The notes beneath the pieces are model-generated. The model saw nothing but the letters and a program-made list of their open reading frames with translations, was not told the DNA's origin and did not search any database. Both the position numbers and the translations under genes were made by a program. This document shows, in pieces, positions 1 to 64,000 of a DNA stretch of 64,000 nucleotides (its first letter is position 1; every line of letters begins with the position of its first letter). This DNA comes from Fibrobacteria bacterium (lineage in GTDB: Bacteria; Fibrobacterota; Fibrobacteria; UBA11236), in contig JADGQO010000026.1 of the NCBI GenBank assembly GCA_017881725.1, positions 1-64,000 on the forward strand. The letters are read 5' to 3'.

Positions 1-2
1 CG

Positions 3-173
3 GATGCCAAGACTTGGAAAATCGTCCAGCCAGTCGCGGAGTTTCCAGGGCGTGGAGGCCATACCGCTTTGAACTTCAAAAATCGGCTATGGGTCATTGG
101 AGGCTTGGGCCAGAAGCAGGTTTTAAATGACGTTTGGAAAACCACGGATTCGTCGTACTTGCCTCCGCAATAA
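3..173 (+). CDS. 3' end of kelch/galactose-oxidase-like repeat protein (truncated by window edge)
   Basis: Open frame from window start to TAA at 171-173; its 56-aa translation is identical to the C-terminus of the next gene. Confidence 0.85.
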   Translation, partial: DAKTWKIVQPVAEFPGRGGHTALNFKNRLWVIGGLGQKQVLNDVWKTTDSSYLPPQ

Positions 174-232
174 ATGCATCTTTATACGGTGAACGTCCGT
201 AATCTTGATCGGCTTCTGGCGCACTCACTCAC

Positions 233-1270
233 ATGACTTTCTGTTGGTCACAATTAATTCCCCGTTCATTGCGCAGCCTTGCCTTAATGTTACTCATCTC
301 ACTTATGATTCCAGGACTCTGGTCTTGCGCCTCGACGACCGAGGGGGAAATGCCGAAGCCGGTTTGGCAACAAACGCTGAAGGGTGGTGCGTTCAGCTAT
401 CGATGGGCCCATGTCTCACTGGTTTTCAAAGAGCGGATGTGGGTAATCGGCGGCAATAGTTATGATGTCGAAATGAACGATGTTTGGTCCAGCGTGGACG
501 GAAAAACCTGGGACCGCATTACCGATTCCGCGGACTTTTCGCCAAGGTTCTGGCATTCAGGGGTGGTATTCAATAATAAAATGTGGGTAATTGGTGGGGC
601 TTTAAAAGCAGGTGGCCATTTCGCAAACGACGTGTGGAATAGTGACGATGGAAAAAAATGGAATCAAGTGACTGACTCCGCCCCCTTTGAACCCAGATGC
701 ACACATGCGTCCCTAGTATTTCAAAATAAAATATGGGTGATCGGTGGATGGGCCAATGCCACCTTTCCAAAACATGATGTCTGGTCTTCGGGAGACGGAA
801 AGACCTGGGAACTTGTTACCGCTTCAGCGGCATTTACGGAACGGATCCAATTAAATGCCATCTCTTGGAAAAATGCCATGTGGGTAATTGATGGGCAGAA
901 TATTTCCACGGGCGGCGGTTCCTATCATGACGTTTGGCGATCAGTGGATGGGAAAACCTGGGACAAGCAGACGGACAGCCTGCCCTGGGGTGATATGAAA
1001 GGTTTACAATCCATTACCGCCACCCAAGACACCTTATACGCCATCGGGGGAATAGGCGTTGGCTTCTACGATTACTTGAATGCGGTTTGGAGCTCAACGG
1101 ATGCCAAGACTTGGAAAATCGTCCAGCCGGTCGCTGAGTTTCCGGGACGCGGAGGACATACCGCTTTGAATTTCAAAAACCGGCTATGGGTCATCGGAGG
1201 CTTGGGACAGAAGCAGGTTTTAAATGATGTTTGGAAAACCACGGATTCGTCGTACTTGCCTCCGCAATAA
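233..1270 (+). CDS. Kelch-repeat lipoprotein
   Basis: Signal peptide with lipobox-like LWSC; repeated MWVIGG...NDVWSS.DGKTW units. Confidence 0.85.
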   Translation: MTFCWSQLIPRSLRSLALMLLISLMIPGLWSCASTTEGEMPKPVWQQTLKGGAFSYRWAHVSLVFKERMWVIGGNSYDVEMNDVWSSVDGKTWDRITDSADFSPRFWHSGVVFNNKMWVIGGALKAGGHFANDVWNSDDGKKWNQVTDSAPFEPRCTHASLVFQNKIWVIGGWANATFPKHDVWSSGDGKTWELVTASAAFTERIQLNAISWKNAMWVIDGQNISTGGGSYHDVWRSVDGKTWDKQTDSLPWGDMKGLQSITATQDTLYAIGGIGVGFYDYLNAVWSSTDAKTWKIVQPVAEFPGRGGHTALNFKNRLWVIGGLGQKQVLNDVWKTTDSSYLPPQ

Positions 1271-1380
1271 AAGTTCAACTGCCAGGTGGCAGGATCAACT
1301 CCAATTGAGACCAGCCCGCCAATAAATCCTCTCCGCATCGACATCTGGAAACTCGACCCACCCTTTCATATCCGCCGTAT

Positions 1381-2928
1381 TTATTCCCGGCCACCCCAGC
1401 TTCCGAATAAGCCACCGTTGCGGATGCTCGGAATACGCGAAGGTCCAAACGAGCCCGTCTGGATAGTGCTCCCTCCGCCACCCGTTCCACCTGGTGTGAA
1501 TCCGGAAGGCCAACCAGGGGGCGGTCCGGAGGGCGGTGGAGGATGCAAGCCAGTATTCGGATCGACATAGGGATCCGTCAAAGATGGGCCTTTCCAATTG
1601 GAACAACTGTTTCCCGTCGGAGCGCCGGAGGGCCGGTAGGTTGAGGCACAGCCCTTGGTATAAGCGCAGGAATTATCGAACGACGCATTGTTCAGGCCAC
1701 AATACCATTGTCCGTTCGCCTTGTTTTGAATGGCTTCGGCGACGCCGGTGTTTGAGCAATAGAGATTCCAGTTTCCGACGTCGGTTTGGAGATCGCAACA
1801 TTCCGCTTGGGTGGAAATCTGGGCGCAAATTTCCGCTTTGGGATCGATAGGCTGGCCCAACGCCAGGTGTCCCCAATATTCCTTACAACAGGTTTGCGCT
1901 TTCCAGGCCGTGCATTCCGAGGGAATGGCCGCGCAAGTCGAGGTGCCGCACAGCGCCCGCACATTGCCCCAATTGGGGATGATGCCATCCGGTAAAGGCG
2001 TGCCGTCGCAAAAGCTCATGTTCTTGCAATCGAAAAAATCGTTCCACCAGCCTCCGTCGCAAATGGGCGGACCACAGGTGCTGCCGTTCTCGCCCACGCA
2101 ATCGATGCACACGTTCGCGCACACGCTGCCCGGCTGGCATTCGCCCGTGGTGATGGCGGCGCAGCAATCCGCCTTGGTCTGCCAGGGCGCTATCCTGCAA
2201 AAGTCCGTTCCACAAGCGCTGTTCCAGGTTTTTACGCTGACATTGCCGCTCAAGGCGCAGCGGTAATAGCACTTTTCATTGAGCCCGTCGGTTGGGTTTA
2301 GATTTTGATTGGCGAAAAACTGTTTCATGAATCCGCAGCATTGGCCCTGGTCATAACAGGAATAGGAATTCAGCCGGGTTTGGTTTTCCGTAACGACGCT
2401 TTTATTCAAATCCGAAAGTTGCTGCTTGAGCGACGCGTAAAACGCAGCTTCGGCCTGCCGTTCCGCCAGGGTCGTTACCTTTCCGGCGGCGTTTTTCGAT
2501 GAGAGGTGCGGCGCAATCAAGGTGGCGAAAACGCGTCCGGCGATGAACACGTTGTTCGTCAGAACTCCGGCCTGGACTTCCAATCCCACCACGCTGGTAT
2601 CCACGGCCCCCGCTACCATGGGGCCTGGAACGATTCGATACCGATACAGGAATTCGCCCATCCCCACGGCGGCCGGTGCGCTCCATTGCGTATAGCCCGG
2701 TCCGGCGGCGGTCAAGGTGGCCACGGTCAGGGTGCTTAATTTTTCCGCCGTAGTCGCGACTGCATCGGTCAAGGCTTTCATCTCACGGGATTCCCTGTGA
2801 TTGGCCACCACGTTTTTAAAGGCCTTGGTGCCCACTCCGGCGAGAATGACGAATACCAACAGGCCGGCCAAGGCTTCGAGCAAACCGAAGCCGCCTTGCA
2901 TGCGTTGATTCGGACGTGATTTTTTCAA
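1381..2928 (-). CDS. Large Cys-rich prepilin-like protein
   Basis: N-terminal GFGLLEALAGLLVFVILAGVG prepilin helix; four CC motifs and many other Cys; Pro/Gly-rich C-terminus. Confidence 0.75.
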   Translation of the reverse strand: MKKSRPNQRMQGGFGLLEALAGLLVFVILAGVGTKAFKNVVANHRESREMKALTDAVATTAEKLSTLTVATLTAAGPGYTQWSAPAAVGMGEFLYRYRIVPGPMVAGAVDTSVVGLEVQAGVLTNNVFIAGRVFATLIAPHLSSKNAAGKVTTLAERQAEAAFYASLKQQLSDLNKSVVTENQTRLNSYSCYDQGQCCGFMKQFFANQNLNPTDGLNEKCYYRCALSGNVSVKTWNSACGTDFCRIAPWQTKADCCAAITTGECQPGSVCANVCIDCVGENGSTCGPPICDGGWWNDFFDCKNMSFCDGTPLPDGIIPNWGNVRALCGTSTCAAIPSECTAWKAQTCCKEYWGHLALGQPIDPKAEICAQISTQAECCDLQTDVGNWNLYCSNTGVAEAIQNKANGQWYCGLNNASFDNSCAYTKGCASTYRPSGAPTGNSCSNWKGPSLTDPYVDPNTGLHPPPPSGPPPGWPSGFTPGGTGGGGSTIQTGSFGPSRIPSIRNGGLFGSWGGRE

Positions 2929-4748
2929 AAGCTTTTCCTCTTGTATCCGATGATTTGGGGGGCGCTATGGTCGTCGGTCATGGGCGCGGGGAATTTGGGC
3001 GGATAGGCGACGCCGAGATTGTCGTCATAACGCCAGGTCACGCGCGCGGGATCGCTGTTACAGTCCCAGCCCTCGTCGCAATTATCCTTGGGGCCTTTAG
3101 AACCGGCGTTGCGCGTAATGAGCGAGCCTTCGAAAGTCAACTTCCATTTCGTTCCTTTGGTGCGCGGATATGCCAAGGCCACGAATCCGTACTCGTCGAG
3201 CACGGCGTTCGGGCAGGTTCCGTCCTTGCGGCATTCCACTTGCGGTTCCCGGCCATAGCCCGCTTCGCGTACGCGGGCGTCGTCCCAAATGAAATTATCG
3301 GACATGTACTTGGCGAAGTTCACCGTGGTTCCCGCCTTCGGCACCCGGGTGGAATCGAAAACCTCGCGCTTGCACACATACCCGTATTTCCAATCCGGCA
3401 CCGGCAGGCCGTCGGCATACACGATTTCGTCATTCTCAGCCAGGATGGCCGCGCGGATGGTCAGCTCGCGGGAGGAGCTTTCGTGAATGTAAACCCTGTC
3501 CTGTGCGATGATGCCCAAAGTCACCGGCATGCCGTTGGCGTCCACTTCGGTTTTGATCGGGCCGATGAAATCGCCGTAAAGAAACACATCGTCGCCGGAC
3601 GCCACGGTGAGCGGAATCTGTTTCAATTGTCCGGTCAAATAAATGTCGCCGGGAAAGAACAGGATGGCATTGTCCTTGAAGGTGGAATAGAGCCGGCTAT
3701 ACCTGCGCGCCGGAGTCCCAAGCACGAAATAATCCTTGCCGTCCCCACCGCCGTCGTAAACCACGGGCGAGGCCATGACAATCACGGAGTCGCCCACCAA
3801 AGTAACTTGCGCCAAGTCGATGGCCACGGCCGATCCGGCCACCACGACGGGGCTCCGGAGCGTCTGGCTCAAGGTATCGAAGCAACCCGCGAACAAAGTG
3901 TCGCACGGTCCAGTGGAATGGCAGGAACCGTTGGTATTCAGTCTGTCCCAAGCAGGATTGGCGGGATTGGGATCGGTTCCGAACAAGTGGATGCCTCCAT
4001 TATCCGACATCGATTCGAAGGTTTGTGAATACATGGAGACATCGTAAAAGGAGTTGTCCCAACCGCTGACATGCACGTGGTTCAAGGTGGGAATATCCTG
4101 TTGGTTTTCCCGGAACCCGAAATCGTATTGGCCGTTGGCACGATTCTGCAAAACGCCTCCGGTACTCACCAAGCGGGTGAATTGAACGGTAGGGTTGGTT
4201 AAATCGATGTCCCCGGCCACCAGGATTTCCCCATCCACGACGCTGCCGCCCGTGTAAATCAAAGTGCTGTTACCCTCCACGTAACGCGCGTATTTCGCCA
4301 GGCTGGGCGCCCGCAAAACGCCTTGCACGCTTTCATAACGTTGGGCCGGCCGCGCCGGATCCTTGACGCCTTGCACATTGATGGAAACAGACAGCGGCGT
4401 CTCGACCAGGTCGTATGACTCCAATCGGAAATACCCCATCTCGGAAGTCCCGAACCCGATCTTCCGCCAATCCGCAGCCTTCTCCACGGCCAGGAAATTG
4501 CGAACCTGTTTGGCCCCACCCGCGCGGTTCAAGGCTACGATTCGAGTCTTCAGATAATTGAAACCCGCGTCGGCCAAATAAAATTCCTCGGTGGATTTCA
4601 TGTTCTTCACCGTATCGATTCGGCTCCGCCCGCTGCGTTGCGTGAGGATGAACAACACCAGGGCCAAAACCACGCCCACCGTAAGCACGATGAACAGCAC
4701 CGCGCCGCGCTGACTCCGTTCCGAACCGGCGAGTGTCGGACTGGTCAT
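2925..4748 (-). CDS. PilX-like pilus assembly / minor pseudopilin-like membrane protein
   Basis: N-terminal RGAVLFIVLTVGVVLALVLFILTQRSG helix; overlaps both neighbouring pilin-like genes. Confidence 0.65.
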   Translation of the reverse strand: MTSPTLAGSERSQRGAVLFIVLTVGVVLALVLFILTQRSGRSRIDTVKNMKSTEEFYLADAGFNYLKTRIVALNRAGGAKQVRNFLAVEKAADWRKIGFGTSEMGYFRLESYDLVETPLSVSINVQGVKDPARPAQRYESVQGVLRAPSLAKYARYVEGNSTLIYTGGSVVDGEILVAGDIDLTNPTVQFTRLVSTGGVLQNRANGQYDFGFRENQQDIPTLNHVHVSGWDNSFYDVSMYSQTFESMSDNGGIHLFGTDPNPANPAWDRLNTNGSCHSTGPCDTLFAGCFDTLSQTLRSPVVVAGSAVAIDLAQVTLVGDSVIVMASPVVYDGGGDGKDYFVLGTPARRYSRLYSTFKDNAILFFPGDIYLTGQLKQIPLTVASGDDVFLYGDFIGPIKTEVDANGMPVTLGIIAQDRVYIHESSSRELTIRAAILAENDEIVYADGLPVPDWKYGYVCKREVFDSTRVPKAGTTVNFAKYMSDNFIWDDARVREAGYGREPQVECRKDGTCPNAVLDEYGFVALAYPRTKGTKWKLTFEGSLITRNAGSKGPKDNCDEGWDCNSDPARVTWRYDDNLGVAYPPKFPAPMTDDHSAPQIIGYKRKSF

Positions 4749-5557
4749 TAAAAACCCCTTACGAAAACGGTTTGTTCGGATTTGCGGGCCAGCAGCGCAT
4801 GCGTTGGCGGACCGGTTAAGGCGACGAAAGTCAGCGCATACGCGATTTGCCCGGCTTCGCGATCGACGGACCGCACGCGGAACTCCAAGGAGTCGCCCGG
4901 TAGGTGGGTCGGCACGAAGCTGCGCACGAATACGGCGGATCCATCGGCCGCTTCGCGCGCCACGCGCAAGGTCTTGTTATCCGGAAGGGATATCGTGATG
5001 CGCTCCAAAGGAAAAATCAGGGTCATTTTGGGATAGGTGGCGAAAAGATCATCCTTAAGGAAGAGGATGGAATCTTGGATGCCGGACACGGCCGCCACTT
5101 CTTGGGCGCTCCCAGCATTGATGTAGGCGAATCCGCCGGTCTTGAATAGCGAAGCGTTGTCCACCTTCACCTGGCGTTGGTGGGTATTGAGGACCGGGGC
5201 GGCCAGCAACGCAGCGGATCCCGAATAATTCCCGTACACGCGAATGGCCAAGGAGTCGGGCTTCAAATCGAAAACGCGATGACCGCCATTCACAATCGGC
5301 GCCGACAGCAAACGATGGGGGTCGAAAAAAAGCGAGTCTCCGGAAACGCCGCCGGCAATCAGGTAGCGGTTGATACAATCCACGGCGTTTCGCACCCCGT
5401 CCTGGAGCGATGTGACCTGCTTTTGTCGGTCCATCCGGGCCATGAAATTCCGATAAAAAGTGAAGGCCAGCAACGAAACCAAGGTGCCTACGATAAGGGC
5501 AACCAGGATTTCGATCAGCGTCATACCCCGATTGCTCGGGCTTGGGGGATTTTTCAT
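4748..5557 (-). CDS. PilW-like prepilin
   Basis: GMTLIEILVALIVGTLVSLLAFTFYR prepilin motif; internal Met chosen as start, upstream ORF extension to 5584 possible. Confidence 0.7.
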   Translation of the reverse strand: MKNPPSPSNRGMTLIEILVALIVGTLVSLLAFTFYRNFMARMDRQKQVTSLQDGVRNAVDCINRYLIAGGVSGDSLFFDPHRLLSAPIVNGGHRVFDLKPDSLAIRVYGNYSGSAALLAAPVLNTHQRQVKVDNASLFKTGGFAYINAGSAQEVAAVSGIQDSILFLKDDLFATYPKMTLIFPLERITISLPDNKTLRVAREAADGSAVFVRSFVPTHLPGDSLEFRVRSVDREAGQIAYALTFVALTGPPTHALLARKSEQTVFVRGF

Positions 5558-5754
5558 TTTTGGTAATTCAACAACCCATCGCAACTTTCGCTCAATTATA
5601 GAGGGTGGCCCTTGGTAACAGCCACAATTCAGGCCGTTTTAACTAATTTCACACGGCCGGGTGCCGTCGGTTCCCGCTAAATCATCCGGAAATCCGTGCC
5701 TTATGCCGGAGTATTCCGTATTTTCACGTTCTTGAATAAAAGAGTTCGACTGGC

Positions 5755-8469
5755 ATGAGCACACTAATTTCTCAAGCCCAAGCCTCCCGGGGCTTTGGCA
5801 TTCCTTACCTGTCCGGAGCGGAAATCCGTCAGGGCTTCATCGATTTTTTCGCGTCCAAAGGACACACCTACGTGCCATCCGCGCCCGTGGTTCCGCATGA
5901 CGACCCGACTTTGCTGTTCACCAATGCCGGCATGAACCAATTCAAATCCGCCTTGCTCGGGGATAACCGCGAGGGCTGGAAGCGCGTGGCCAACTCCCAG
6001 AAATGCATCCGCGTTTCCGGCAAGCACAACGACCTCGACGAGGTGGGCCGCGATACTTACCATCACACTTTTTTTGAAATGCTCGGGAACTGGTCGTTCG
6101 GCGACTACTACAAGCAGGACGCCATCGTGTTGGCCTGGGAGCTGTTGACCGAGGTTTGGAAGGTTCCCAAAGACCGGCTGTACGTCACCGTATATAAGGA
6201 CGATGATGAAGCCGAACAGATTTGGAAAACAAAAACCGATATCGAGCACAAACGCATCATGCGTTTCGCGGAAAAGTCCAACTTTTGGGAAATGGGCGAT
6301 GTGGGGCCTTGCGGACCTTGCTCGGAAATCCATTTCGACATGGGCGATCCCGCAACGCGCGATCAGACTTATGCTGATCCCATCCTTGGCGTGAACGGGC
6401 CCAATGCCCGATACATCGAATTGTGGAACAACGTGTTCATGCAATTCGAACGCTTGCAAAGCGGGGAGTTAAAGCCCCTCAAGCACAAGAACGTCGATAC
6501 CGGCATGGGGTTTGAACGCATTGTTTCCGTGATCCAGGGAACCGGGTCGAATTATGAAACGGACGTGTTCGGTCCCCTCATCCAAAAAATCGCATCCTTG
6601 TCCGGAGTCGCGTATTCGCAAGGGCCGGAAGGCACCGCCCACCGGGTCATGGCCGATCACGTGCGCGCCTTATCCTTCGCCATCGCCGACGGGGCCACCC
6701 CTGGAAACGAAGGCCGCGGATACGTCCTGCGCCGCATTCTCCGCCGCGGCAGCCGCTTCGCCCGCAACATGGGCCAACGTGAGCCTTTCCTCTGCAAGCT
6801 CGTGGCCGTCCTCGCCGAAACCATGGGCCAGGCCTATCCGGAACTGGTGCAACGACAGGCCTATATCGAACAGGTGATCCGCGCCGAAGAGGAACGCTTC
6901 ATGCGCACCTTGGGCCAGGGACTGGATCGTTTCGCCAAGATTTCCGCCGACGTGAAATCCAAGTCGGCCACTGTCATTCCCGGCGCAGACGTATTCACTC
7001 TTTACGATACCTACGGGTTTCCCACCGACTTGACGCGCATCCTGGCCGAAGAGCAAGGGCTGACCATCGATGAGGCCGGCTATACCAAACATATGGAAGA
7101 GCAACGCGAGCGGGCCCGCAGCGCGGCCAAATTCGACGGCAGCTTCGCCAGCGATGAAGGCTGGACGCTGCTCTCGCCGAGCCTGGAAACGGAATTCGTC
7201 GGCTATGCGTCGCTCGCGTCCGACTGCAAGACCTTGCGCTACCGCGAGGACAAGGACCAAGTTTTGGTGGTCCTGGATCGCACCCCGTTTTACGCCGAGG
7301 CCGGCGGGCAGGTCGGCGATACGGGAACGCTGGCATCGACGCTGAAATCCGCCACCGGTCTGCCTGCGGCCGAATTGCGCGTGACCGACACCATTAAGGT
7401 GTTCGACATGATTATCCACCGTTGCGATTTGCTGGGCGGCCTGCTCACGAAAGAGAACATGGCCTCCCTGGTCGCGAAGGTCGACGCCGATCAACGTTTC
7501 GCGATCCTGCGCAACCATAGCGCCACGCATTTGCTGCACGCGGCCCTCCGATCCGTGCTCGGTGAGCATGTGCAACAGCAGGGGTCGCGCGTTTCGCCCG
7601 ATGCGCTGCGTTTCGACTTCACGCATTTCCAAGGCGTCACGGCAGAGGAACTGCGCAAGGTCGAGGACCTGGTCAACCGTCAGGTGCAGGAAAACCTCGC
7701 GATTTCCATGTCCGTGCACGGCATCGACGAAGCCAAGCAATTGGGTGCCATGGCCTTGTTCGGGGAAAAATACGGCGACCGCGTGCGGGTGATCAAAATG
7801 GGCGGATTCAGCATGGAACTGTGCGGAGGAACCCACGCCACCGCCACGGGGCAAATCGGTTTTTTCAAGATCGTATCGGAAAGCTCCATCGCCGCCGGCG
7901 TCCGGCGCATCGAAGCGGTTACCGGTAACGCGGCAGTTACCCTGGCCCGCCGCAATTTCGACGCCCTGGCGGAAATCGCCAAGGTGTTCAAGTCCAAGCC
8001 CGGGCAGGAACAGGAGCGCGTCGCGGAAGCGGCCGCGCGCATCAAGGCGCTGGAAAAGGAAATCCTGGAATTGCGCCAAGCCCAGGCCCGTTTGCAAGCC
8101 GTTGCCTTGGTAGGCGAACGCTCCGTTCCGATGAACGGGACCACGGTGCTCATCGCTAAGTTGGATGAAAAAACCTATCCCAAGGATTTTGTAGGCCTTT
8201 TGGTCGATGGCCTCGCGTCGCAACTCCGTAACGGCGTCGCTCTCCTCACGCAAGTTTCCGGGGACTCCCTTTCCATCTATGTCGTATGCGGCAAGGAAGC
8301 TCAGACGAAAGTCAAGGCCGGGGACTTAATCAAAGCCGTCGGCCCGGTGGCGGACGCGCGTGGCGGAGGCAAACCGGATCGGGCCCAGGCCGGATCGAAG
8401 TCGCCGCAGAAGGAAGGCCTGCTCTTGGCCGAGGCCGAGAAATGGCTCAAACAGGCGTTGGGGGCTTAA
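5755..8469 (+). CDS. alaS: Alanyl-tRNA synthetase
   Basis: Full-length 904 aa; FFxxKGHTYVPSAPVVPHDDPTLLFTNAGMNQFK, HNDLDEVGRDTYHHTFFEMLGNWSFGDYYK, C-terminal LCGGTHATATGQIG. Confidence 0.98.
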   Translation: MSTLISQAQASRGFGIPYLSGAEIRQGFIDFFASKGHTYVPSAPVVPHDDPTLLFTNAGMNQFKSALLGDNREGWKRVANSQKCIRVSGKHNDLDEVGRDTYHHTFFEMLGNWSFGDYYKQDAIVLAWELLTEVWKVPKDRLYVTVYKDDDEAEQIWKTKTDIEHKRIMRFAEKSNFWEMGDVGPCGPCSEIHFDMGDPATRDQTYADPILGVNGPNARYIELWNNVFMQFERLQSGELKPLKHKNVDTGMGFERIVSVIQGTGSNYETDVFGPLIQKIASLSGVAYSQGPEGTAHRVMADHVRALSFAIADGATPGNEGRGYVLRRILRRGSRFARNMGQREPFLCKLVAVLAETMGQAYPELVQRQAYIEQVIRAEEERFMRTLGQGLDRFAKISADVKSKSATVIPGADVFTLYDTYGFPTDLTRILAEEQGLTIDEAGYTKHMEEQRERARSAAKFDGSFASDEGWTLLSPSLETEFVGYASLASDCKTLRYREDKDQVLVVLDRTPFYAEAGGQVGDTGTLASTLKSATGLPAAELRVTDTIKVFDMIIHRCDLLGGLLTKENMASLVAKVDADQRFAILRNHSATHLLHAALRSVLGEHVQQQGSRVSPDALRFDFTHFQGVTAEELRKVEDLVNRQVQENLAISMSVHGIDEAKQLGAMALFGEKYGDRVRVIKMGGFSMELCGGTHATATGQIGFFKIVSESSIAAGVRRIEAVTGNAAVTLARRNFDALAEIAKVFKSKPGQEQERVAEAAARIKALEKEILELRQAQARLQAVALVGERSVPMNGTTVLIAKLDEKTYPKDFVGLLVDGLASQLRNGVALLTQVSGDSLSIYVVCGKEAQTKVKAGDLIKAVGPVADARGGGKPDRAQAGSKSPQKEGLLLAEAEKWLKQALGA
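7924..7941. repeat. Dyad motif GGTAAC-GCGGCA-GTTACC
   Basis: Exact copy of GTAAC-N6-GTTAC. Confidence 0.85.
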
Positions 8470-9218
8470 TGAAAATCGGACCGATTGAAACCCGTCTCAT
8501 CCAAGGCCTGGACAAGGTCAAGTCCTTGTTTTTCGTGCTCCTGGATCCGGATTCGGCGTCCGCCGACAGCATCGTGGAATCCGGCCTGCGCGCCGTTAAA
8601 CATGGCGCCGATGCCCTACTGCTGGGCGGGTCATTCATCGGCAATCCCAACTTCACGCAAATCGCGGCCAGCCTCAAGCGCGAAACGCAAACGCCCATCA
8701 TCCTTTTCCCGGGAGGTTGCTCGCATGTTACCCCGGGTCCGGACGCCATCCTGTTCACCACTTTGATCAGCGGCCGCAATCCGCAATATTTGATCGACGA
8801 GCAAGTGAAAGGCGCCGTCCTGGTGCGCAGCCTCAAGATGGAGGCGCTGCCGACGGCCTATATGTTGATCGAATCCGGACGCACCACGGCGGTGGAATAC
8901 ATCAGCAATACACGACCCATCCCCTCCGATAAGCCCGCCATCGCCGCTGCCCATGCCATGGCCGCCGAATTGATGGGACAACGATGGGTCTATCTCGAAG
9001 CCGGCAGCGGAGCCCTCAACGCCGTGCCCGTCCCCATGGTGCAAATGGTGCGCGCCTCGGTCGACCTTAAAGTCATCGTCGGGGGCGGCATCCGAACGCC
9101 GCAGCAGGCTCGGGAGCGGGTGGAAGCGGGGGCTCATGCCATCGTAGTCGGGAACCTGTTCGAAGCCAATCGCGATGAGAGTTTGATGCGCGACTTCGTT
9201 TCCGCCGTTCACGGTTAA
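8469..9218 (+). CDS. Geranylgeranylglyceryl phosphate synthase family (GGGPS/PcrB-like)
   Basis: FFVLLDPDS, LLGGSFIGNPNF, ILFPGGCSHVTPGPDAILFTTLISGRNPQYLI, YLEAGSGA, IVGGGIRTPQQA; ATG overlaps alaS stop (TAATG). Confidence 0.9.
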   Translation: MKIGPIETRLIQGLDKVKSLFFVLLDPDSASADSIVESGLRAVKHGADALLLGGSFIGNPNFTQIAASLKRETQTPIILFPGGCSHVTPGPDAILFTTLISGRNPQYLIDEQVKGAVLVRSLKMEALPTAYMLIESGRTTAVEYISNTRPIPSDKPAIAAAHAMAAELMGQRWVYLEAGSGALNAVPVPMVQMVRASVDLKVIVGGGIRTPQQARERVEAGAHAIVVGNLFEANRDESLMRDFVSAVHG

Positions 9219-9309
9219 GCCGCAACCGCAACCGCCCCAGGCACCACGGCGTCGGCGCGCGACGCGCCCCGAAGCGACTCCCACTCCGGCCGGATGAATC
9301 CCCCGTCGC

Positions 9310-10089
9310 TTACTTGACCGGCGCGGGCAACCAAGGATGGGGCGGCCCTTTGACTCCGGCATACTTTTTTCGGTATGAACTGGGCGACATGGCCATTTGG
9401 GCTTTGAATTGCCGGTTGAAATGCGATAGATCGTAAAAGCCGTTGTTCAACGCAATATCGGATATGCGCTCGCCCGTTTCCGCCAGGGCCTGGCAAGCCG
9501 CGTGGATGCGCACCATGGTGATGTATTTGAGTGGCGAGATTTTGAACAGGGATTTGAACCTGCGCTCGAACTGGCTGATGGACAAGCAGACCAAGGACGC
9601 CAGCTTGGCCATGTCGATGGTTTCCGTATAATGCTCCATCACGTAATCGAATATTTCCCCCATCTCCAGAAAATGCCGGGAACCGGATTCCATCTGCTTG
9701 ATGTCGCGCGTATAGCCCGCCAAACCGATGATTTCACCGGCAGAATTCCGGACCGGCACCTTGGTCGTCGAATACCAATCGGTGGCTTTACCCGCATGGA
9801 TGATCAACTCGATCAAATTGATCATCGACTCGCCGGTGCGAATGACTTGCTTGTCATCGCGCACGTACTTTTCGGCGTGATGGCGGGGGAAAAAGTCGAA
9901 ATCGGTAAGGCCCAATAATTCTTCTTCGCGCTTCAATCCGCACTTTTCCACGAAAATGCGATTGGCCTTGGTGAACCGGCCCTCAAGGTCCTTGGCGAAA
10001 AGGAAAATGTCGGGCATATGCTCGAATAAATCGAGTAATGCCCCCGTCACGCCGTCGGCGCTGGCATCCCAGGCTGGCTTGCCCTTCAT
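9310..10089 (-). CDS. PAS domain-containing AraC-family transcriptional regulator
   Basis: N-terminal PAS (DIFLFAKDLEGRFTKANRIFVEKCG) and C-terminal AraC HTH; start chosen after GGAGGAAACC Shine-Dalgarno. Confidence 0.88.
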   Translation of the reverse strand: MKGKPAWDASADGVTGALLDLFEHMPDIFLFAKDLEGRFTKANRIFVEKCGLKREEELLGLTDFDFFPRHHAEKYVRDDKQVIRTGESMINLIELIIHAGKATDWYSTTKVPVRNSAGEIIGLAGYTRDIKQMESGSRHFLEMGEIFDYVMEHYTETIDMAKLASLVCLSISQFERRFKSLFKISPLKYITMVRIHAACQALAETGERISDIALNNGFYDLSHFNRQFKAQMAMSPSSYRKKYAGVKGPPHPWLPAPVK

Positions 10090-10129
10090 TGGTTTCCTCC
10101 ACTCCCGGCCCCTCCAACCGATCCACGGT

Positions 10130-10611
10130 TCAGGGAACGGCTTCAATAATAGCTTGAACGCCCGATTTCAGGCAGCCTTTGTATCCGGATTTCCGCCGGC
10201 CCCCTGTAACACATCCAAAGCAGAATCCAGGGAAGCCTGCAAGGGGCGCGCGCCTGCGCCGGCCATCCGCCGCGATTTGTTCCAAGGCGTGAATCGCCGT
10301 GGCGTCGACATGATGCACGTTTTCCAACAATAGAATCAAGGCCCTGGACGCGTTTCCCGCCACCCGAATCGATTCCTCGAACCGCTGGGCCGCGCCGAAA
10401 AAAATCGATCCTTGAATGTCAAACACATCCACCCCCTTGGGATCCAGCGCTTGGCGGCCACCGCCGGTTCCAACGTCGGCGCATTCTCCACCGCCAAGAT
10501 CAGTAGAAAGGTCGCCATCAAGACGGTGATGTCGGAGCGCGGGGTTTTAAAATCTGCCGGGTATAGCCTTTGAAGGCGGTTAGGATTTTGGGGCGTTACG
10601 GAACTCGTCAT
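10130..10611 (-). pseudogene. SulP-family anion transporter remnant
   Basis: ADFKTPRSDITVLMATFLLILA in one frame followed by DPKGVDVFDIQGSIFFGAAQRFEESIR...VHHVDATAIHALEQ (STAS-like) in another; main transmembrane part missing. Confidence 0.75.
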
Positions 10612-10855
10612 TGCACAGCCTATCTAAAATTAATCCTGCAGGATTTCCGGCGACCCAAAACATGAGTTGATACGCATGAAATCCGGAGGATTTTGACAAA
10701 ATACTGTGTTTTTTGGTCGGATTTTGCACGGGGATTGCTTTGCCAAGGGAAAAAAGGGTGACCCAGAAACGCCTTCGACCCAAATCCATGGCGTAAAAAT
10801 CCGGATCAGGATATAATAGTGGGCCCGGAACGGCTTAAATTGAGGCCGCTTTTGC

Positions 10856-10884
10856 TTGACCAGCCTAGGTGGGATTACTAAATT
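10856..10884 (+). promoter_or_regulatory. Putative sigma70-type promoter for rplM-rpsI
   Basis: TTGACC-17 nt-TAAATT, about 37 nt before the rplM ATG. Confidence 0.5.
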
Positions 10885-10920
10885 AGGCTGTCTAAATTTT
10901 TTTAATTAGCAGGATTCGCA

Positions 10921-11358
10921 ATGAAAACGGTTACGGTAAATCCCAAGACCATTACCAGCAAATGGTTTATCATCGACGCCAAGGACGTGGTCCTGGGACG
11001 CTTGGCCAGCACGGCCGCAAGCCTCCTCATGGGCAAGACCAAGATCGCTTGGGCTCCCAATCAGGACCTCGGCGACCATGTCATCATCATCAACGCCGAG
11101 CATATCGCCATGACCGGCAAGAAGCGCGATGAGATCAAGTATTTCAATCACTCGACGCATCCGGGCGGACACCGTACCTTGTCGGTTACCCAAGCCCAGG
11201 CCATCCGCCCAGGTTACCCCCTGCGCCACGCCATCAAAGGCATGCTCCCCCATACCATCCTGGGCGAGCACATGGGCAAGAAACTATTCATCTACGACGG
11301 CGAAAAGCACCCGCACGCGGCCCAGAAGCCCGAAGTGCTTTCCATCAAGAAGCCGTAA
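10921..11358 (+). CDS. rplM: 50S ribosomal protein L13
   Basis: Characteristic KWFIIDAKDVVLGRLAS; downstream S9 partner. Confidence 0.97.
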   Translation: MKTVTVNPKTITSKWFIIDAKDVVLGRLASTAASLLMGKTKIAWAPNQDLGDHVIIINAEHIAMTGKKRDEIKYFNHSTHPGGHRTLSVTQAQAIRPGYPLRHAIKGMLPHTILGEHMGKKLFIYDGEKHPHAAQKPEVLSIKKP

Positions 11359-11382
11359 CCGAGTCAAATCCAGGAGGCTATC

Positions 11383-11778
11383 ATCGCTACCCAAGAAAAC
11401 TACCGGGCAACCGGCCGCCGTAAAACCGCCATCGCCCGCGTCATTCTGAAGCCCGGCACCGGCAAGCGCGTCATCAACGATCGCACCTTCACCGATTATT
11501 TCGCCAACGCCATCCGCGAAATGATCGTCGAACAGCCACTCACCATCCTCAATGCCAACAAGCAATGGGACGTGATCGTGACCAGCACCGGTGGCGGCGT
11601 GAATGGACAAGCCGGAGCCGTGCGTTTGGGCATCGCCCGGGCCTTGGTCGCATACAAGGAAGAATTCCGCAAAGCCATGCGCGAACACGGTCTTCTGACC
11701 CGCGACTCGCGCGCGGTGGAACGCAAGAAGTATGGTAAGTCCGGCGCACGCCGCAGCTTCCAGTTCTCCAAGCGCTAA
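11383..11778 (+). CDS. rpsI: 30S ribosomal protein S9 with apparent ATC start codon
   Basis: In-frame conserved N-terminus [19 protein letters not shown] and C-terminal FQFSKR; AGGAGG at 11372-11377; no ATG/GTG/TTG in frame between the rplM stop and 11521. Confidence 0.9.
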
Positions 11779-11812
11779 TAGACTGGAAGAGAAAGAGAAT
11801 AAAGGAATAAGC

Positions 11813-12562
11813 ATGCCAGTACCTGAAATCAAAGAGATGTTGGAAGCCGGAGTTCATTTTGGGCATCTCACCAAGCGGTGGAATCCCAAGATGAAGAAAT
11901 TCATCCTCACGGAAAAAAATGGGATCTACGTGATCGACCTGGCTAAGACCCAGGAAAGCCTGACCAAGGCCATTGAAGCCGTGAAACGCATTCGTCACGC
12001 CGGCAAATCCATTCTCTTCGTGGGTACCAAGAAGACCATTAAAGACTGCATGAAGGAAGAAGCCACGCGTTGCGGCATGTACTACGTGACCGAGCGCTGG
12101 TTGGGCGGCATGCTCACCAACTTCCAGACGGTTCGCAAATCCATCAAGCGTCTCGAGGAAATCGAGAAGATGGAAACCGACGGCTTGTTCAAGGAAATTA
12201 CCAAGAAGGAAGTGCTGTCCCTGAATAAGGAACGGGCCAAACTCGAGGGAATTTTCTCCGGCATCCGCCATATGAAGACTTTGCCTGGCGCGCTTTTCGT
12301 GGTCGATTCCGAGCATGAGGAAATCGCCGTTCACGAAGCCAATCGCCTCCGCATTCCCGTCATCGCCATTGTCGATACCAACAGCGATCCGGACAAGGTG
12401 GCCTTCCCCATTCCCGGCAACGACGACGCGATTAAATCCGTCGGTTTGTTGACCCGCGTGATTTCCGATTCCATCGGCGCAGTTTCCGCTCCCCTGATTG
12501 TTGAGGAACCCAAGAACGGCGCCGCCCCTGCGATGGCGGAAGTGCTCGAAGGGGCCGAGTAA
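11813..12562 (+). CDS. rpsB: 30S ribosomal protein S2
   Basis: MLEAGVHFGHLTKRWNPKMKKFI. Confidence 0.97.
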   Translation: MPVPEIKEMLEAGVHFGHLTKRWNPKMKKFILTEKNGIYVIDLAKTQESLTKAIEAVKRIRHAGKSILFVGTKKTIKDCMKEEATRCGMYYVTERWLGGMLTNFQTVRKSIKRLEEIEKMETDGLFKEITKKEVLSLNKERAKLEGIFSGIRHMKTLPGALFVVDSEHEEIAVHEANRLRIPVIAIVDTNSDPDKVAFPIPGNDDAIKSVGLLTRVISDSIGAVSAPLIVEEPKNGAAPAMAEVLEGAE

Positions 12563-13428
12563 TGGCAGAAGTTACTGCCCAAACGGTCGCTCAACTCCGG
12601 GAAAAAACCGGATTGGGCATCCTACAGTGCCAAAAAGCGCTGAAGGAAACCGCTGGAGACATGGAAAAAGCGATTGAGTTCCTGCGCAAGCAGGGCGCAG
12701 CCGTAGCCGCCAAGCGCATCGGTAAGGAAACCAAGGAAGGCAAGGTCATCCTCGCCGCAGGTTCGAATGCCGTTGCCGCAGTCGAAATCAATTGCGAAAC
12801 CGATTTCGTTTCCGCTTCGGATGATTTCAACGCCTTTGCGTCGAAAGTCGCCCACGTAATTCTGGCGAAGCAGCCCGCCGACCCGGAAGCGCTGAAGGGC
12901 TTGCCCCTCGACGCCTCCACCGTGGGCGAAGCCAACACGGCCATTATCGCCAAAATCGGCGAATTAATCACCGTCCGCCGCTTTTCACTGGAAAAGGTGG
13001 GACCGAACGAGCATGCCGAGACCTACTCGCACATGCAAGGGAAAATCGGCGTCATCCTCAAGCTCGGATATTCCGGGATTTTAAAAGATGCCGCAGCCTT
13101 ATCCACCGTCGCCAAGGATTTGGCCATGCAGGTTGCCGCGAGCATGCCCATTGCCATCGAACCCAAAGACATTTCCGCGTCCATCGTGGACAAGGAACGC
13201 GAAATCGCCCGGGAGCTGACCCTTAAGGAAGGCAAAACCGGCGATGTCGTGGATAAAATCGTGGAAGGCAAAGTAGCGAAGTTCTACAAAGAGAACTGCT
13301 TGGTGAACCAGGTTTTCATCAAGGACAGCAAACTCAGCGTCGACAAACTACTTGTCAACACAGCCAAGGCTTTAGGCCTGGAGTCCCTGAAGGTTCTCGC
13401 CTTCCACCGGCTGCAATTGGGTCAGTAG
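12562..13428 (+). CDS. tsf: Elongation factor Ts
   Basis: [34 protein letters not shown]. Confidence 0.97.
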
Positions 13429-13432
13429 CCCG

Positions 13433-14155
13433 ATGTCCGGTTTACGGTACAAACGAATCCTCCTCAAGCTCAGCGGGGAGGCTTTCGCTGGCGACAAAGA
13501 CGGCGGCATCGACCCCGAAACCATCCGCTCCATAGCCGAAGAAGTCGCGCAAGTCTATCATAGCGGCGTCCAGATGGGCATCGTCATCGGTGGCGGAAAC
13601 ATCATCCGCGGAGCCACCCTCAGTCAGTTCGGTTTTGACCGCGTTTCGGCGGATCAGATGGGCATGCTGGCGACTGTCATCAATTGCCTGGCCATGCAAG
13701 ATGCTCTCGAAAAACAAGGCATCTCCACGCGTGTCATGAGCGCAATCAAAATGTCGGCCTTGGCGGAATTTTACATTCGGCGTCGCGCCGTGCGACATCT
13801 TGAAAAAGGCCGAATCACTCTGTTTGCCGCCGGCACCGGAAACCCTTACTTCACCACCGACAGCGCCGCCACCTTGCGCGCCATCGAAACCGAATGCGAT
13901 ATCATCATGAAAGCCACCAACGTGGATGGCATTTATGATAAGGATCCCAACAAGCATAAGGATGCGGTGAAATACGAATCCATTACTTATACCGAAGCCA
14001 TCAACCGCCAGTTAAAGGTGATGGATACATCGGCCTTCGCGCTTTGCCGCGAGAATAATATTCCGATCTTGGTCTTTGACATGGGCGTCCACGGCAATTT
14101 GGCCAAAGCCGCACTGGGCGAAAAAATCGGAACCTTGGTCAATAGCGGAGAGTAA
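13433..14155 (+). CDS. pyrH: UMP kinase
   Basis: [25 protein letters not shown]; synteny. Confidence 0.97.
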
Positions 14156-14159
14156 TCCC

Positions 14160-14708
14160 ATGGACGAAAAAGCCATCAAGGATCACATGCAAAAGACGGT
14201 GGATAACGTCCGGCGCGACCTTGCGAAAATCCGTACCGGCATGGCCTCGCCCTCCATTCTCGATAACGTTTATATCGACTATTACGGCACCCGGACACCC
14301 ATCAGCCAGGCGGCCGCCATTTCCGTTCCCGAGCCACGCTGCCTGGCCATCAAGCCTTGGGACAAGGGATTGATGCAAGCCATCGAGAAGGCGATTCAAA
14401 CCAGCGATATCGGAATTAATCCGGTGAACGACGGTACCTATATTCGCCTCAATATGCCCGTGCTTACGGGCGAGCGGCGCAAGGAGCTGGCCAAGGTCGC
14501 CAAGCGGATCGGCGAAGAAGGCAAGGTCGCCATCCGCAATATCCGCCGCGACGAGAATGAGCATTTGAAAAAAGCCTCCAAGGACGAAGGCAAATCGGAA
14601 GATGAGCTGAAGGGCGAGATGGACAAGGTCCAACAAATCACCGATCGGTTCATCGTGGAAGTGGACAAGGTAATCGCCGAAAAAGAAAAGGACATTCTCA
14701 CCGTCTGA
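14160..14708 (+). CDS. frr: Ribosome recycling factor
   Basis: RRDLAKIRTGMASPSILD; NIRRDENEHLKK; synteny. Confidence 0.96.
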   Translation: MDEKAIKDHMQKTVDNVRRDLAKIRTGMASPSILDNVYIDYYGTRTPISQAAAISVPEPRCLAIKPWDKGLMQAIEKAIQTSDIGINPVNDGTYIRLNMPVLTGERRKELAKVAKRIGEEGKVAIRNIRRDENEHLKKASKDEGKSEDELKGEMDKVQQITDRFIVEVDKVIAEKEKDILTV

Positions 14709-14860
14709 GACGAATTTCCTAGGAACTCGGAGATTGCGGCTGCTGGAAATATTCCGGCTCTTTCGTTCGGGAAAAGTGTTCCAGGGACTTGACCGGGGTA
14801 GGATGACGAGGATTATGTCGCGGACGAAGCTTTCAGGTTTTGTTCCGAGGAGCGCGGATC

Positions 14861-15571
14861 ATGCGTGAGCCCCTGCAGCATATCGCGATTATCATGGATG
14901 GCAATGGCCGGTGGGCCAAGAAGCGGCTTTTACCTCGTGTTATGGGACACAAGGAAGGCACCAAAGCCACCAAGCGCATCGTCCGGGCCTGCGGCGAACT
15001 GGGCGTCAAATACCTCACCATCTACGTTTTTTCATCGGAAAATTGGGAGCGTCCGCTACCCGAAGTAGATGCGTTGATGAATTTATTGGTGGACATGATT
15101 CGCCAGGAAATCCAGGATTTGATGGACAATAATGTCCGTCTCTGCGCGTTGGGAAACCTTGCGAGATTACCTGAGTTCACCCGCCGTGAATTGGAATGGG
15201 GCATCGAGCTTACCAAAAATAATACCGGCTTACGCCTGAATCTGGCCGTTTCCTATGGCGGACGAGAAGAGATCTTGGACGCCTGCCGCGCCTTGGCCGA
15301 ACGTGCCAAGCGAGGTGAAGTCAATCCGGCTGACATTGATGAGCAAATGTTCCGGACCCATCTCTACCAACCGGAAGTTCCGGATCCGGAGCTCCTGATA
15401 CGCACCGGCGGGGATCAACGGATTTCCAATTACCTGCTTTGGCAAATCGCCTACACCGAGCTTTACGTCACGACGACCTTGTGGCCCGATTTCGATCGGC
15501 AAGGGTTGACTGAGGCCATCGACGCTTATCATTCCCGGCAGCGTCGCTTCGGAAAAGTCCTCGAGGGTTAA
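14861..15571 (+). CDS. uppS: Isoprenyl (undecaprenyl) diphosphate synthase
   Basis: HIAIIMDGNGRWAKKR; LLIRTGGDQRISNYLLWQIAYTELY. Confidence 0.95.
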   Translation: MREPLQHIAIIMDGNGRWAKKRLLPRVMGHKEGTKATKRIVRACGELGVKYLTIYVFSSENWERPLPEVDALMNLLVDMIRQEIQDLMDNNVRLCALGNLARLPEFTRRELEWGIELTKNNTGLRLNLAVSYGGREEILDACRALAERAKRGEVNPADIDEQMFRTHLYQPEVPDPELLIRTGGDQRISNYLLWQIAYTELYVTTTLWPDFDRQGLTEAIDAYHSRQRRFGKVLEG

Positions 15572-15572
15572 C

Positions 15573-16397
15573 ATGTCCAACTTGGCCGTGCGCATCCTAT
15601 CGGCCGTGGTTTTAGGAGTCGTGGGGTTTTCCGCCCTGGTACTCGACGTGCGCAGTCGTTGGGCCATCGTGGCCCTGGCCTTGGCGTTGGGAGCCTGGGA
15701 GTTTTCCCGCATGATATCGGCCAAATTTTCCGGACCTCGCGTCGCCGCGCTTACCGCCGTCTTGACTTTGATCTGCGTCCTCCCCCATTATCCGGGGATC
15801 CATTTGCCCTTCGCCGTCCACTGGACCGAACTGATAATAGTGGTTGCCTTTTTGGGACTTACTCTGATTGGTTTCCGCTACGTGGACATCTCGGGCTTGG
15901 CGCCATGGTTATACCTGCAGATTTTTTCAGTCGCGTATTTCGGCATCTATGCGGCGGCGTTGTTCGGTTTACTCAGGTCCGAGTCCGGATGGTCCGGCAT
16001 CTTCCCCCTCTTGTTGACGCAGGCCGCCATCGCCATGGCGGATACCGGTGCTTACGCCACAGGCCGCGCGTTTGGAAAGCATAAGTTGTGCCCCTCCATC
16101 AGTTCGGGAAAAACGATTGAGGGCGCGATCGGCGGAGCGATTTTGACGACGGCCCTGGTGGCTTGGATCGGCCCTAAATGCGTCGGCGGAGGTTTGCTAT
16201 CCAATATCGGATTGGGAGTCGTGCTGTCCATCACCGCCATTCTAGGCGATCTTTTCATATCCATCCTGAAACGGTATACCGGCACCAAGGACTCTTCGCA
16301 TTTGATCCCGGGTCATGGAGGCGTACTGGATCGATTCGATTCGCTCTTCTTTTCCGCTCCGGCCGCCCTGCTTTATTTGCACCTGGTCCAAGCCTGA
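15573..16397 (+). CDS. cdsA: Phosphatidate cytidylyltransferase
   Basis: Multi-TM; C-terminal GDLFISILKR..GTKDSSHLIPGHGGVLDRFDSL. Confidence 0.93.
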   Translation: MSNLAVRILSAVVLGVVGFSALVLDVRSRWAIVALALALGAWEFSRMISAKFSGPRVAALTAVLTLICVLPHYPGIHLPFAVHWTELIIVVAFLGLTLIGFRYVDISGLAPWLYLQIFSVAYFGIYAAALFGLLRSESGWSGIFPLLLTQAAIAMADTGAYATGRAFGKHKLCPSISSGKTIEGAIGGAILTTALVAWIGPKCVGGGLLSNIGLGVVLSITAILGDLFISILKRYTGTKDSSHLIPGHGGVLDRFDSLFFSAPAALLYLHLVQA

Positions 16398-16409
16398 ATC
16401 CAAGCCCGG

Positions 16410-16901
16410 TTATTGGCTTCTTCGAAAAATGATGGGTTGATCGTTTTCTACGACCGTCCAGGCCCCGGCTTTCACATTGATGGGCTTTTCCCTGGTCAAC
16501 GGCGCGCGGCATCCCGAAGTATCGTTCAATTGGTAGGCGGGCGGATCGCGGTACTGGCATAGCGTCTTGGCGCTGATCATTTTTCCGTCCGTTACCGACC
16601 ATGTCCCATATTCATGGCTGAGCTCCACATAGTCGTTGGGGGCGGGAACTCCCGTCGCCGTGCGATAGGATAAGAGCATGGTATGGTCCGAATCGACCTC
16701 CATCGTCACCTTGATGTCCGCGGGAGGCGTAGTCGTTGTGATGGGGATGTTTGTGCGCCAAATGCCGACCACCGTTGCTTCTGTGGCCGGCTCATTGGGC
16801 ACAGCCTTGGACGAGGATTGGGTCAATTGCGATAAATCACACCCGTTAAGAATCAAAGTTACGGCTGCGCCTGTTATGAAAATCCGCCCGAATCCCAACA
16901 T
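16410..16901 (-). CDS. Hypothetical lipoprotein
   Basis: Signal peptide with LILNGC lipobox. Confidence 0.65.
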   Translation of the reverse strand: MLGFGRIFITGAAVTLILNGCDLSQLTQSSSKAVPNEPATEATVVGIWRTNIPITTTTPPADIKVTMEVDSDHTMLLSYRTATGVPAPNDYVELSHEYGTWSVTDGKMISAKTLCQYRDPPAYQLNDTSGCRAPLTREKPINVKAGAWTVVENDQPIIFRRSQ

Positions 16902-17113
16902 AGTCGTCCACCTTTCGTCTCCATGCCTATTCCGATCCAGGAAGAGGACCTTCTTTTACCGATCGAATTCTAGCACGCGGAGCAAAGATTCAACAAGCGC
17001 CGGGGCGCCGGAGTTTTTGAGGAAGAACCGGAGGTTTTACTCACAATCCTTGCGCTCCGATGGGATGGGCAATACAATGAGGGGGGCCTGGAGAACGGGC
17101 AGGGACGGCCAAG

Positions 17114-19390
17114 TTGCGCAAATCAGGGCATTTACGAAATTGGAAATTTCTTTTGGCGGCGTATTGTCTACTGTCGCCTAACTGGGTTCATGGCGCCGGC
17201 GTGGATTTGGACAGCCTTTCCCTGAAGCGCTTGATGGATTTGGACGTCACTTCGGTTTCCAAGCGCGCCCAAAAAGTACGGGATGTCGCGACTTCGATTT
17301 ACGTCATCACGCAGGACGATATTCGCCGATCCGGGGCCACGCGTATTCAAGATGCACTGAAGCTGGCTCCCGGGGTTTGGGTGGATGAGGCCAGTTACAC
17401 CATCACCGGTGAAGGCATCCGCAATTCCGCATTCGCCTTTTCCAGTTCCCTCCTTTGGATACTCGATGGCGTGCCGATGACGGATCCCATTATCGGAGGC
17501 GTGTTCTTCAACGCGCTTGACCTTCCCCTGGAAGACATCGATCGCATCGAAATCATCAAGGGGCCGGGAGGCAGCATTTACGGAGCGAATGCGGCCACGG
17601 GCATCGTGAGCATCTTCACGAAAAGCGGAGAGGCGTCCGAAGGATTGAAAGCGTCCTTGTCGGGCGGAACCCAAAATTACCTGGCTCCGTATTTTCGATA
17701 TGGCTTCGAGGCGCGGCCGGATTTTTTCGTGACCGTTTGGGCCCGTTTGAAAACCCATGACGGTTACCGTCGCAACCCGCTCTTCGCCGGAGACAGCCTG
17801 TGGGCGCCCATCAACGGCAGCGGGGACGTGAGGACTGCCAACCAATTCCGCGGGGTCGACGATTACCAGCGCGCGCAATCCGGCGGCTTGAAATGGGACT
17901 ACCAGCCGGGTGAGAAATGGAAATGGTCCGGACAAATCCGGGATATGCATGTGAATGACGGACAATACTCCATCCAATTGACGCCCTATCCCGACTCCGC
18001 CCCGGCCACGCCGGGTGTTGTCAAAGCGCCGGACAGCGTCTATGCCAACCGCGAGGCCATGGATCAATTGGTGATACAAACCCGATTCGACGGCAGCCTC
18101 GGCACGGACAACAATTATTTCTTATCCACGTACCATTGGCGTTACCGGTATGACGTGGCTTTGGCCAGCGGATTCCTGGCGGGATTCGACATCACGGAAG
18201 TGGAAGCGCAGGACAATTTGAAATACGGCCGCCACAACGTCAGCGCCGGAGCGAATTTCCGCAGGGTCCAATACGAATTCCGCGATTTGCGGGCGACGGG
18301 ATCCATCATCGTCCAAGAGCCCGACTATTTGGCTTTTTTGGCCGGCGCCTTCCTGCAGGACGAAATGGAATTCGGCCCGCGTTGGCGTTTAACCGCCGGG
18401 GCCAAGGCGGAAACGTGGACGCCGCTGGGTTGGGTCCCGGAAATTTCCCCAAGTCTGAGGCTGGCCTTCAAGCCGAATAACGATCAAACGTGGTGGGCGG
18501 CGGCATCGCGCGGAGTCACGACCCCGGCCAACTCCCAGCGGGACATGGAGGTGCGCGTCTCGCAACTCCCGCCCACGTGGCAAAAGTGGGTATGGGGCGC
18601 GCAACCTCCGCCCGGCGCGGGAAAATGGGTGGCCCTGGTTTCCGGAGATGAGGTTCCCGTTAACTATTACACCCTGGAATGCGGCCAACGGGGATCTTGG
18701 AAGCAGCGCGTCCAATGGGACGTCAGCGGATTTTATAGCTGGGTACGCGGGCAAATCGGCCTGACTCCCGTGGATCCGACGTTTCAAACCGTTATCGCTT
18801 CCAAGGGCAACCCATCCGACTCGCTGGTTCCCTTATACAATGCCAATCTCGACGACGAGGAAACCTTCGGCGGGGAAGCTTGGCTTCGCCTATTGCCGAT
18901 GGAGGCTCTGCGGATGGAGTTCTCCTATTCTCTTTTTTGGGTTTACAATTTCGTCGGATACCCTATTCCCAATGACCCGGGCGGCCGCACGTTTCCGAGG
19001 CCCGATGAATTTAATCGTCAGACCCCCAATCATGTCCTGCGCGCCCGCGCGAATTGCGTTCTGCCTTTCGAAACCGGCTTGAACGTCAACGGCATCGTAT
19101 CGTCCCCCTTCTCGCGCGGCGAGGCCTTTAATTACGCCCTGCAACGTCCCGTCTCCCAAACCGGACGCTTTTTTGCGAATCAGGCGGTTATAGCCGATGC
19201 CCCAAGGTGGCAGTTCCAAATGGATGTTTCCTTGGAAAAAAAATTCCTCGCCGATCGCCTTACCGTGACCGCGTGGGGGCGCAATCTTTTGGCGGATCCG
19301 TTCGTGGAGGTCTTTAACCAATACGGTTGGATCAGTTATCCCCACCAAATCTATCGCACTTTTGGCATTAACCTGTCGTACCAACCTTGA
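17114..19390 (+). CDS. TonB-dependent receptor
   Basis: Signal peptide, plug domain (SIYVITQDDIRRSGATRIQDALKLAPGVWV; ILDGVPM; IEIIKGPGGSIYGANAATGIVSI), beta-barrel C-terminus. Confidence 0.9.
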   Translation: MRKSGHLRNWKFLLAAYCLLSPNWVHGAGVDLDSLSLKRLMDLDVTSVSKRAQKVRDVATSIYVITQDDIRRSGATRIQDALKLAPGVWVDEASYTITGEGIRNSAFAFSSSLLWILDGVPMTDPIIGGVFFNALDLPLEDIDRIEIIKGPGGSIYGANAATGIVSIFTKSGEASEGLKASLSGGTQNYLAPYFRYGFEARPDFFVTVWARLKTHDGYRRNPLFAGDSLWAPINGSGDVRTANQFRGVDDYQRAQSGGLKWDYQPGEKWKWSGQIRDMHVNDGQYSIQLTPYPDSAPATPGVVKAPDSVYANREAMDQLVIQTRFDGSLGTDNNYFLSTYHWRYRYDVALASGFLAGFDITEVEAQDNLKYGRHNVSAGANFRRVQYEFRDLRATGSIIVQEPDYLAFLAGAFLQDEMEFGPRWRLTAGAKAETWTPLGWVPEISPSLRLAFKPNNDQTWWAAASRGVTTPANSQRDMEVRVSQLPPTWQKWVWGAQPPPGAGKWVALVSGDEVPVNYYTLECGQRGSWKQRVQWDVSGFYSWVRGQIGLTPVDPTFQTVIASKGNPSDSLVPLYNANLDDEETFGGEAWLRLLPMEALRMEFSYSLFWVYNFVGYPIPNDPGGRTFPRPDEFNRQTPNHVLRARANCVLPFETGLNVNGIVSSPFSRGEAFNYALQRPVSQTGRFFANQAVIADAPRWQFQMDVSLEKKFLADRLTVTAWGRNLLADPFVEVFNQYGWISYPHQIYRTFGINLSYQP

Positions 19391-19514
19391 AAGGCTTAAA
19401 TTCACAATGCCCACGCCGACCGCGAGCAAAGATTTCCTTGCACTTTTCAAACCTCACCCATTACAATGGAAAGGGTTTAGAAATCCCGCTTGATCTCCTT
19501 TTGATGGGAAAGCC

Positions 19515-20051
19515 ATGAGTCCGAACGACCCGATTGTAGACGCGCTCTACGAAATGGTGCGATCCTTCGAGGGCTGCGTCACCTGGGCCATTCGCGCCAT
19601 ATTGGAAACCGAAACCAAACCCGCCTTGCCTTTCCGCGTGACAGCCTCCTTTCCGGAACCGCAATCGCTTTTTTGCATCCTCCCTGCCGGCAGCGCGAAC
19701 TTCCATTCCCAGATTATTATCGGCGTCGAGGAAGCCGACTTGCCGGCGATTTTTCCGAGCGAAGTGGACCCCAAAATCCGCAGGGACGCCGTGGGCGAAA
19801 TGGCGAACGTAATATCCGGCTTATTCGTGGCCGACGATATTTTCATTTCCCGTTTCGGCTATTTGAAACCGTCCTCGCCGTTTTTCAGCGACGGCCCGTT
19901 CACGGCGCGCAAGGACTGGAGCATTGAAGGCAACGTCGAGGCCAACGGCAAACTGATTCACTTGCATTTCAGCATTCGCCCCATCGAGGATATCCGTGAA
20001 ACATCGAACCTGCGGGGAAAAAATCCGGAAAAATCCGGGACGAAGCCATGA
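19515..20051 (+). CDS. CheX-like chemotaxis phosphatase-family protein
   Basis: RRDAVGEMANVISGLF motif resembling CheC/CheX, immediately upstream of a receiver protein. Confidence 0.6.
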   Translation: MSPNDPIVDALYEMVRSFEGCVTWAIRAILETETKPALPFRVTASFPEPQSLFCILPAGSANFHSQIIIGVEEADLPAIFPSEVDPKIRRDAVGEMANVISGLFVADDIFISRFGYLKPSSPFFSDGPFTARKDWSIEGNVEANGKLIHLHFSIRPIEDIRETSNLRGKNPEKSGTKP

Positions 20052-20431
20052 TTAAACGCATTGTGATCATCGACGACTCGTTGTTCCTCATCAAACAGTT
20101 GACGGCATTCTTCGAAGCCGTGATGGGATATCAGGTCGTGGCCGCCGGCGCGGACGGCACCCAGGCGCTGGAACTTTACCGGAAGCATAAACCGGATCTC
20201 ATGACCCTGGATATCACCATGCCGAACAAGGACGGGGTGGAAGCCCTAGCCGAAATCCTCGCCGCCGATCCAAATGCGCGGGTGATGATTATTTCCGCCG
20301 TGCGCGGCCCGGAAATGACGCGCTGCCTGGCCTTGGGCGCGCGGGGCTACATGGCAAAGCCCCTTCTGTTCAGCGACGATCAATTCGTGCGTGAATTCCG
20401 GGAGTCTCTGGAAGATATTTTCGGCCCCTGA
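20048..20431 (+). CDS. CheY-like single-domain response regulator
   Basis: IVIIDDS, DLMTLDITMPNKDG, VMIISA, GARGYMAKPL; ATGA overlap with preceding gene. Confidence 0.92.
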   Translation: MIKRIVIIDDSLFLIKQLTAFFEAVMGYQVVAAGADGTQALELYRKHKPDLMTLDITMPNKDGVEALAEILAADPNARVMIISAVRGPEMTRCLALGARGYMAKPLLFSDDQFVREFRESLEDIFGP

Positions 20432-20433
20432 AT

Positions 20434-22797
20434 TCAGTCGTGAAGGCCGGACGGCAACCTGAGCGTAATCCGGGCGCCTTGGCCCGGCAACGAATCCACA
20501 TCGACTGTTCCGCCCCGCTCCTCGGCCCACTTCACCACGGCATGCATCCCCACGCCCCGTCCGGAAATCTCCGTGGCCGAATCCCGGGTCGAAAAACCGG
20601 GGAGGAAAATCAACTTTTGCCGATCGGATTCGCCCAATCGGGACAAGGTCTCGACGGAAACCAATCCCTTTGCCAACGCCTGGGAAGCCACGTGGTCGGG
20701 ATCGATGCCTGCGCCATCATCGCTTACAGTCACGTCTAAGTTACCCTGCCGTTCCTCGATGCGGATCGTAATTTTTCCGCAAGGGCTTTTGCCCAACGCC
20801 GACCGCTCCGCATCCGTTTCGATGCCATGATCGGCCGCGTTGCGGATCATATGCACCAAGGGTTCGTCCAAGGCGGCGAACATTCGCGGAGAAATTTCCA
20901 ATCCCTCCGGTTCCACTTTCAGCTCCAAGCGCTTGCCCAGGGATTCTCCCAGGCGCCCCACCATGCGGCGGTATTTTTCCGCCCATCTCCCCAAAGGGAT
21001 GGAATCGAGGTCGCGACAGGCGCGTAGCAGCCTGCGAAGCCCGTCATCCCCGCCCGTTCCAGAGCCTAAAACCGATGCGGAGGTTTTGGGTTCCAAGGCC
21101 CGCGCTAGCGCGCGCAACTCCGCAAGCCGGTGGTCCGCGATGGAAACCGCGTCGGGACCTCCCCGCGCCATTTCCCCGCGCAAACCCAGGAGGCGAGACT
21201 GTTCCGAACGCATATCCATCAGGAAGGCCTGGAATCCGGACCAGGGATTCGTGTCCATACTCCCGCCGGGCCGCGCGACCAGCCACTCTTCCGCCATCCT
21301 CATGACGCGCGCAAGCGCCTCGAACCCATAAGTCGCGGAGGTCCCTTTCAAGGTGTGCAGATCGCGGGACAACGACTGGACGAGGCTACGATAAGCGCCG
21401 ACCTCCGCCGTCGATAAGCTATCCGCCGCCACGCTCATACGTTGAATCCGCTCCTCCAAATCGTCCAGGAATTCGGGAATGGATTCACCATACCGTACCA
21501 TGCCCAGAATGGCTTTCACCTCGTCTTCATGACGCTGTTTCTGATCGCGGATTGCCTGCTCCACGCGCCTGGACTCGGTGACGTCCTGCACCAGGATCAT
21601 CAGTTTCTCCAACCTTTCGTCGTGATTCAACATTTTCTGGTAACCCACGATAACCGTGCGTTCGCGGCCGTCGGCGCCGTCCAAGCGCAATTCGCGCACC
21701 GGACATACCCGCAAAATCTTTTCCCAACGGAGCGACCGGTGTTTGGACTTCACCATTGCGAACCAGTCCATCCACTCGGACAGGGCCGCCGCATCCAAAT
21801 GCAGCAGCTCCGCAAGCGACTTTTTGGAGACGTCTGCGACGCCCAGAACGGCATTGGTGGACAGGGCGTAATCCGGATTCACTTTTCCATCCAAACCGAT
21901 GGTGAACAATCCCTGCTCGATATGATCGAGAATATCCTTGATTTCCCGAATCTTGTCCTGGACCATCTCCTCCAGGCGCTCCGTGTAATCCTTTACCGTC
22001 CGGCGCATGGAATCGAAATCCGCCGCCAGGAGCGCGATTTCATCTTCTCCGGTAACCTCCAGGGGACGGGCGTAGTCGCCGCGCGCGATGGCGTTGGCCG
22101 CTGTCTGCAAAGCTTCGATGGGGCGCGTGATGCGCTTGGCCTGCCGCCTGGCAGCCAAGTAAGCCAGCCCAATGGCGAGGGTGCCCAACATAACCAATGC
22201 GCCCAACATTTTAACGAGGGATTGCCGGGCCTCCGCTGCCGCCGCCGCGATGGCGTTTTCCATGAGCGCCGTGGTAAGTCCGTAGCGTACCGAGCCCATA
22301 CGACGGCCATCCACCATGACCGGCGCCGCGAATTCATAAACGTCAACGCCGGCGGTATGCGACCACCGGTGAGTCGCGCCGGGTACCGAAGAGGCCCAAA
22401 TGCTTAGGGAATCCTCCAAGAAGTAGGCGGACTTGACCAAGCCGTCCGGGTGCAGCGAATCGGCGAAAGCCCACGGCCTCCTTCTTTCGTCCATGTAGAT
22501 TCCGTAAACAATGTCACGGTCCGAGGAGACGGTATTGGCAATAATCGACGCGACTCCAGAGAAGGAATTGTCGCCGACCATGCCCGACAACGCGAGCGCA
22601 TTATTCGCGGCCAGCATCTGGCCTTTGGCTAGGAGTGTATTGCGGATGGATGAGACCGCCGCCGCCTTTTGACGTTGGGATAAGGACACATTGAGCAATA
22701 TGACGATGGCCAGGAACCCGATCAAGGTGGAGGCCAGCACCGTGACGGAGCTGACCAGCAACTTCCGCTCGATGCCTTGGCCGGGACGGGCGCTCAT
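20434..22797 (-). CDS. Membrane sensor, CheA-like histidine kinase (TM-sensor-HAMP-PAS-Hpt-HATPase, no evident CheW-like domain)
   Basis: Two TM segments, HAMP-like region, Hpt region with LHTLKGTSATYGF, HATPase HMIRNAADHGIE...DDGAGID...GRGVGMHAVV; ends directly after the ATPase domain. Confidence 0.85.
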   Translation of the reverse strand: MSARPGQGIERKLLVSSVTVLASTLIGFLAIVILLNVSLSQRQKAAAVSSIRNTLLAKGQMLAANNALALSGMVGDNSFSGVASIIANTVSSDRDIVYGIYMDERRRPWAFADSLHPDGLVKSAYFLEDSLSIWASSVPGATHRWSHTAGVDVYEFAAPVMVDGRRMGSVRYGLTTALMENAIAAAAAEARQSLVKMLGALVMLGTLAIGLAYLAARRQAKRITRPIEALQTAANAIARGDYARPLEVTGEDEIALLAADFDSMRRTVKDYTERLEEMVQDKIREIKDILDHIEQGLFTIGLDGKVNPDYALSTNAVLGVADVSKKSLAELLHLDAAALSEWMDWFAMVKSKHRSLRWEKILRVCPVRELRLDGADGRERTVIVGYQKMLNHDERLEKLMILVQDVTESRRVEQAIRDQKQRHEDEVKAILGMVRYGESIPEFLDDLEERIQRMSVAADSLSTAEVGAYRSLVQSLSRDLHTLKGTSATYGFEALARVMRMAEEWLVARPGGSMDTNPWSGFQAFLMDMRSEQSRLLGLRGEMARGGPDAVSIADHRLAELRALARALEPKTSASVLGSGTGGDDGLRRLLRACRDLDSIPLGRWAEKYRRMVGRLGESLGKRLELKVEPEGLEISPRMFAALDEPLVHMIRNAADHGIETDAERSALGKSPCGKITIRIEERQGNLDVTVSDDGAGIDPDHVASQALAKGLVSVETLSRLGESDRQKLIFLPGFSTRDSATEISGRGVGMHAVVKWAEERGGTVDVDSLPGQGARITLRLPSGLHD

Positions 22798-23777
22798 CGC
22801 AACACCTTGTCGATTTCCACCAGGGCCTCATCCCGGATGGAGGCGACCTTACGCGCCTGCGGCAAGTTCAGGATTTTATACACCGCCAACGGCTGCTCCA
22901 ACCGGGTCGAATCGGGCGCTTCCCAATCCGCCGCTTTGAGGCGCAGGATAATTCCGGCGGTCTGGACTCCCAGCGCATAATGGTCGGGCAGCAAGGCGAA
23001 AGTTCCAAAACTCACGGCGGACGTCACCAGATTTTCCACTCCGACCACCACGGGTTTACGGAAATGCTCCAAGGCGGGCAGCCATCCGCCCGCGATGATT
23101 TCCGGAGTGAGGAGAAAATTGTCGTTGAGAATCCACAGCGCGTCGACGTCCTGATCCAGGCGCAAGCGGCGCAATCCCCGGCGCACGGCCAGGGAAGGAT
23201 CTTGCCCGGCCTCGGGAATTTCAAAGGCCAGCAACTGGATGTTTTCTGACTGGCACCATTTGGCGTTCTCCTTAACGAAGTCGCGCATGGACGGCCGCGC
23301 CAGCACGCCGACCTTCCGCACCGGTGAGGACAAGATGGATCGCAAATTCATGACCGTAGTGACCGCCGGAACCTCGTAGAAAATCCCCGTCATGCGGGCC
23401 ATGCCGGCGATGGCCCTATCCACACGGACGGCCATGAGAGCCACGCCCGGCGGGGGCGGCAGGGAATCGCGCCAAAGCTTCTGGACCTGGGCATAAAGTT
23501 GAATGGCCTGATTGTCCATGAGCACGACGGCCTTGCAATGGGCGAGGTGGATCTCATTCGCGACCGCGGCGGCATCGTCTCCGGCCGCCAGCAGGCGCGC
23601 GTGTGTTTCGAATTCCAGCCCCAGTTCATGGACCAACCCATTCGCCGCTTCGTCGAAGTGGATGCCGGACGGACGCAGGATCAGGATGGAATCGGAACCA
23701 TTGGCGATGGCCGCCAAGCACACGGCCATGATTAAAGTTCGGCATGTCCAGGGACCGTGCCGTTGTCGGGAATTCAT
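22794..23777 (-). CDS. Periplasmic ABC-transporter substrate-binding-like protein
   Basis: Signal peptide; LVTSAVSFGTFALLPDHYALGVQTAGIILRL typical of ABC_sub_bind family. Confidence 0.7.
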   Translation of the reverse strand: MNSRQRHGPWTCRTLIMAVCLAAIANGSDSILILRPSGIHFDEAANGLVHELGLEFETHARLLAAGDDAAAVANEIHLAHCKAVVLMDNQAIQLYAQVQKLWRDSLPPPPGVALMAVRVDRAIAGMARMTGIFYEVPAVTTVMNLRSILSSPVRKVGVLARPSMRDFVKENAKWCQSENIQLLAFEIPEAGQDPSLAVRRGLRRLRLDQDVDALWILNDNFLLTPEIIAGGWLPALEHFRKPVVVGVENLVTSAVSFGTFALLPDHYALGVQTAGIILRLKAADWEAPDSTRLEQPLAVYKILNLPQARKVASIRDEALVEIDKVLR

Positions 23778-24487
23778 TTCCATCCGTCCACCCCCAGCAT
23801 CCGTAGGCTACCGGCGTCCAAATGCCGCCATTGCATCAGCATTTCCTTGGCATCGAAGCCTTCGCGCACGGCCAGGGCCGTCAGCGTCACTTGGCCCTTT
23901 TCCAATCGGGAAGCCGTCAATTTTTCCTGGGACTTCCTTTGCAGTTCCGCCATGTTGGATTCGGAAACCAATACCGCGTCCACGGAATGGAAAATGAGCA
24001 GCGGAAGCAAATCCTCGACCTTGGTCACGCGGTTTAACCGGGGCGTTCCGCCCACCAACCCATTAATGAAAGCCCCCATCTCCGCCCGCTCCAAAATGCC
24101 GACAACGCCGATTTCCAATTTCGAGACGCGACCCATATCAACGGGCTTCTCCAAGGACAGGAGCACGAAGTTTTCCGTCGTTGATCCATTCCGAACGCCT
24201 TGCAGGCGAGAAGCGTAACCTCGGAATGGGCCGAGCACCATGCCGGGAGCGACGAGTATTTCCGGCTTTTCCTGCGCGACCTGGGCTTCTAAATCCGCCA
24301 GCCGCGCGAAAACGGTGATTTCCAATCCGGGACAATTACGGGCCAGCGACTCTTGAATCGCCAAAGGCCGGGCCAGCGAGGGGTAATACACATAGACTTT
24401 GCCGCCACCGGGGGACGGCTTTCCCGCCATAGCCACGATCAAAACCAGGGACAAAATCGCGCGCGCCTTAAGCCGGACTTTCACCAT
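23774..24487 (-). CDS. Periplasmic solute-binding-like protein
   Basis: Signal peptide after GGGAGGTTATG start; overlaps the downstream binding-protein gene. Confidence 0.6.
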   Translation of the reverse strand: MVKVRLKARAILSLVLIVAMAGKPSPGGGKVYVYYPSLARPLAIQESLARNCPGLEITVFARLADLEAQVAQEKPEILVAPGMVLGPFRGYASRLQGVRNGSTTENFVLLSLEKPVDMGRVSKLEIGVVGILERAEMGAFINGLVGGTPRLNRVTKVEDLLPLLIFHSVDAVLVSESNMAELQRKSQEKLTASRLEKGQVTLTALAVREGFDAKEMLMQWRHLDAGSLRMLGVDGWK

Positions 24488-24671
24488 AACCTCCCGAAGA
24501 ATCCATCCCATGGACCTCCCGCGCCAGCCCCATTCCATCCCGGCGTCTCATGTCTCGGACCGATTATAGCACGCGCCGACGCCGCCGGGCATGGATTGGG
24601 TCGACAATTACGGGATATGCCCCGGAAACCTTGGTATAATCGCAATCAGGGATTTTTTATATTGACCTCGG

Positions 24672-25934
24672 ATGAATAAGAAACGCATCGCCTTGCTCGG
24701 CGCCACCGGTTCGATTGGAATGGCCGCCCTAAAGGTGATCCGCCAGCATCCCGATCGGTTCCAGTTGGTGAGCGTCGCCGCCGGCAGACAATGGGACAAG
24801 CTCCTCCCCGTCATCCAGGAATTCAATCTCGGTAAAGCCTGCCTGTGGGAAGAGGCTGCGGCCGCTGAATTGCGCCGACACACTGCGGCGAAAGTTTTTT
24901 CCGGCATGGACGGCCTGTTGGAATTATGCGCCGACGCGGATGTGGATTTCGTCTTGAACGGTTTGGTGGGGGCCATCGGCTGCCGTCCAACCCTGGAGGC
25001 GATTCGCCACGGGAAGCATGTCGGACTCGCGAACAAGGAAACCATGGTCATGGCCGGAGCCATCATCAATGAGGCTTTGAGTCGTCATCCGGAAAGCCGC
25101 ATGATTCCGATCGATTCGGAGCATTCCGCGATTTTCCAATGCTTGGCCGGGCGACCTGTTTCCGAAGTGGAACATATCGAATTGACCGCGTCCGGCGGCC
25201 CGTTCCGTGAGCGCCCGCAAGCGACCTTCGCGACCATCACAAAATCGGACGCCCTGAAACATCCCACTTGGAAGATGGGCGCCAAAATCACCATCGACTC
25301 CGCGACCCTGATGAACAAAGGGCTGGAAGTCATCGAAGCGCATTATCTCTTCGGCATGGATTTCAATCGCATCAAGGTGACCATCCACCCCACTTCCATC
25401 ATCCACAGTTTCGTGCAATTCCGCGACGGCTCACTTATGGCCCAACTCGGTTGCCCCGATATGCAATTGCCCATCCAATACGCGATGACCTACCCCGAAC
25501 GCTGGTCCCTGGACGTCGAACGCTTGGACTTGGCCAAGGTGGCCAAATTGGAATTCTTCCCTCCGGATTTCGAAAAATTTCCCTGCCTGGGTTTAGCCTA
25601 CCGGGCCGGATCTTTGGGCGGTACGGCCCCGGCCGTTCTCAACGCCGCCAACGAAGCCGTAGTCGCCAGGTTTTTGGAAGAGTCCATCGCCTTCACGGAC
25701 ATACCCATCATTTTAAGCCAGGTTTTGGAACAAGCGGCCCTATCGGGACAATCAGCCCAAACGGCCAGGACCGATACCCATGCTGTGCATGGCCTTGCAA
25801 GCAAGGCTTCGCAACCAACCTTGGACGATGTGCTGAAGGCCGACGCCTGGGCGCGCGCCGAAGCGGAAAAAATCATGTCGCGGGGAATCGGAAAAACCGC
25901 CGTCTCCCCTGCGGCCAAAGTCGGAAATCGATAG
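24672..25934 (+). CDS. dxr: 1-deoxy-D-xylulose 5-phosphate reductoisomerase
   Basis: LLGATGSIG; LANKETMVMAG; SEHSAIFQCL; LTASGGPFR. Confidence 0.97.
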   Translation: MNKKRIALLGATGSIGMAALKVIRQHPDRFQLVSVAAGRQWDKLLPVIQEFNLGKACLWEEAAAAELRRHTAAKVFSGMDGLLELCADADVDFVLNGLVGAIGCRPTLEAIRHGKHVGLANKETMVMAGAIINEALSRHPESRMIPIDSEHSAIFQCLAGRPVSEVEHIELTASGGPFRERPQATFATITKSDALKHPTWKMGAKITIDSATLMNKGLEVIEAHYLFGMDFNRIKVTIHPTSIIHSFVQFRDGSLMAQLGCPDMQLPIQYAMTYPERWSLDVERLDLAKVAKLEFFPPDFEKFPCLGLAYRAGSLGGTAPAVLNAANEAVVARFLEESIAFTDIPIILSQVLEQAALSGQSAQTARTDTHAVHGLASKASQPTLDDVLKADAWARAEAEKIMSRGIGKTAVSPAAKVGNR

Positions 25935-25964
25935 GGCTGCGGCCCGTTCGGAAAAGGATCGCCA

Positions 25965-27299
25965 ATGCATCTCACGGGATATTATTCATTGCTGTACCAA
26001 TTACCGGTGGGGCTCATCGGATTGAGCCTGATGGTATTCGTGCATGAATTTGGACATTTCATCGTGGCCAAACGCGTGGGCGTGAAGGTGCATACGTTCT
26101 CGATCGGATTCGGGAAGAAATTGATCAAGTGGCGTCGCGGTGACACCGAATATTGCATCTCGGCCATTCCCTTCGGAGGCTATGTCGCCATGGCGGGTGA
26201 AAGTCCCGATGACGGCGGCTACGGCAACACCGATGAATTCCGCATGCGGCCCATTCCGGCCCGGCTGGCCATCGCGGTAGCGGGTCCGGCGGCGAACCTG
26301 CTTTTCGCATTTGTCATCCTGTTCGGACTCTACCTGTATGGAGTTCAAGAACCCAAGACGTCCATGGTGGTGGGCGAAGTGGAAGAGGGTTCCGCCGGCG
26401 AAAAGGCAGGGATCAAACGCGGCGACGAAATCCTGGCCCTGAACGGCAGTCCCGTCAAGGGGTGGGAAGAGTTCATGCAGGAAGTGGCCATGCAAGGCGG
26501 CCATCCCGTGCCCGTGAAAATCCGGCGCAATAACTCCCTGGATACCACCGTGCAAATGACTCCGGAGATGAACCCCAAATTCGGAATCGCGTTGGCGGGC
26601 CTGACCGGCGAGGCCGACGTATTGGTCGCCCAGGTGATGCCCGGCAAACCGGCCGAGGCTGCGGGCCTCAAAGTCGGCGATAAAATTCTCTCCGTAGACG
26701 GCATCCGCATCCCTTCCGCCATGGCTTTGATTGAAATGGTGAACGGATCCAAAGGCGAACCCATCAAATTGGCCCTGGTCCGGGACAGCGTCCAGCAAGT
26801 CAAGGAAATCCGCCCGGTGCTCGATGAGGGAACCAAGCGCTTTATCATCGGCATTTATCCCGGCGTCTCACCGCCTACCGAATTGGTCAAGCGCGGCGTC
26901 GTCGGCGCGATGAAATTGAGCCTGCAAAAAAACGGGGAGTCCGCAACGCTGGTGATTAAAACCTTTTCGGGAATCCTGACGGGCAAGATCAAATTGAAGG
27001 CCTTATCCGGACCCATCGGCATCGTGCAAATGATCGCCGGCAGCCTGCGCCAGAGCTTGCAAAAGTTTCTGGAATTTATGGCCTTGCTCAACACCAACCT
27101 CGCCGTGCTCAATATCCTTCCACTGGCCATCACGGACGGCGGCGTCGTGGTGTTCCTTTTGTTGGAAGCGATTCGTCGTCGCCCGTTGAGCCTAACCACG
27201 CAACATGTCATCAACCGCGTAGGTTTCAGTTTCTTCCTGTTGTTGTTTCTGTTCGTGACCTTTCAGGACATCATCCGCATCCCCTGGTTTCTGAACTGA
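25965..27299 (+). CDS. rseP: Site-2 protease family RIP metalloprotease
   Basis: HEFGHF zinc motif, two PDZ-like regions, C-terminal NILPLAITDGG; synteny with dxr. Confidence 0.93.
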   Translation: MHLTGYYSLLYQLPVGLIGLSLMVFVHEFGHFIVAKRVGVKVHTFSIGFGKKLIKWRRGDTEYCISAIPFGGYVAMAGESPDDGGYGNTDEFRMRPIPARLAIAVAGPAANLLFAFVILFGLYLYGVQEPKTSMVVGEVEEGSAGEKAGIKRGDEILALNGSPVKGWEEFMQEVAMQGGHPVPVKIRRNNSLDTTVQMTPEMNPKFGIALAGLTGEADVLVAQVMPGKPAEAAGLKVGDKILSVDGIRIPSAMALIEMVNGSKGEPIKLALVRDSVQQVKEIRPVLDEGTKRFIIGIYPGVSPPTELVKRGVVGAMKLSLQKNGESATLVIKTFSGILTGKIKLKALSGPIGIVQMIAGSLRQSLQKFLEFMALLNTNLAVLNILPLAITDGGVVVFLLLEAIRRRPLSLTTQHVINRVGFSFFLLLFLFVTFQDIIRIPWFLN

Positions 27300-27387
27300 T
27301 GTTACGTGGCCGCGATGCGGTTCCTGGCCCGATGCAAGTCCTAGTCGGCGTCGGATCGGCGGAACCGCTTTCCTATATTTCTCCGCC

Positions 27388-28686
27388 ATGAATATTCTCA
27401 TTATCGGCAACGGCGGACGCGAACACGCCATCGGCCTTAAGCTCTCGCAATCCCCGCAGAAACCCGTTTTGATTTTCGCCCCCGGCAATCCGGGCATGGA
27501 GGAATTGGGCTCCTGTTTTTCGATTTCCACGGATGATTTCCGAGGCCTGATCACCCTGGCGCAAACCCAGAAGGTGGACCTGACCGTGGTCGGACCGGAA
27601 CAGCCCTTGGTCGGAGGAATCGTCGACGCTTTCCACGCCCAGGGCCTCAAGATTTTCGGGCCCACCCAGGCGGCAGCGGCTTTGGAAGGAAGCAAAGCCT
27701 TCTCCAAGGACTTTATGGGCCGCCATGGAATTCCCACCGCGCATTATCGGACTTTCCGCGCCTTGGAGCCGGCGCGAGCGCACTTGCGAGAGGTCGGCGC
27801 GCCCATCGTCATCAAGGCCAGCGGCCTGGCGGGCGGCAAGGGAGCCGTTGTTTGTATGACCATCCCGGAAGCCGAATCGGCCTTGCAGTCCATGTTGGGA
27901 CCCAAAGCGATTTTCGGAGCCGCCGGTTCTGAAGTGGTCATGGAGGAATTCATGGAAGGCGAAGAGGCCTCGCTGTTCGCGCTCACGGACGGAAAGGATT
28001 TTGTATTGCTACCGTCCGCGCAGGATCATAAGCGCATCGGCGACGGCGATACCGGGCCCAATACCGGCGGCATGGGGGCTTATTCGCCCGCTCCCATCAT
28101 GACCCCGGAACTGCTGGAAATCGTTTCCAAAACCATAGTCGCGCCCACGTTGCAGGGAATGCGCGAAGAGGGCGTCCCGTACCAGGGCATCCTTTTCGTA
28201 GGCTTGATGATGACGCGTCAGGGCCCGAAGGTCGTGGAGTACAATTGCCGCCTGGGAGATCCTGAAACCCAAGCGGTTTTGCCGATTCTACAAGAAGATT
28301 TTTTGGATTTGATTTTAGCTGCCGTGGAAGGGCGTATAGGCCAAATCGTCTTACAACCCTCGCAGCAATGGGCCGCAGTTGTGGTCATGGCTTCCAAAGG
28401 CTACCCCGGACCGTACGAAACCGGCATACCGATTCATGGCCTGGACCAGGCCGGAAGTAATTCGGCCGGATTACTTCCGGATGCGCATGCCGTCCACGCG
28501 GGTACACGCTATATGCAGGAAAAACTGGTTACCGGCGGCGGTCGGGTATTAGGCATGGTCGGACAAGGTCCATCTCTCGAGGCGGCCATCCGGGCGGCGT
28601 ATACGGCAGTCTCCAAAGTCGAATTCGCAGGCATGCAATATCGCCGCGATATCGGTAAAAAAGGCCTGTCGAGAATGGTCTCCTAA
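27388..28686 (+). CDS. purD: Phosphoribosylamine-glycine ligase
   Basis: NILIIGNGGREHAIGLKL; GPNTGGMGAYSPAP; EYNCRLGDPETQ. Confidence 0.97.
   Translation: MNILIIGNGGREHAIGLKLSQSPQKPVLIFAPGNPGMEELGSCFSISTDDFRGLITLAQTQKVDLTVVGPEQPLVGGIVDAFHAQGLKIFGPTQAAAALEGSKAFSKDFMGRHGIPTAHYRTFRALEPARAHLREVGAPIVIKASGLAGGKGAVVCMTIPEAESALQSMLGPKAIFGAAGSEVVMEEFMEGEEASLFALTDGKDFVLLPSAQDHKRIGDGDTGPNTGGMGAYSPAPIMTPELLEIVSKTIVAPTLQGMREEGVPYQGILFVGLMMTRQGPKVVEYNCRLGDPETQAVLPILQEDFLDLILAAVEGRIGQIVLQPSQQWAAVVVMASKGYPGPYETGIPIHGLDQAGSNSAGLLPDAHAVHAGTRYMQEKLVTGGGRVLGMVGQGPSLEAAIRAAYTAVSKVEFAGMQYRRDIGKKGLSRMVS
28451..28480. repeat. 11-bp perfect inverted repeat inside purD
   Basis: CCGGAAGTAAT-TCGGCCGG-ATTACTTCCGG. Confidence 0.85.
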
Positions 28687-28691
28687 CCGGC

Positions 28692-29639
28692 ATGACTGAC
28701 CCCAACGGTCCGGAACGTTCCTCTCGCTCCGGTTTTCTCCGCAGCCGTTCCCGCCCTCGACTGAGGTCGATCATTTTCACTTGCGTCGTGGTGGTGACTC
28801 TCCCCTTCCAAACCACCTGGTCTAGAGCCCAAACCGCTCCCGCAACCCCGTCTCAAACCGCAAAACCTGTTCTGGTCGAAAAGCGCAAAGTCACTCATTC
28901 ACCCACCACCTTAAAAACCGAATTCGAACCCATTGCGAGTCCAAAGGACTCCCTGCCCGTTCCCTTGCGAAAGCTGGACCAAAAAGCCTTGCAGGCGCCG
29001 GAAAAACTGCTTTTCGACATCATTTGGGGGGGATGGAGTTTCAGTTGGATCAATGCCGGGCAAGCCACGCTGGAATTGTTGCCCACGGATAAACCCTATC
29101 AGTGGAAAATCCAATCGCTGGCCCGCGGAAACAGTTTTTTCCAATCTTTTTATCCGGTTCAAGATACCGTCGCGTCCATCATTGATGCCCGGGGAATTTA
29201 CCCCGTCCGTTTCGAAAAACATTTGCATGAGGGCACTTATAATGCCCATATAACGGCCTCGTATGACCAAAATTTGCATGTATTGCGCACCCAGGATACC
29301 TCGTTATCGATAGACCCCTTTACCCATGACGTCTTGTCCGCTTTTTATTTCATCCGCACCCAAAAGCTGAAAGTCGGCGACAGTCTGGAATTGGCCGCCG
29401 TTTCCGGAAAGAAGAAATACAATCTCAAAGTGCTTTGCCATGGACGGGAGGACGTCGAGGTTCCCGCAGGCAAGTTCCATACCCTGGTGGTTGAACCGGT
29501 TTTAAAAGAAGACGGCCTTTTCAAAGCCAAGGGTAAATTGACGATTTGGGTAACCGACGACGAAGCGCATATGCCCGTCAAAATGCAGAGCAAAATCCCC
29601 GTCGGATCCATAAAAGCCGAACTGGTTTCCAAGGGATAA
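28692..29639 (+). CDS. DUF3108-family exported protein
   Basis: Signal-peptide-like N-terminus; ISWGWINAGQATL-type pattern, ASIIDARGIYPVRFEKHLHEGTY. Confidence 0.7.
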   Translation: MTDPNGPERSSRSGFLRSRSRPRLRSIIFTCVVVVTLPFQTTWSRAQTAPATPSQTAKPVLVEKRKVTHSPTTLKTEFEPIASPKDSLPVPLRKLDQKALQAPEKLLFDIIWGGWSFSWINAGQATLELLPTDKPYQWKIQSLARGNSFFQSFYPVQDTVASIIDARGIYPVRFEKHLHEGTYNAHITASYDQNLHVLRTQDTSLSIDPFTHDVLSAFYFIRTQKLKVGDSLELAAVSGKKKYNLKVLCHGREDVEVPAGKFHTLVVEPVLKEDGLFKAKGKLTIWVTDDEAHMPVKMQSKIPVGSIKAELVSKG

Positions 29640-29792
29640 ACGCCCTCCCTCAATCCCTGTCCCTGTTTCCCTGACTCGAACTCTGGTTGGGCTCTTTAGC
29701 ACGGCGCTTGGAAATTAATCGATGTTATATGGAAATCGTGTTATATTCCTTCATCATAAGCTGCATCGAATCTTCCAACCCAGGAGACGCCC

Positions 29793-30449
29793 ATGACCGA
29801 CTCGCATATGGATGATATTCAAGATGACAAACCCCTCTCCGGCGATTCCGGCCCGGCCCAGGAGATCGAAGAGGAGTTCGAGGAAGAAAGCGCCCTGCCG
29901 GCTGCGCCCGTGAGTACCGCGGCCGATAAGGACGAGGATGATTTATGGGATTCGGACGACGAAGAGGAAGCCGGTGAAGCCGCCGGATCCGCTGCCGCCG
30001 AACCCGCGATGCCGACGACCACTGCGAAGAAAGCCGCCGCGACCAAGAAGGTCGCCGCCGTGAAAAAATCCGCGCCAGCTAAAAAAGCCCCCCCTGCCAA
30101 AAAACCAGCGCCGGTTAAAAAAGCTTCCGCCGGCAAAAAAGCCGCGCCCGCTAAAAAAGCCGGGTCCGCCAAGAAAGCGGTAGCCCCTAAGGCAACAGCC
30201 AAGAAATCCGCACCGGCTAAAAAAGCCGCCCCGAAAGCCAAAGCGAAGGGAAAAGGTCCCGCCAAAAAGACGGGGCCCGTCCAAAGGCCGGGGGCCGCAA
30301 AAAAGGCTGGACCGATAAAAAAAGCCGGGGCCGCAAAAAAAGCGGCCCCGAAATCCAAGGCAAAAGGCAAAGCACCCGCGAAGAAAGCCGCACCCAAGCC
30401 GAAAGCAAAAGCCAAAAGCGTCGGCAAGGGAAAGAAAAAGAAGAAGTAA
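29793..30449 (+). CDS. Histone H1-like Lys/Ala/Pro-rich protein with acidic N-terminus
   Basis: Long (P)AKKAA(P) repeats ending in KGKKKKK, N-terminal EEEFEEES/DEDDLWDSDDEEE. Confidence 0.85.
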   Translation: MTDSHMDDIQDDKPLSGDSGPAQEIEEEFEEESALPAAPVSTAADKDEDDLWDSDDEEEAGEAAGSAAAEPAMPTTTAKKAAATKKVAAVKKSAPAKKAPPAKKPAPVKKASAGKKAAPAKKAGSAKKAVAPKATAKKSAPAKKAAPKAKAKGKGPAKKTGPVQRPGAAKKAGPIKKAGAAKKAAPKSKAKGKAPAKKAAPKPKAKAKSVGKGKKKKK

Positions 30450-30461
30450 CTTAGACGTTAC
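30446..30461. repeat. Dyad motif GTAAC-TTAGAC-GTTAC
   Basis: Exact copy; overlaps stop codon of the H1-like gene. Confidence 0.85.
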
Positions 30462-30482
30462 CCTATCCACTCTTCAAAATGG

Positions 30483-30516
30483 AAAAGCCCCTTCAGTGAA
30501 AATTGGAGGGGCTTTT
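30483..30516 (+). terminator. Rho-independent-type terminator
   Basis: Perfect 10-bp stem AAAAGCCCCT...AGGGGCTTTT, 14-nt loop, 33 nt after H1-like stop. Confidence 0.85.
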
Positions 30517-30553
30517 ATTTGGGGCGGTTCCAGTAAACCGTTGGCTTCCGCCG

Positions 30554-32668
30554 TTATCGGAACAACCGGAACCGGAGCGTCTTTTCTCCCGGAGCCAGGT
30601 TCACCACCGTGTCAATGGTAGGAAAGCTGCGGTGGGTCACTTCAACCTTGTGCCGACCGACTGATAATTCCTTGTCCTTCACGGGCGTCGTCCCGATGAA
30701 ACGGCCATCCACGATGACCTCGGCGAAGGGTGGTGCCGAGGTGACGGTCAGGACGGCTTTTGCCGAAGTTCCCCCGGTGGGTTTGTCATTTCCGGTCCCA
30801 GGACCCTTACCGGAATTTCCGGTAGCGGCGTTTTCAACGCCCGTTGCCGCTCCCGGAGCAGGCTTTCCGTCGTGGCTTGAAGGCGTCTTCTGCGCGGACT
30901 GCACGGCCCCATTGTTTTCGGCGGTCATGCCGTCGCCATTGGTTGGGGAATGCTTTTCCGTAGTCGGGTTGCCGCCGGCCGATTTGCCCTGGAGCCCTTC
31001 CGCGGATGCGCCGGCCGCGGCCGAGGCTGCGGCCGCGCCTGAGGAACCGCCATTGGCTGCGGGGCCGGATGCGGGCGAGACGATGATGTCCGCGGCGCTA
31101 ACCTTGGTTTCATTCCCGACCACGATGGCCTTGACGGAGGTTTGCCCGGGCTTTTGACCCCATACTTCTCCATCTTGCACGGACGCGATGCTCGGATCGG
31201 CGCTTTCCCAGCGGATGGAGACGGTCGCCTCCGGCGGTTTGACGTCGACGAGGAATTTTCTTTTTTCACCGGAATGCAGTTCCATGGAACCGGGTTGCAA
31301 TGCGATCGCGGTAACACTTACGTTACGGGGTGCGGAAGGTTCCGAGGCGTTCCCCGCCCCGCTCTGGCCTCCGCCGCCGTGACGCATAGCCAAAATCAGG
31401 GCCGTCACCAGCAGGACGAATCCGAGCGCTCCGGCGCCGACCCACAGGCCGAGATTTTTTCCCCGGCTCGGGCCGCCGCGCGACCCCGTTCCGCGAGCAT
31501 TTCCCCGCTGCGATTCCCCGTCCCCGAAATCCATGTCCTCTTCCGGCGCGCCGGCCTGCCAAGTTCCGGGTTTGGATTTTGCCGCCGCATCCGATTTCGA
31601 TCCCGGACCGGATTTTATTCCCGTTCCGGATTTGACTTCCGCTTCCAACGAATCGCCGTCATCGGATTTTGACTTTTCGAATTTCATTCCGGGCTTCAAC
31701 GGCGCCTTGGCTTTCGATCCCAAGTCGTCCGGGCCCGGCGCGGGGGTCAAATCGATAACGGTTTGATTGCCCATCTTGCCGATGGTTTCCAGGAACTCCT
31801 TGCTGAGGTCGGTGGGATCCAGCATTCCCTGTTGGTTCAAATACGTCCGCAATTGCAAGGACAACCAACGCGCGCCTTTGCCGCGATTCTCCGGGGCCTT
31901 TTGCAACAACGTCTCGACCAGGTTTTCCAAAACCGGATCCACGTCCGGGATAATGGTGCCCAGGGACGCGTGGGGCATATCGCAAATGTTGCGCATGATG
32001 GTCGGAATGTTGGGACCCGAAAAAGGCTTCCGGCCGCTCAGGCAATAATAAAAGACCGCTCCGAGGGAAAACATGTCGGTTTGATGCGTCGGCTTTGAGC
32101 CATCGATTTGTTCCGGCGACATGAAATTGGGCGACCCGAGAATGCTGCCCGTAGCCGTCAGGTTCTGCTCGCTGATATGCGCGATGCCGAAATCCGCGAT
32201 CTTCAGTTTTCCTTCCGACGTGAACATCATGTTCTCGGGCTTGATATCGCGATGTACGACGTTGAATTTTTCGGCCGTCGACAAACCTTCCGCGGATTGT
32301 AAAATCACGGCGGCGCACACTTTGGGATCCATCGGCTGACCGCCCAGAAGATTCAGGACGAATTGCAGGTTCGGGCCATCGATATATTCCATGACCAGGT
32401 ATTGTTGGCCGTCCTCCAGGCCGTAGTCGAAAATCTCCACGATATTGGGATTGCGCAGGCTGGCGGCGGTTTTAGCCTCCACGGTGAAACGATCCAGCAG
32501 GTTGGAGTTGCTGGACAAATGGGAATGGATGACCTTGATCGCCACCATGCGGTTCAACGAGGGATCCTCAGCCAAATAAACCGTCGCCATCGCCCCTTGG
32601 CCCAATTTGGTCAAGGCGTTGTATCGTCCAAATTTTTGTTGGGTTGTGCCCTTGCTCGCTTTTGCCAT
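30554..32668 (-). CDS. Ser/Thr protein kinase with TM, BIG2-like and PEGA domains
   Basis: LGQGAMATVYLAEDPSLNRMVAIKVI, VHRDIKPENMM, ADFGIAH; TM; VSIRWESADPSIASV (BIG2-like); PPFAEVIVDGRFIGTTPV (PEGA). Confidence 0.92.
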   Translation of the reverse strand: MAKASKGTTQQKFGRYNALTKLGQGAMATVYLAEDPSLNRMVAIKVIHSHLSSNSNLLDRFTVEAKTAASLRNPNIVEIFDYGLEDGQQYLVMEYIDGPNLQFVLNLLGGQPMDPKVCAAVILQSAEGLSTAEKFNVVHRDIKPENMMFTSEGKLKIADFGIAHISEQNLTATGSILGSPNFMSPEQIDGSKPTHQTDMFSLGAVFYYCLSGRKPFSGPNIPTIMRNICDMPHASLGTIIPDVDPVLENLVETLLQKAPENRGKGARWLSLQLRTYLNQQGMLDPTDLSKEFLETIGKMGNQTVIDLTPAPGPDDLGSKAKAPLKPGMKFEKSKSDDGDSLEAEVKSGTGIKSGPGSKSDAAAKSKPGTWQAGAPEEDMDFGDGESQRGNARGTGSRGGPSRGKNLGLWVGAGALGFVLLVTALILAMRHGGGGQSGAGNASEPSAPRNVSVTAIALQPGSMELHSGEKRKFLVDVKPPEATVSIRWESADPSIASVQDGEVWGQKPGQTSVKAIVVGNETKVSAADIIVSPASGPAANGGSSGAAAASAAAGASAEGLQGKSAGGNPTTEKHSPTNGDGMTAENNGAVQSAQKTPSSHDGKPAPGAATGVENAATGNSGKGPGTGNDKPTGGTSAKAVLTVTSAPPFAEVIVDGRFIGTTPVKDKELSVGRHKVEVTHRSFPTIDTVVNLAPGEKTLRFRLFR
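31311..31326. repeat. Dyad motif GTAAC-ACTTAC-GTTAC
   Basis: Exact copy, inside kinase gene. Confidence 0.85.
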
Positions 32669-32844
32669 GCTGGGTGCGGAGCCAATGTTGAAACATCGCT
32701 GGTGGGCCGGAACAGCCCCGATACCGCCCTTTCATCCCGAAATTTAAAATACTTGCCCCTTCTTGCGGGCATGTCCCCGGGGGGAACGGGCTTTTTTTAA
32801 CTTTTTGAAGCCAAACGGTCCCGTAACCTCGACTGGAGATCCGC

Positions 32845-35718
32845 ATGATTGCCAATTCTGTCCGAGCGATTCTCGAAAAGCTGAATAAATACACCAAGAG
32901 CCTGCTCGAGGGCTCGGTCGGTTCCGCCGTCAATCGCTCTCATTATGAAATCACCCACAGTCACTTGCTGCTCCAGGCTTTGGAAGATGGCAAAGGCGAT
33001 CTCTCGTACATCCTGGCCTATTTTAAAATCAACGAAGGCTTGTTTAAGAACGCGTTGCAGCAGGAATTGAAAGAGCTGCGCATGGGCAATACGGGACGGC
33101 CCGTGTTCTCGCCGACCTTCATGGATTTACTCGAAGCGGGTTGGGCCGAGTCCTCCCTCAATCTCGGCCAGCCGGAAGTACGCGTGGCCGGAATCGTGCT
33201 GGCGCTGAGGAAGCGCGCAGCGTCCATGTCGCGCGGCTTGGCGGACCAACTCGCCTTGATCAATGTGGAGACCTTGATTGGCAAATTCTCCGAGATTACG
33301 GCCCACTCCAAGGAAACGGCCGACGCGCCCCAGGGGGCCGAACGCAGCGCCGACGGCTCGGCGGCGGAAGGTTCCAATCTCCAACGCTTCACGGTGAATT
33401 TCACCGAGATGGCCCGCAAGGGAAAAGTCGATCCGATTTTCGGCCGCGACAATGAAATCCGCATGGTCATCGACATCCTCTCGCGCCGCCGCAAGAACAA
33501 CCCCATCATGGTAGGCGAAGCGGGTGTGGGCAAGACGGCCGTCATCGAAGGACTCGCGCTGCGCATCGCGCAAGGACAGGTACCGGACATCCTGAAGAAC
33601 GTGGAAATCCGGGGCCTCGACATGGGCCTCATGGCCGCCGGCGCGGGCGTGCGCGGCGAATTCGAAAACCGTTTGAAAGGCGTGATCAAGGAAGTGAAAT
33701 CCTCGGCCACGCCGGTGATTCTTTTCATCGACGAAACCCACACCATCATCGGCGCCGGCGGCGAAGCGGGACAGAACGACGCGGCCAACCTGCTCAAGCC
33801 GGAAATGGCCCGCGGCGAATTGAAAATCATGGGCGCGACGACGATCACGGAGTTCAGAAAGTATTTCGAAAAGGATCCGGCCATGGCCCGCCGCTTCCAA
33901 ATGGTGCGCGTGGAGGAACCGGATCCGGAAACCGCCGCCATCATGTTGCGCGGCTTGCGCACCAACTACGAAAAATTCCACGGCGTCAAGATCACGTACG
34001 AAGGCGTGAAGGCCGCTTGCGAACTCTCGCACAAATACATCGCCGGACGGCAATTGCCGGATAAGGCCGTGGACCTGCTTGATACCGCAGCAGCGCGCGT
34101 GAAGATGGGACTGACTTCCAAGCCCCCGGTGTTGGTGAATCTGGAACAAGCCGTCGAGAATTTGAAAATCGAAATCATCTCGTTGGAAAAAGATTTGGCC
34201 AACGGCATTTTGCCGGACACGGAAGGCTTGGAAAAGGCCCGCACGCGCCTGGAATTGGCCCAAGCGGAAGCCGCCGAAGTCGAAGCGCGTTGGACCATCG
34301 AGCTCAACGCCGTCAAGGAAATCATCGCCATGCAGGATCAGCTGACCGCAGGTCAGCCGCTGAGCTCTTCTGCTCAGTCGCTGTCCGCCGGGAAGCCCGC
34401 GCCGGCCGCGGGAGCCGCGGTCGCGGGAGCCACAGATGCGAAATCCGCGGACGGCAAAGACGCCGCAACGCCGCTGACCGCCGAAGAGGAAGCGACCCTC
34501 CGCAAACAAATGGATTTCAAATGGAAAGCGCTGGAAGAATTGCAGGGTGAGACGCCCATGGTGCACGCACATGTAGGCCGTGAAGTCATCGCGCAAATCA
34601 TCGGGGAATGGACCGGCATCCCGGCGGGCAGCATGCTGAAGAACGAAGCGCAATCCCTGATCGATTTGGACAAGACCATCAATGAGCGCGTGGTGGGCCA
34701 GGAAAAAGGCGTGGCGGAAATTGCCTCCACGCTACGCAGCGCCAAGCTGGGCTTGGGCAATCCGGAAGCGCCCATGGGCGTGTTCCTGGTCACCGGCCCG
34801 TCCGGCGTGGGTAAAACCGAGGTGGCCCGCGCCATTTCCGACATCCTTTTCGGCGGCGAGAAATTCGTCGTCACCATCAACATGAGCGAATACCAGGACA
34901 GCATGTCCATCACGCAGTTGAAAGGCGCCAGCGCGGGTTACGTCGGTTACGGAGACGGCGGCGTGCTCACGGAAGGCGTGCGCAAGCGGCCTTACACGGT
35001 CGTCATCCTGGACGAAGTGGAAAAGGCGCATAAAGACGTCCTCAACATGTTCTACCAGGTTTTCGACAAGGGCATCCTGCGCGACGGCGAAGGCCGCGAC
35101 ATCAGCTTCCGCAACACGGTCATCATCATGACCAGCAATCTGGGCCTGGACACCATCACGCGCATCCATGCCGAAGGCAGCGCCAACACGCTCGACGATT
35201 ACCGCCAAGCTATTTTGCAGGAGCTGACCGATCATTTCGCACCCGCCCTGCTCGCCCGTTGCAAAGTCGTGCCCTTCCTCCCGCTGGATTCGGACGTACT
35301 GAAACGCATCGTGTTCCTCAAGCTCATGAAGCTCGGCAAGCGTCTCATGGATAAGCACAAGCTGGCCTTCGCCGTGGCGCCGGAAGTGGTCCGCGACATC
35401 GTCATGCTGTGCACCACGTCGCAAAGCGGAGCGCGCAATATCGATACCATCATCGACCAGCGGCTGATGCCGGAAATCACCAAGCATTTGCTTTTGCATA
35501 TGGCCGAAGGTTCGACTTACACGCATCTTTTCCTGTCCTCGGACGATAAGGGCGGATTCAATTGCTCCTTCTCCGTGGGCGATTTCCAGATGCCGGAGCG
35601 TAACGAGGACGGCTCCATCGTCGATAACGGCGATGGCTCAACGAGCGAAGATACCACGGGCGATGACACCTTGGTCATGGAACGCAGCGGCACGGACACG
35701 TCGGAACAGCCGGAGTAG
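32845..35718 (+). CDS. ClpB-type AAA+ ATPase, probable T6SS ClpV/TssH
   Basis: Two Walker A (GEAGVGKTA, GPSGVGKTE); N-terminal ClpN-like; next to vgrG genes. Confidence 0.88.
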   Translation: MIANSVRAILEKLNKYTKSLLEGSVGSAVNRSHYEITHSHLLLQALEDGKGDLSYILAYFKINEGLFKNALQQELKELRMGNTGRPVFSPTFMDLLEAGWAESSLNLGQPEVRVAGIVLALRKRAASMSRGLADQLALINVETLIGKFSEITAHSKETADAPQGAERSADGSAAEGSNLQRFTVNFTEMARKGKVDPIFGRDNEIRMVIDILSRRRKNNPIMVGEAGVGKTAVIEGLALRIAQGQVPDILKNVEIRGLDMGLMAAGAGVRGEFENRLKGVIKEVKSSATPVILFIDETHTIIGAGGEAGQNDAANLLKPEMARGELKIMGATTITEFRKYFEKDPAMARRFQMVRVEEPDPETAAIMLRGLRTNYEKFHGVKITYEGVKAACELSHKYIAGRQLPDKAVDLLDTAAARVKMGLTSKPPVLVNLEQAVENLKIEIISLEKDLANGILPDTEGLEKARTRLELAQAEAAEVEARWTIELNAVKEIIAMQDQLTAGQPLSSSAQSLSAGKPAPAAGAAVAGATDAKSADGKDAATPLTAEEEATLRKQMDFKWKALEELQGETPMVHAHVGREVIAQIIGEWTGIPAGSMLKNEAQSLIDLDKTINERVVGQEKGVAEIASTLRSAKLGLGNPEAPMGVFLVTGPSGVGKTEVARAISDILFGGEKFVVTINMSEYQDSMSITQLKGASAGYVGYGDGGVLTEGVRKRPYTVVILDEVEKAHKDVLNMFYQVFDKGILRDGEGRDISFRNTVIIMTSNLGLDTITRIHAEGSANTLDDYRQAILQELTDHFAPALLARCKVVPFLPLDSDVLKRIVFLKLMKLGKRLMDKHKLAFAVAPEVVRDIVMLCTTSQSGARNIDTIIDQRLMPEITKHLLLHMAEGSTYTHLFLSSDDKGGFNCSFSVGDFQMPERNEDGSIVDNGDGSTSEDTTGDDTLVMERSGTDTSEQPE

Positions 35719-35929
35719 CCAAAGTTCGAACGCATCGGGAGCGCCACAACCTTCGGCGTCGTCGCGCGCTGCGGGTGCGCGCCGCGCCTTTCGGATGCGG
35801 AACGGATTTTGGGAACGCTGGATTGCAGCCCATTGACTGTGACCGGCATCACGTCTTCGGCCGCTGGATTTTATTTCTTTTAGTGTCGAATCACATTTTC
35901 CGGTATATTGTGCGCCTCAGCACAGTCCA

Positions 35930-38044
35930 ATGCCTGAGGGAATTATGGCTTCAGCGGATACATCGGTTTTTTCCTTCCAGGTGGGATCCAATCCCCTGGA
36001 CACCTTTCGCGTTATTGATTTCATCGGCCAGGAAGCCCTGTCGGAATGCTTCGTGTTCACCGTGCGGGCGGTGGCCTTTGATTTTGAATTGAAATACGAC
36101 GACGGCATCGGAGCTGCGGCCACGCTGTTTGTCCGCGGGAAAGACTTCGAGGTCAAGCATTACGGCTTCATCACGGGATTCACGCAAGTTCCGGACAGCG
36201 ACGGCACCGTGGCGCTGAATTCGACCTTTGAATTCACCGTGGAGCCGCGCGTCAAAATCATGTCGTACATGGTCCAAAGCCGGATTTTCCAGAACCAGAA
36301 CGTCTTGGAAATCCTTTCCGCCGTCATCGGCGATTACGTGAAGGAAGGGACGGATTTCAAGATTGACGCGAAATTCGAAGCTTCCGGCCAGGATTACGCC
36401 AAGCGCGAATTCACGGTGCAATACAACGAGTCGGATCTCGATTTCATCCAGCGTTTGATGGAGGACGAAGGGCTCTTTTACTTCTTCAACCATGAAGGCG
36501 ACCGCGAGGTGATGATCATCACCAATAAAAAAGAAGCGGTCAAACCCCTGCCCAATTCCCCCAAATTGCCCTTCATTCCCGATACGGGCATGCATTTCGA
36601 GGCACAGGAATTCGTCCGGGCCATGTCCCGGAGCTCCAAATTCGTGACGGGACGGACGACGGTTAAAGATTATAACTATCGCACGCCCGACGTGAAGGTC
36701 GTGGGGTTTTTTGAGATGGAAGGGCCGGGAGAGTATTATCATTTCGGCGATCATGTGAAAACCACAGATGAAGCCAAACGCCTGGCGCAAATCCGGACCG
36801 AGATGTTCGCTTGCGACCGCGAAGTATACCGCGGCGAAGGCGTGTTCCGTTCCGCTTGCCCGGGTTACCGCTTTACCTTGGAAAAAGCCGACGCGGAAGG
36901 CTTCAACGGCGATTACCTGATCACGCGCGTGACCCACAAAGGCGGGGAAAGCGACGCCGTGGACGCGGTAAAAGGCCCTACCGCCCACTACACGAACAAC
37001 TTCGAGGCCATTCCCGCCATTACGCAGTTCCGGCCCCCATTGGTCACGCCCAAGCCCAAAGCGCCGGGCATCCTGACCGCCAAGGTAGACGGACAAAAGG
37101 GCGCCTACGCCTACCTGGACGAAGAAGGCCGCTACCGCATGAAGCTATTCTTCGACCGCAGCGAGGACAAGGACGGCAAGGCCAGCAAAGCCATCCGCCT
37201 GGCGCAGCCCTACGCGGGCGCGGGCTACGGCATGCATTTTCCGTTGCACACGGATACGGAAATCGCCGTGGGCTTCGTGGATGGTGATCTCGACCGGCCG
37301 ATAGGGCTCGGCGCGATACCGAACCCGTCCAAAGGCACGCCCGTGAAGGCCGGCAACAAGAGCCAGAACATGATCAAGTCCCACTCGGGGCATTCGGTCA
37401 CCTTGGACGACAAGGAAGGCAAGACCGGCATCCATATCGTGACCTCCGGCGGGCATGCCGTGGGCATGGACGACAGCGCCGACAGTAAGGGCTACAACGT
37501 CAAGACTTCCGGCGGCAACAGCATCGCCGCCGACGACAAGAACAAGAACATCGACATCAAGACCACCGGCGGCATGGAGTTGAAGCTCGATGATCAGGGA
37601 ACGACCATCATCTTGGTCACCACGGGCAAGAACACGCTGGAGATGAAGGACGGCGGCCACGTCGTCACGCTTTCGGACGGTTCGGGAAACATCTCGCTCA
37701 CCATGAACGGCGACTCCGGCAAAGTGGAATTGAAAGCCAGCGCGGAGATCAAGCTGACGGTCGGCGCCGCGAGCCTGACCATGAAAAGCGACGGCACCAT
37801 CGAGCTGAACGGCAAGGACGTGAAAGTAACGGGGGCCGCTTCCGTGCAATTGGATGGCGGACCGAAAGGCTCCTTCACAGCCGTGGATTTGGCTTTGAAA
37901 GGAACGGGATCCGCCAATCTGGCCGGGGCGAAGGTGGATGTCAAAGCGGATACGATGTTGAATTTGAAAGGGGCGGCAATCATGTCCGATGCCTCCGCAG
38001 TCAATACCATCAAAGGCGGCGCGGCCGTCATGCTCAATCCTTAA
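35930..38044 (+). CDS. T6SS spike protein VgrG
   Basis: REFTVQYNESDLDFIQRLMEDEGLFYFFNHEGD; C-terminal beta-helix repeats. Confidence 0.95.
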   Translation: MPEGIMASADTSVFSFQVGSNPLDTFRVIDFIGQEALSECFVFTVRAVAFDFELKYDDGIGAAATLFVRGKDFEVKHYGFITGFTQVPDSDGTVALNSTFEFTVEPRVKIMSYMVQSRIFQNQNVLEILSAVIGDYVKEGTDFKIDAKFEASGQDYAKREFTVQYNESDLDFIQRLMEDEGLFYFFNHEGDREVMIITNKKEAVKPLPNSPKLPFIPDTGMHFEAQEFVRAMSRSSKFVTGRTTVKDYNYRTPDVKVVGFFEMEGPGEYYHFGDHVKTTDEAKRLAQIRTEMFACDREVYRGEGVFRSACPGYRFTLEKADAEGFNGDYLITRVTHKGGESDAVDAVKGPTAHYTNNFEAIPAITQFRPPLVTPKPKAPGILTAKVDGQKGAYAYLDEEGRYRMKLFFDRSEDKDGKASKAIRLAQPYAGAGYGMHFPLHTDTEIAVGFVDGDLDRPIGLGAIPNPSKGTPVKAGNKSQNMIKSHSGHSVTLDDKEGKTGIHIVTSGGHAVGMDDSADSKGYNVKTSGGNSIAADDKNKNIDIKTTGGMELKLDDQGTTIILVTTGKNTLEMKDGGHVVTLSDGSGNISLTMNGDSGKVELKASAEIKLTVGAASLTMKSDGTIELNGKDVKVTGAASVQLDGGPKGSFTAVDLALKGTGSANLAGAKVDVKADTMLNLKGAAIMSDASAVNTIKGGAAVMLNP

Positions 38045-38065
38045 TGCCGGCTCCGAGGTAACACT

Positions 38066-39241
38066 TTGGCTACGGTATCATCCATGTCACCTCGCAACGA
38101 GCACCCTTCGGACGGCGCCGGAGTTTCCCCTCCCGCGCATGGGAACGCGAAGCGCAAGGCCGCCTATGCCATGCTTCCGGGCCAAGATGATCTAGGTCAA
38201 CCCATATTCTCCGTACTGGTCAAACGCACCTACGACATCGTTCCGGATAAGCCCGTCACGCGCGCGCAAAAAGACGAGCCGCTTACCGAAATTGATCGCT
38301 ATTACGATATGGGCGATCCGCAAACCTCCACGGTCCAATTCGAAAGTGATTTGGTCCCCTACAAGGCCCTGACCGATGTGGTCTTCATCGGCAAGGCGCT
38401 GGCACCGGAGGGCAAGCCCGTATACGGCATGGACGTGGGCATCCAGGTGGAAGGCTTGGGCGCGAAAATCGTACGCGTAATAGGTCCGCGGCGTTGCGTT
38501 TATCAGAACGGCCGGCCGCCCATCTTCACGCCGCCCGAGCCGTTCACGGAAATGGAAATCCGTTACGACAATGCCTACGGGGGCAAAGACAAGAAAAGCC
38601 TGCCGGATTTTCCTTTCCATTATCCGCGCAACGACATGGGCAAGGGCTTCGCTCTGAAAAACCGGAAGGACTTGATCGAGGGCATGGAATTGCCCACCAT
38701 CGAGGATCCAGCCGATATGCTGACTCCGGATCGCATCATCATCGATGGACCCGAGAACTGGCATAAGGCGCCCATGCCCTTTGGACTGGGCTGGTTCCCG
38801 CGCACGGGCTATCCGCGCGCATTCTACGCGGGCTCGGTGCCGGGTTTCATCTATCCCGGCACGGTGACCAAGGAGGAATTCCTCGGTTACGTCGTAAAGG
38901 ATCATATCGCCCTGGCCCGCCGGTTTAAATTGCCGGGCTTTGATCCCCGCTTCCTGCAAGGTGCGTCCCAAGGCCTGTCGTTGCCGCGTCTGGCGGGTAA
39001 GGAAACCTTGAAGTTACGGGGCCTTACCGTGGAAGGCATGCTGAAATTTTCCCTGCCCGACGAAATGCCCAAGCTGCAAATGGACATCGGCTTCGGAGCC
39101 AAGGACATGGAACCGGTCCTGGATACCGTTTGCATCCGCGGCGAGGAGCGCCAGGTGGATTTGGTGTGGCGCGGATCGCAGGTCTATCCGGGCCTGGATT
39201 GGCTGCCGGAGATGACGACGCTCGTGGTCAAGGTGGATTGA
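38066..39241 (+). CDS. DUF2169-family T6SS adaptor-like protein
   Basis: LVKRTYDI; YDNAYGG; NDMGKGF; VDLVWRGSQVYPGLDWLPEMTTL. Confidence 0.88.
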   Translation: MATVSSMSPRNEHPSDGAGVSPPAHGNAKRKAAYAMLPGQDDLGQPIFSVLVKRTYDIVPDKPVTRAQKDEPLTEIDRYYDMGDPQTSTVQFESDLVPYKALTDVVFIGKALAPEGKPVYGMDVGIQVEGLGAKIVRVIGPRRCVYQNGRPPIFTPPEPFTEMEIRYDNAYGGKDKKSLPDFPFHYPRNDMGKGFALKNRKDLIEGMELPTIEDPADMLTPDRIIIDGPENWHKAPMPFGLGWFPRTGYPRAFYAGSVPGFIYPGTVTKEEFLGYVVKDHIALARRFKLPGFDPRFLQGASQGLSLPRLAGKETLKLRGLTVEGMLKFSLPDEMPKLQMDIGFGAKDMEPVLDTVCIRGEERQVDLVWRGSQVYPGLDWLPEMTTLVVKVD

Positions 39242-39262
39242 GATGCGCCGAGGCGATTTCCA

Positions 39263-40342
39263 ATGACCGTCCGCAAAGTATTCCTGCCGGGGCAGACGCC
39301 GGAAGGCCAACATATTTACAGCCTGATCACCAAGCGTTCCTACGATATCGTGCCGGGCGGAATGTGCGTGCGGGCCAAGGACGACAATAAACTCTTTCCG
39401 GCCGACGTGCATTTCGGCGATCCGAACAATTCCTCCGTGCGCTTCGAGACGGACTATATCCCCTTCAAGCTGCAAACGGACGTAGCTTTCGACGGCAAAG
39501 CCTATTCCCTGGGCGGCACTCCGGTGCTGAATTTGATGACGTCCATCACCGTCGGCAAGGTGAAAAAAGAATTGCTCGTAGTGGGCGATCGCACCTGCCG
39601 CTTCGCGGACGGCGGACGCATCGCGGCTTCGGCCCCATCGCCCTTCGCGACCATGGAATTGCGCAGCGAGAACGCCTATGGCGGCGTCGACGTGTACTCG
39701 GATCCGAAAATGGCTTTCGCCTATCCGCGCAACAAATTGGGCAAGGGTTTCGTCGTCAAGCCCACGCCGAAATCGCTTTTCAATTTGCCATTGCCTAACT
39801 TGGAAGACCCGAAGGATCGCATTACGGCCGAGCGCCTGTGCATTTTGGAAATGAAGAATTGGGAGAAGCAACCTTTGCCCGCCGGGTTCGGATGGTATTC
39901 CAAATACAGCCCGCCGCGCATGAACCTGATGGGTGTGATGCCCGCCGACGTGCCCCTGGAAAAGGAATTGCGCGAAGCCAACGCGGCGCTGCTTAGCGGC
40001 AAGAACAAAGAGTTGTATCTCAACAATCCCCTGCCCAAAATGGACTTCCGTTTTTTCAACGGCGCGGCTCCGGGGCTGTCCATGCCCTATCTGACGGGCA
40101 CGGAAGGCGTGCGCCTGGAAAATCTGTCGCCGGAAGGCGTGCTGGAATTCCAATTGCCGGGGGAAACGCCCAAGGTACGTATCGATATGGGACAGGGCAC
40201 GCAAGAGCCGCAGGCTTTCCTGCATACCGTGCAAATCCATGGCGAGACGCGGCAAGTCGATATGGTGTGGCGCGCCAGCGTGACCTATCCCGGCCCCGAC
40301 TGGCTGCCGGAAATGACCATGCTGGACTTGAGCCTGGAGTAA
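39263..40342 (+). CDS. DUF2169-family T6SS adaptor-like protein (tandem paralogue)
   Basis: Same motifs as the preceding gene: TKRSYDIVPG; SENAYGG; VDMVWRASVTYPGPDWLPEMTML. Confidence 0.88.
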   Translation: MTVRKVFLPGQTPEGQHIYSLITKRSYDIVPGGMCVRAKDDNKLFPADVHFGDPNNSSVRFETDYIPFKLQTDVAFDGKAYSLGGTPVLNLMTSITVGKVKKELLVVGDRTCRFADGGRIAASAPSPFATMELRSENAYGGVDVYSDPKMAFAYPRNKLGKGFVVKPTPKSLFNLPLPNLEDPKDRITAERLCILEMKNWEKQPLPAGFGWYSKYSPPRMNLMGVMPADVPLEKELREANAALLSGKNKELYLNNPLPKMDFRFFNGAAPGLSMPYLTGTEGVRLENLSPEGVLEFQLPGETPKVRIDMGQGTQEPQAFLHTVQIHGETRQVDMVWRASVTYPGPDWLPEMTMLDLSLE

Positions 40343-40345
40343 ATC

Positions 40346-40744
40346 ATGACCACCACCTATTCGCCCACGGGAGGACGCTTTATCTACATCTTCGCCGGAC
40401 TGATGATCGCCGGAGTGATCCTCTGGTACGCCTACCGCTTCGCAGACGGCGGCTTCCTGGCCGAACAAGAGGCGCAAGCTTCCGTGCTTGGCAAGGAGCA
40501 TGTCCCGCCAAGTGAGAAATCCATGCTGCAGAATATCGGCGGCGTGAACCAATTCGTGAAGGTGGCCATTCCGGAAACCTGGTTGTTGAACCTGGACATC
40601 GCCGGAAAAACCGCGCAAGCGGCCGTCGACCAGGAAGAGTTCCGAAAACGGATGACGGGGGAATCGGTCAAAGTGCGGTTCAAGCGAAAGCGCATTTCGG
40701 GTAACTTACAAGTTACCCAGTATCTCGGAAAGGAAGGCGGCTGA
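40346..40744 (+). CDS. Small membrane-anchored protein in T6SS cassette
   Basis: Single N-terminal TM helix (FIYIFAGLMIAGVILWYAY), tightly spaced with neighbours. Confidence 0.7.
   Translation: MTTTYSPTGGRFIYIFAGLMIAGVILWYAYRFADGGFLAEQEAQASVLGKEHVPPSEKSMLQNIGGVNQFVKVAIPETWLLNLDIAGKTAQAAVDQEEFRKRMTGESVKVRFKRKRISGNLQVTQYLGKEGG
40699..40718. repeat. Dyad motif GGGTAAC-TTACAA-GTTACCC
   Basis: Exact copy with longer arms. Confidence 0.85.
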
Positions 40745-40745
40745 C

Positions 40746-41549
40746 ATGCCCCTCTTTCCCGCCGTCACCATGGGCACGGCCATCGTGGGCTTGGATATCC
40801 ACGCCCAAATCATCCCTCCCGCGCCCGCGCCCATACCCACCCCGGAGCCGTATGCCGGTTCCGTCTTCATGTGGATGACGCCGAAATTCCCCATGGGCAA
40901 CGTCTTCATCAACAGCAAGCCCGCCTGCGCGGTCGGTGCGATGGGATATTCCATGCACGTCCCCCTCGGGGCGCCGGTGCTGCCCACCAATCCCTCTTAT
41001 TGGGCTAGGTACCTGACCCATGTGGCCATGGGCTTAACCCTGGCCGGCCTCACCATCTTCGCCAACATGGCGATCGCGGCGCTGTCTTCGCTCCTGCCCT
41101 TGCCCAAGGCGGCGGAATCTTTTGTTAAAGACGTCACGGGCATCGACACGACGGACGCGTTGACATTTTGCAATACCACCATGACGGCCTTCGCCTCCTT
41201 CACGCAATGGCAGACCTGGGTTAAACTGTTGATGCCGCCCATGCCATTTCCGGGTGCGCAAGGCTCCACGGCGGTAGGTAGCCCCAATGTTACGGTAAAC
41301 GGCGGAGCGCTGGCTTTTTGCGCGCCGTTGATGGCCACGTCTTGCAGCGATATTCCCGTGGTTCCAAACGCCGCTACGCTGGGATTTTCCAACGTGATGG
41401 TGGGCGTGAGCGTGGCCGCCTTGGTGCGGGGGTTGGCTGTGAACGCGGCGAAGGCGGGGATTGCCAAGGGGCTGAGCGCGGGCGTGGCGAAGTTGACGGC
41501 GCCCCCGGCCAAACCCGTGGAAGGCCAGGAGGATTGTGGATGCGGATGA
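40746..41549 (+). CDS. DUF4150/PAAR-like protein with hydrophobic segments
   Basis: NVFINSKPACAVGAMGYSMH; GSPNVTVNGG; location between DUF2169 and RHS genes. Confidence 0.75.
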   Translation: MPLFPAVTMGTAIVGLDIHAQIIPPAPAPIPTPEPYAGSVFMWMTPKFPMGNVFINSKPACAVGAMGYSMHVPLGAPVLPTNPSYWARYLTHVAMGLTLAGLTIFANMAIAALSSLLPLPKAAESFVKDVTGIDTTDALTFCNTTMTAFASFTQWQTWVKLLMPPMPFPGAQGSTAVGSPNVTVNGGALAFCAPLMATSCSDIPVVPNAATLGFSNVMVGVSVAALVRGLAVNAAKAGIAKGLSAGVAKLTAPPAKPVEGQEDCGCG

Positions 41550-41564
41550 TTTCCAGGACCGACC

Positions 41565-44500
41565 ATGCCGATTGATGTCGCCTCCGGAGCGGTCCACTTC
41601 GATACTGAGGATATCAAACTTGCCGGTCGGTTTCCCCTTTCGTGGGGCAGAACCTACCATACCAATCTCAAAGGCGAGTCCGACTCCCACCTTGGACCGG
41701 GTTGGACGAATCGATACTTTTCGAAACTCACCCGCCTCGGCAAGGACTACCATTTCCGGAATCCGGGCGGATCCGTCATCGTGTTCCCCGATCCCGAAGA
41801 TACCGTGGACCGCCAGGGAATCATCCGGGACTTCGGAAGCTACCATGAAATTTCCCGGAAGGGAATCTTTCTGCAGATTACCCAATGGGGCGTGGACGGA
41901 GCCATTACCAAATTCACGTTTCAACCGGAACGAAACGGACAGTGGTGGCCCCTGCGAACGATCGAGGATGCTTGCGGAAATGGCTTGGAGATGGCCTGGG
42001 ACGAACAGGGAAGGCTCAAAGGCATACGGCAAAAGCATGAGAAACGGACCTTGGCGATCGCCTATTCGAACAAGGGTTGCGTCGCCTCCGTTGCCTTTCG
42101 ATATCCGGATGGACGTCAGCAGATTCTTGCAAAATACGACTTTGATACTCTAGGACAATTGGTCTCCGCCCAGGACGCGCTCGGATTCACCGAACGCTAC
42201 GAATATGATCCGGCCGGGATGGTAACCCGTGTCCTGGCTAAAGACGGCGGCGTCCTGAATTTCAAATACGATGACCTCGGAAGATGCATCCGCAGCGGCG
42301 GCCTGGGTAATTACGATCTAAAAATCCTCCGGTACATGGCGCATATCAACCAGACCGAAGTGAAGAACAGCCTGGGGAAATCACACCACTATGTATGGCT
42401 GCCCTCGGGCCAGGTCACGGTGCATATTGATCCGCTAGGCGCAAAAACCGAGACCGAATACGACGACCATGGCCGCGTCCTGTCCAAAACCGGCCCTTTG
42501 GGCGGAAAAACAGTTTATGCGTTTGATGCAGAGGGCAACCGCGCCAAGCTCATCGATCCGCAGGGCAACGAAAGCGTATTCGAATACAATGCTTCCCATC
42601 AGCCCACCAGGTTTATCGGAGCGGATGGATTCGGTTGGGAAAAGACCTATAACGAATTCAATCGCCCGCTAACGGCCACTGATGAGCTCGGAAATGTTTC
42701 CAGCATCGAATACGACAGCTTAGGCAACCCCGTGCTTTTAAAGAGATCGGATGGCGCCGTTTCCAAACGGACCTATTCCGAATCCGGAAACCTGATTGCA
42801 AAAACGGATTGGAAGGGTCGGAAAACCCTTTTCGATCATGATGAATTCGGCAGGATTATCAACCGCCGCAATCCCGACGGAAAAACCTCGACCACCCAAT
42901 ACGATCTTCTCGGCCGGATTGTCCAAGTCGGCTATGACTCCGGAAAAACGGTCAAGTATCAATATGATGCCGGCAGCAACGTCATCCTGATCAAGAGCTC
43001 GGCGGAAAATCCAGTCGCTTTCAGATACGGAACCTGCCGCCGCCTTTTGGAAAAAAAATACGGCAACGGCCGGACAGTCAAATACGCTTGGGGCAGCGAA
43101 CCCGAGCGCTTGGAATCCGTGATCAATGAGGTGGGCGAGACATACACGTTCGAGTACGATCCCTGCGATCGAGTCATCGCCGAAACCGGTTTCGACAATC
43201 GTAGGACCTCTTTCAAATTCGATCTCGCCGGCGGCTGCATCCGCAGGACCAATAACCTTGGTCAAGCCATCGACCGGGAACTCGACCTCATGGGCCGCTT
43301 GGTCAAGGAGACAGTCCAAGGCGAGGCGCCAGCCTCCTTCCGATATGATATATCGGGGAAACTCCTTACCGCGACCAATGCGTGGAGCGCGATCAAATTC
43401 GAACGCGATGCCGCCGGCCGGATCATAAAGGAAGATCAAAACGGATTTTCCATCTCCAGGAAATTCAGTTCCCGCGACGAGGTTTTGCGGCTGGAAACGG
43501 ATGCCGGGATCCATTTCGAATACGGCTATGATGAAAACGGGGAAATAGCCTCCGTCGACGCCAATGGGCTCAGCACGTTTTCCTATTCACGCGATGAACG
43601 CGCGCAAGTCGTTGCCGTGGAACTCCCCGGTGAGGCTCGGCTGGAGCAGTCCTACGACTCCCGAGGAAGGTTGTTGAAACAATCCGTTTCCGGAACCGGA
43701 TCCGGGAGTTTGCGGTCGCCCCCGCTGATTGAACGGGAATACGCATACGACGAAACCAACATGCCGCTTTCGATTACGGATAGCCGATGGGGAAAGACCC
43801 GCTATTCCCATGACGATGCGATGCGGTTGCTCCAATTCGTGACCGACGGAACCAGGATCGATTATTCACTGAATCCAGCCGGCGATCCGATTTCGTTACT
43901 CCGAAACGGGGGCGAGGAAGCGCGCTTCAGTTTTGATCCAGGCGGCGCCCTGAATCGGCAGGGTGACTTCGTGTATGAATTCGATGGGGCCGGTCGCTTG
44001 GTTTCCAAATTCAGCGCATCGGAAAGGGATTCGTCCAGGAAATGGACCTATTCCTGGGATGCGAAAGATCGCCTTCGCGGCGTCTTGACTCCAACGGGCG
44101 AATCCTGGGAGTATGCCTATGATCCATTCGGCAGGAGATGCCTGAAAAAAAGCGCGGAGCGGGAAATCCGATACATCTGGGATAAGGATGTCCTACTTCA
44201 CGAACTCGAATCGGGAAAAGAAACCCGGACCTGGGGATTCGAACCGAACGGTTTCCGGCCCTTGTTCAAAATCCAGGGTGGTTCGCTTTTTTCCATACTT
44301 CTCGATCATTTGGGCACGCCCCTGGAAATGCTGGATTCTGGTTCCAAAATCGTTTGGAGCATTCACTATGATCCGTGGGGAAATCCACTAGCGGGAAAGG
44401 GAACGCTTGAAGATTGCCCGCTTCGCTTCCAAGGCCAATACTTTGACGCGGAATCGGGTCTCCATTATAATCGCTTCCGTTACTATGATCCGCAAACGGG

Positions 44501-44969
44501 ACGGTTCATTTCCCAGGATCCGATTTTATTGGATGGCGGTCTTTCCGCCTATCAGTACAGCCCCAACCCCACGCGGTGGGTCGACCCGTTGGGACTCTGT
44601 CCGGAGAAAATATATCGAGCGATGAGTGAAGAAGATTTCAAGGAGCTCAAGCGTACGGGTAGGATGCCTGGAACCGGGGAAACTTCGACGTCCCCAAACC
44701 GGGAATTTTCGGAAGATTATCGAGGCGTGCTGGTGGAGTTCGAGCTCAAACCGGGGACGATAGCCAAGCTAGAGGCCATTGGAGTCACTGACGGTACCCC
44801 CGATACACGTTCAAAATACCCTGATATGCCGATTGGGGAAAAGGGTTGGAATCAGACGAATGCCCGCTTCAAGGAAGAAAACGGCCAAACGAATATTCAA
44901 TTGGGGAAAGGCGACGCCCTTGACACGTTCAACGATAATATAACGGGGTACAATGTCTTACGTCCCTAG
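41565..44969 (+). CDS. RHS-repeat polymorphic toxin, variable C-terminal domain at 44598-44969
   Basis: Many YD repeats; RHS-core end RYYDPQTGRFISQDPI...YQYSPNPTRWVDPLGL followed by a 123-aa unique tail. Confidence 0.93.
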   Translation: MPIDVASGAVHFDTEDIKLAGRFPLSWGRTYHTNLKGESDSHLGPGWTNRYFSKLTRLGKDYHFRNPGGSVIVFPDPEDTVDRQGIIRDFGSYHEISRKGIFLQITQWGVDGAITKFTFQPERNGQWWPLRTIEDACGNGLEMAWDEQGRLKGIRQKHEKRTLAIAYSNKGCVASVAFRYPDGRQQILAKYDFDTLGQLVSAQDALGFTERYEYDPAGMVTRVLAKDGGVLNFKYDDLGRCIRSGGLGNYDLKILRYMAHINQTEVKNSLGKSHHYVWLPSGQVTVHIDPLGAKTETEYDDHGRVLSKTGPLGGKTVYAFDAEGNRAKLIDPQGNESVFEYNASHQPTRFIGADGFGWEKTYNEFNRPLTATDELGNVSSIEYDSLGNPVLLKRSDGAVSKRTYSESGNLIAKTDWKGRKTLFDHDEFGRIINRRNPDGKTSTTQYDLLGRIVQVGYDSGKTVKYQYDAGSNVILIKSSAENPVAFRYGTCRRLLEKKYGNGRTVKYAWGSEPERLESVINEVGETYTFEYDPCDRVIAETGFDNRRTSFKFDLAGGCIRRTNNLGQAIDRELDLMGRLVKETVQGEAPASFRYDISGKLLTATNAWSAIKFERDAAGRIIKEDQNGFSISRKFSSRDEVLRLETDAGIHFEYGYDENGEIASVDANGLSTFSYSRDERAQVVAVELPGEARLEQSYDSRGRLLKQSVSGTGSGSLRSPPLIEREYAYDETNMPLSITDSRWGKTRYSHDDAMRLLQFVTDGTRIDYSLNPAGDPISLLRNGGEEARFSFDPGGALNRQGDFVYEFDGAGRLVSKFSASERDSSRKWTYSWDAKDRLRGVLTPTGESWEYAYDPFGRRCLKKSAEREIRYIWDKDVLLHELESGKETRTWGFEPNGFRPLFKIQGGSLFSILLDHLGTPLEMLDSGSKIVWSIHYDPWGNPLAGKGTLEDCPLRFQGQYFDAESGLHYNRFRYYDPQTGRFISQDPILLDGGLSAYQYSPNPTRWVDPLGLCPEKIYRAMSEEDFKELKRTGRMPGTGETSTSPNREFSEDYRGVLVEFELKPGTIAKLEAIGVTDGTPDTRSKYPDMPIGEKGWNQTNARFKEENGQTNIQLGKGDALDTFNDNITGYNVLRP

Positions 44970-45519
44970 CCGGAAAACAAAACTCGTCTATGACTTGATG
45001 AACAAACGCATCTCCGAAGAACAATTTTTCCTGGAATTCCCGGCGGTCAGGGAAAAAATTGGCATGGTGATATTGGATCTACTCGAATGCGGGCTTGCAG
45101 AAAAGAACGCGGACCTGATTGAAAGCGCTATTCCGCTTGCTTACCGGTACGGTCTTTCCAACGAATATTTGGGCGCGTTCAATATTCTGGCTTTAGTACC
45201 CTGGCATTTTCGACATGAAGACGTGGTTTTTGCCCTTGGACTCTTGAAGGACCCGACCAGCATCGAGGTCCTCGCCAAAACCGCTTTGGCCAAGCACCCT
45301 TACCTCGAGAACGATGAATTCTTTGCATTAGGATCCAAATCCATTTATGTCCTGAGAAATATTGGAACGTCGGAAGCCATTCAGAAAATCGGCGAGTTGG
45401 CCCGGAATGAAAATGAGGTTTTGAAATCGACGGCGATTGGACGGCTGAAGGAAATCGCGAATAAGGGTGAGTCGGATGCCCTAAGAGCGGAGGCCCAATC
45501 ATTATTGAAAATCCCATAG
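44953..45519 (+). CDS. HEAT-repeat-like immunity protein candidate 1
   Basis: ATG overlaps toxin gene by 17 nt; helical repeat-like sequence (VFALGLLKDPTSIEVLAKTAL). Confidence 0.8.
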   Translation: MSYVPSRKTKLVYDLMNKRISEEQFFLEFPAVREKIGMVILDLLECGLAEKNADLIESAIPLAYRYGLSNEYLGAFNILALVPWHFRHEDVVFALGLLKDPTSIEVLAKTALAKHPYLENDEFFALGSKSIYVLRNIGTSEAIQKIGELARNENEVLKSTAIGRLKEIANKGESDALRAEAQSLLKIP

Positions 45520-45591
45520 AGAAACTATTTTGAATATTAAAGATCTTGATTCCAAGAACAGCGCCCGAATATTTTCAAAGACAACATTATG

Positions 45592-46176
45592 ATGCCAATG
45601 TCTTACGTCCCTAGTCGGCAAACGAAACTAGTCTTCGACCTGATGCACAAAAAAATTTCCGAGGAACAATTTTTCAAGGAATTCCCAGCGTCTAAGGAAA
45701 ACATTAAGACTGTCATTTTGGATCTGCTAAAGCGCGGACTTAGGGGAAAGGATCCGGATCCGGTGCATTGCGCCACGCCGCTGGCTTATAGGTATGGCAT
45801 TTCCCGGGAGTACTTGGATTTATTCAACTCCCTGGCTTTGGAACCTTGGCACTTCCGGCATGAAGATATCGTTTTTGCCCTTGGAAAATTGAAGGACCCG
45901 ACCAGCGTCGAAGTGCTCGCCAAAACAGCCTTGGCCCGGCACCCTTACCTGGAGGACGATGAGTTCTTTGTTTTAGGCACCAAGTCGATCCATGCGCTGG
46001 AAAATATCCAAACTCCGGAAGCCATCCGGGTTTTGGGCGAACTTGCGATGAACGAAAATGAAGTTCTTAGGACAAGGGCAATTGAACGGCTGCGGAACCT
46101 CGTCAAAAACGGAGAATCGGAAATCGCTAAGTCAACCGCGCAGGCGGCTTTAGAATCATTGAATAAAAATCATTAA
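45592..46176 (+). CDS. HEAT-repeat-like immunity protein candidate 2 (paralogue)
   Basis: Closely similar along its length to the preceding gene; start among ATGs 45589-45598 uncertain. Confidence 0.8.
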   Translation: MPMSYVPSRQTKLVFDLMHKKISEEQFFKEFPASKENIKTVILDLLKRGLRGKDPDPVHCATPLAYRYGISREYLDLFNSLALEPWHFRHEDIVFALGKLKDPTSVEVLAKTALARHPYLEDDEFFVLGTKSIHALENIQTPEAIRVLGELAMNENEVLRTRAIERLRNLVKNGESEIAKSTAQAALESLNKNH

Positions 46177-46277
46177 GCCTTGCCGGTTGCACCGGACCAA
46201 CTATTCAAGAAACTATTTTTTAAAAGCGTCAATGAGCCGAAATCATCAGCACTATAGTAGCGGTCGAGGCGATTGAA

Positions 46278-46925
46278 ATGAATCCCGTCCAAGGATCCCT
46301 GGAACCGGACGCGCGCCCGACCCGCGAGGTCCGCGCCAGCTTCAATGAAAAGACCATTCGCATATACCAAGCCTACTCTCCTGAAATCGCCGTTCCTGCG
46401 CTTGCCGCCCAAAAATTCCTGCCGCCATTCAAGACTACCAGAATGACGTGGATCAAACCGTCCTTCATCTGGATGATGTATCGATCCGGTTGGGCGGGAA
46501 AATCCGGCCAGGAGTACATTCTCGGAATCGACATCCTCCGCTCTGGATTTGAATGGGCCTTGGCGAATTCATGTTTGTCCCATTTTATTGAGGACGTTCA
46601 TCCGACCCATGCCGACTGGGAAAACCAGATCCGCGATTTCCCGGTCCGAATCCAATGGGATCCGGAGAGGACCATTCGACTCCAGCCGTTACCCTGGCGC
46701 GCCATCCAAATCGGATTGGGTCCGCAAAGCGTCCCGGCGTATATCTCCGAATGGATTACCCGAATTGATGACGTGACCCCGCTTGCGAAAAAGATCGAAT
46801 CCCTGGTTAAGGGTGGCGAGGCCGGCTTGATCCGGAACCTGATCCCAACGGAGATCCCGTATCCTTTGCCGGATTCGATTTCAAAAAGAATCGGATGCGT
46901 TCAAAACAGAGGCACACCCGCATGA
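46278..46925 (+). CDS. DUF4291-family protein
   Basis: TREVRASFNEKTIRIYQAYSPEIA...RMTWIKPSFIWMMYRSGWAGKSGQEYILGIDI. Confidence 0.8.
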   Translation: MNPVQGSLEPDARPTREVRASFNEKTIRIYQAYSPEIAVPALAAQKFLPPFKTTRMTWIKPSFIWMMYRSGWAGKSGQEYILGIDILRSGFEWALANSCLSHFIEDVHPTHADWENQIRDFPVRIQWDPERTIRLQPLPWRAIQIGLGPQSVPAYISEWITRIDDVTPLAKKIESLVKGGEAGLIRNLIPTEIPYPLPDSISKRIGCVQNRGTPA

Positions 46926-47005
46926 AGGTCGCCTTCACGGCGATGGGTTGGAAATGAACACGAAAATCTCGCTCCGTATAATCAAAACTTGTTGAACCCA
47001 CCCCA

Positions 47006-48163
47006 TTGATCTACTTCGACCAAAACGCCACCACTCCCCTGGACCCGCGCGTGCTCGCGAAAATGTTGCCTTATCTGAAAGGAAAATGGGGCAACCCCTC
47101 CAGCCGCGACCATGCCTTTGGATGGGATGCGCAGGAGGCGGTCGAAGCCGCCCGCATGGAGGCTGCGGCTCTCATCAACGCGTTGCCCAATGAAATCGTT
47201 TTCACCAGTTGCGCCACGGAAAGCATCCATCTGGGACTCCACGGTCTCTTCCCTGTTCACGCGTCCATCAGCACGGGATTTGTCACCTCAAGCGTCGAAC
47301 ATGAAGCCATACGAGCCTCCTGCAAGGCTCTTCGCGAGCGCGGCCGAACATTGAAAACTCTACCCGTCGACTCCCAAGGACGATTAGACCCAGCGACAGT
47401 TGAACGCGCCTTGATCTCCCAGTCGACGAAAGTATTGAGCCTCATGGCCGCCAACAACGAAACCGGCGTACTCTTCCCCATCCGCGCATGCGCCGCCATC
47501 GCCCATGCCCACGGCGCGATCTTCTTCACCGATGCCGCCCAAGCGCTGGGAAAAATCCCCCTCGACGCCGCAGCCGACGGATTCGACCTCGCCGCCTTTT
47601 CCGCCCATAAGCTGGGCGGCCCCAAAGGCGTGGGCGCTTTATATATCAAAGGCGGACCGGGCGCGATTCCGCTGGAACCGTTATTCCCCGGCGGCGGCCA
47701 AGAAGGCGGGCTGCGGGGCGGCACGCTGAATGTCCCCGGCATCGTTGGATTCGGCGAAGCCTGCCGCCTGGCCGGATTGGAAATGACCCAGGAAACCTCC
47801 CGGTTACGGTCGCTACGTGATCATTTGGAACAATCCTTGTTGTCACGCTTCACGCAAATCCGCATCAACGGCTCCGGCTCCGAACGCCTCGCCAATACGT
47901 CCAACCTTTGTTTTCCCGGCATCGACGCACGTGCCCTGATCCGCGACATGCACGATGTCGCCGTTTCCACGCGCTCGGCCTGCAGCAGCGGCTCCTCCGA
48001 ACCCAGCCATGTTTTGAAAGCCATGGGCTTGTCCGACGAAGACGCCTTCGCCTCCATTCGTTTCAGTCTGGGAAAATCCAATACCAAGGAAGAAATCGAT
48101 TTGGTGATCGAAAAGGTGTCGATGTCGTACGCCAAACTTCTTGGCATGGGGAATCCGATTTGA
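47006..48163 (+). CDS. NifS/IscS-type cysteine desulfurase
   Basis: IYFDQNATTPLDPRV; SAHKLGGPKGVGALYIK; STRSACSSGSSEPSHVL; TTG start. Confidence 0.92.
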   Translation: MIYFDQNATTPLDPRVLAKMLPYLKGKWGNPSSRDHAFGWDAQEAVEAARMEAAALINALPNEIVFTSCATESIHLGLHGLFPVHASISTGFVTSSVEHEAIRASCKALRERGRTLKTLPVDSQGRLDPATVERALISQSTKVLSLMAANNETGVLFPIRACAAIAHAHGAIFFTDAAQALGKIPLDAAADGFDLAAFSAHKLGGPKGVGALYIKGGPGAIPLEPLFPGGGQEGGLRGGTLNVPGIVGFGEACRLAGLEMTQETSRLRSLRDHLEQSLLSRFTQIRINGSGSERLANTSNLCFPGIDARALIRDMHDVAVSTRSACSSGSSEPSHVLKAMGLSDEDAFASIRFSLGKSNTKEEIDLVIEKVSMSYAKLLGMGNPI

Positions 48164-48861
48164 CCCTAGAAGTCGAATCGGCCATGCAGGCGGCCATCGC
48201 CGATACCTGGGAAACCTTGCGGTTACGGGTAAAGAATTACCGGTTCACGGCTTTCGCATCGCTCGGCCTGGCGGCCACCATCTTAGTTGCAGCGATATGG
48301 CTCCGGACCCCCTGGGTTCTGGTCTTAGGCCTGGTTTTTTTCCCCCTGGGCGCGGTTTTTGTCTGGCGCGATCAATGCGCTGTGTTCGATTGGGAGGAAC
48401 GCATCTTCAAGGCATGGGCAGAATCCGGTCGGCTTGCTCGGGCGCGTGCGCAAGGAGGTCCTGAAACTGAATCCCTTCCCAAATCGGATTTCGTGATGGG
48501 AATTTTCATTCCCGCTATCGCCAATCAACCGCATCGATTATCCAATTCGTTGAAAAGCATGGTCGCAAACCTGCCTGCTGATCCGGATTATCTTCCTCCG
48601 CAAAATGAACAGATTCAAAAGGTGTTTCGCGATTATTATACCCGGCGAAGCAATCAGGAAACTCGCTTGCTACGTCGCCTTCTGCGTATAGTCTTTTTAG
48701 TGACAATACCCGTGTCCTACGTGTATTTCAGACCATTTACAATATCAATAGTTGCGGGGACATCAATTTTAGCACTAGTATTTTTCGGCGTTGAAATCCT
48801 ACTTGCGCCTTGTGTGCGCTGGCATCATCGAAAATCTGCGGAAAAAATAGGATTGGAATAA
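48160..48861 (+). CDS. Hypothetical membrane protein
   Basis: Four predicted TM stretches; TTG start overlapping preceding stop (TTGA). Confidence 0.6.
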   Translation: MTLEVESAMQAAIADTWETLRLRVKNYRFTAFASLGLAATILVAAIWLRTPWVLVLGLVFFPLGAVFVWRDQCAVFDWEERIFKAWAESGRLARARAQGGPETESLPKSDFVMGIFIPAIANQPHRLSNSLKSMVANLPADPDYLPPQNEQIQKVFRDYYTRRSNQETRLLRRLLRIVFLVTIPVSYVYFRPFTISIVAGTSILALVFFGVEILLAPCVRWHHRKSAEKIGLE

Positions 48862-48925
48862 GAGAGCGTTTGACCTGACGGGTCCCCTAGTTTACGTAGC
48901 ACATCAGTTACCCAAATCATGTCTT

Positions 48926-48942
48926 TAGGGCTTGCTGAATAG
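48926..48942 (+). repeat. Left terminal inverted repeat
   Basis: TAGGGCTTGCTGAATAG. Confidence 0.85.
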
Positions 48943-49059
48943 CCTTCTCGCTCAATATTGACAGCGGTTTCACAGTAATTTACGTAGATTAATGTGCAAA
49001 GAAAAGCCAACTTTCATCCCGGAAAGCGGGCTCTCGAAGCGAGTGCCGTGCACATCCCG

Positions 49060-49667
49060 ATGTACAAAAACCCGCCGAACCGCTCCCAAGTGAAGATGGA
49101 ATTTTTGGACTTCCCCAATCCTTTCGGGGTGAAACTCCATGGTTGATGAAGGACGTCTCGCTCGAAGCGATTGGGAAACGGCTCTATCGCGCCCTGCTGG
49201 TTGTCGCGAAACTGGAGCGGCAGCAGCGCATCCTTTTCTCTCTGGCCAAAGGCGAACGACGCAGCGTTCCCGATCGCATCGTCAGCGTGTGGAAACCTCA
49301 TGTGCGTCCCATCGTGCGGGGCAAGGCCGGGTGTCCGGTCGAGTTCGGAGCGAAGTTATCCATCGCCGTGATTGAAGGGATGAGTTTTGTGGATCGATTG
49401 TCCTTCGATGCCTACAACGAGTGCGGCGATCTGATCGGCCAGGCTGTGGCCTATCACAGGCGTACGGGCCATTGGCCTGCATCGATACACGCGGACAAGA
49501 TTTACCGAACGCGGGAAAATTTGGCATGGTGCAAAGCTCGAGAGATACGTTTTTCAGGTCCGATGCTGGGTCGGCGGCCGGTGGATGCCAAGATAAGGAG
49601 GGAAAATCAAAAACTGACGGCGAACTATTCAGCAAGCCCTATTTACAGAATTTCCTGTTTTGAATGA
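49060..49667 (+). pseudogene. Transposase pseudogene with internal deletion
   Basis: MYKNPPNRSQVKMEFLDFPNPFGVKLHG in one frame then frame-changed IGKRLYRALLVVAKLERQ...VSVWKPHVRPIVRGKAGCPVEFGAKLSIAV...HADKIYRTREN. Confidence 0.75.
49625..49641 (-). repeat. Right terminal inverted repeat
   Basis: Exact reverse complement of 48926-48942. Confidence 0.85.
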
Positions 49668-49817
49668 ATATCAAATTCCAAAATTACAGATGACACCTTC
49701 GATTCAATCGGTTTCGCGATAGGACGACATTTTCCAATCGATTCAACGCGGTCGTTACATCCGTCCGAAACAAAGTAGCGGCCCCTTTTCCTTCGGCGTA
49801 AAAAGTTCGAAGAAGGA

Positions 49818-50321
49818 TCAGATAAGCGGAACCAATTCCGGTTGCAAGTTTGACAGCGTTTCGATTGCCATTGCGTCGTCCCGCAGCATTTTGAAATCAG
49901 CAAAATCGAATCCGGGCCCAACCGTACAGCCCACTAACGAGTAGTCGCCCAGACATTCGGCCGCCTGTCAGTGGCCTGCGGGTATGGCGGCGACCGGCGC
50001 GTTGCGAGAGTCCGTTTCCATTTTTTCTGGAGGCCCCAGAATAAATAACTCCTGCTTCTCAAACCCTGGGTCAAGGTGCCTCAATCGCAACGGATCGCCC
50101 GCGTAAAAATGCCACGCTTCGTCGGATCTAACGGAATGAAAAGCGCTTTTCTCGCCCCGACGCAATAGGAAATAGATGGTGGTCAGTCCTGCCCGCCGTC
50201 CCTGTCCGGCCATCACGGTTTGTTGGGAACGGTAAATCTCCCGGTAAAAACCGCCCTCCGGATGAGGCTTCAATTCGAGGCGGCGAATGAGTCCATCCGC
50301 GGTGGATTCGGTTTTTTTCAT
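49818..50321 (-). pseudogene. DUF985-type cupin, interrupted by one in-frame TGA
   Basis: LKPHPEGGFYREIYRS...TTIYFLLRRGEKSAFHSVRSDEAWHFYAGDPL...PAGH*QAAECLGDYSLVGCTVGPGFDFADFKMLRDD, same frame both sides of TGA at 49968-49970. Confidence 0.85.
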
Positions 50322-50338
50322 CGGGTAGGATCATTGTC

Positions 50339-50362
50339 CTAGTAGACTAGTCGACTAGTAGA
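50339..50362. repeat. Three tandem 8-mers CTAGTAGA-CTAGTCGA-CTAGTAGA
   Basis: Read directly; contains a 14-bp perfect palindrome ACTAGTCGACTAGT (50346-50359). Confidence 0.8.
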
Positions 50363-50833
50363 ACCCGTACGGATCGGTTTTCATGGGCATGGAGTCCCAG
50401 GTTCCCGATGAAGTGAATATCGATTTTCCCTCAAACCCCATGGACGTGACGTTGCGTATGGGATAGGTATTCGTGTTTGGTTTTTCCGTAAACGGTTGGA
50501 AAGGGTAGGCTTGGAATTGGGCCTTGGTCATGCCGCATTGCTCAATGCTGGTTCCGAATTTCGTCTTGGTTAAAGTCAAAGTGGAGTCCGTTCGTGAATA
50601 GTTGCCGCCCTGCCGGGTGACTTGGCACAAGTTCGCGGGATTTCCCAGTCGGTAACCGTATTCGACAAATTCCCATAAATGTCGTCGGCATCGCTTTGGA
50701 TGTAATAATGGCCCGACATGAATTCGGGTCCCGTTCCACAGTCCGCTGCGCCCGAATCCGTGACGCAACCGGATTGAATCATCGAAAATGCCGACAATGC
50801 GAGGACGGATAGGGTCTTACGCCAATAAGCCAT
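50355..50833 (-). pseudogene. Frameshifted lipoprotein gene
   Basis: Lipobox N-terminus MAYWRKTLSVLALSAFSMIQSGC...DADDIYGN in one frame; EFVEYGYRLGNPANLCQVTRQGGNYSRTDSTLTLTKTKF... in another. Confidence 0.65.
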
Positions 50834-51068
50834 GGATGCTCCCGGTTGGATGGATACGCCTGGAAAAATATAACAACGGGACCGGATTTCCTGCTCGCAA
50901 CCCGCAATTGGCCGAGCCCATCCGATAGTGTGACCCCGCTCACCGACAAGTCATTTACTGAATTCTACTATTCAATCTCCGGAAGCCGATGCAGGTTCCG
51001 GAGCCTGACCCGAGCGGATCCACGCCAGGGTTCCGGCGCAAGGGAATCAACCCAAAAAGGATGAGCCA

Positions 51069-53237
51069 ATGCCTTCCTCGACAGCTTTGAAATTCGCCCT
51101 CAAGATTGGGGCGCTCGCGCCGGACACTTTCCGCGTCCATGAATTCGATTTTAGCGAAGCCATCTCGGAGTGCTTCCTGCTGAAAATCACGGCTTCGTCC
51201 ACGCAGGCCGAAGTGGCCTATGCCGATATGATCGCCAAAGACGCGACCTTGACCGTCACCGGGCAGGATTTTTCCGTGAAGCATCATGGCATCGTGACCG
51301 AATTCCGGCAAACCCCGGATGCGGGAGGAAATTTCGGGCATGAAAGCCACGGGTACCTCATCACCATCGAGCCGCATGCGCGCCTTTTGTCCTTCACTAC
51401 GCAAAGCCGGGTTTTTCAGAAAAAGAAAATCGGCGAAATCATCGCGGACGTCATGGCGGGAGCGTCGCTGGCGAAAACCACGCATTGGGATTTCCAAGCC
51501 CAGGGGCCGTTTCTGGAGCGCGAGTACACGGTTCAATACAACGAATCCGATTTCGATTTCATTTCCCGGCTTATGGAGGAAGAAGGAATCTTTTACTTTT
51601 TCGATCACCAAGGGGACAAAGACGTGATGATCATGGCGGATAAGGTCGACGCCTTCAAGCCGATTCCACATACTCCTAAGGTGGAAATCCAGGTTGAGGC
51701 GGGATTGTCCCACATGGCCGTGGATCATATCACCAAAATGGTTCGGACCCAGCGCATGGTGACGGGTATGGCGACCATTAAAGACTATAACTATCGTACG
51801 CCGGGCACCAACGTTATTGGAAAGGCCAGCCGTCCCGGACAGGGAGAGGACTATCAGTTCAGCCCGCATGTGAAAACGACGGCCGAAGCGGAGCGCATGG
51901 CGAACCATCGCGCTGAAATGCACGCCAGCGGCAAAGTCACTCTCGAAGGCGAAAGCCTGTGCCGGGCCTTCCGCACGGGAATGCGATTTGAATTGGATGA
52001 CCCCTCGGCTTTCACGCCCTTCAAAGGCAAATACACTCTGACGCGCATCCATCATCATGGCGATCAAAAGGAAGGCTTCGAAGGCGACAACGAGGACATC
52101 ATTTACAGTAACTCGTTCACGTGCATTCCCGCCGACGTAGTTTTCCGCCCCCATCTTTCCACTCCTCGGCCGAAAATCAACGGCGTCATCACCGCGCGCG
52201 TGGACGGCGTGGATGGTAAACACGCCTACCTCGACGACGACGGCCGCTACCATGCCAAACTTCCTTTCGACCTGACCGACCTCAAGGACGGCCAAGCCAG
52301 CCTGCCTATCCGCATGAGTCAGCCCTATGGCGGCGCCAATTACGGCATGCACTTTCCAGTCCATAACGGCAACGACTTGGTATTGGCCTTCATAGACGGC
52401 AACGTCGACCGTCCCATCGCCATCGGAACCGCGCCCAATCCCAGCAACGCCTCGCCGGTGAACAAGCGGAACAACACCGAAAGCATCATCCGTACCGCCT
52501 CCGGACATCAAATCCGCCTGGACGACAAAGACGACAAAACCGTCATCGAGATTACGACCAAGGGCAAGCACGTCATCACGCTGAACGACGACGCCGATCA
52601 CAAGGAAATCCATGTCAAGACCACGGACGGCAACGAGCTGGTCATGGACGACAAGAACAAGAACATCCGCATCTGCACGCCGGAAGGCGCGCACACGATG
52701 AAGATGGACTATGACAAAAAAGTTTTCACGGTGGAAACGAAGTACGGCCACAAGCTGACCATGGATGACGAGAAAAAATCCTTGGCCATGCAAACCAAGG
52801 ACGGACATATCCTTTCCCTCGATGACGACAAGAAATTGTTGGCCTTGCAGGACGGCAAGGGAAAGCATTGTTTCCAAATCGACGCGGGCGGAAGCAAGGT
52901 CTCCATTACCACCGAAGGCGATTTGGAATTTTCCGCGAAGGGCAAGTTGGATATTACGGCCAAGGAAATCAAGATGGAGGCCAAGCAGGGCGCAATCAAT
53001 GCCAAGGCCGCGCAGGATATAGTGCTGGACGGCATGAACATCAGTGCCAAGGGCCAGCAGAAGGTGACGCTGGAAGCGACCATGGATGTCAGCATCAAGG
53101 GCCTCAACGTGAAGACGGAGGGCAAGGTCAACGTGGAATCCAAAGCGGGCGTGCAAAACAAAGTGACGGGAGTCATGACCAATGTGGAAGCCTCCGGCAT
53201 CAATACCATCAAGGGCTCCATGGTGATGATTAACTGA
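51069..53237 (+). CDS. T6SS spike protein VgrG (second copy)
   Basis: EYTVQYNESDFDFISRLMEEEGIFYFFDHQGD; C-terminal beta-helix repeats; ends GINTIKGSMVMIN. Confidence 0.95.
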   Translation: MPSSTALKFALKIGALAPDTFRVHEFDFSEAISECFLLKITASSTQAEVAYADMIAKDATLTVTGQDFSVKHHGIVTEFRQTPDAGGNFGHESHGYLITIEPHARLLSFTTQSRVFQKKKIGEIIADVMAGASLAKTTHWDFQAQGPFLEREYTVQYNESDFDFISRLMEEEGIFYFFDHQGDKDVMIMADKVDAFKPIPHTPKVEIQVEAGLSHMAVDHITKMVRTQRMVTGMATIKDYNYRTPGTNVIGKASRPGQGEDYQFSPHVKTTAEAERMANHRAEMHASGKVTLEGESLCRAFRTGMRFELDDPSAFTPFKGKYTLTRIHHHGDQKEGFEGDNEDIIYSNSFTCIPADVVFRPHLSTPRPKINGVITARVDGVDGKHAYLDDDGRYHAKLPFDLTDLKDGQASLPIRMSQPYGGANYGMHFPVHNGNDLVLAFIDGNVDRPIAIGTAPNPSNASPVNKRNNTESIIRTASGHQIRLDDKDDKTVIEITTKGKHVITLNDDADHKEIHVKTTDGNELVMDDKNKNIRICTPEGAHTMKMDYDKKVFTVETKYGHKLTMDDEKKSLAMQTKDGHILSLDDDKKLLALQDGKGKHCFQIDAGGSKVSITTEGDLEFSAKGKLDITAKEIKMEAKQGAINAKAAQDIVLDGMNISAKGQQKVTLEATMDVSIKGLNVKTEGKVNVESKAGVQNKVTGVMTNVEASGINTIKGSMVMIN

Positions 53238-54331
53238 TGGACTGGTTAACGCGCATAGCACCCGGCAATGCCCCCGACGGTTCGCCCATCCTGTCGGTAC
53301 TGGCCAAACGTACGTTCAAGTTCGCCAACGGCAAGGCCGCGACCGTGGATGAAGAACAATTGGATTTCATCGAGGCCGATGAATTCTGGGGCCAAGGCAA
53401 TCCGGCCAGCGATGCCTTGCGTTTGGAGTCGGACCTGGTGGCCTATAAGCCCATGACCGACGTGATCCTGATCGGCAAGGCCCATGTGCCGGGCGGGAAA
53501 AAAATCGGGCAACTGGATGTCGGCGTCCAAGTGGGACAGGGAAGAAAAATCGCGCGCGTATTCGGCGATCGCAAAGCCTATGTGACGGGAACGGGCCTGG
53601 CCTTTACGGAACCGGAACCGTTTTCGGAAATGCCCTTGGATTTTTCCCGGGCGTATGGCGGGCAGGACGTAAAATCCGATCCGGGCTTCGCATGGTCCTA
53701 TTTGAAGAACCCCGTGGGCCGCGGCTTCGTCGTCAAGAATACTCCGCAAGCGATTCAAGATCTGCTGCTCCCCAATCTCGAGGATCCGCAGCGCCTGCTG
53801 ACGCCGCAAACACTGGCTATCGGTAAATACGAAAAATGGTCCACCGGTCCGGAGCCCATCGCCTTTGGATGCATCAATAAGAATTCCCATCCGCGATTCA
53901 CGCTCGCAGGCTTGCCGCCGGAAGAATGGATGAAGTCCGAAGCCGATCGGCAACGCGCCTTACATGCCGCGCCGGAAGTGGGCACGCCCCTCGCGCGCCA
54001 ACCGTCGCAAGTGCCGCCCATGTTGAATCCGCTGTTCTTCAACGGGGCCGCGCCGGGAATGCGGTTTCCCTATTTGCAAGGCGACGAATCCATCAAGCTG
54101 GCCTTTATGGATCCGGCCCATCCGCAATTCGCATTCAACTTGCCCGGCAGCAAACCCAAAGCCTGGATGGACGTGGGCGAAGGCCCGGAAGAAATGGCGA
54201 TGGTTTTGCATACCGTGGTCATTTACAAGGAGACCAATCAAGTCGCCTTGACCTGGCGCGGCTGCGCCTATTATGGCGGCACGGAAGCGATGAAGGAATT
54301 CACTACCCTGGAGTTCGGAGTGAAGGAGTGA
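53237..54331 (+). CDS. DUF2169-family T6SS adaptor-like protein (third copy)
   Basis: LAKRTFKF; SRAYGG; NPVGRGF; stop/start overlap with VgrG (TGATG). Confidence 0.87.
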   Translation: MDWLTRIAPGNAPDGSPILSVLAKRTFKFANGKAATVDEEQLDFIEADEFWGQGNPASDALRLESDLVAYKPMTDVILIGKAHVPGGKKIGQLDVGVQVGQGRKIARVFGDRKAYVTGTGLAFTEPEPFSEMPLDFSRAYGGQDVKSDPGFAWSYLKNPVGRGFVVKNTPQAIQDLLLPNLEDPQRLLTPQTLAIGKYEKWSTGPEPIAFGCINKNSHPRFTLAGLPPEEWMKSEADRQRALHAAPEVGTPLARQPSQVPPMLNPLFFNGAAPGMRFPYLQGDESIKLAFMDPAHPQFAFNLPGSKPKAWMDVGEGPEEMAMVLHTVVIYKETNQVALTWRGCAYYGGTEAMKEFTTLEFGVKE

Positions 54332-54341
54332 AGGAGTCCTG

Positions 54342-55436
54342 ATGGGTAAGCCTGCGGCCCGCATGGGCGATCTCACTGCGCATGGCGGCACCATCATATT
54401 GGGCACGCCGACTATTTTAATCGGCAAGATGCCGGCCTCCGCTCTCGGCGACATGCACACCTGTCCCATGTGCACGGGCCCGGTGCCGCATGTGGGCGGC
54501 CCCATCCTGCTCGGCAGCACCGGAGTTTTTGTCGGGAAGAAGCCCGCCGCCCGCATTTCCGATCAAGCCTTATGCGTGGGACCACCTTCCATGAATGCCA
54601 TGGGCTGCTTCACGGTGTTGATCGGGGAAGTCGGCAGCGGGTCGCAAGCCGGCGCCGCCGAAGCCGCTTCCTCATCGGCCGCCGCCAACAAGACGGGCCC
54701 CAAAGCCATCAAACCCTTTCCTCTCTCCGAACCTCCGGAAGCGCCGCCGCAAGTCCATAGCGTGGAATTCGAATTCGTGGACTCGGCCGGAAAACCCTTG
54801 GGCGGCATCCCGTTCACCATGAAGGATCCGGACGGCCAGGACATTGTCGGCGTCAGTAGCATGGACGGCAAGGGGTATTATGGCGGTTACGTCCAGACCG
54901 GTAACTTCACGGTTACGGTCCCCGAATTGTCCGGCGCCAAATGGGACAAGCCGGAAATCGCCGCCTCGGAAAAATGCAGCTGGTCCGTCACGGCGGATGG
55001 CTTTGAGGACGGCGCGCAGGCGTGGATCAGCATTTACGGCGTGGGCGAAGGCGGTTTAAGGATGATGGTGAGCACGGAGGAGATGAAAGTCTCGGGGGGA
55101 AAGGTCACGGGCGCTTGGGACGTGAAAGCCGCGCTGGTTGACGAAGACGGGACCGGAACCCACAAACCGGAATTAGAAACGTGCGAATCATTCCAAATTC
55201 TGATCTGCGTGGGACAATGCGTGGCGGTCAGCCCGATTTTGAAAGTGCATGATACGGTGGACATCGAATTGACCGGCGACGGCGGCAAGCCGCGCAAAAA
55301 TACACCTTACACCCTGACCTTGCGGGACGGCACGGTACTGACAGGCAAGTTGGACGGACAAGGCAAAGCCAAGCACGAGAAGGTTACGCGGGGCCGATTC
55401 AAAGTGGAGTTCGGGCCCAGCCCGGCGGAAGGCTGA
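54342..55436 (+). CDS. PAAR-domain protein with Ig-like C-terminal extensions
   Basis: KPAARMGDLTAHGGTIILGTPTILIGKMPAS...ARISDQALCVGPPSMNAMGCFTVLIGE; YTLTLRDGTVLTGKLDGQGKAKHE. Confidence 0.85.
   Translation: MGKPAARMGDLTAHGGTIILGTPTILIGKMPASALGDMHTCPMCTGPVPHVGGPILLGSTGVFVGKKPAARISDQALCVGPPSMNAMGCFTVLIGEVGSGSQAGAAEAASSSAAANKTGPKAIKPFPLSEPPEAPPQVHSVEFEFVDSAGKPLGGIPFTMKDPDGQDIVGVSSMDGKGYYGGYVQTGNFTVTVPELSGAKWDKPEIAASEKCSWSVTADGFEDGAQAWISIYGVGEGGLRMMVSTEEMKVSGGKVTGAWDVKAALVDEDGTGTHKPELETCESFQILICVGQCVAVSPILKVHDTVDIELTGDGGKPRKNTPYTLTLRDGTVLTGKLDGQGKAKHEKVTRGRFKVEFGPSPAEG
54901..54916. repeat. Dyad motif GTAAC-TTCACG-GTTAC
   Basis: Exact copy, inside PAAR gene. Confidence 0.85.
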
Positions 55437-55437
55437 T

Positions 55438-57099
55438 ATGGCGGAAGGCGACGGACACTCCGGCACAGCCGCGCGCTTCAGCACGGCGGCGGTGCATATC
55501 GTATTCCAAATGCGCCCCGGCACCACGGCCAATCGCCGCATCACGACCGGCGGAGACGCAACGCTTACCTTACATTCCGGAGCGGTCTCGCAAGTGCAAG
55601 CGGTGGACGGTATTTATCATTTCGACATGCCCGCGGGCGAAGAAGCCGTGCTCGAATTGTTCGGCACGCAATTCCGCGTGGTGCGCGTGAACGGCATCGA
55701 TCCGGATCCGACGGGCGAAAACACCATAGTAGTCTGGGACGGAACCCTGCGGCCCAACACGGGTTTGGAAGGCCAACTCCAGCGCCTGCAAATCCTAGGC
55801 TATTATTGCGGGGCCGTGACGGACGCCATGAACGATATTGCGGAACGCGCCATCCTGGAATTCCAGGCGGATAACGGTTTGGTCATCGACGGCGTGTCCG
55901 GCAACCATACACGCGATAAAATCGCCGAAATATTCGGCCGCGTGGGTAACATGAACGGTACCCATCAGCCCCTTAACCGGCGCTACCTGGCTTTTTTCGA
56001 AAGGGCCAATGTCGGGCCGTCACAACGGAATTCGCCGCAAATCGATTTCCGAGGCGGCGAGGCCATGAAACTGTCCCTGCCCGCTCCAGCAACCGATGGG
56101 GCCACGTCCATGACCTACCTACTGGGTTGCACGCCGGTCCACCTGGACGAAGCCTCCTTTCCCTTGCACCTGACGTCACGTGGCGGTAACGGTATCCTTA
56201 CGGTTACGACGGCAATCGAACCCACCCGCAACGACATGTTCGAATTCCGGGCCGTGGCGCAGGGCGATGAAGTATTGGAAGTGCATCAAGGCTCCGCAGC
56301 GGGTCCCCTAATCGCCACTTTGGACGTCCATGTCGTGCCCTTGGTCAACGTGGAACTTTGGGGCCATTTGCTCACGGTCACGGACGCAGCCGGGGCCCAG
56401 CTGGCGGATCCGCCGTTGTGGACGCAAGCTGAAGCGCAAGCCTTGATCGACAGCATCAACGATATCTGGAACCCGGTGGGCGTTCGCTTCGTGTTCCGCG
56501 GCTTCGAGTCCCATGACGTGCAGCAACCTCAGGCCGGGACCATCGCGGACGATTATATCCACCTCCATCTCCGTTCCCAAGCCATCGCTCGAAGCCTCAA
56601 CCGCCGCGGAGTGATGAACGTCTACTTTACCCAGCTGTTGAGCATGACTTTCACCAACGCCGACGGAGTCCCGGAAACCATGGCGCCGCTGGCGCATGCA
56701 GGCAACCGGTGGGCGTTTAATCCCTCCGCCGTTTTTACAAGCAAGAGCAGTGCCTTCAATATGGGCCGCGTCCTGGCCCACGAATTCGGACATATGCTCC
56801 GGCTTACCCGCGCGCAATACGCCCACACGGATGATCGCGGCGTCGCGACCCCGTGGCGCCACGACCTTTGGTCGCGCATGCGCATGATGTCCAAGTACGT
56901 GAACTATAATCCGCATAACCCCGAGCGTGGCTGGCAGAATCTCACTTACGGTTCGGACGATCAGAATTTCATGCTCGCGGGGGATTTGATTTCCGTGAAG
57001 GATTTTCCGAATGACGGCACGGATGGCGAACTGCAAAGGTCGCGCGCAAGCGTAAGTCTGCGCCCATACGCAACCCACGGATTACCATTGAATGCTTAA
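55438..57099 (+). CDS. Candidate T6SS effector: peptidoglycan-binding-like region plus zinc metallopeptidase
   Basis: LQRLQILGYYCGAVTDAMNDIAERAILEFQADNGLVIDG (PG_binding_1-like); LAHEFGHMLRLTR (HExxH). Confidence 0.75.
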   Translation: MAEGDGHSGTAARFSTAAVHIVFQMRPGTTANRRITTGGDATLTLHSGAVSQVQAVDGIYHFDMPAGEEAVLELFGTQFRVVRVNGIDPDPTGENTIVVWDGTLRPNTGLEGQLQRLQILGYYCGAVTDAMNDIAERAILEFQADNGLVIDGVSGNHTRDKIAEIFGRVGNMNGTHQPLNRRYLAFFERANVGPSQRNSPQIDFRGGEAMKLSLPAPATDGATSMTYLLGCTPVHLDEASFPLHLTSRGGNGILTVTTAIEPTRNDMFEFRAVAQGDEVLEVHQGSAAGPLIATLDVHVVPLVNVELWGHLLTVTDAAGAQLADPPLWTQAEAQALIDSINDIWNPVGVRFVFRGFESHDVQQPQAGTIADDYIHLHLRSQAIARSLNRRGVMNVYFTQLLSMTFTNADGVPETMAPLAHAGNRWAFNPSAVFTSKSSAFNMGRVLAHEFGHMLRLTRAQYAHTDDRGVATPWRHDLWSRMRMMSKYVNYNPHNPERGWQNLTYGSDDQNFMLAGDLISVKDFPNDGTDGELQRSRASVSLRPYATHGLPLNA

Positions 57100-57943
57100 G
57101 GTCACCGCTCTATTGACCGCCATGCTACTGTCGGCCGGAACAGGAAAAGGAAACCCCATGGAACAAGCCAGCATCAAAGCGCGCATCGAAAAGGCGGATC
57201 GCACTCTCATGAAAGGGTTGGACTCAGGCATGGCCGGGGACTTCGCCTTCCTGGCCGGCTATCATCCTGCAACACTCAAAAGCCGAGAGCTGGTGCTGGA
57301 TATCGTCGAAACCTTCTTTACCGATTGGAGTTTCGAGGTCCTCTTCCAAGATCTGCATGACAAGGACGAGTCCATCCAATGCCGATCCGCGGAAATCCTT
57401 TCCGAGCGCGCCCGTCCCAAGGACGGCAAACGGCTTTTGCAAGAACTGGAACAAAGGTACACGCAACCGATATCGCATTTACCCAATCGCGAGATCGTTC
57501 TGGCAGTCGGCAATTCCAATGACAGCTCGGCGATGGAACCGCTTTTAACCTTGCGCAAAAAAGAAAAGGACCGCGAAGCCCTGGAAGGCTACGATATGGC
57601 CCTGGCCAAGGTCGGCTATATCAAGGAAATACGTAAGCTTGAATTCGCGCTGGAGCATGGACCCGCTCCCGACAAAGCAAAAGCCCTGACCACGCTCCGA
57701 TATGTGAACAAACCGGAATGGATCCCAAAAGTGATCCCGCTCCTGACAAATAAAATGGTCGCCCGCCAAACATCCTTAGGTCCCGCGACTTTTCATATCC
57801 GGGTTTGCGATGAGGCCATCGCCACGCTGGGTACCATTGATCCGGCCAAGAAAATTCCCTTCGAAGTCTCATCAATCTTCGGCAATCCTTTCAGCGACGA
57901 GCAAGTACGTCAAGCCCAACAGGCTTACGGCCTCAATAAGTAG
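57092..57943 (+). CDS. Secreted HEAT-repeat-like protein, candidate immunity
   Basis: N-terminal signal-like segment, helical repeats, 8-nt overlap with the metallopeptidase gene. Confidence 0.65.
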   Translation: MLKVTALLTAMLLSAGTGKGNPMEQASIKARIEKADRTLMKGLDSGMAGDFAFLAGYHPATLKSRELVLDIVETFFTDWSFEVLFQDLHDKDESIQCRSAEILSERARPKDGKRLLQELEQRYTQPISHLPNREIVLAVGNSNDSSAMEPLLTLRKKEKDREALEGYDMALAKVGYIKEIRKLEFALEHGPAPDKAKALTTLRYVNKPEWIPKVIPLLTNKMVARQTSLGPATFHIRVCDEAIATLGTIDPAKKIPFEVSSIFGNPFSDEQVRQAQQAYGLNK

Positions 57944-57949
57944 CCCGCC

Positions 57950-58885
57950 ATGCCCAAGTTCAACGGAAAAACCGACTCGCCGCTGCAAATCAAATTGAAG
58001 TCCGCCATCCTCGAGGCGCGCTGGGGCGAATTCGAAGTGGCCCAAGGCGGTCGCGTGCAAATCGAAGTCGTCACAGCCTTCGTTTCCGACGGCTCCACGG
58101 TGAAGTTCAGCCTGAAGGATAAAGAAGGCGCCGCCATCGATACAGTGACCGGAAAAATCTACGCGAATCTTTATCGCGGATATTATACCGTGACCAAGCC
58201 CAATAAGACCGGAGCCATGACCTTCGAAGCGGAGCTGCCTGATCACAATGCCAAGGGCAAATCCGGATTCATCAAAGTATCGCCTCCGGTGAAAATCACG
58301 GAACTGAAAATCCTCGACGGCTCCGGTAAGGAGCTGAAAGAAATCGCCAAGGAAGCCATTCTGCAAATGTCCGCCAAAGTAGGCGGACCGCCGGAGGGCA
58401 CGGTTTGCGATTTCGTGATGTACTGCACCAATGGTCCCATGCAACCACAGCCCACCTTCACGGGCCGCGCGAAAATCGCGGACGGCAAAGCGGTTTGCCA
58501 ATGGAAGCGGAAAGCCCCGCAACAAGAGCCGCATGTCCACGTGCAATCCGACTTGAATAAATACGGGGAAGACTATCATACCCTGACCTACCACTTTGAA
58601 ATTTCCTGCCTGGGCATGACTGCCGCCTCCAAGCCCGTGGACTATGTGAGCTGGCTGGAAATGCATTTCGGCGATTTGCGCGGTAAGGTAACCTTGGTGT
58701 TACCCGATGGATCGGAGAGCAGCAAGGACATTCCGGAGGACGGGGTGCTGAAGCTAGAGAAGCCGAAAGCCGGCGGGGTGATGATTAAGAAGATCGAGCC
58801 GAAGGATGGGACGGCGGGGGAGAAGAAGGGATCTGGAGGCAAACCCAGCGACGAAAACACCAATAAAAATCCGAAAATTGATTGA
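57950..58885 (+). CDS. T6SS-cassette-associated protein of unknown function with Ig-like C-terminus
   Basis: Close spacing in the VgrG-2 cassette; LRGKVTLVLPDGSESSKDIPEDGVLKLEKPKAGGVMIKKIEP. Confidence 0.6.
   Translation: MPKFNGKTDSPLQIKLKSAILEARWGEFEVAQGGRVQIEVVTAFVSDGSTVKFSLKDKEGAAIDTVTGKIYANLYRGYYTVTKPNKTGAMTFEAELPDHNAKGKSGFIKVSPPVKITELKILDGSGKELKEIAKEAILQMSAKVGGPPEGTVCDFVMYCTNGPMQPQPTFTGRAKIADGKAVCQWKRKAPQQEPHVHVQSDLNKYGEDYHTLTYHFEISCLGMTAASKPVDYVSWLEMHFGDLRGKVTLVLPDGSESSKDIPEDGVLKLEKPKAGGVMIKKIEPKDGTAGEKKGSGGKPSDENTNKNPKID
58687..58704. repeat. Dyad motif GGTAAC-CTTGGT-GTTACC
   Basis: Exact copy, inside last gene of VgrG-2 cassette. Confidence 0.85.
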
Positions 58886-59066
58886 TAAACATTACCACGG
58901 CGGCGGCAGATTTTTCGGGTACAGAGGGAATAGTTCAGCCATCCAGGACGCCGTCGATTGCGCAAATCGCCGGACCGGGTGTACGGTCATCGTCGCGGAT
59001 GCCAACCCGGGTGGACAAGTGCAAACGAACGCCTAAGTCGGCCGGAATTTCGATATTTATGTCTAC

Positions 59067-59711
59067 ATGAACGGATTCATTATTTCCGCAGCCCTGAGTT
59101 TCTTCTTGATTCTTCCCGAGCGCGACAGCTCGGGAGCGTGGCCCGCGCACGCGGAAGCATTGGCGACTCCTTCGACATCTACGGATGGGAATCCCGCCAA
59201 GGTCCGCACCTTGGATTCGGTAAAATTCATCGAACATCGCGAAGAAAATATTTTCGTGATCCGCTCGGCTGAGTCCGGAACCTACGGGAACGATTTGGCC
59301 TGCGAATTAACGGCCGTACTGCTGCGGTCCGTCGGCAAAGGGCGCCTAATTGTTTGGAAATGGAGGGATGCCACGCAGGATCCGTTTACGACGCTGGCAT
59401 ACGAATCCGGAAATTACCGGATTTTGGATGTCGATGGGGAGGGAGGCCTGGAAGTTGAATTCTGGTGCCGAAAAATCCGTGACGGCTTGGATCCGGACTC
59501 GGTGAAGCTGTTGTTGTTCAGCTCCGGAAAAAAGTACGGCATTCGCGCGGCAATACCCAAGGAACCGGAAACCATGGAGCAATACCATGTTCTTCCCGAC
59601 AAATCCGTAGGCGAGGCGCCCGCAGCGCTGCGTGAGTATTTATATGCCGAATGGAATCGACTGGTTGGCCCGGAAATATCCGATTTGCGGGAAGACGCCG
59701 AGTCCGATTAA
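59067..59711 (+). CDS. Hypothetical exported protein
   Basis: Signal-like N-terminus, complete ORF; no family recognised. Confidence 0.5.
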   Translation: MNGFIISAALSFFLILPERDSSGAWPAHAEALATPSTSTDGNPAKVRTLDSVKFIEHREENIFVIRSAESGTYGNDLACELTAVLLRSVGKGRLIVWKWRDATQDPFTTLAYESGNYRILDVDGEGGLEVEFWCRKIRDGLDPDSVKLLLFSSGKKYGIRAAIPKEPETMEQYHVLPDKSVGEAPAALREYLYAEWNRLVGPEISDLREDAESD

Positions 59712-59753
59712 TCGGAGTTCGTTACCCAAGCCGCTTGGATCGGGTGTCCGGCG

Positions 59754-61271
59754 TTAAAACCCGTACTTGGTCCGATTTTGATCGATGAGGATCATGGCGA
59801 TGATGCGCGGTACGTACTGATTGGTCTCCTCGGGCATCACGTTCATGCGATACAAATACCAGAAATCACGATCGTTCACAGGATCCTCGATTTGCCGCAA
59901 AACCTTGCGCAGTTTGTTGCCGCCGGCGTTATAGGCCGCCATGGCCAAGGCCGCGTCTCCGAATTCCGAATAGAGAAGGTGCAGGTACTTCGCCGCCGCG
60001 CGCGTGGATGCCCGTGGGCGCGTGCGTTCATCCTCAAAGGCAGGCCGCGTTTCCCAATCATCCGGCACCTTCAAATCAAATTGCCGCGCCGTTTCCGGAA
60101 CCAACTGCCATAGGCCGCGCGCATCGTTTCCCGAAAGGGCCGCGCTGTCGAGTAGGCTTTCCTGCATGGCCAGATAGAAAAATTCCTCCGGCAATTTCAG
60201 GCGCGCCAACTCTTGGCGTATCAGCGTTTCATATTTCGGCTTCCGGGCGAAACATTTCTGAAGCGTCGCCCGGTTTTCCGGTTTGCTTAGGATATCGATT
60301 TGATTTTGGACGGCGAGAATGAAACTCTCCGGGATGATGAAGCCGCGCTTTCCCAACTCGGCCAATACCTGGTGGACATCATTGCCCAAGGGGAGACGGT
60401 AAGCCGGAGCCCTGTCCGGCAATTTCAATTTTTCGCGGATCTGAAAAAGTTGATGCTCCGCGTCCAATAATTGATGCACCAGCTTGCCGCGCAGGGGCGC
60501 TTGCGAAGAACTGCTACCCGGAATTGCCTCGAGGTTTTTTTCCAGTTCATGAATTTGCGAGAGGAGGTTTCCCTGCTTCTTGATTTTCGCGCGGTAGCTG
60601 AAATTTTGGAATCCGAGAACGGAGAGCAAACAAAATGCAATCGACCCGAGCACTATTCCCGCCCATAGGATACGCTTCCGGGAACTCGAAATTCCGCTGC
60701 CGATACCACCCAACCAACCGCCCATCCGTTCAGGCATGATGCCACCTTTCAACAGACGGGCCAACCGTTCGGGGTCGCGCAATAAGCCTTGCATCACTTG
60801 GTGCGGGCCGTCCGTGCTGCGCAAACGGCGCGCCATCTCGCGGATCCGTCCTTGGTTTCCGCCATGGGTTCCCGCTAAAAGGCCCAGTTCCGGGATCGGC
60901 ATGGCCGTGGTGTCGCGGCCTTTTATCGTGAGCGTTTCCGTACCGTCCAAGGATTCTCCCAACGCATCCATTACCGTCACACGCATGGCTGGGCCCATCG
61001 GCCCAAGGCTGATCACTTCCCCTCCCAAAAGCTCGCGCTCGGTCACGCGCACCTTGCCGACAAAAGTCCCATTCTTGCTGTCCAGATCGCGAAGCCACAA
61101 GGTATGGCCCTTTAACGCCACCAGGGCATGGCGCGCCGAGACGATACCGGCATCGTCGCCCAGGAAGGATAGATCGTTCCCGTGGCTGCGGCCCAAAGTG
61201 ATCGAGGCCATTACCTCCACCAGGCGATTTTTTTCCGTACCGTTGAGTACTTCCAAATAAAACCGCTTCAA
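59754..61271 (-). CDS. FHA domain - TM - lytic transglycosylase (SLT) fusion
   Basis: FHA: ITLGRSHGNDLSF...SARHALV...LRDLDSKNGTFV; TM; SLT: LAMQESLLDSAALSGNDARGLWQLVPETARQF...AMAAYNAGGNKL. Confidence 0.88.
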   Translation of the reverse strand: MKRFYLEVLNGTEKNRLVEVMASITLGRSHGNDLSFLGDDAGIVSARHALVALKGHTLWLRDLDSKNGTFVGKVRVTERELLGGEVISLGPMGPAMRVTVMDALGESLDGTETLTIKGRDTTAMPIPELGLLAGTHGGNQGRIREMARRLRSTDGPHQVMQGLLRDPERLARLLKGGIMPERMGGWLGGIGSGISSSRKRILWAGIVLGSIAFCLLSVLGFQNFSYRAKIKKQGNLLSQIHELEKNLEAIPGSSSSQAPLRGKLVHQLLDAEHQLFQIREKLKLPDRAPAYRLPLGNDVHQVLAELGKRGFIIPESFILAVQNQIDILSKPENRATLQKCFARKPKYETLIRQELARLKLPEEFFYLAMQESLLDSAALSGNDARGLWQLVPETARQFDLKVPDDWETRPAFEDERTRPRASTRAAAKYLHLLYSEFGDAALAMAAYNAGGNKLRKVLRQIEDPVNDRDFWYLYRMNVMPEETNQYVPRIIAMILIDQNRTKYGF

Positions 61272-61544
61272 GGATCCTCCTCACCTGGACTCCGCGCGTT
61301 GCCTGGATGCGTTGCGGGCGCGGAATTCGAAATGGATCTAAATCATACCGCGAAGCTGCGGGCAATACAATCCACGGCGGAACGGACAATTTCATGCCAA
61401 TGCGAATCGCGAAATTAAATCGATTCCATCAATCGGCCCATAAGACTCAATCCAAATCAATCCTCCATGCATAGGGGCGAATGGGGATTTTGGTTTTCTC
61501 AATTCACGAATTTTATGGTTCCGCAAAATTCGGAACTCTTTGAA

Positions 61545-63866
61545 TCATTTTACCGGAGTGATCAAAATGAGTTGTTTCGCGACCGTCAGATTGTAGGTGG
61601 AAATTATTTTCCCGTCCGACGCCGTGCATACGATCGAAATGGCATTCGCGCCGGTGGCCAGCGAGATGGATGCCGAGGGAGTGCCCGTGGGGACGGCTAC
61701 GCCTTTGACGGTAATTTTCGCCAGCTTGTCCGTCGCGGTTGGGGTGATGACGACGAATCCCGAGGTAGTCACGGCCGAATATGCCAAAGTCGCACTGCTG
61801 AACGCCGGCGTGAGAGCCAGGTTCGCGCCGGTAGTCGGATTCACGACCAACGCGGACAGCGTGGAAACCGTACTCGGCAATTTATCGATGTTGACGGTAT
61901 AGGTTTTCTTGGTGACCCCGTCTTCAGCCGTTACCTCCGCCGTGACCCAACTGATTCCGGGTAATAACTCCAAAGGCTTGTTGACCACGGGGTATCGGAT
62001 GGTATCCGTCGAAAGGACGACGGTACGCACGATAGGAAGGGGAACCCCCGTACCGGAAGTGATGTAGGTTATCTCGGTATGATTAAGCCTTAGCACGATG
62101 GTCGCGCCCGAATCCACGGCCTTCGCGCCCACATTCAAAGGGCCCACCAGATTACCAGCCAGGGTGTCGTTATAGGTAAGTACCGCGGCCGAAAAGGCTG
62201 GCTTGATACCTGCCCCGGGAGTAATCGATAAAGAACTTAAATCCGGGTTCACGCCCGGAAGCCGTTTGATGGACAATGAATAAGTGTTCGCATTGTTTCC
62301 GTCCGGAGCCGTGACGGCGATAAGCACGGTATTCATTCCAACCCGCAAGCTCGCGCTTGCCGTTGCGACCACGCTCGCCCCGACATGGGTAGAAGCGGAT
62401 TTAACCGTTGCGCCGTTGACGGATACCGCGATGCCGGTAACATTGTCCGGAGCCGTTGCCTGAATGGTCTCAGCGGCTTGGATCCTGGGAACGGAATCGG
62501 AATAATGCAATCGATCGGAGCGGAAGGCCGAATCCAACTTGCCGACGGAAACTTTCAAATCGGTCAGGAACGCATCGGGACTTGCGCGATTGAACGTCAG
62601 GGAGTAGGAACGCTTGGATTTGCCGTCCGGAGCGGTGGCGGAAAGAATCGCGACGGTGAGCCCGACGGGCAAGTTGATGGGTGAAGAAGCGACCGCGTTC
62701 CCCGTCGCGTTGCCATTGAGGTTTATGACCGACGGTGTCTGCCGCGCCGTGGGAATGATCGAAACCGTGTTCGCCGGTATCGTCGCGGTATATTGGAATA
62801 GATCCGGATCAAAGGGCGGGACCAAATTACCCGTGGAAAGCGTGATGCTCGACAATGCGCCATCATCGCTCAGTGGCCGCTTCACATTCAGGGTATACTC
62901 CTTGGAAACGGAGCTGTCGGGTGAAACCACTTTAACGATCACGGCCGTGACCGTTCCCGGACTCAAGTTGATCAGGTTGCCCCAAGAGGAGTCCTGCGGA
63001 ACAGCGTTCATGGAAATCCGGGCCATGTGATCCTTGGGAAATCCCAACAGGTTTACAAGCTCCACGTCCGCGCCTACCGTCAGTGCATAGGTCAGTGAGT
63101 CGGGCGAGAACGCCGGCGCCAACTTCCCGTCCGAAACCGTGAGGGAATCGAGCCGATCCTCGGTACCCGGCTTGCGCTGGATTGTCAAGGCGTAGTAATT
63201 CGCAAGGGTTCCTCCCGGCGGCTGCACGCCGATTTTTAAACTCGTGACGCCGACGGGGATGAACCGTTTCGCGGTCGGCAGGCCGGCCTGCGCTCGATCG
63301 CCGTTCAATGTCAATACCGCCAGGCTGTCGTTGGGAGTGGCCGCCAAAGCCAGGGAATCGGATGCGTACGGCAACTCGATATTGTAGGCGAACGAATCCG
63401 GATGGAAAGCCGGGGATAATGCGCCTGCCGAGGTTTCCAGCAGGGATAATTTCGCTCCCGAAAGCCCGGCGATCAACGCGGGTAGGTTTTGCGGCGGGGT
63501 TTTCTTGGGCTCACCGGCGGAGCCTCCCAGCACGGCCACGGTCGATTGCATGGCCAACAGCCCTTGCTGATCGAACCCTTGCACGCGGACGATAAAATCG
63601 GACCCGACATTTTCCGGAAGCGTGTAAGCGCCCATCGCTTTCGGATCGGACAGCTTGCCTGCAAAGGCCGTGTCCAATACCCGCACCGTATCCTTCGCGT
63701 CGAGTAGGGTGATGACCACCTTATCGTATTTCTTCAGGGAGTCGTTCAGATTGAATTGGATTTGCCGAGCGCCGCCGGAAGAACCCGAATTGCATGCGGT
63801 CAGGAACAGACCCGCGAGAGCCAAAACGGAAAGGGCCAGGAAAAAATTTTGTTTGCGGCTTATCAC
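61545..63866 (-). CDS. Lipoprotein with multiple cadherin-like beta-sandwich repeats
   Basis: Lipobox LFLTAC; repeated LSSLTVS.G.L.PAFSPDSLTYA...YSLTI.R units; GTG start. Confidence 0.75.
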   Translation of the reverse strand: MISRKQNFFLALSVLALAGLFLTACNSGSSGGARQIQFNLNDSLKKYDKVVITLLDAKDTVRVLDTAFAGKLSDPKAMGAYTLPENVGSDFIVRVQGFDQQGLLAMQSTVAVLGGSAGEPKKTPPQNLPALIAGLSGAKLSLLETSAGALSPAFHPDSFAYNIELPYASDSLALAATPNDSLAVLTLNGDRAQAGLPTAKRFIPVGVTSLKIGVQPPGGTLANYYALTIQRKPGTEDRLDSLTVSDGKLAPAFSPDSLTYALTVGADVELVNLLGFPKDHMARISMNAVPQDSSWGNLINLSPGTVTAVIVKVVSPDSSVSKEYTLNVKRPLSDDGALSSITLSTGNLVPPFDPDLFQYTATIPANTVSIIPTARQTPSVINLNGNATGNAVASSPINLPVGLTVAILSATAPDGKSKRSYSLTFNRASPDAFLTDLKVSVGKLDSAFRSDRLHYSDSVPRIQAAETIQATAPDNVTGIAVSVNGATVKSASTHVGASVVATASASLRVGMNTVLIAVTAPDGNNANTYSLSIKRLPGVNPDLSSLSITPGAGIKPAFSAAVLTYNDTLAGNLVGPLNVGAKAVDSGATIVLRLNHTEITYITSGTGVPLPIVRTVVLSTDTIRYPVVNKPLELLPGISWVTAEVTAEDGVTKKTYTVNIDKLPSTVSTLSALVVNPTTGANLALTPAFSSATLAYSAVTTSGFVVITPTATDKLAKITVKGVAVPTGTPSASISLATGANAISIVCTASDGKIISTYNLTVAKQLILITPVK

Positions 63867-64000
63867 GGCGACACCGTTATCGTATGGGTTTTCGGGGAGG
63901 GATTATCCAAGGCGATGAACAATAGGGCCGCTGTGCCCACGGCCAGCACGGCTCCGCCCGCCGCCCAATACAACGTTTGATTCTTACGTGAGGCGCCGGA
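63863..64000 (-). CDS. C-terminal part of TM protein (truncated by window edge)
   Basis: Open frame SGASRKNQTLYWAAGGAVLAVGTAALLFIALDNPSPKTHTITVSP*. Confidence 0.5.
   Translation of the reverse strand, partial: SGASRKNQTLYWAAGGAVLAVGTAALLFIALDNPSPKTHTITVSP

Follow-up and report, generated by a model that had tools for sequence, protein, structure and literature searches.

The sites of matS/MatP, SlmA and Noc are dispersed palindromes that are read by dimeric chromosome-organising proteins. The USS of Haemophilus and the DUS of Neisseria are short asymmetric words with about ten specified bases, which occur in one to two thousand copies and are tolerated in genes. The HIPs of cyanobacteria are short GC-rich palindromes that come with cognate methyltransferases (PMC4390886), and EspR of Mycobacterium tuberculosis is a dimeric helix-turn-helix nucleoid-associated regulator with many intragenic sites (PMC3315491). 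The motif described here, GTAAC-N6-GTTAC, is carried by a Fibrobacteria genus in about 1,800 dispersed copies. No paper containing the motif string was found in our literature search.

Copy number, spacer and specificity of the motif

A total of eighteen sites with at most one mismatch were found in the window, which is the whole 64-kb stretch of DNA analysed. The six exact copies all lie at the positions given in the preliminary description, and the twelve one-mismatch sites that it listed proved to be the complete set for the window.

7925..7940, exact site GTAACGCGGCAGTTAC, inside alaS
11174..11189, one-mismatch site, GTACC half
18130..18145, one-mismatch site, GTACC half
20729..20744, one-mismatch site, GTCAC half
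30446..30461, exact site, over the stop codon of an H1-like gene, in a convergent gene gap
31311..31326, exact site, in a protein kinase gene on the minus strand
38058..38073, one-mismatch site, GTAGC half on the opposite strand
39002..39017, one-mismatch site, GAAAC half
40701..40716, exact site, in a small membrane-protein gene of a VgrG/RHS cassette
41278..41293, one-mismatch site, GTAGC half
47792..47807, one-mismatch site, GAAAC half
48211..48226, one-mismatch site, GAAAC half, intergenic by home-made gene calls
48896..48911, one-mismatch site, GTAGC half, intergenic by home-made gene calls
54901..54916, exact site, in a PAAR-protein gene
55946..55961, one-mismatch site
56186..56201, one-mismatch site, overlapping the next one with a 6-bp shift
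56192..56207, one-mismatch site, overlapping the previous one
58688..58703, exact site, in a cassette gene, other reading frame (VTLVLP)

The site inside alaS is species-specific, the position being without a site in five relatives from the genus and in the sister-genus genome.

The spacer scan that had been proposed peaks at 6 nt alone, both in the window, where this spacer gives six exact copies and each other spacer from 0 to 30 gives none or one, and in 423 kb, where it is 309-fold enriched (48 copies against 0.16 expected). Exact dyads at spacers 4, 5, 7 and 8 number zero. The other high-scoring 5-mer dyads in the 423 kb are the motif itself read in a shifted register, and no unrelated dyad reaches 9-fold enrichment. 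Dinucleotide shuffling of the window gave no copy in 100 runs, where the earlier rough estimate had been well under one copy. Over the 5.2 Mb genome (a draft assembly of 235 contigs) 513 exact copies of the motif were counted, compared with 4 of the reversed pattern; when up to one mismatch is allowed, the counts are 1,569 and 135.

The sites are scattered in a near-Poisson manner genome-wide, with neighbours closer than 400 bp being mildly scarce; strict regular spacing is therefore unsupported. The impression that copies are denser in the T6SS part (38-59 kb) holds within the window, where this part contains 12 of the 18 sites against 5.9 expected (P = 0.004), but the region was picked post hoc and the genome-wide scatter is near-Poisson.

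Mismatches in one half-site are graded, with GTAGC occurring 43 times, GTATC 25, GAAAC 21, GTACC 19 and GTCAC 16, whereas each change at C5 occurs in only one or two copies (GTAAT in 2); G1 and C5 of GTAAC are nearly obligatory. The second species (G002) draws its top mismatches from this common set (GTACC 20, GAAAC 19, GTATC 18, GTAGC 17). Outside the half-sites, G or C is preferred at -1 and C or T at -4, T is avoided at -2, and A is avoided at spacer position 2. Tandem double sites at 17 bp were found in four genomes, with 66, 42, 33 and 25 copies against 0 in the control. The only site on a viral contig (L333) is one exact tandem of two identical 17-bp units, and this contig was dismissed.

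Position, coding sequence and conservation of the sites

Most sites are in coding DNA (100 of the 137 exact sites), as the preliminary description had noted. Among the gaps between genes, convergent ones (28 kb) hold 19 sites and divergent ones (42 kb) hold 9 (P = 0.004); for exact sites alone the figures are 12 against 2.9 expected in convergent gaps and 3 against 4.3 expected in divergent, promoter-bearing gaps. The sites are thus many, genome-wide and largely outside promoters, as is typical of a nucleoid-associated protein. They favour GC-rich DNA and are depleted in low-GC, probably acquired DNA, which disfavours the earlier suggestion of a xenogeneic regulator site.

The codon-preserving shuffle that had also been proposed yielded 0.8 copies (maximum 4; 60 runs) against 98 observed; by this comparison and by the 513 copies against 4, the motif is a palindrome far over expectation genome-wide, as the HIPs are. 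The peptide GNxxVT is 12-fold over-represented (48 observed against 4.1) because of the DNA motif, since 39 of the 48 are spelled GGT AAC N6 GTT AC where 0.56 would be expected, and pressure at the DNA level therefore alters proteins. This peptide had been named as a possible contributor to the motif, a relation that is reversed by our counts. The accompanying statement that peptide conservation is insufficient to account for all copies stands, as they occur in two reading frames and between genes.

Between species, 66 of 150 site observations (44%) are kept in place compared with 122 of 964 control dyads (13%), which is the positional conservation in relatives that the preliminary description had asked about. 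At conserved sites 4.5% of core positions and 23% of spacer positions differ, and imperfect half-sites are also conserved in place. Enrichment of the motif across 168 Fibrobacterota genomes is confined to the genus, where all six genomes show it (G000-G005, with 311 exact sites in G005), and to one genome of a sister genus (G009); the sister genomes G006-G008 are motif-less.

Possible readers of the motif and rival explanations

The spacer-6 peak, the graded mismatches, the 17-bp tandems and the positional conservation support the dispersed nucleoid-organising or global-regulator site that had been proposed, and we consider it probable that the motif is the genome-wide site of an abundant, dimeric, sequence-specific nucleoid-associated protein. 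From the sequence pattern we infer that a protein dimer binds it. One subunit would read each GTAAC half-site, with the two half-sites 11 bp, or one helical turn, from each other; a second dimer would sit beside the first at 17 bp, and the abundant dimer would coat the chromosome of the genus at about 1,800 places. Its role would be structural, in domain or loop organisation, and not promoter regulation; the argument for this is the scattered, non-promoter position of the sites.

The strongest rival to a nucleoid-associated protein is a DNA-uptake or other transmission-drive sequence, in which preferential uptake or repair into the chromosome accumulates copies that are not necessarily useful one by one. 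The near-Poisson and mostly intragenic scatter, the preference for convergent gaps, the bending of protein sequences by the motif and the rarity of sites in low-GC, probably acquired DNA are all equally compatible with such a drive and with selection for binding. The motif, however, bears a dimer's signature in its strict 5-6-5 dyad and lacks the asymmetry of an uptake sequence, a function in uptake is not apparent for its 17-bp tandem pairs, and its imperfect half-sites are conserved in place, so that we judge a drive unlikely. A HIP1-like palindrome linked to methylation, where a bipartite adenine methyltransferase and methylation-coupled repair create and keep the copies, is suggested by the gapped palindrome with an adenine in each half, which resembles Type I/IIB modification targets, by the cognate methyltransferases that accompany cyanobacterial HIPs (PMC4390886) and by the N6_Mtase genes (Type I/HsdM-type adenine methyltransferase domain, the one searched for) present in G000. 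Against it, N6_Mtase had no match in four of the seven motif-bearing genomes (G002, G003, G004 and G009), although G002-G004 are 96-98% complete and have 60-252 exact copies, and the one-half mismatches are frequent, graded and conserved in place, unlike the recognition of a strict enzyme. These observations make the methylation account, and with it the bipartite modification target of the preliminary description, very improbable.

An ordinary transcription-factor regulon with unusually many operators would account for the few sites just upstream of genes, such as one 72 bp before gyrB, but it is hardly more credible than methylation, as the sites are not concentrated at promoters: divergent gaps hold no more than expected by chance, convergent gaps exceed expectation, as the counts above show, and 100 of 137 exact sites are coding. 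The inverted repeat and the position of some copies near gene ends would also suit an RNA hairpin in transcripts, with a 5-bp stem and a 6-nt loop. A hairpin would tolerate other loop lengths, yet spacers of 4, 5, 7 and 8 have no exact copies; G-U-compatible changes of the end pair are very rare (GTAAT, 2 copies), and the exact 17-bp tandem pairing fits binding to double-stranded DNA, which leaves the hairpin with only a slight chance. Finally, codon usage or a recurrent GNxxVT peptide might create the copies, many coding ones reading GGT AAC N6 GTT ACC, but this is already refuted by the codon-preserving shuffle, the two reading frames, the intergenic copies and the near-exclusive encoding of GNxxVT by the motif spelling, and its probability is negligible.

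If a nucleoid-associated protein does read the motif, the best candidate, though a doubtful one, is a solitary 87-aa Cro/C1 (XRE) protein encoded 5.7 kb past the end of the window (C115:69652-69915, minus strand; L032:5652-5915). Its N-terminal tail is rich in lysine, and a Cro/C1 helix-turn-helix precedes the strand-like LKVKI sequence with which the protein ends; an HTH_3 (Pfam) score of 46.3 bits against a cut-off of 23 places the protein in the XRE family. Of the 168 phylum genomes, only G000-G004 and G009 yielded close orthologues; these are six of the seven genomes with the motif, and the three motif-less sister genomes G006-G008 yielded none. The candidate was not found in G005, a genome with 311 exact sites; two genes of one flank are present there and the XRE gene and the other neighbour are missing, probably owing to a contig break. 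Relatives at 53-57% identity occur in G063, G066, G080 and G167, all of which lack the motif. The helix-turn-helix core is identical at 59 of 61 positions between G000 and G002, where orthologues have a median identity of 66% and a 99th percentile of 95%, and the recognition stretch TKRTAISRIENHADDIKL is invariant in the genus. The closest PDB relative is C.Esp1396I, whose base-contacting R35 and T36 align with R53 and T54 of the candidate. There is no motif site close to the candidate's own promoter and hence no sign of autoregulation. Its neighbours, assigned by eye as an outer-membrane protein, a DUF3592-like membrane protein and a dehydrogenase subunit, are kept across the genus. A HipB/HigA antitoxin or C-protein identity was rejected, as there is no adjoining toxin or endonuclease gene and the HipB models score far under their cut-offs (29.3 against 79 and 34.5 against 71.65). 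About a quarter of the genome was covered by the screen for DNA-binding proteins, which used a home-made HTH matrix, and four proteins were profiled across genomes; the distribution may be matched equally well by further proteins.

Other binders were considered and rejected. The CRP family was examined since the site of E. coli CRP shares the 5-6-5 geometry; its orthologues occur in the motif-less G007 and G008 with the canonical RET/RES..R helix retained. Fis-type HTH_8 proteins, with a TyrR-like site geometry, have 5-25 copies in every genome and no genus-specific set, those listed being mostly 350-730 aa. An AT-hook and HTH protein (L195:9865-10944) is full length in G000 only and has HTH relatives in motif-less genomes, and a MerR-like protein with a possible PAS domain (L173:11759-12307) is 92-96% conserved in the genus and absent from G009. 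A search for a binder beside the strongest tandem sites revealed nothing clear.

Comparison with known systems

The nearest solved relatives of the candidate are the restriction-modification controller protein C.Esp1396I and the XRE antitoxin HipB. Two dimers of C.Esp1396I sit next to each other on its 35-bp operator and bind cooperatively, an arrangement that may be likened to the 17-bp tandem sites, whereas the protein reads GAC-TATA-GTC, with a spacer and bases unlike those of GTAAC-N6-GTTAC. Both proteins serve one operon beside an endonuclease or toxin gene, while the candidate is solitary, keeps its neighbours and is proposed to have about 1,800 sites. That a HipB/C-protein-like, basic-tailed XRE protein became a genus-specific chromosome organiser with that many sites, forcing GNxxVT and VTxxL into unrelated proteins, is a tentative idea, slightly more so than the assignment of the binder itself.

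The matS/MatP, SlmA and Noc systems have tens of sites each, in or outside Ter, compared with the roughly 1,800 of the Fibrobacteria motif, which has another consensus and spacer. Identity with matS (consensus GTGACRNYGTCAC, terminus-restricted) was rejected since both half-site and spacer differ and the scatter is near-Poisson in the stretches examined. EspR is alike in being a dimeric helix-turn-helix nucleoid-associated protein with many intragenic sites, but its short TTTGC-type consensus is not reported as genomically driven up, and its dimerisation domain and site architecture differ. The USS and DUS resemble the motif in their ten or so specified bases, copy number and tolerance in genes, and differ in being asymmetric and not gapped dyads with tandem pairing. 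As far as we found, the motif would be the first chromosome-wide binding site to be described in Fibrobacterota.

HIP1 (GCGATCGC) and the alternative cyanobacterial HIPs are likewise genome-wide iterated palindromes, mostly genic and lineage-specific. The Fibrobacteria motif differs from them in its free 6-bp spacer, its graded half-sites and its tandem pairs, and methyltransferases of the N6_Mtase type are not common to its carriers. If a nucleoid-associated protein is indeed responsible, the motif would stand beside HIP1 as a clear case of genome-wide selection on one binding site reshaping coding sequence, with a plausible protein reader in place of the methyltransferase of HIP1; and as motif and candidate are jointly missing from close relatives, the question of why genomes accumulate iterated palindromes would become directly testable.

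Copy number, spacer and distribution of the motif

All six exact copies of GTAAC-N6-GTTAC in the preliminary description are correctly placed in the window, and its twelve sites with one altered half-site are the complete set, giving a total of 18 sites in 64 kb. The proposed peak at a spacer of six nucleotides is also seen, with six copies in the window against none or one for each of the other spacers from 0 to 30. The whole genome (G000; 5.22 Mb in 235 contigs, the window being C115:1-64000) contains 513 exact copies against four for the reversed pattern, and 1,569 against 135 for the control when one mismatch is allowed. Within 423 kb, 48 copies were observed against 0.16 expected from the half-site frequencies; other 5-mer dyads score highly only as shifted readings of this motif, and unrelated ones reach less than 9-fold at best. 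The excess of exact, one-mismatch and two-mismatch copies gives an estimated total of about 1,800 sites.

The organism falls in the class Fibrobacteria by AlaS comparison. Among 168 Fibrobacterota genomes, exact copies exceed the control only in the window's genus (G000 to G005, with 513, 83, 252, 210, 60 and 311 copies respectively) and in one sister-genus genome, G009 (23 copies); the sister genomes G006 to G008 and all others have 0-6. Allowing one mismatch raises the genus to 655-1,569 copies (control 75-135) and leaves G006 to G008 at 19-25, under their own controls.

Constraint on the motif sequence

Permutation of synonymous codons in 1,008 called genes, which preserved peptides and codon usage, left 0.8 copies, and at most 4 in any of 60 runs, where the unpermuted genes have 98. 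The GNxxVT peptide occurs 48 times against 4.1 expected, and 39 of the 48 are spelled GGT AAC N6 GTT AC, where codon usage predicts 0.56. The loss of copies on permutation and the peptide excess with its near-single spelling reverse the earlier caveat that GNxxVT may contribute to the copies: DNA-level pressure shapes the protein sequence, and the motif excess is not an effect of codon or peptide usage. Coding copies occupy both frames 0 and 1; in the third, TAA would fall in frame. One gene of 3,456 aa (L016:6727-17097, minus strand) holds five exact copies in two reading frames.

In blastn alignments of genus members and G009 (377 kb, 75% identity), a site observation is matched in the partner by a site with no more than one mismatch in 66 of 150 cases, and control dyads are retained in 122 of 964 (odds ratio 5.4; the P of 1e-17 is not literal, pairs being counted in both directions and across several genomes). 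Conserved sites differ at 4.5% of core positions and 23% of spacer positions. Imperfect halves are either retained unchanged, as with GTATC..GTTAC in G000 and G004, or swapped (GTACC for GTATC). Turnover also exists, the alaS site at 7925 being unique to G000.

One-half variants at spacer 6 show strong, graded enrichment in G000 (GTAGC 43, GTATC 25, GAAAC 21, GTACC 19, GTCAC 16, TTAAC 12), with changes at C5 giving 1-2 copies each and replacement of G1 by A or C giving 0-2; the same variants lead in G002 (GTACC 20, GAAAC 19, GTATC 18, GTAGC 17). G or C is preferred at -1 and C or T at -4, and T at -2 and A at spacer position 2 are avoided. Sites also form tandem pairs with a 17-bp period (GTAAC-N6-GTTAC-N-GTAAC-N6-GTTAC), numbering, with at most three mismatches, 66 in G000, 5, 33, 25, 4 and 42 in G001 to G005 and 2 in G009 against 0-1 in controls. 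The 11-bp half-site distance, the graded tolerance and the adjacent pairing are the trace that would be expected of a protein that binds DNA as a dimer and cooperates with its neighbours. A local site duplication was found at L034:252-295, where the near-identical copies GTAACCGACAAATTAC and GTAACCGACAAGTTAC lie 28 bp apart.

Placement in the genome

Gene contexts were counted for 137 exact sites in 1.33 Mb with home-made gene calls. Genes contain 100 of the 137 against 117 expected, convergent gaps 12 against 2.9 and tandem gaps 21 against 10.2; no promoter preference was found in this 1.33 Mb, divergent gaps having three sites against 4.3 expected (convergent versus divergent P = 0.004, one-mismatch sites included). 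As convergent gaps are preferred and promoters are not, this suggests that bound protein is tolerated or of use at the ends of genes and disfavoured at their starts. The scatter is near-Poisson, with fewer pairs below 400 bp than expected (14 vs 25). Site density climbs with local GC (Spearman 0.50, P = 1e-16 in G000; 0.33 in G002), whereas control dyads fall slightly. Since restriction-modification and similar genes fall in the lowest-GC bins, the sites seem, judged by GC, to be rare in recently acquired DNA.

Several individual regions were noted. In G002, C14:205591-228915 (L293-L294) is a 23-kb stretch, with flagellar and outer-membrane protein genes in it, that lacks any site, even at one mismatch (GC 0.576 vs 0.611 for the contig). 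At window:35930-58885 lies a type VI secretion effector cassette, recognised by eye from two VgrG-like genes accompanied by DUF2169-like, PAAR and RHS-like ones; it is locally dense, with 12 of the window's 18 sites. The H1-like gene at window:29793-30449 (plus strand), encoding an acidic N-terminus and a basic C-terminus, has an exact copy covering its stop codon and no Pfam match was found for it.

Candidate reader and interpretation

A home-made helix-turn-helix scan covering about a quarter of the genome, then one distribution search with four proteins, picked a solitary XRE protein:

C115:69652-69915, minus strand, 87-aa candidate protein, 5.7 kb past the window end

Close orthologues (at least 63% identity) occur only in G000 to G004 and G009 among the 168 genomes, with weaker relatives (53-57%) in four other Fibrobacterota (G063, G066, G080, G167); none was found in G006 to G008, which are 98-100% complete. 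In G005 the two genes flanking one side of the locus are retained on contig C252, where matches end near 9.8 kb. The XRE gene and the dehydrogenase gene that follows it were both not found, as would be expected at a probable contig break. The helix-turn-helix core is identical at 59 of 61 positions between G000 and G002, two genomes whose orthologues share a median 66% identity (99th percentile 95%), and the recognition stretch does not vary within the genus. The tail is variable in sequence, yet keeps 8-10 Lys/Arg per 25-30 residues (7 in G009). No toxin or endonuclease neighbour was found at the locus. The protein belongs to HTH_3. Among solved structures its closest relative is the controller protein C.Esp1396I, two dimers of which bind side by side in a strongly cooperative manner. 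C.Esp1396I contacts bases through R35 and T36; R53 and T54 of the candidate align to these residues. This protein is the best candidate reader, a tentative assignment, and its link to the motif is a lead from distribution and anatomy.

Among other possible readers, the N6_Mtase methyltransferase was rejected as it is missing from the motif-bearing G002, G003, G004 and G009, and neither the CRP nor the Fis-type family tracks the motif in distribution. Near a low-GC stretch bearing an N6_Mtase gene, L195:9865-10944 (minus strand, G000 C63) encodes a 359-aa protein, full length only in G000, with several AT-hook-like GRP motifs (KRGRPPG, KRGRPRK twice, KPGRPPK) around a transposase-like helix-turn-helix. 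The MerR-like DNA-binding protein encoded at L173:11759-12307 (minus strand, G000 C41) may also carry a PAS domain; it is 92-96% identical genus-wide and absent from the sister genus, a further very constrained regulator.

The most likely reading, which we hold to be probable, is that an abundant dimeric protein would occupy the sites along the chromosome and, bound there, would help to organise it. The main rival, an origin of the sites by transmission drive of an uptake-like kind, appears unlikely.

A helix-turn-helix nucleoid-associated protein is already known in EspR (PMC3315491), as are iterated palindromes in HIP1 (PMC4390886). Our literature search found no genus-specific, gapped, tandem-capable palindrome this dense without a shared N6_Mtase-type methyltransferase. 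HIP1 and the present motif are both iterated palindromes, but the latter is gapped and tandem-capable.
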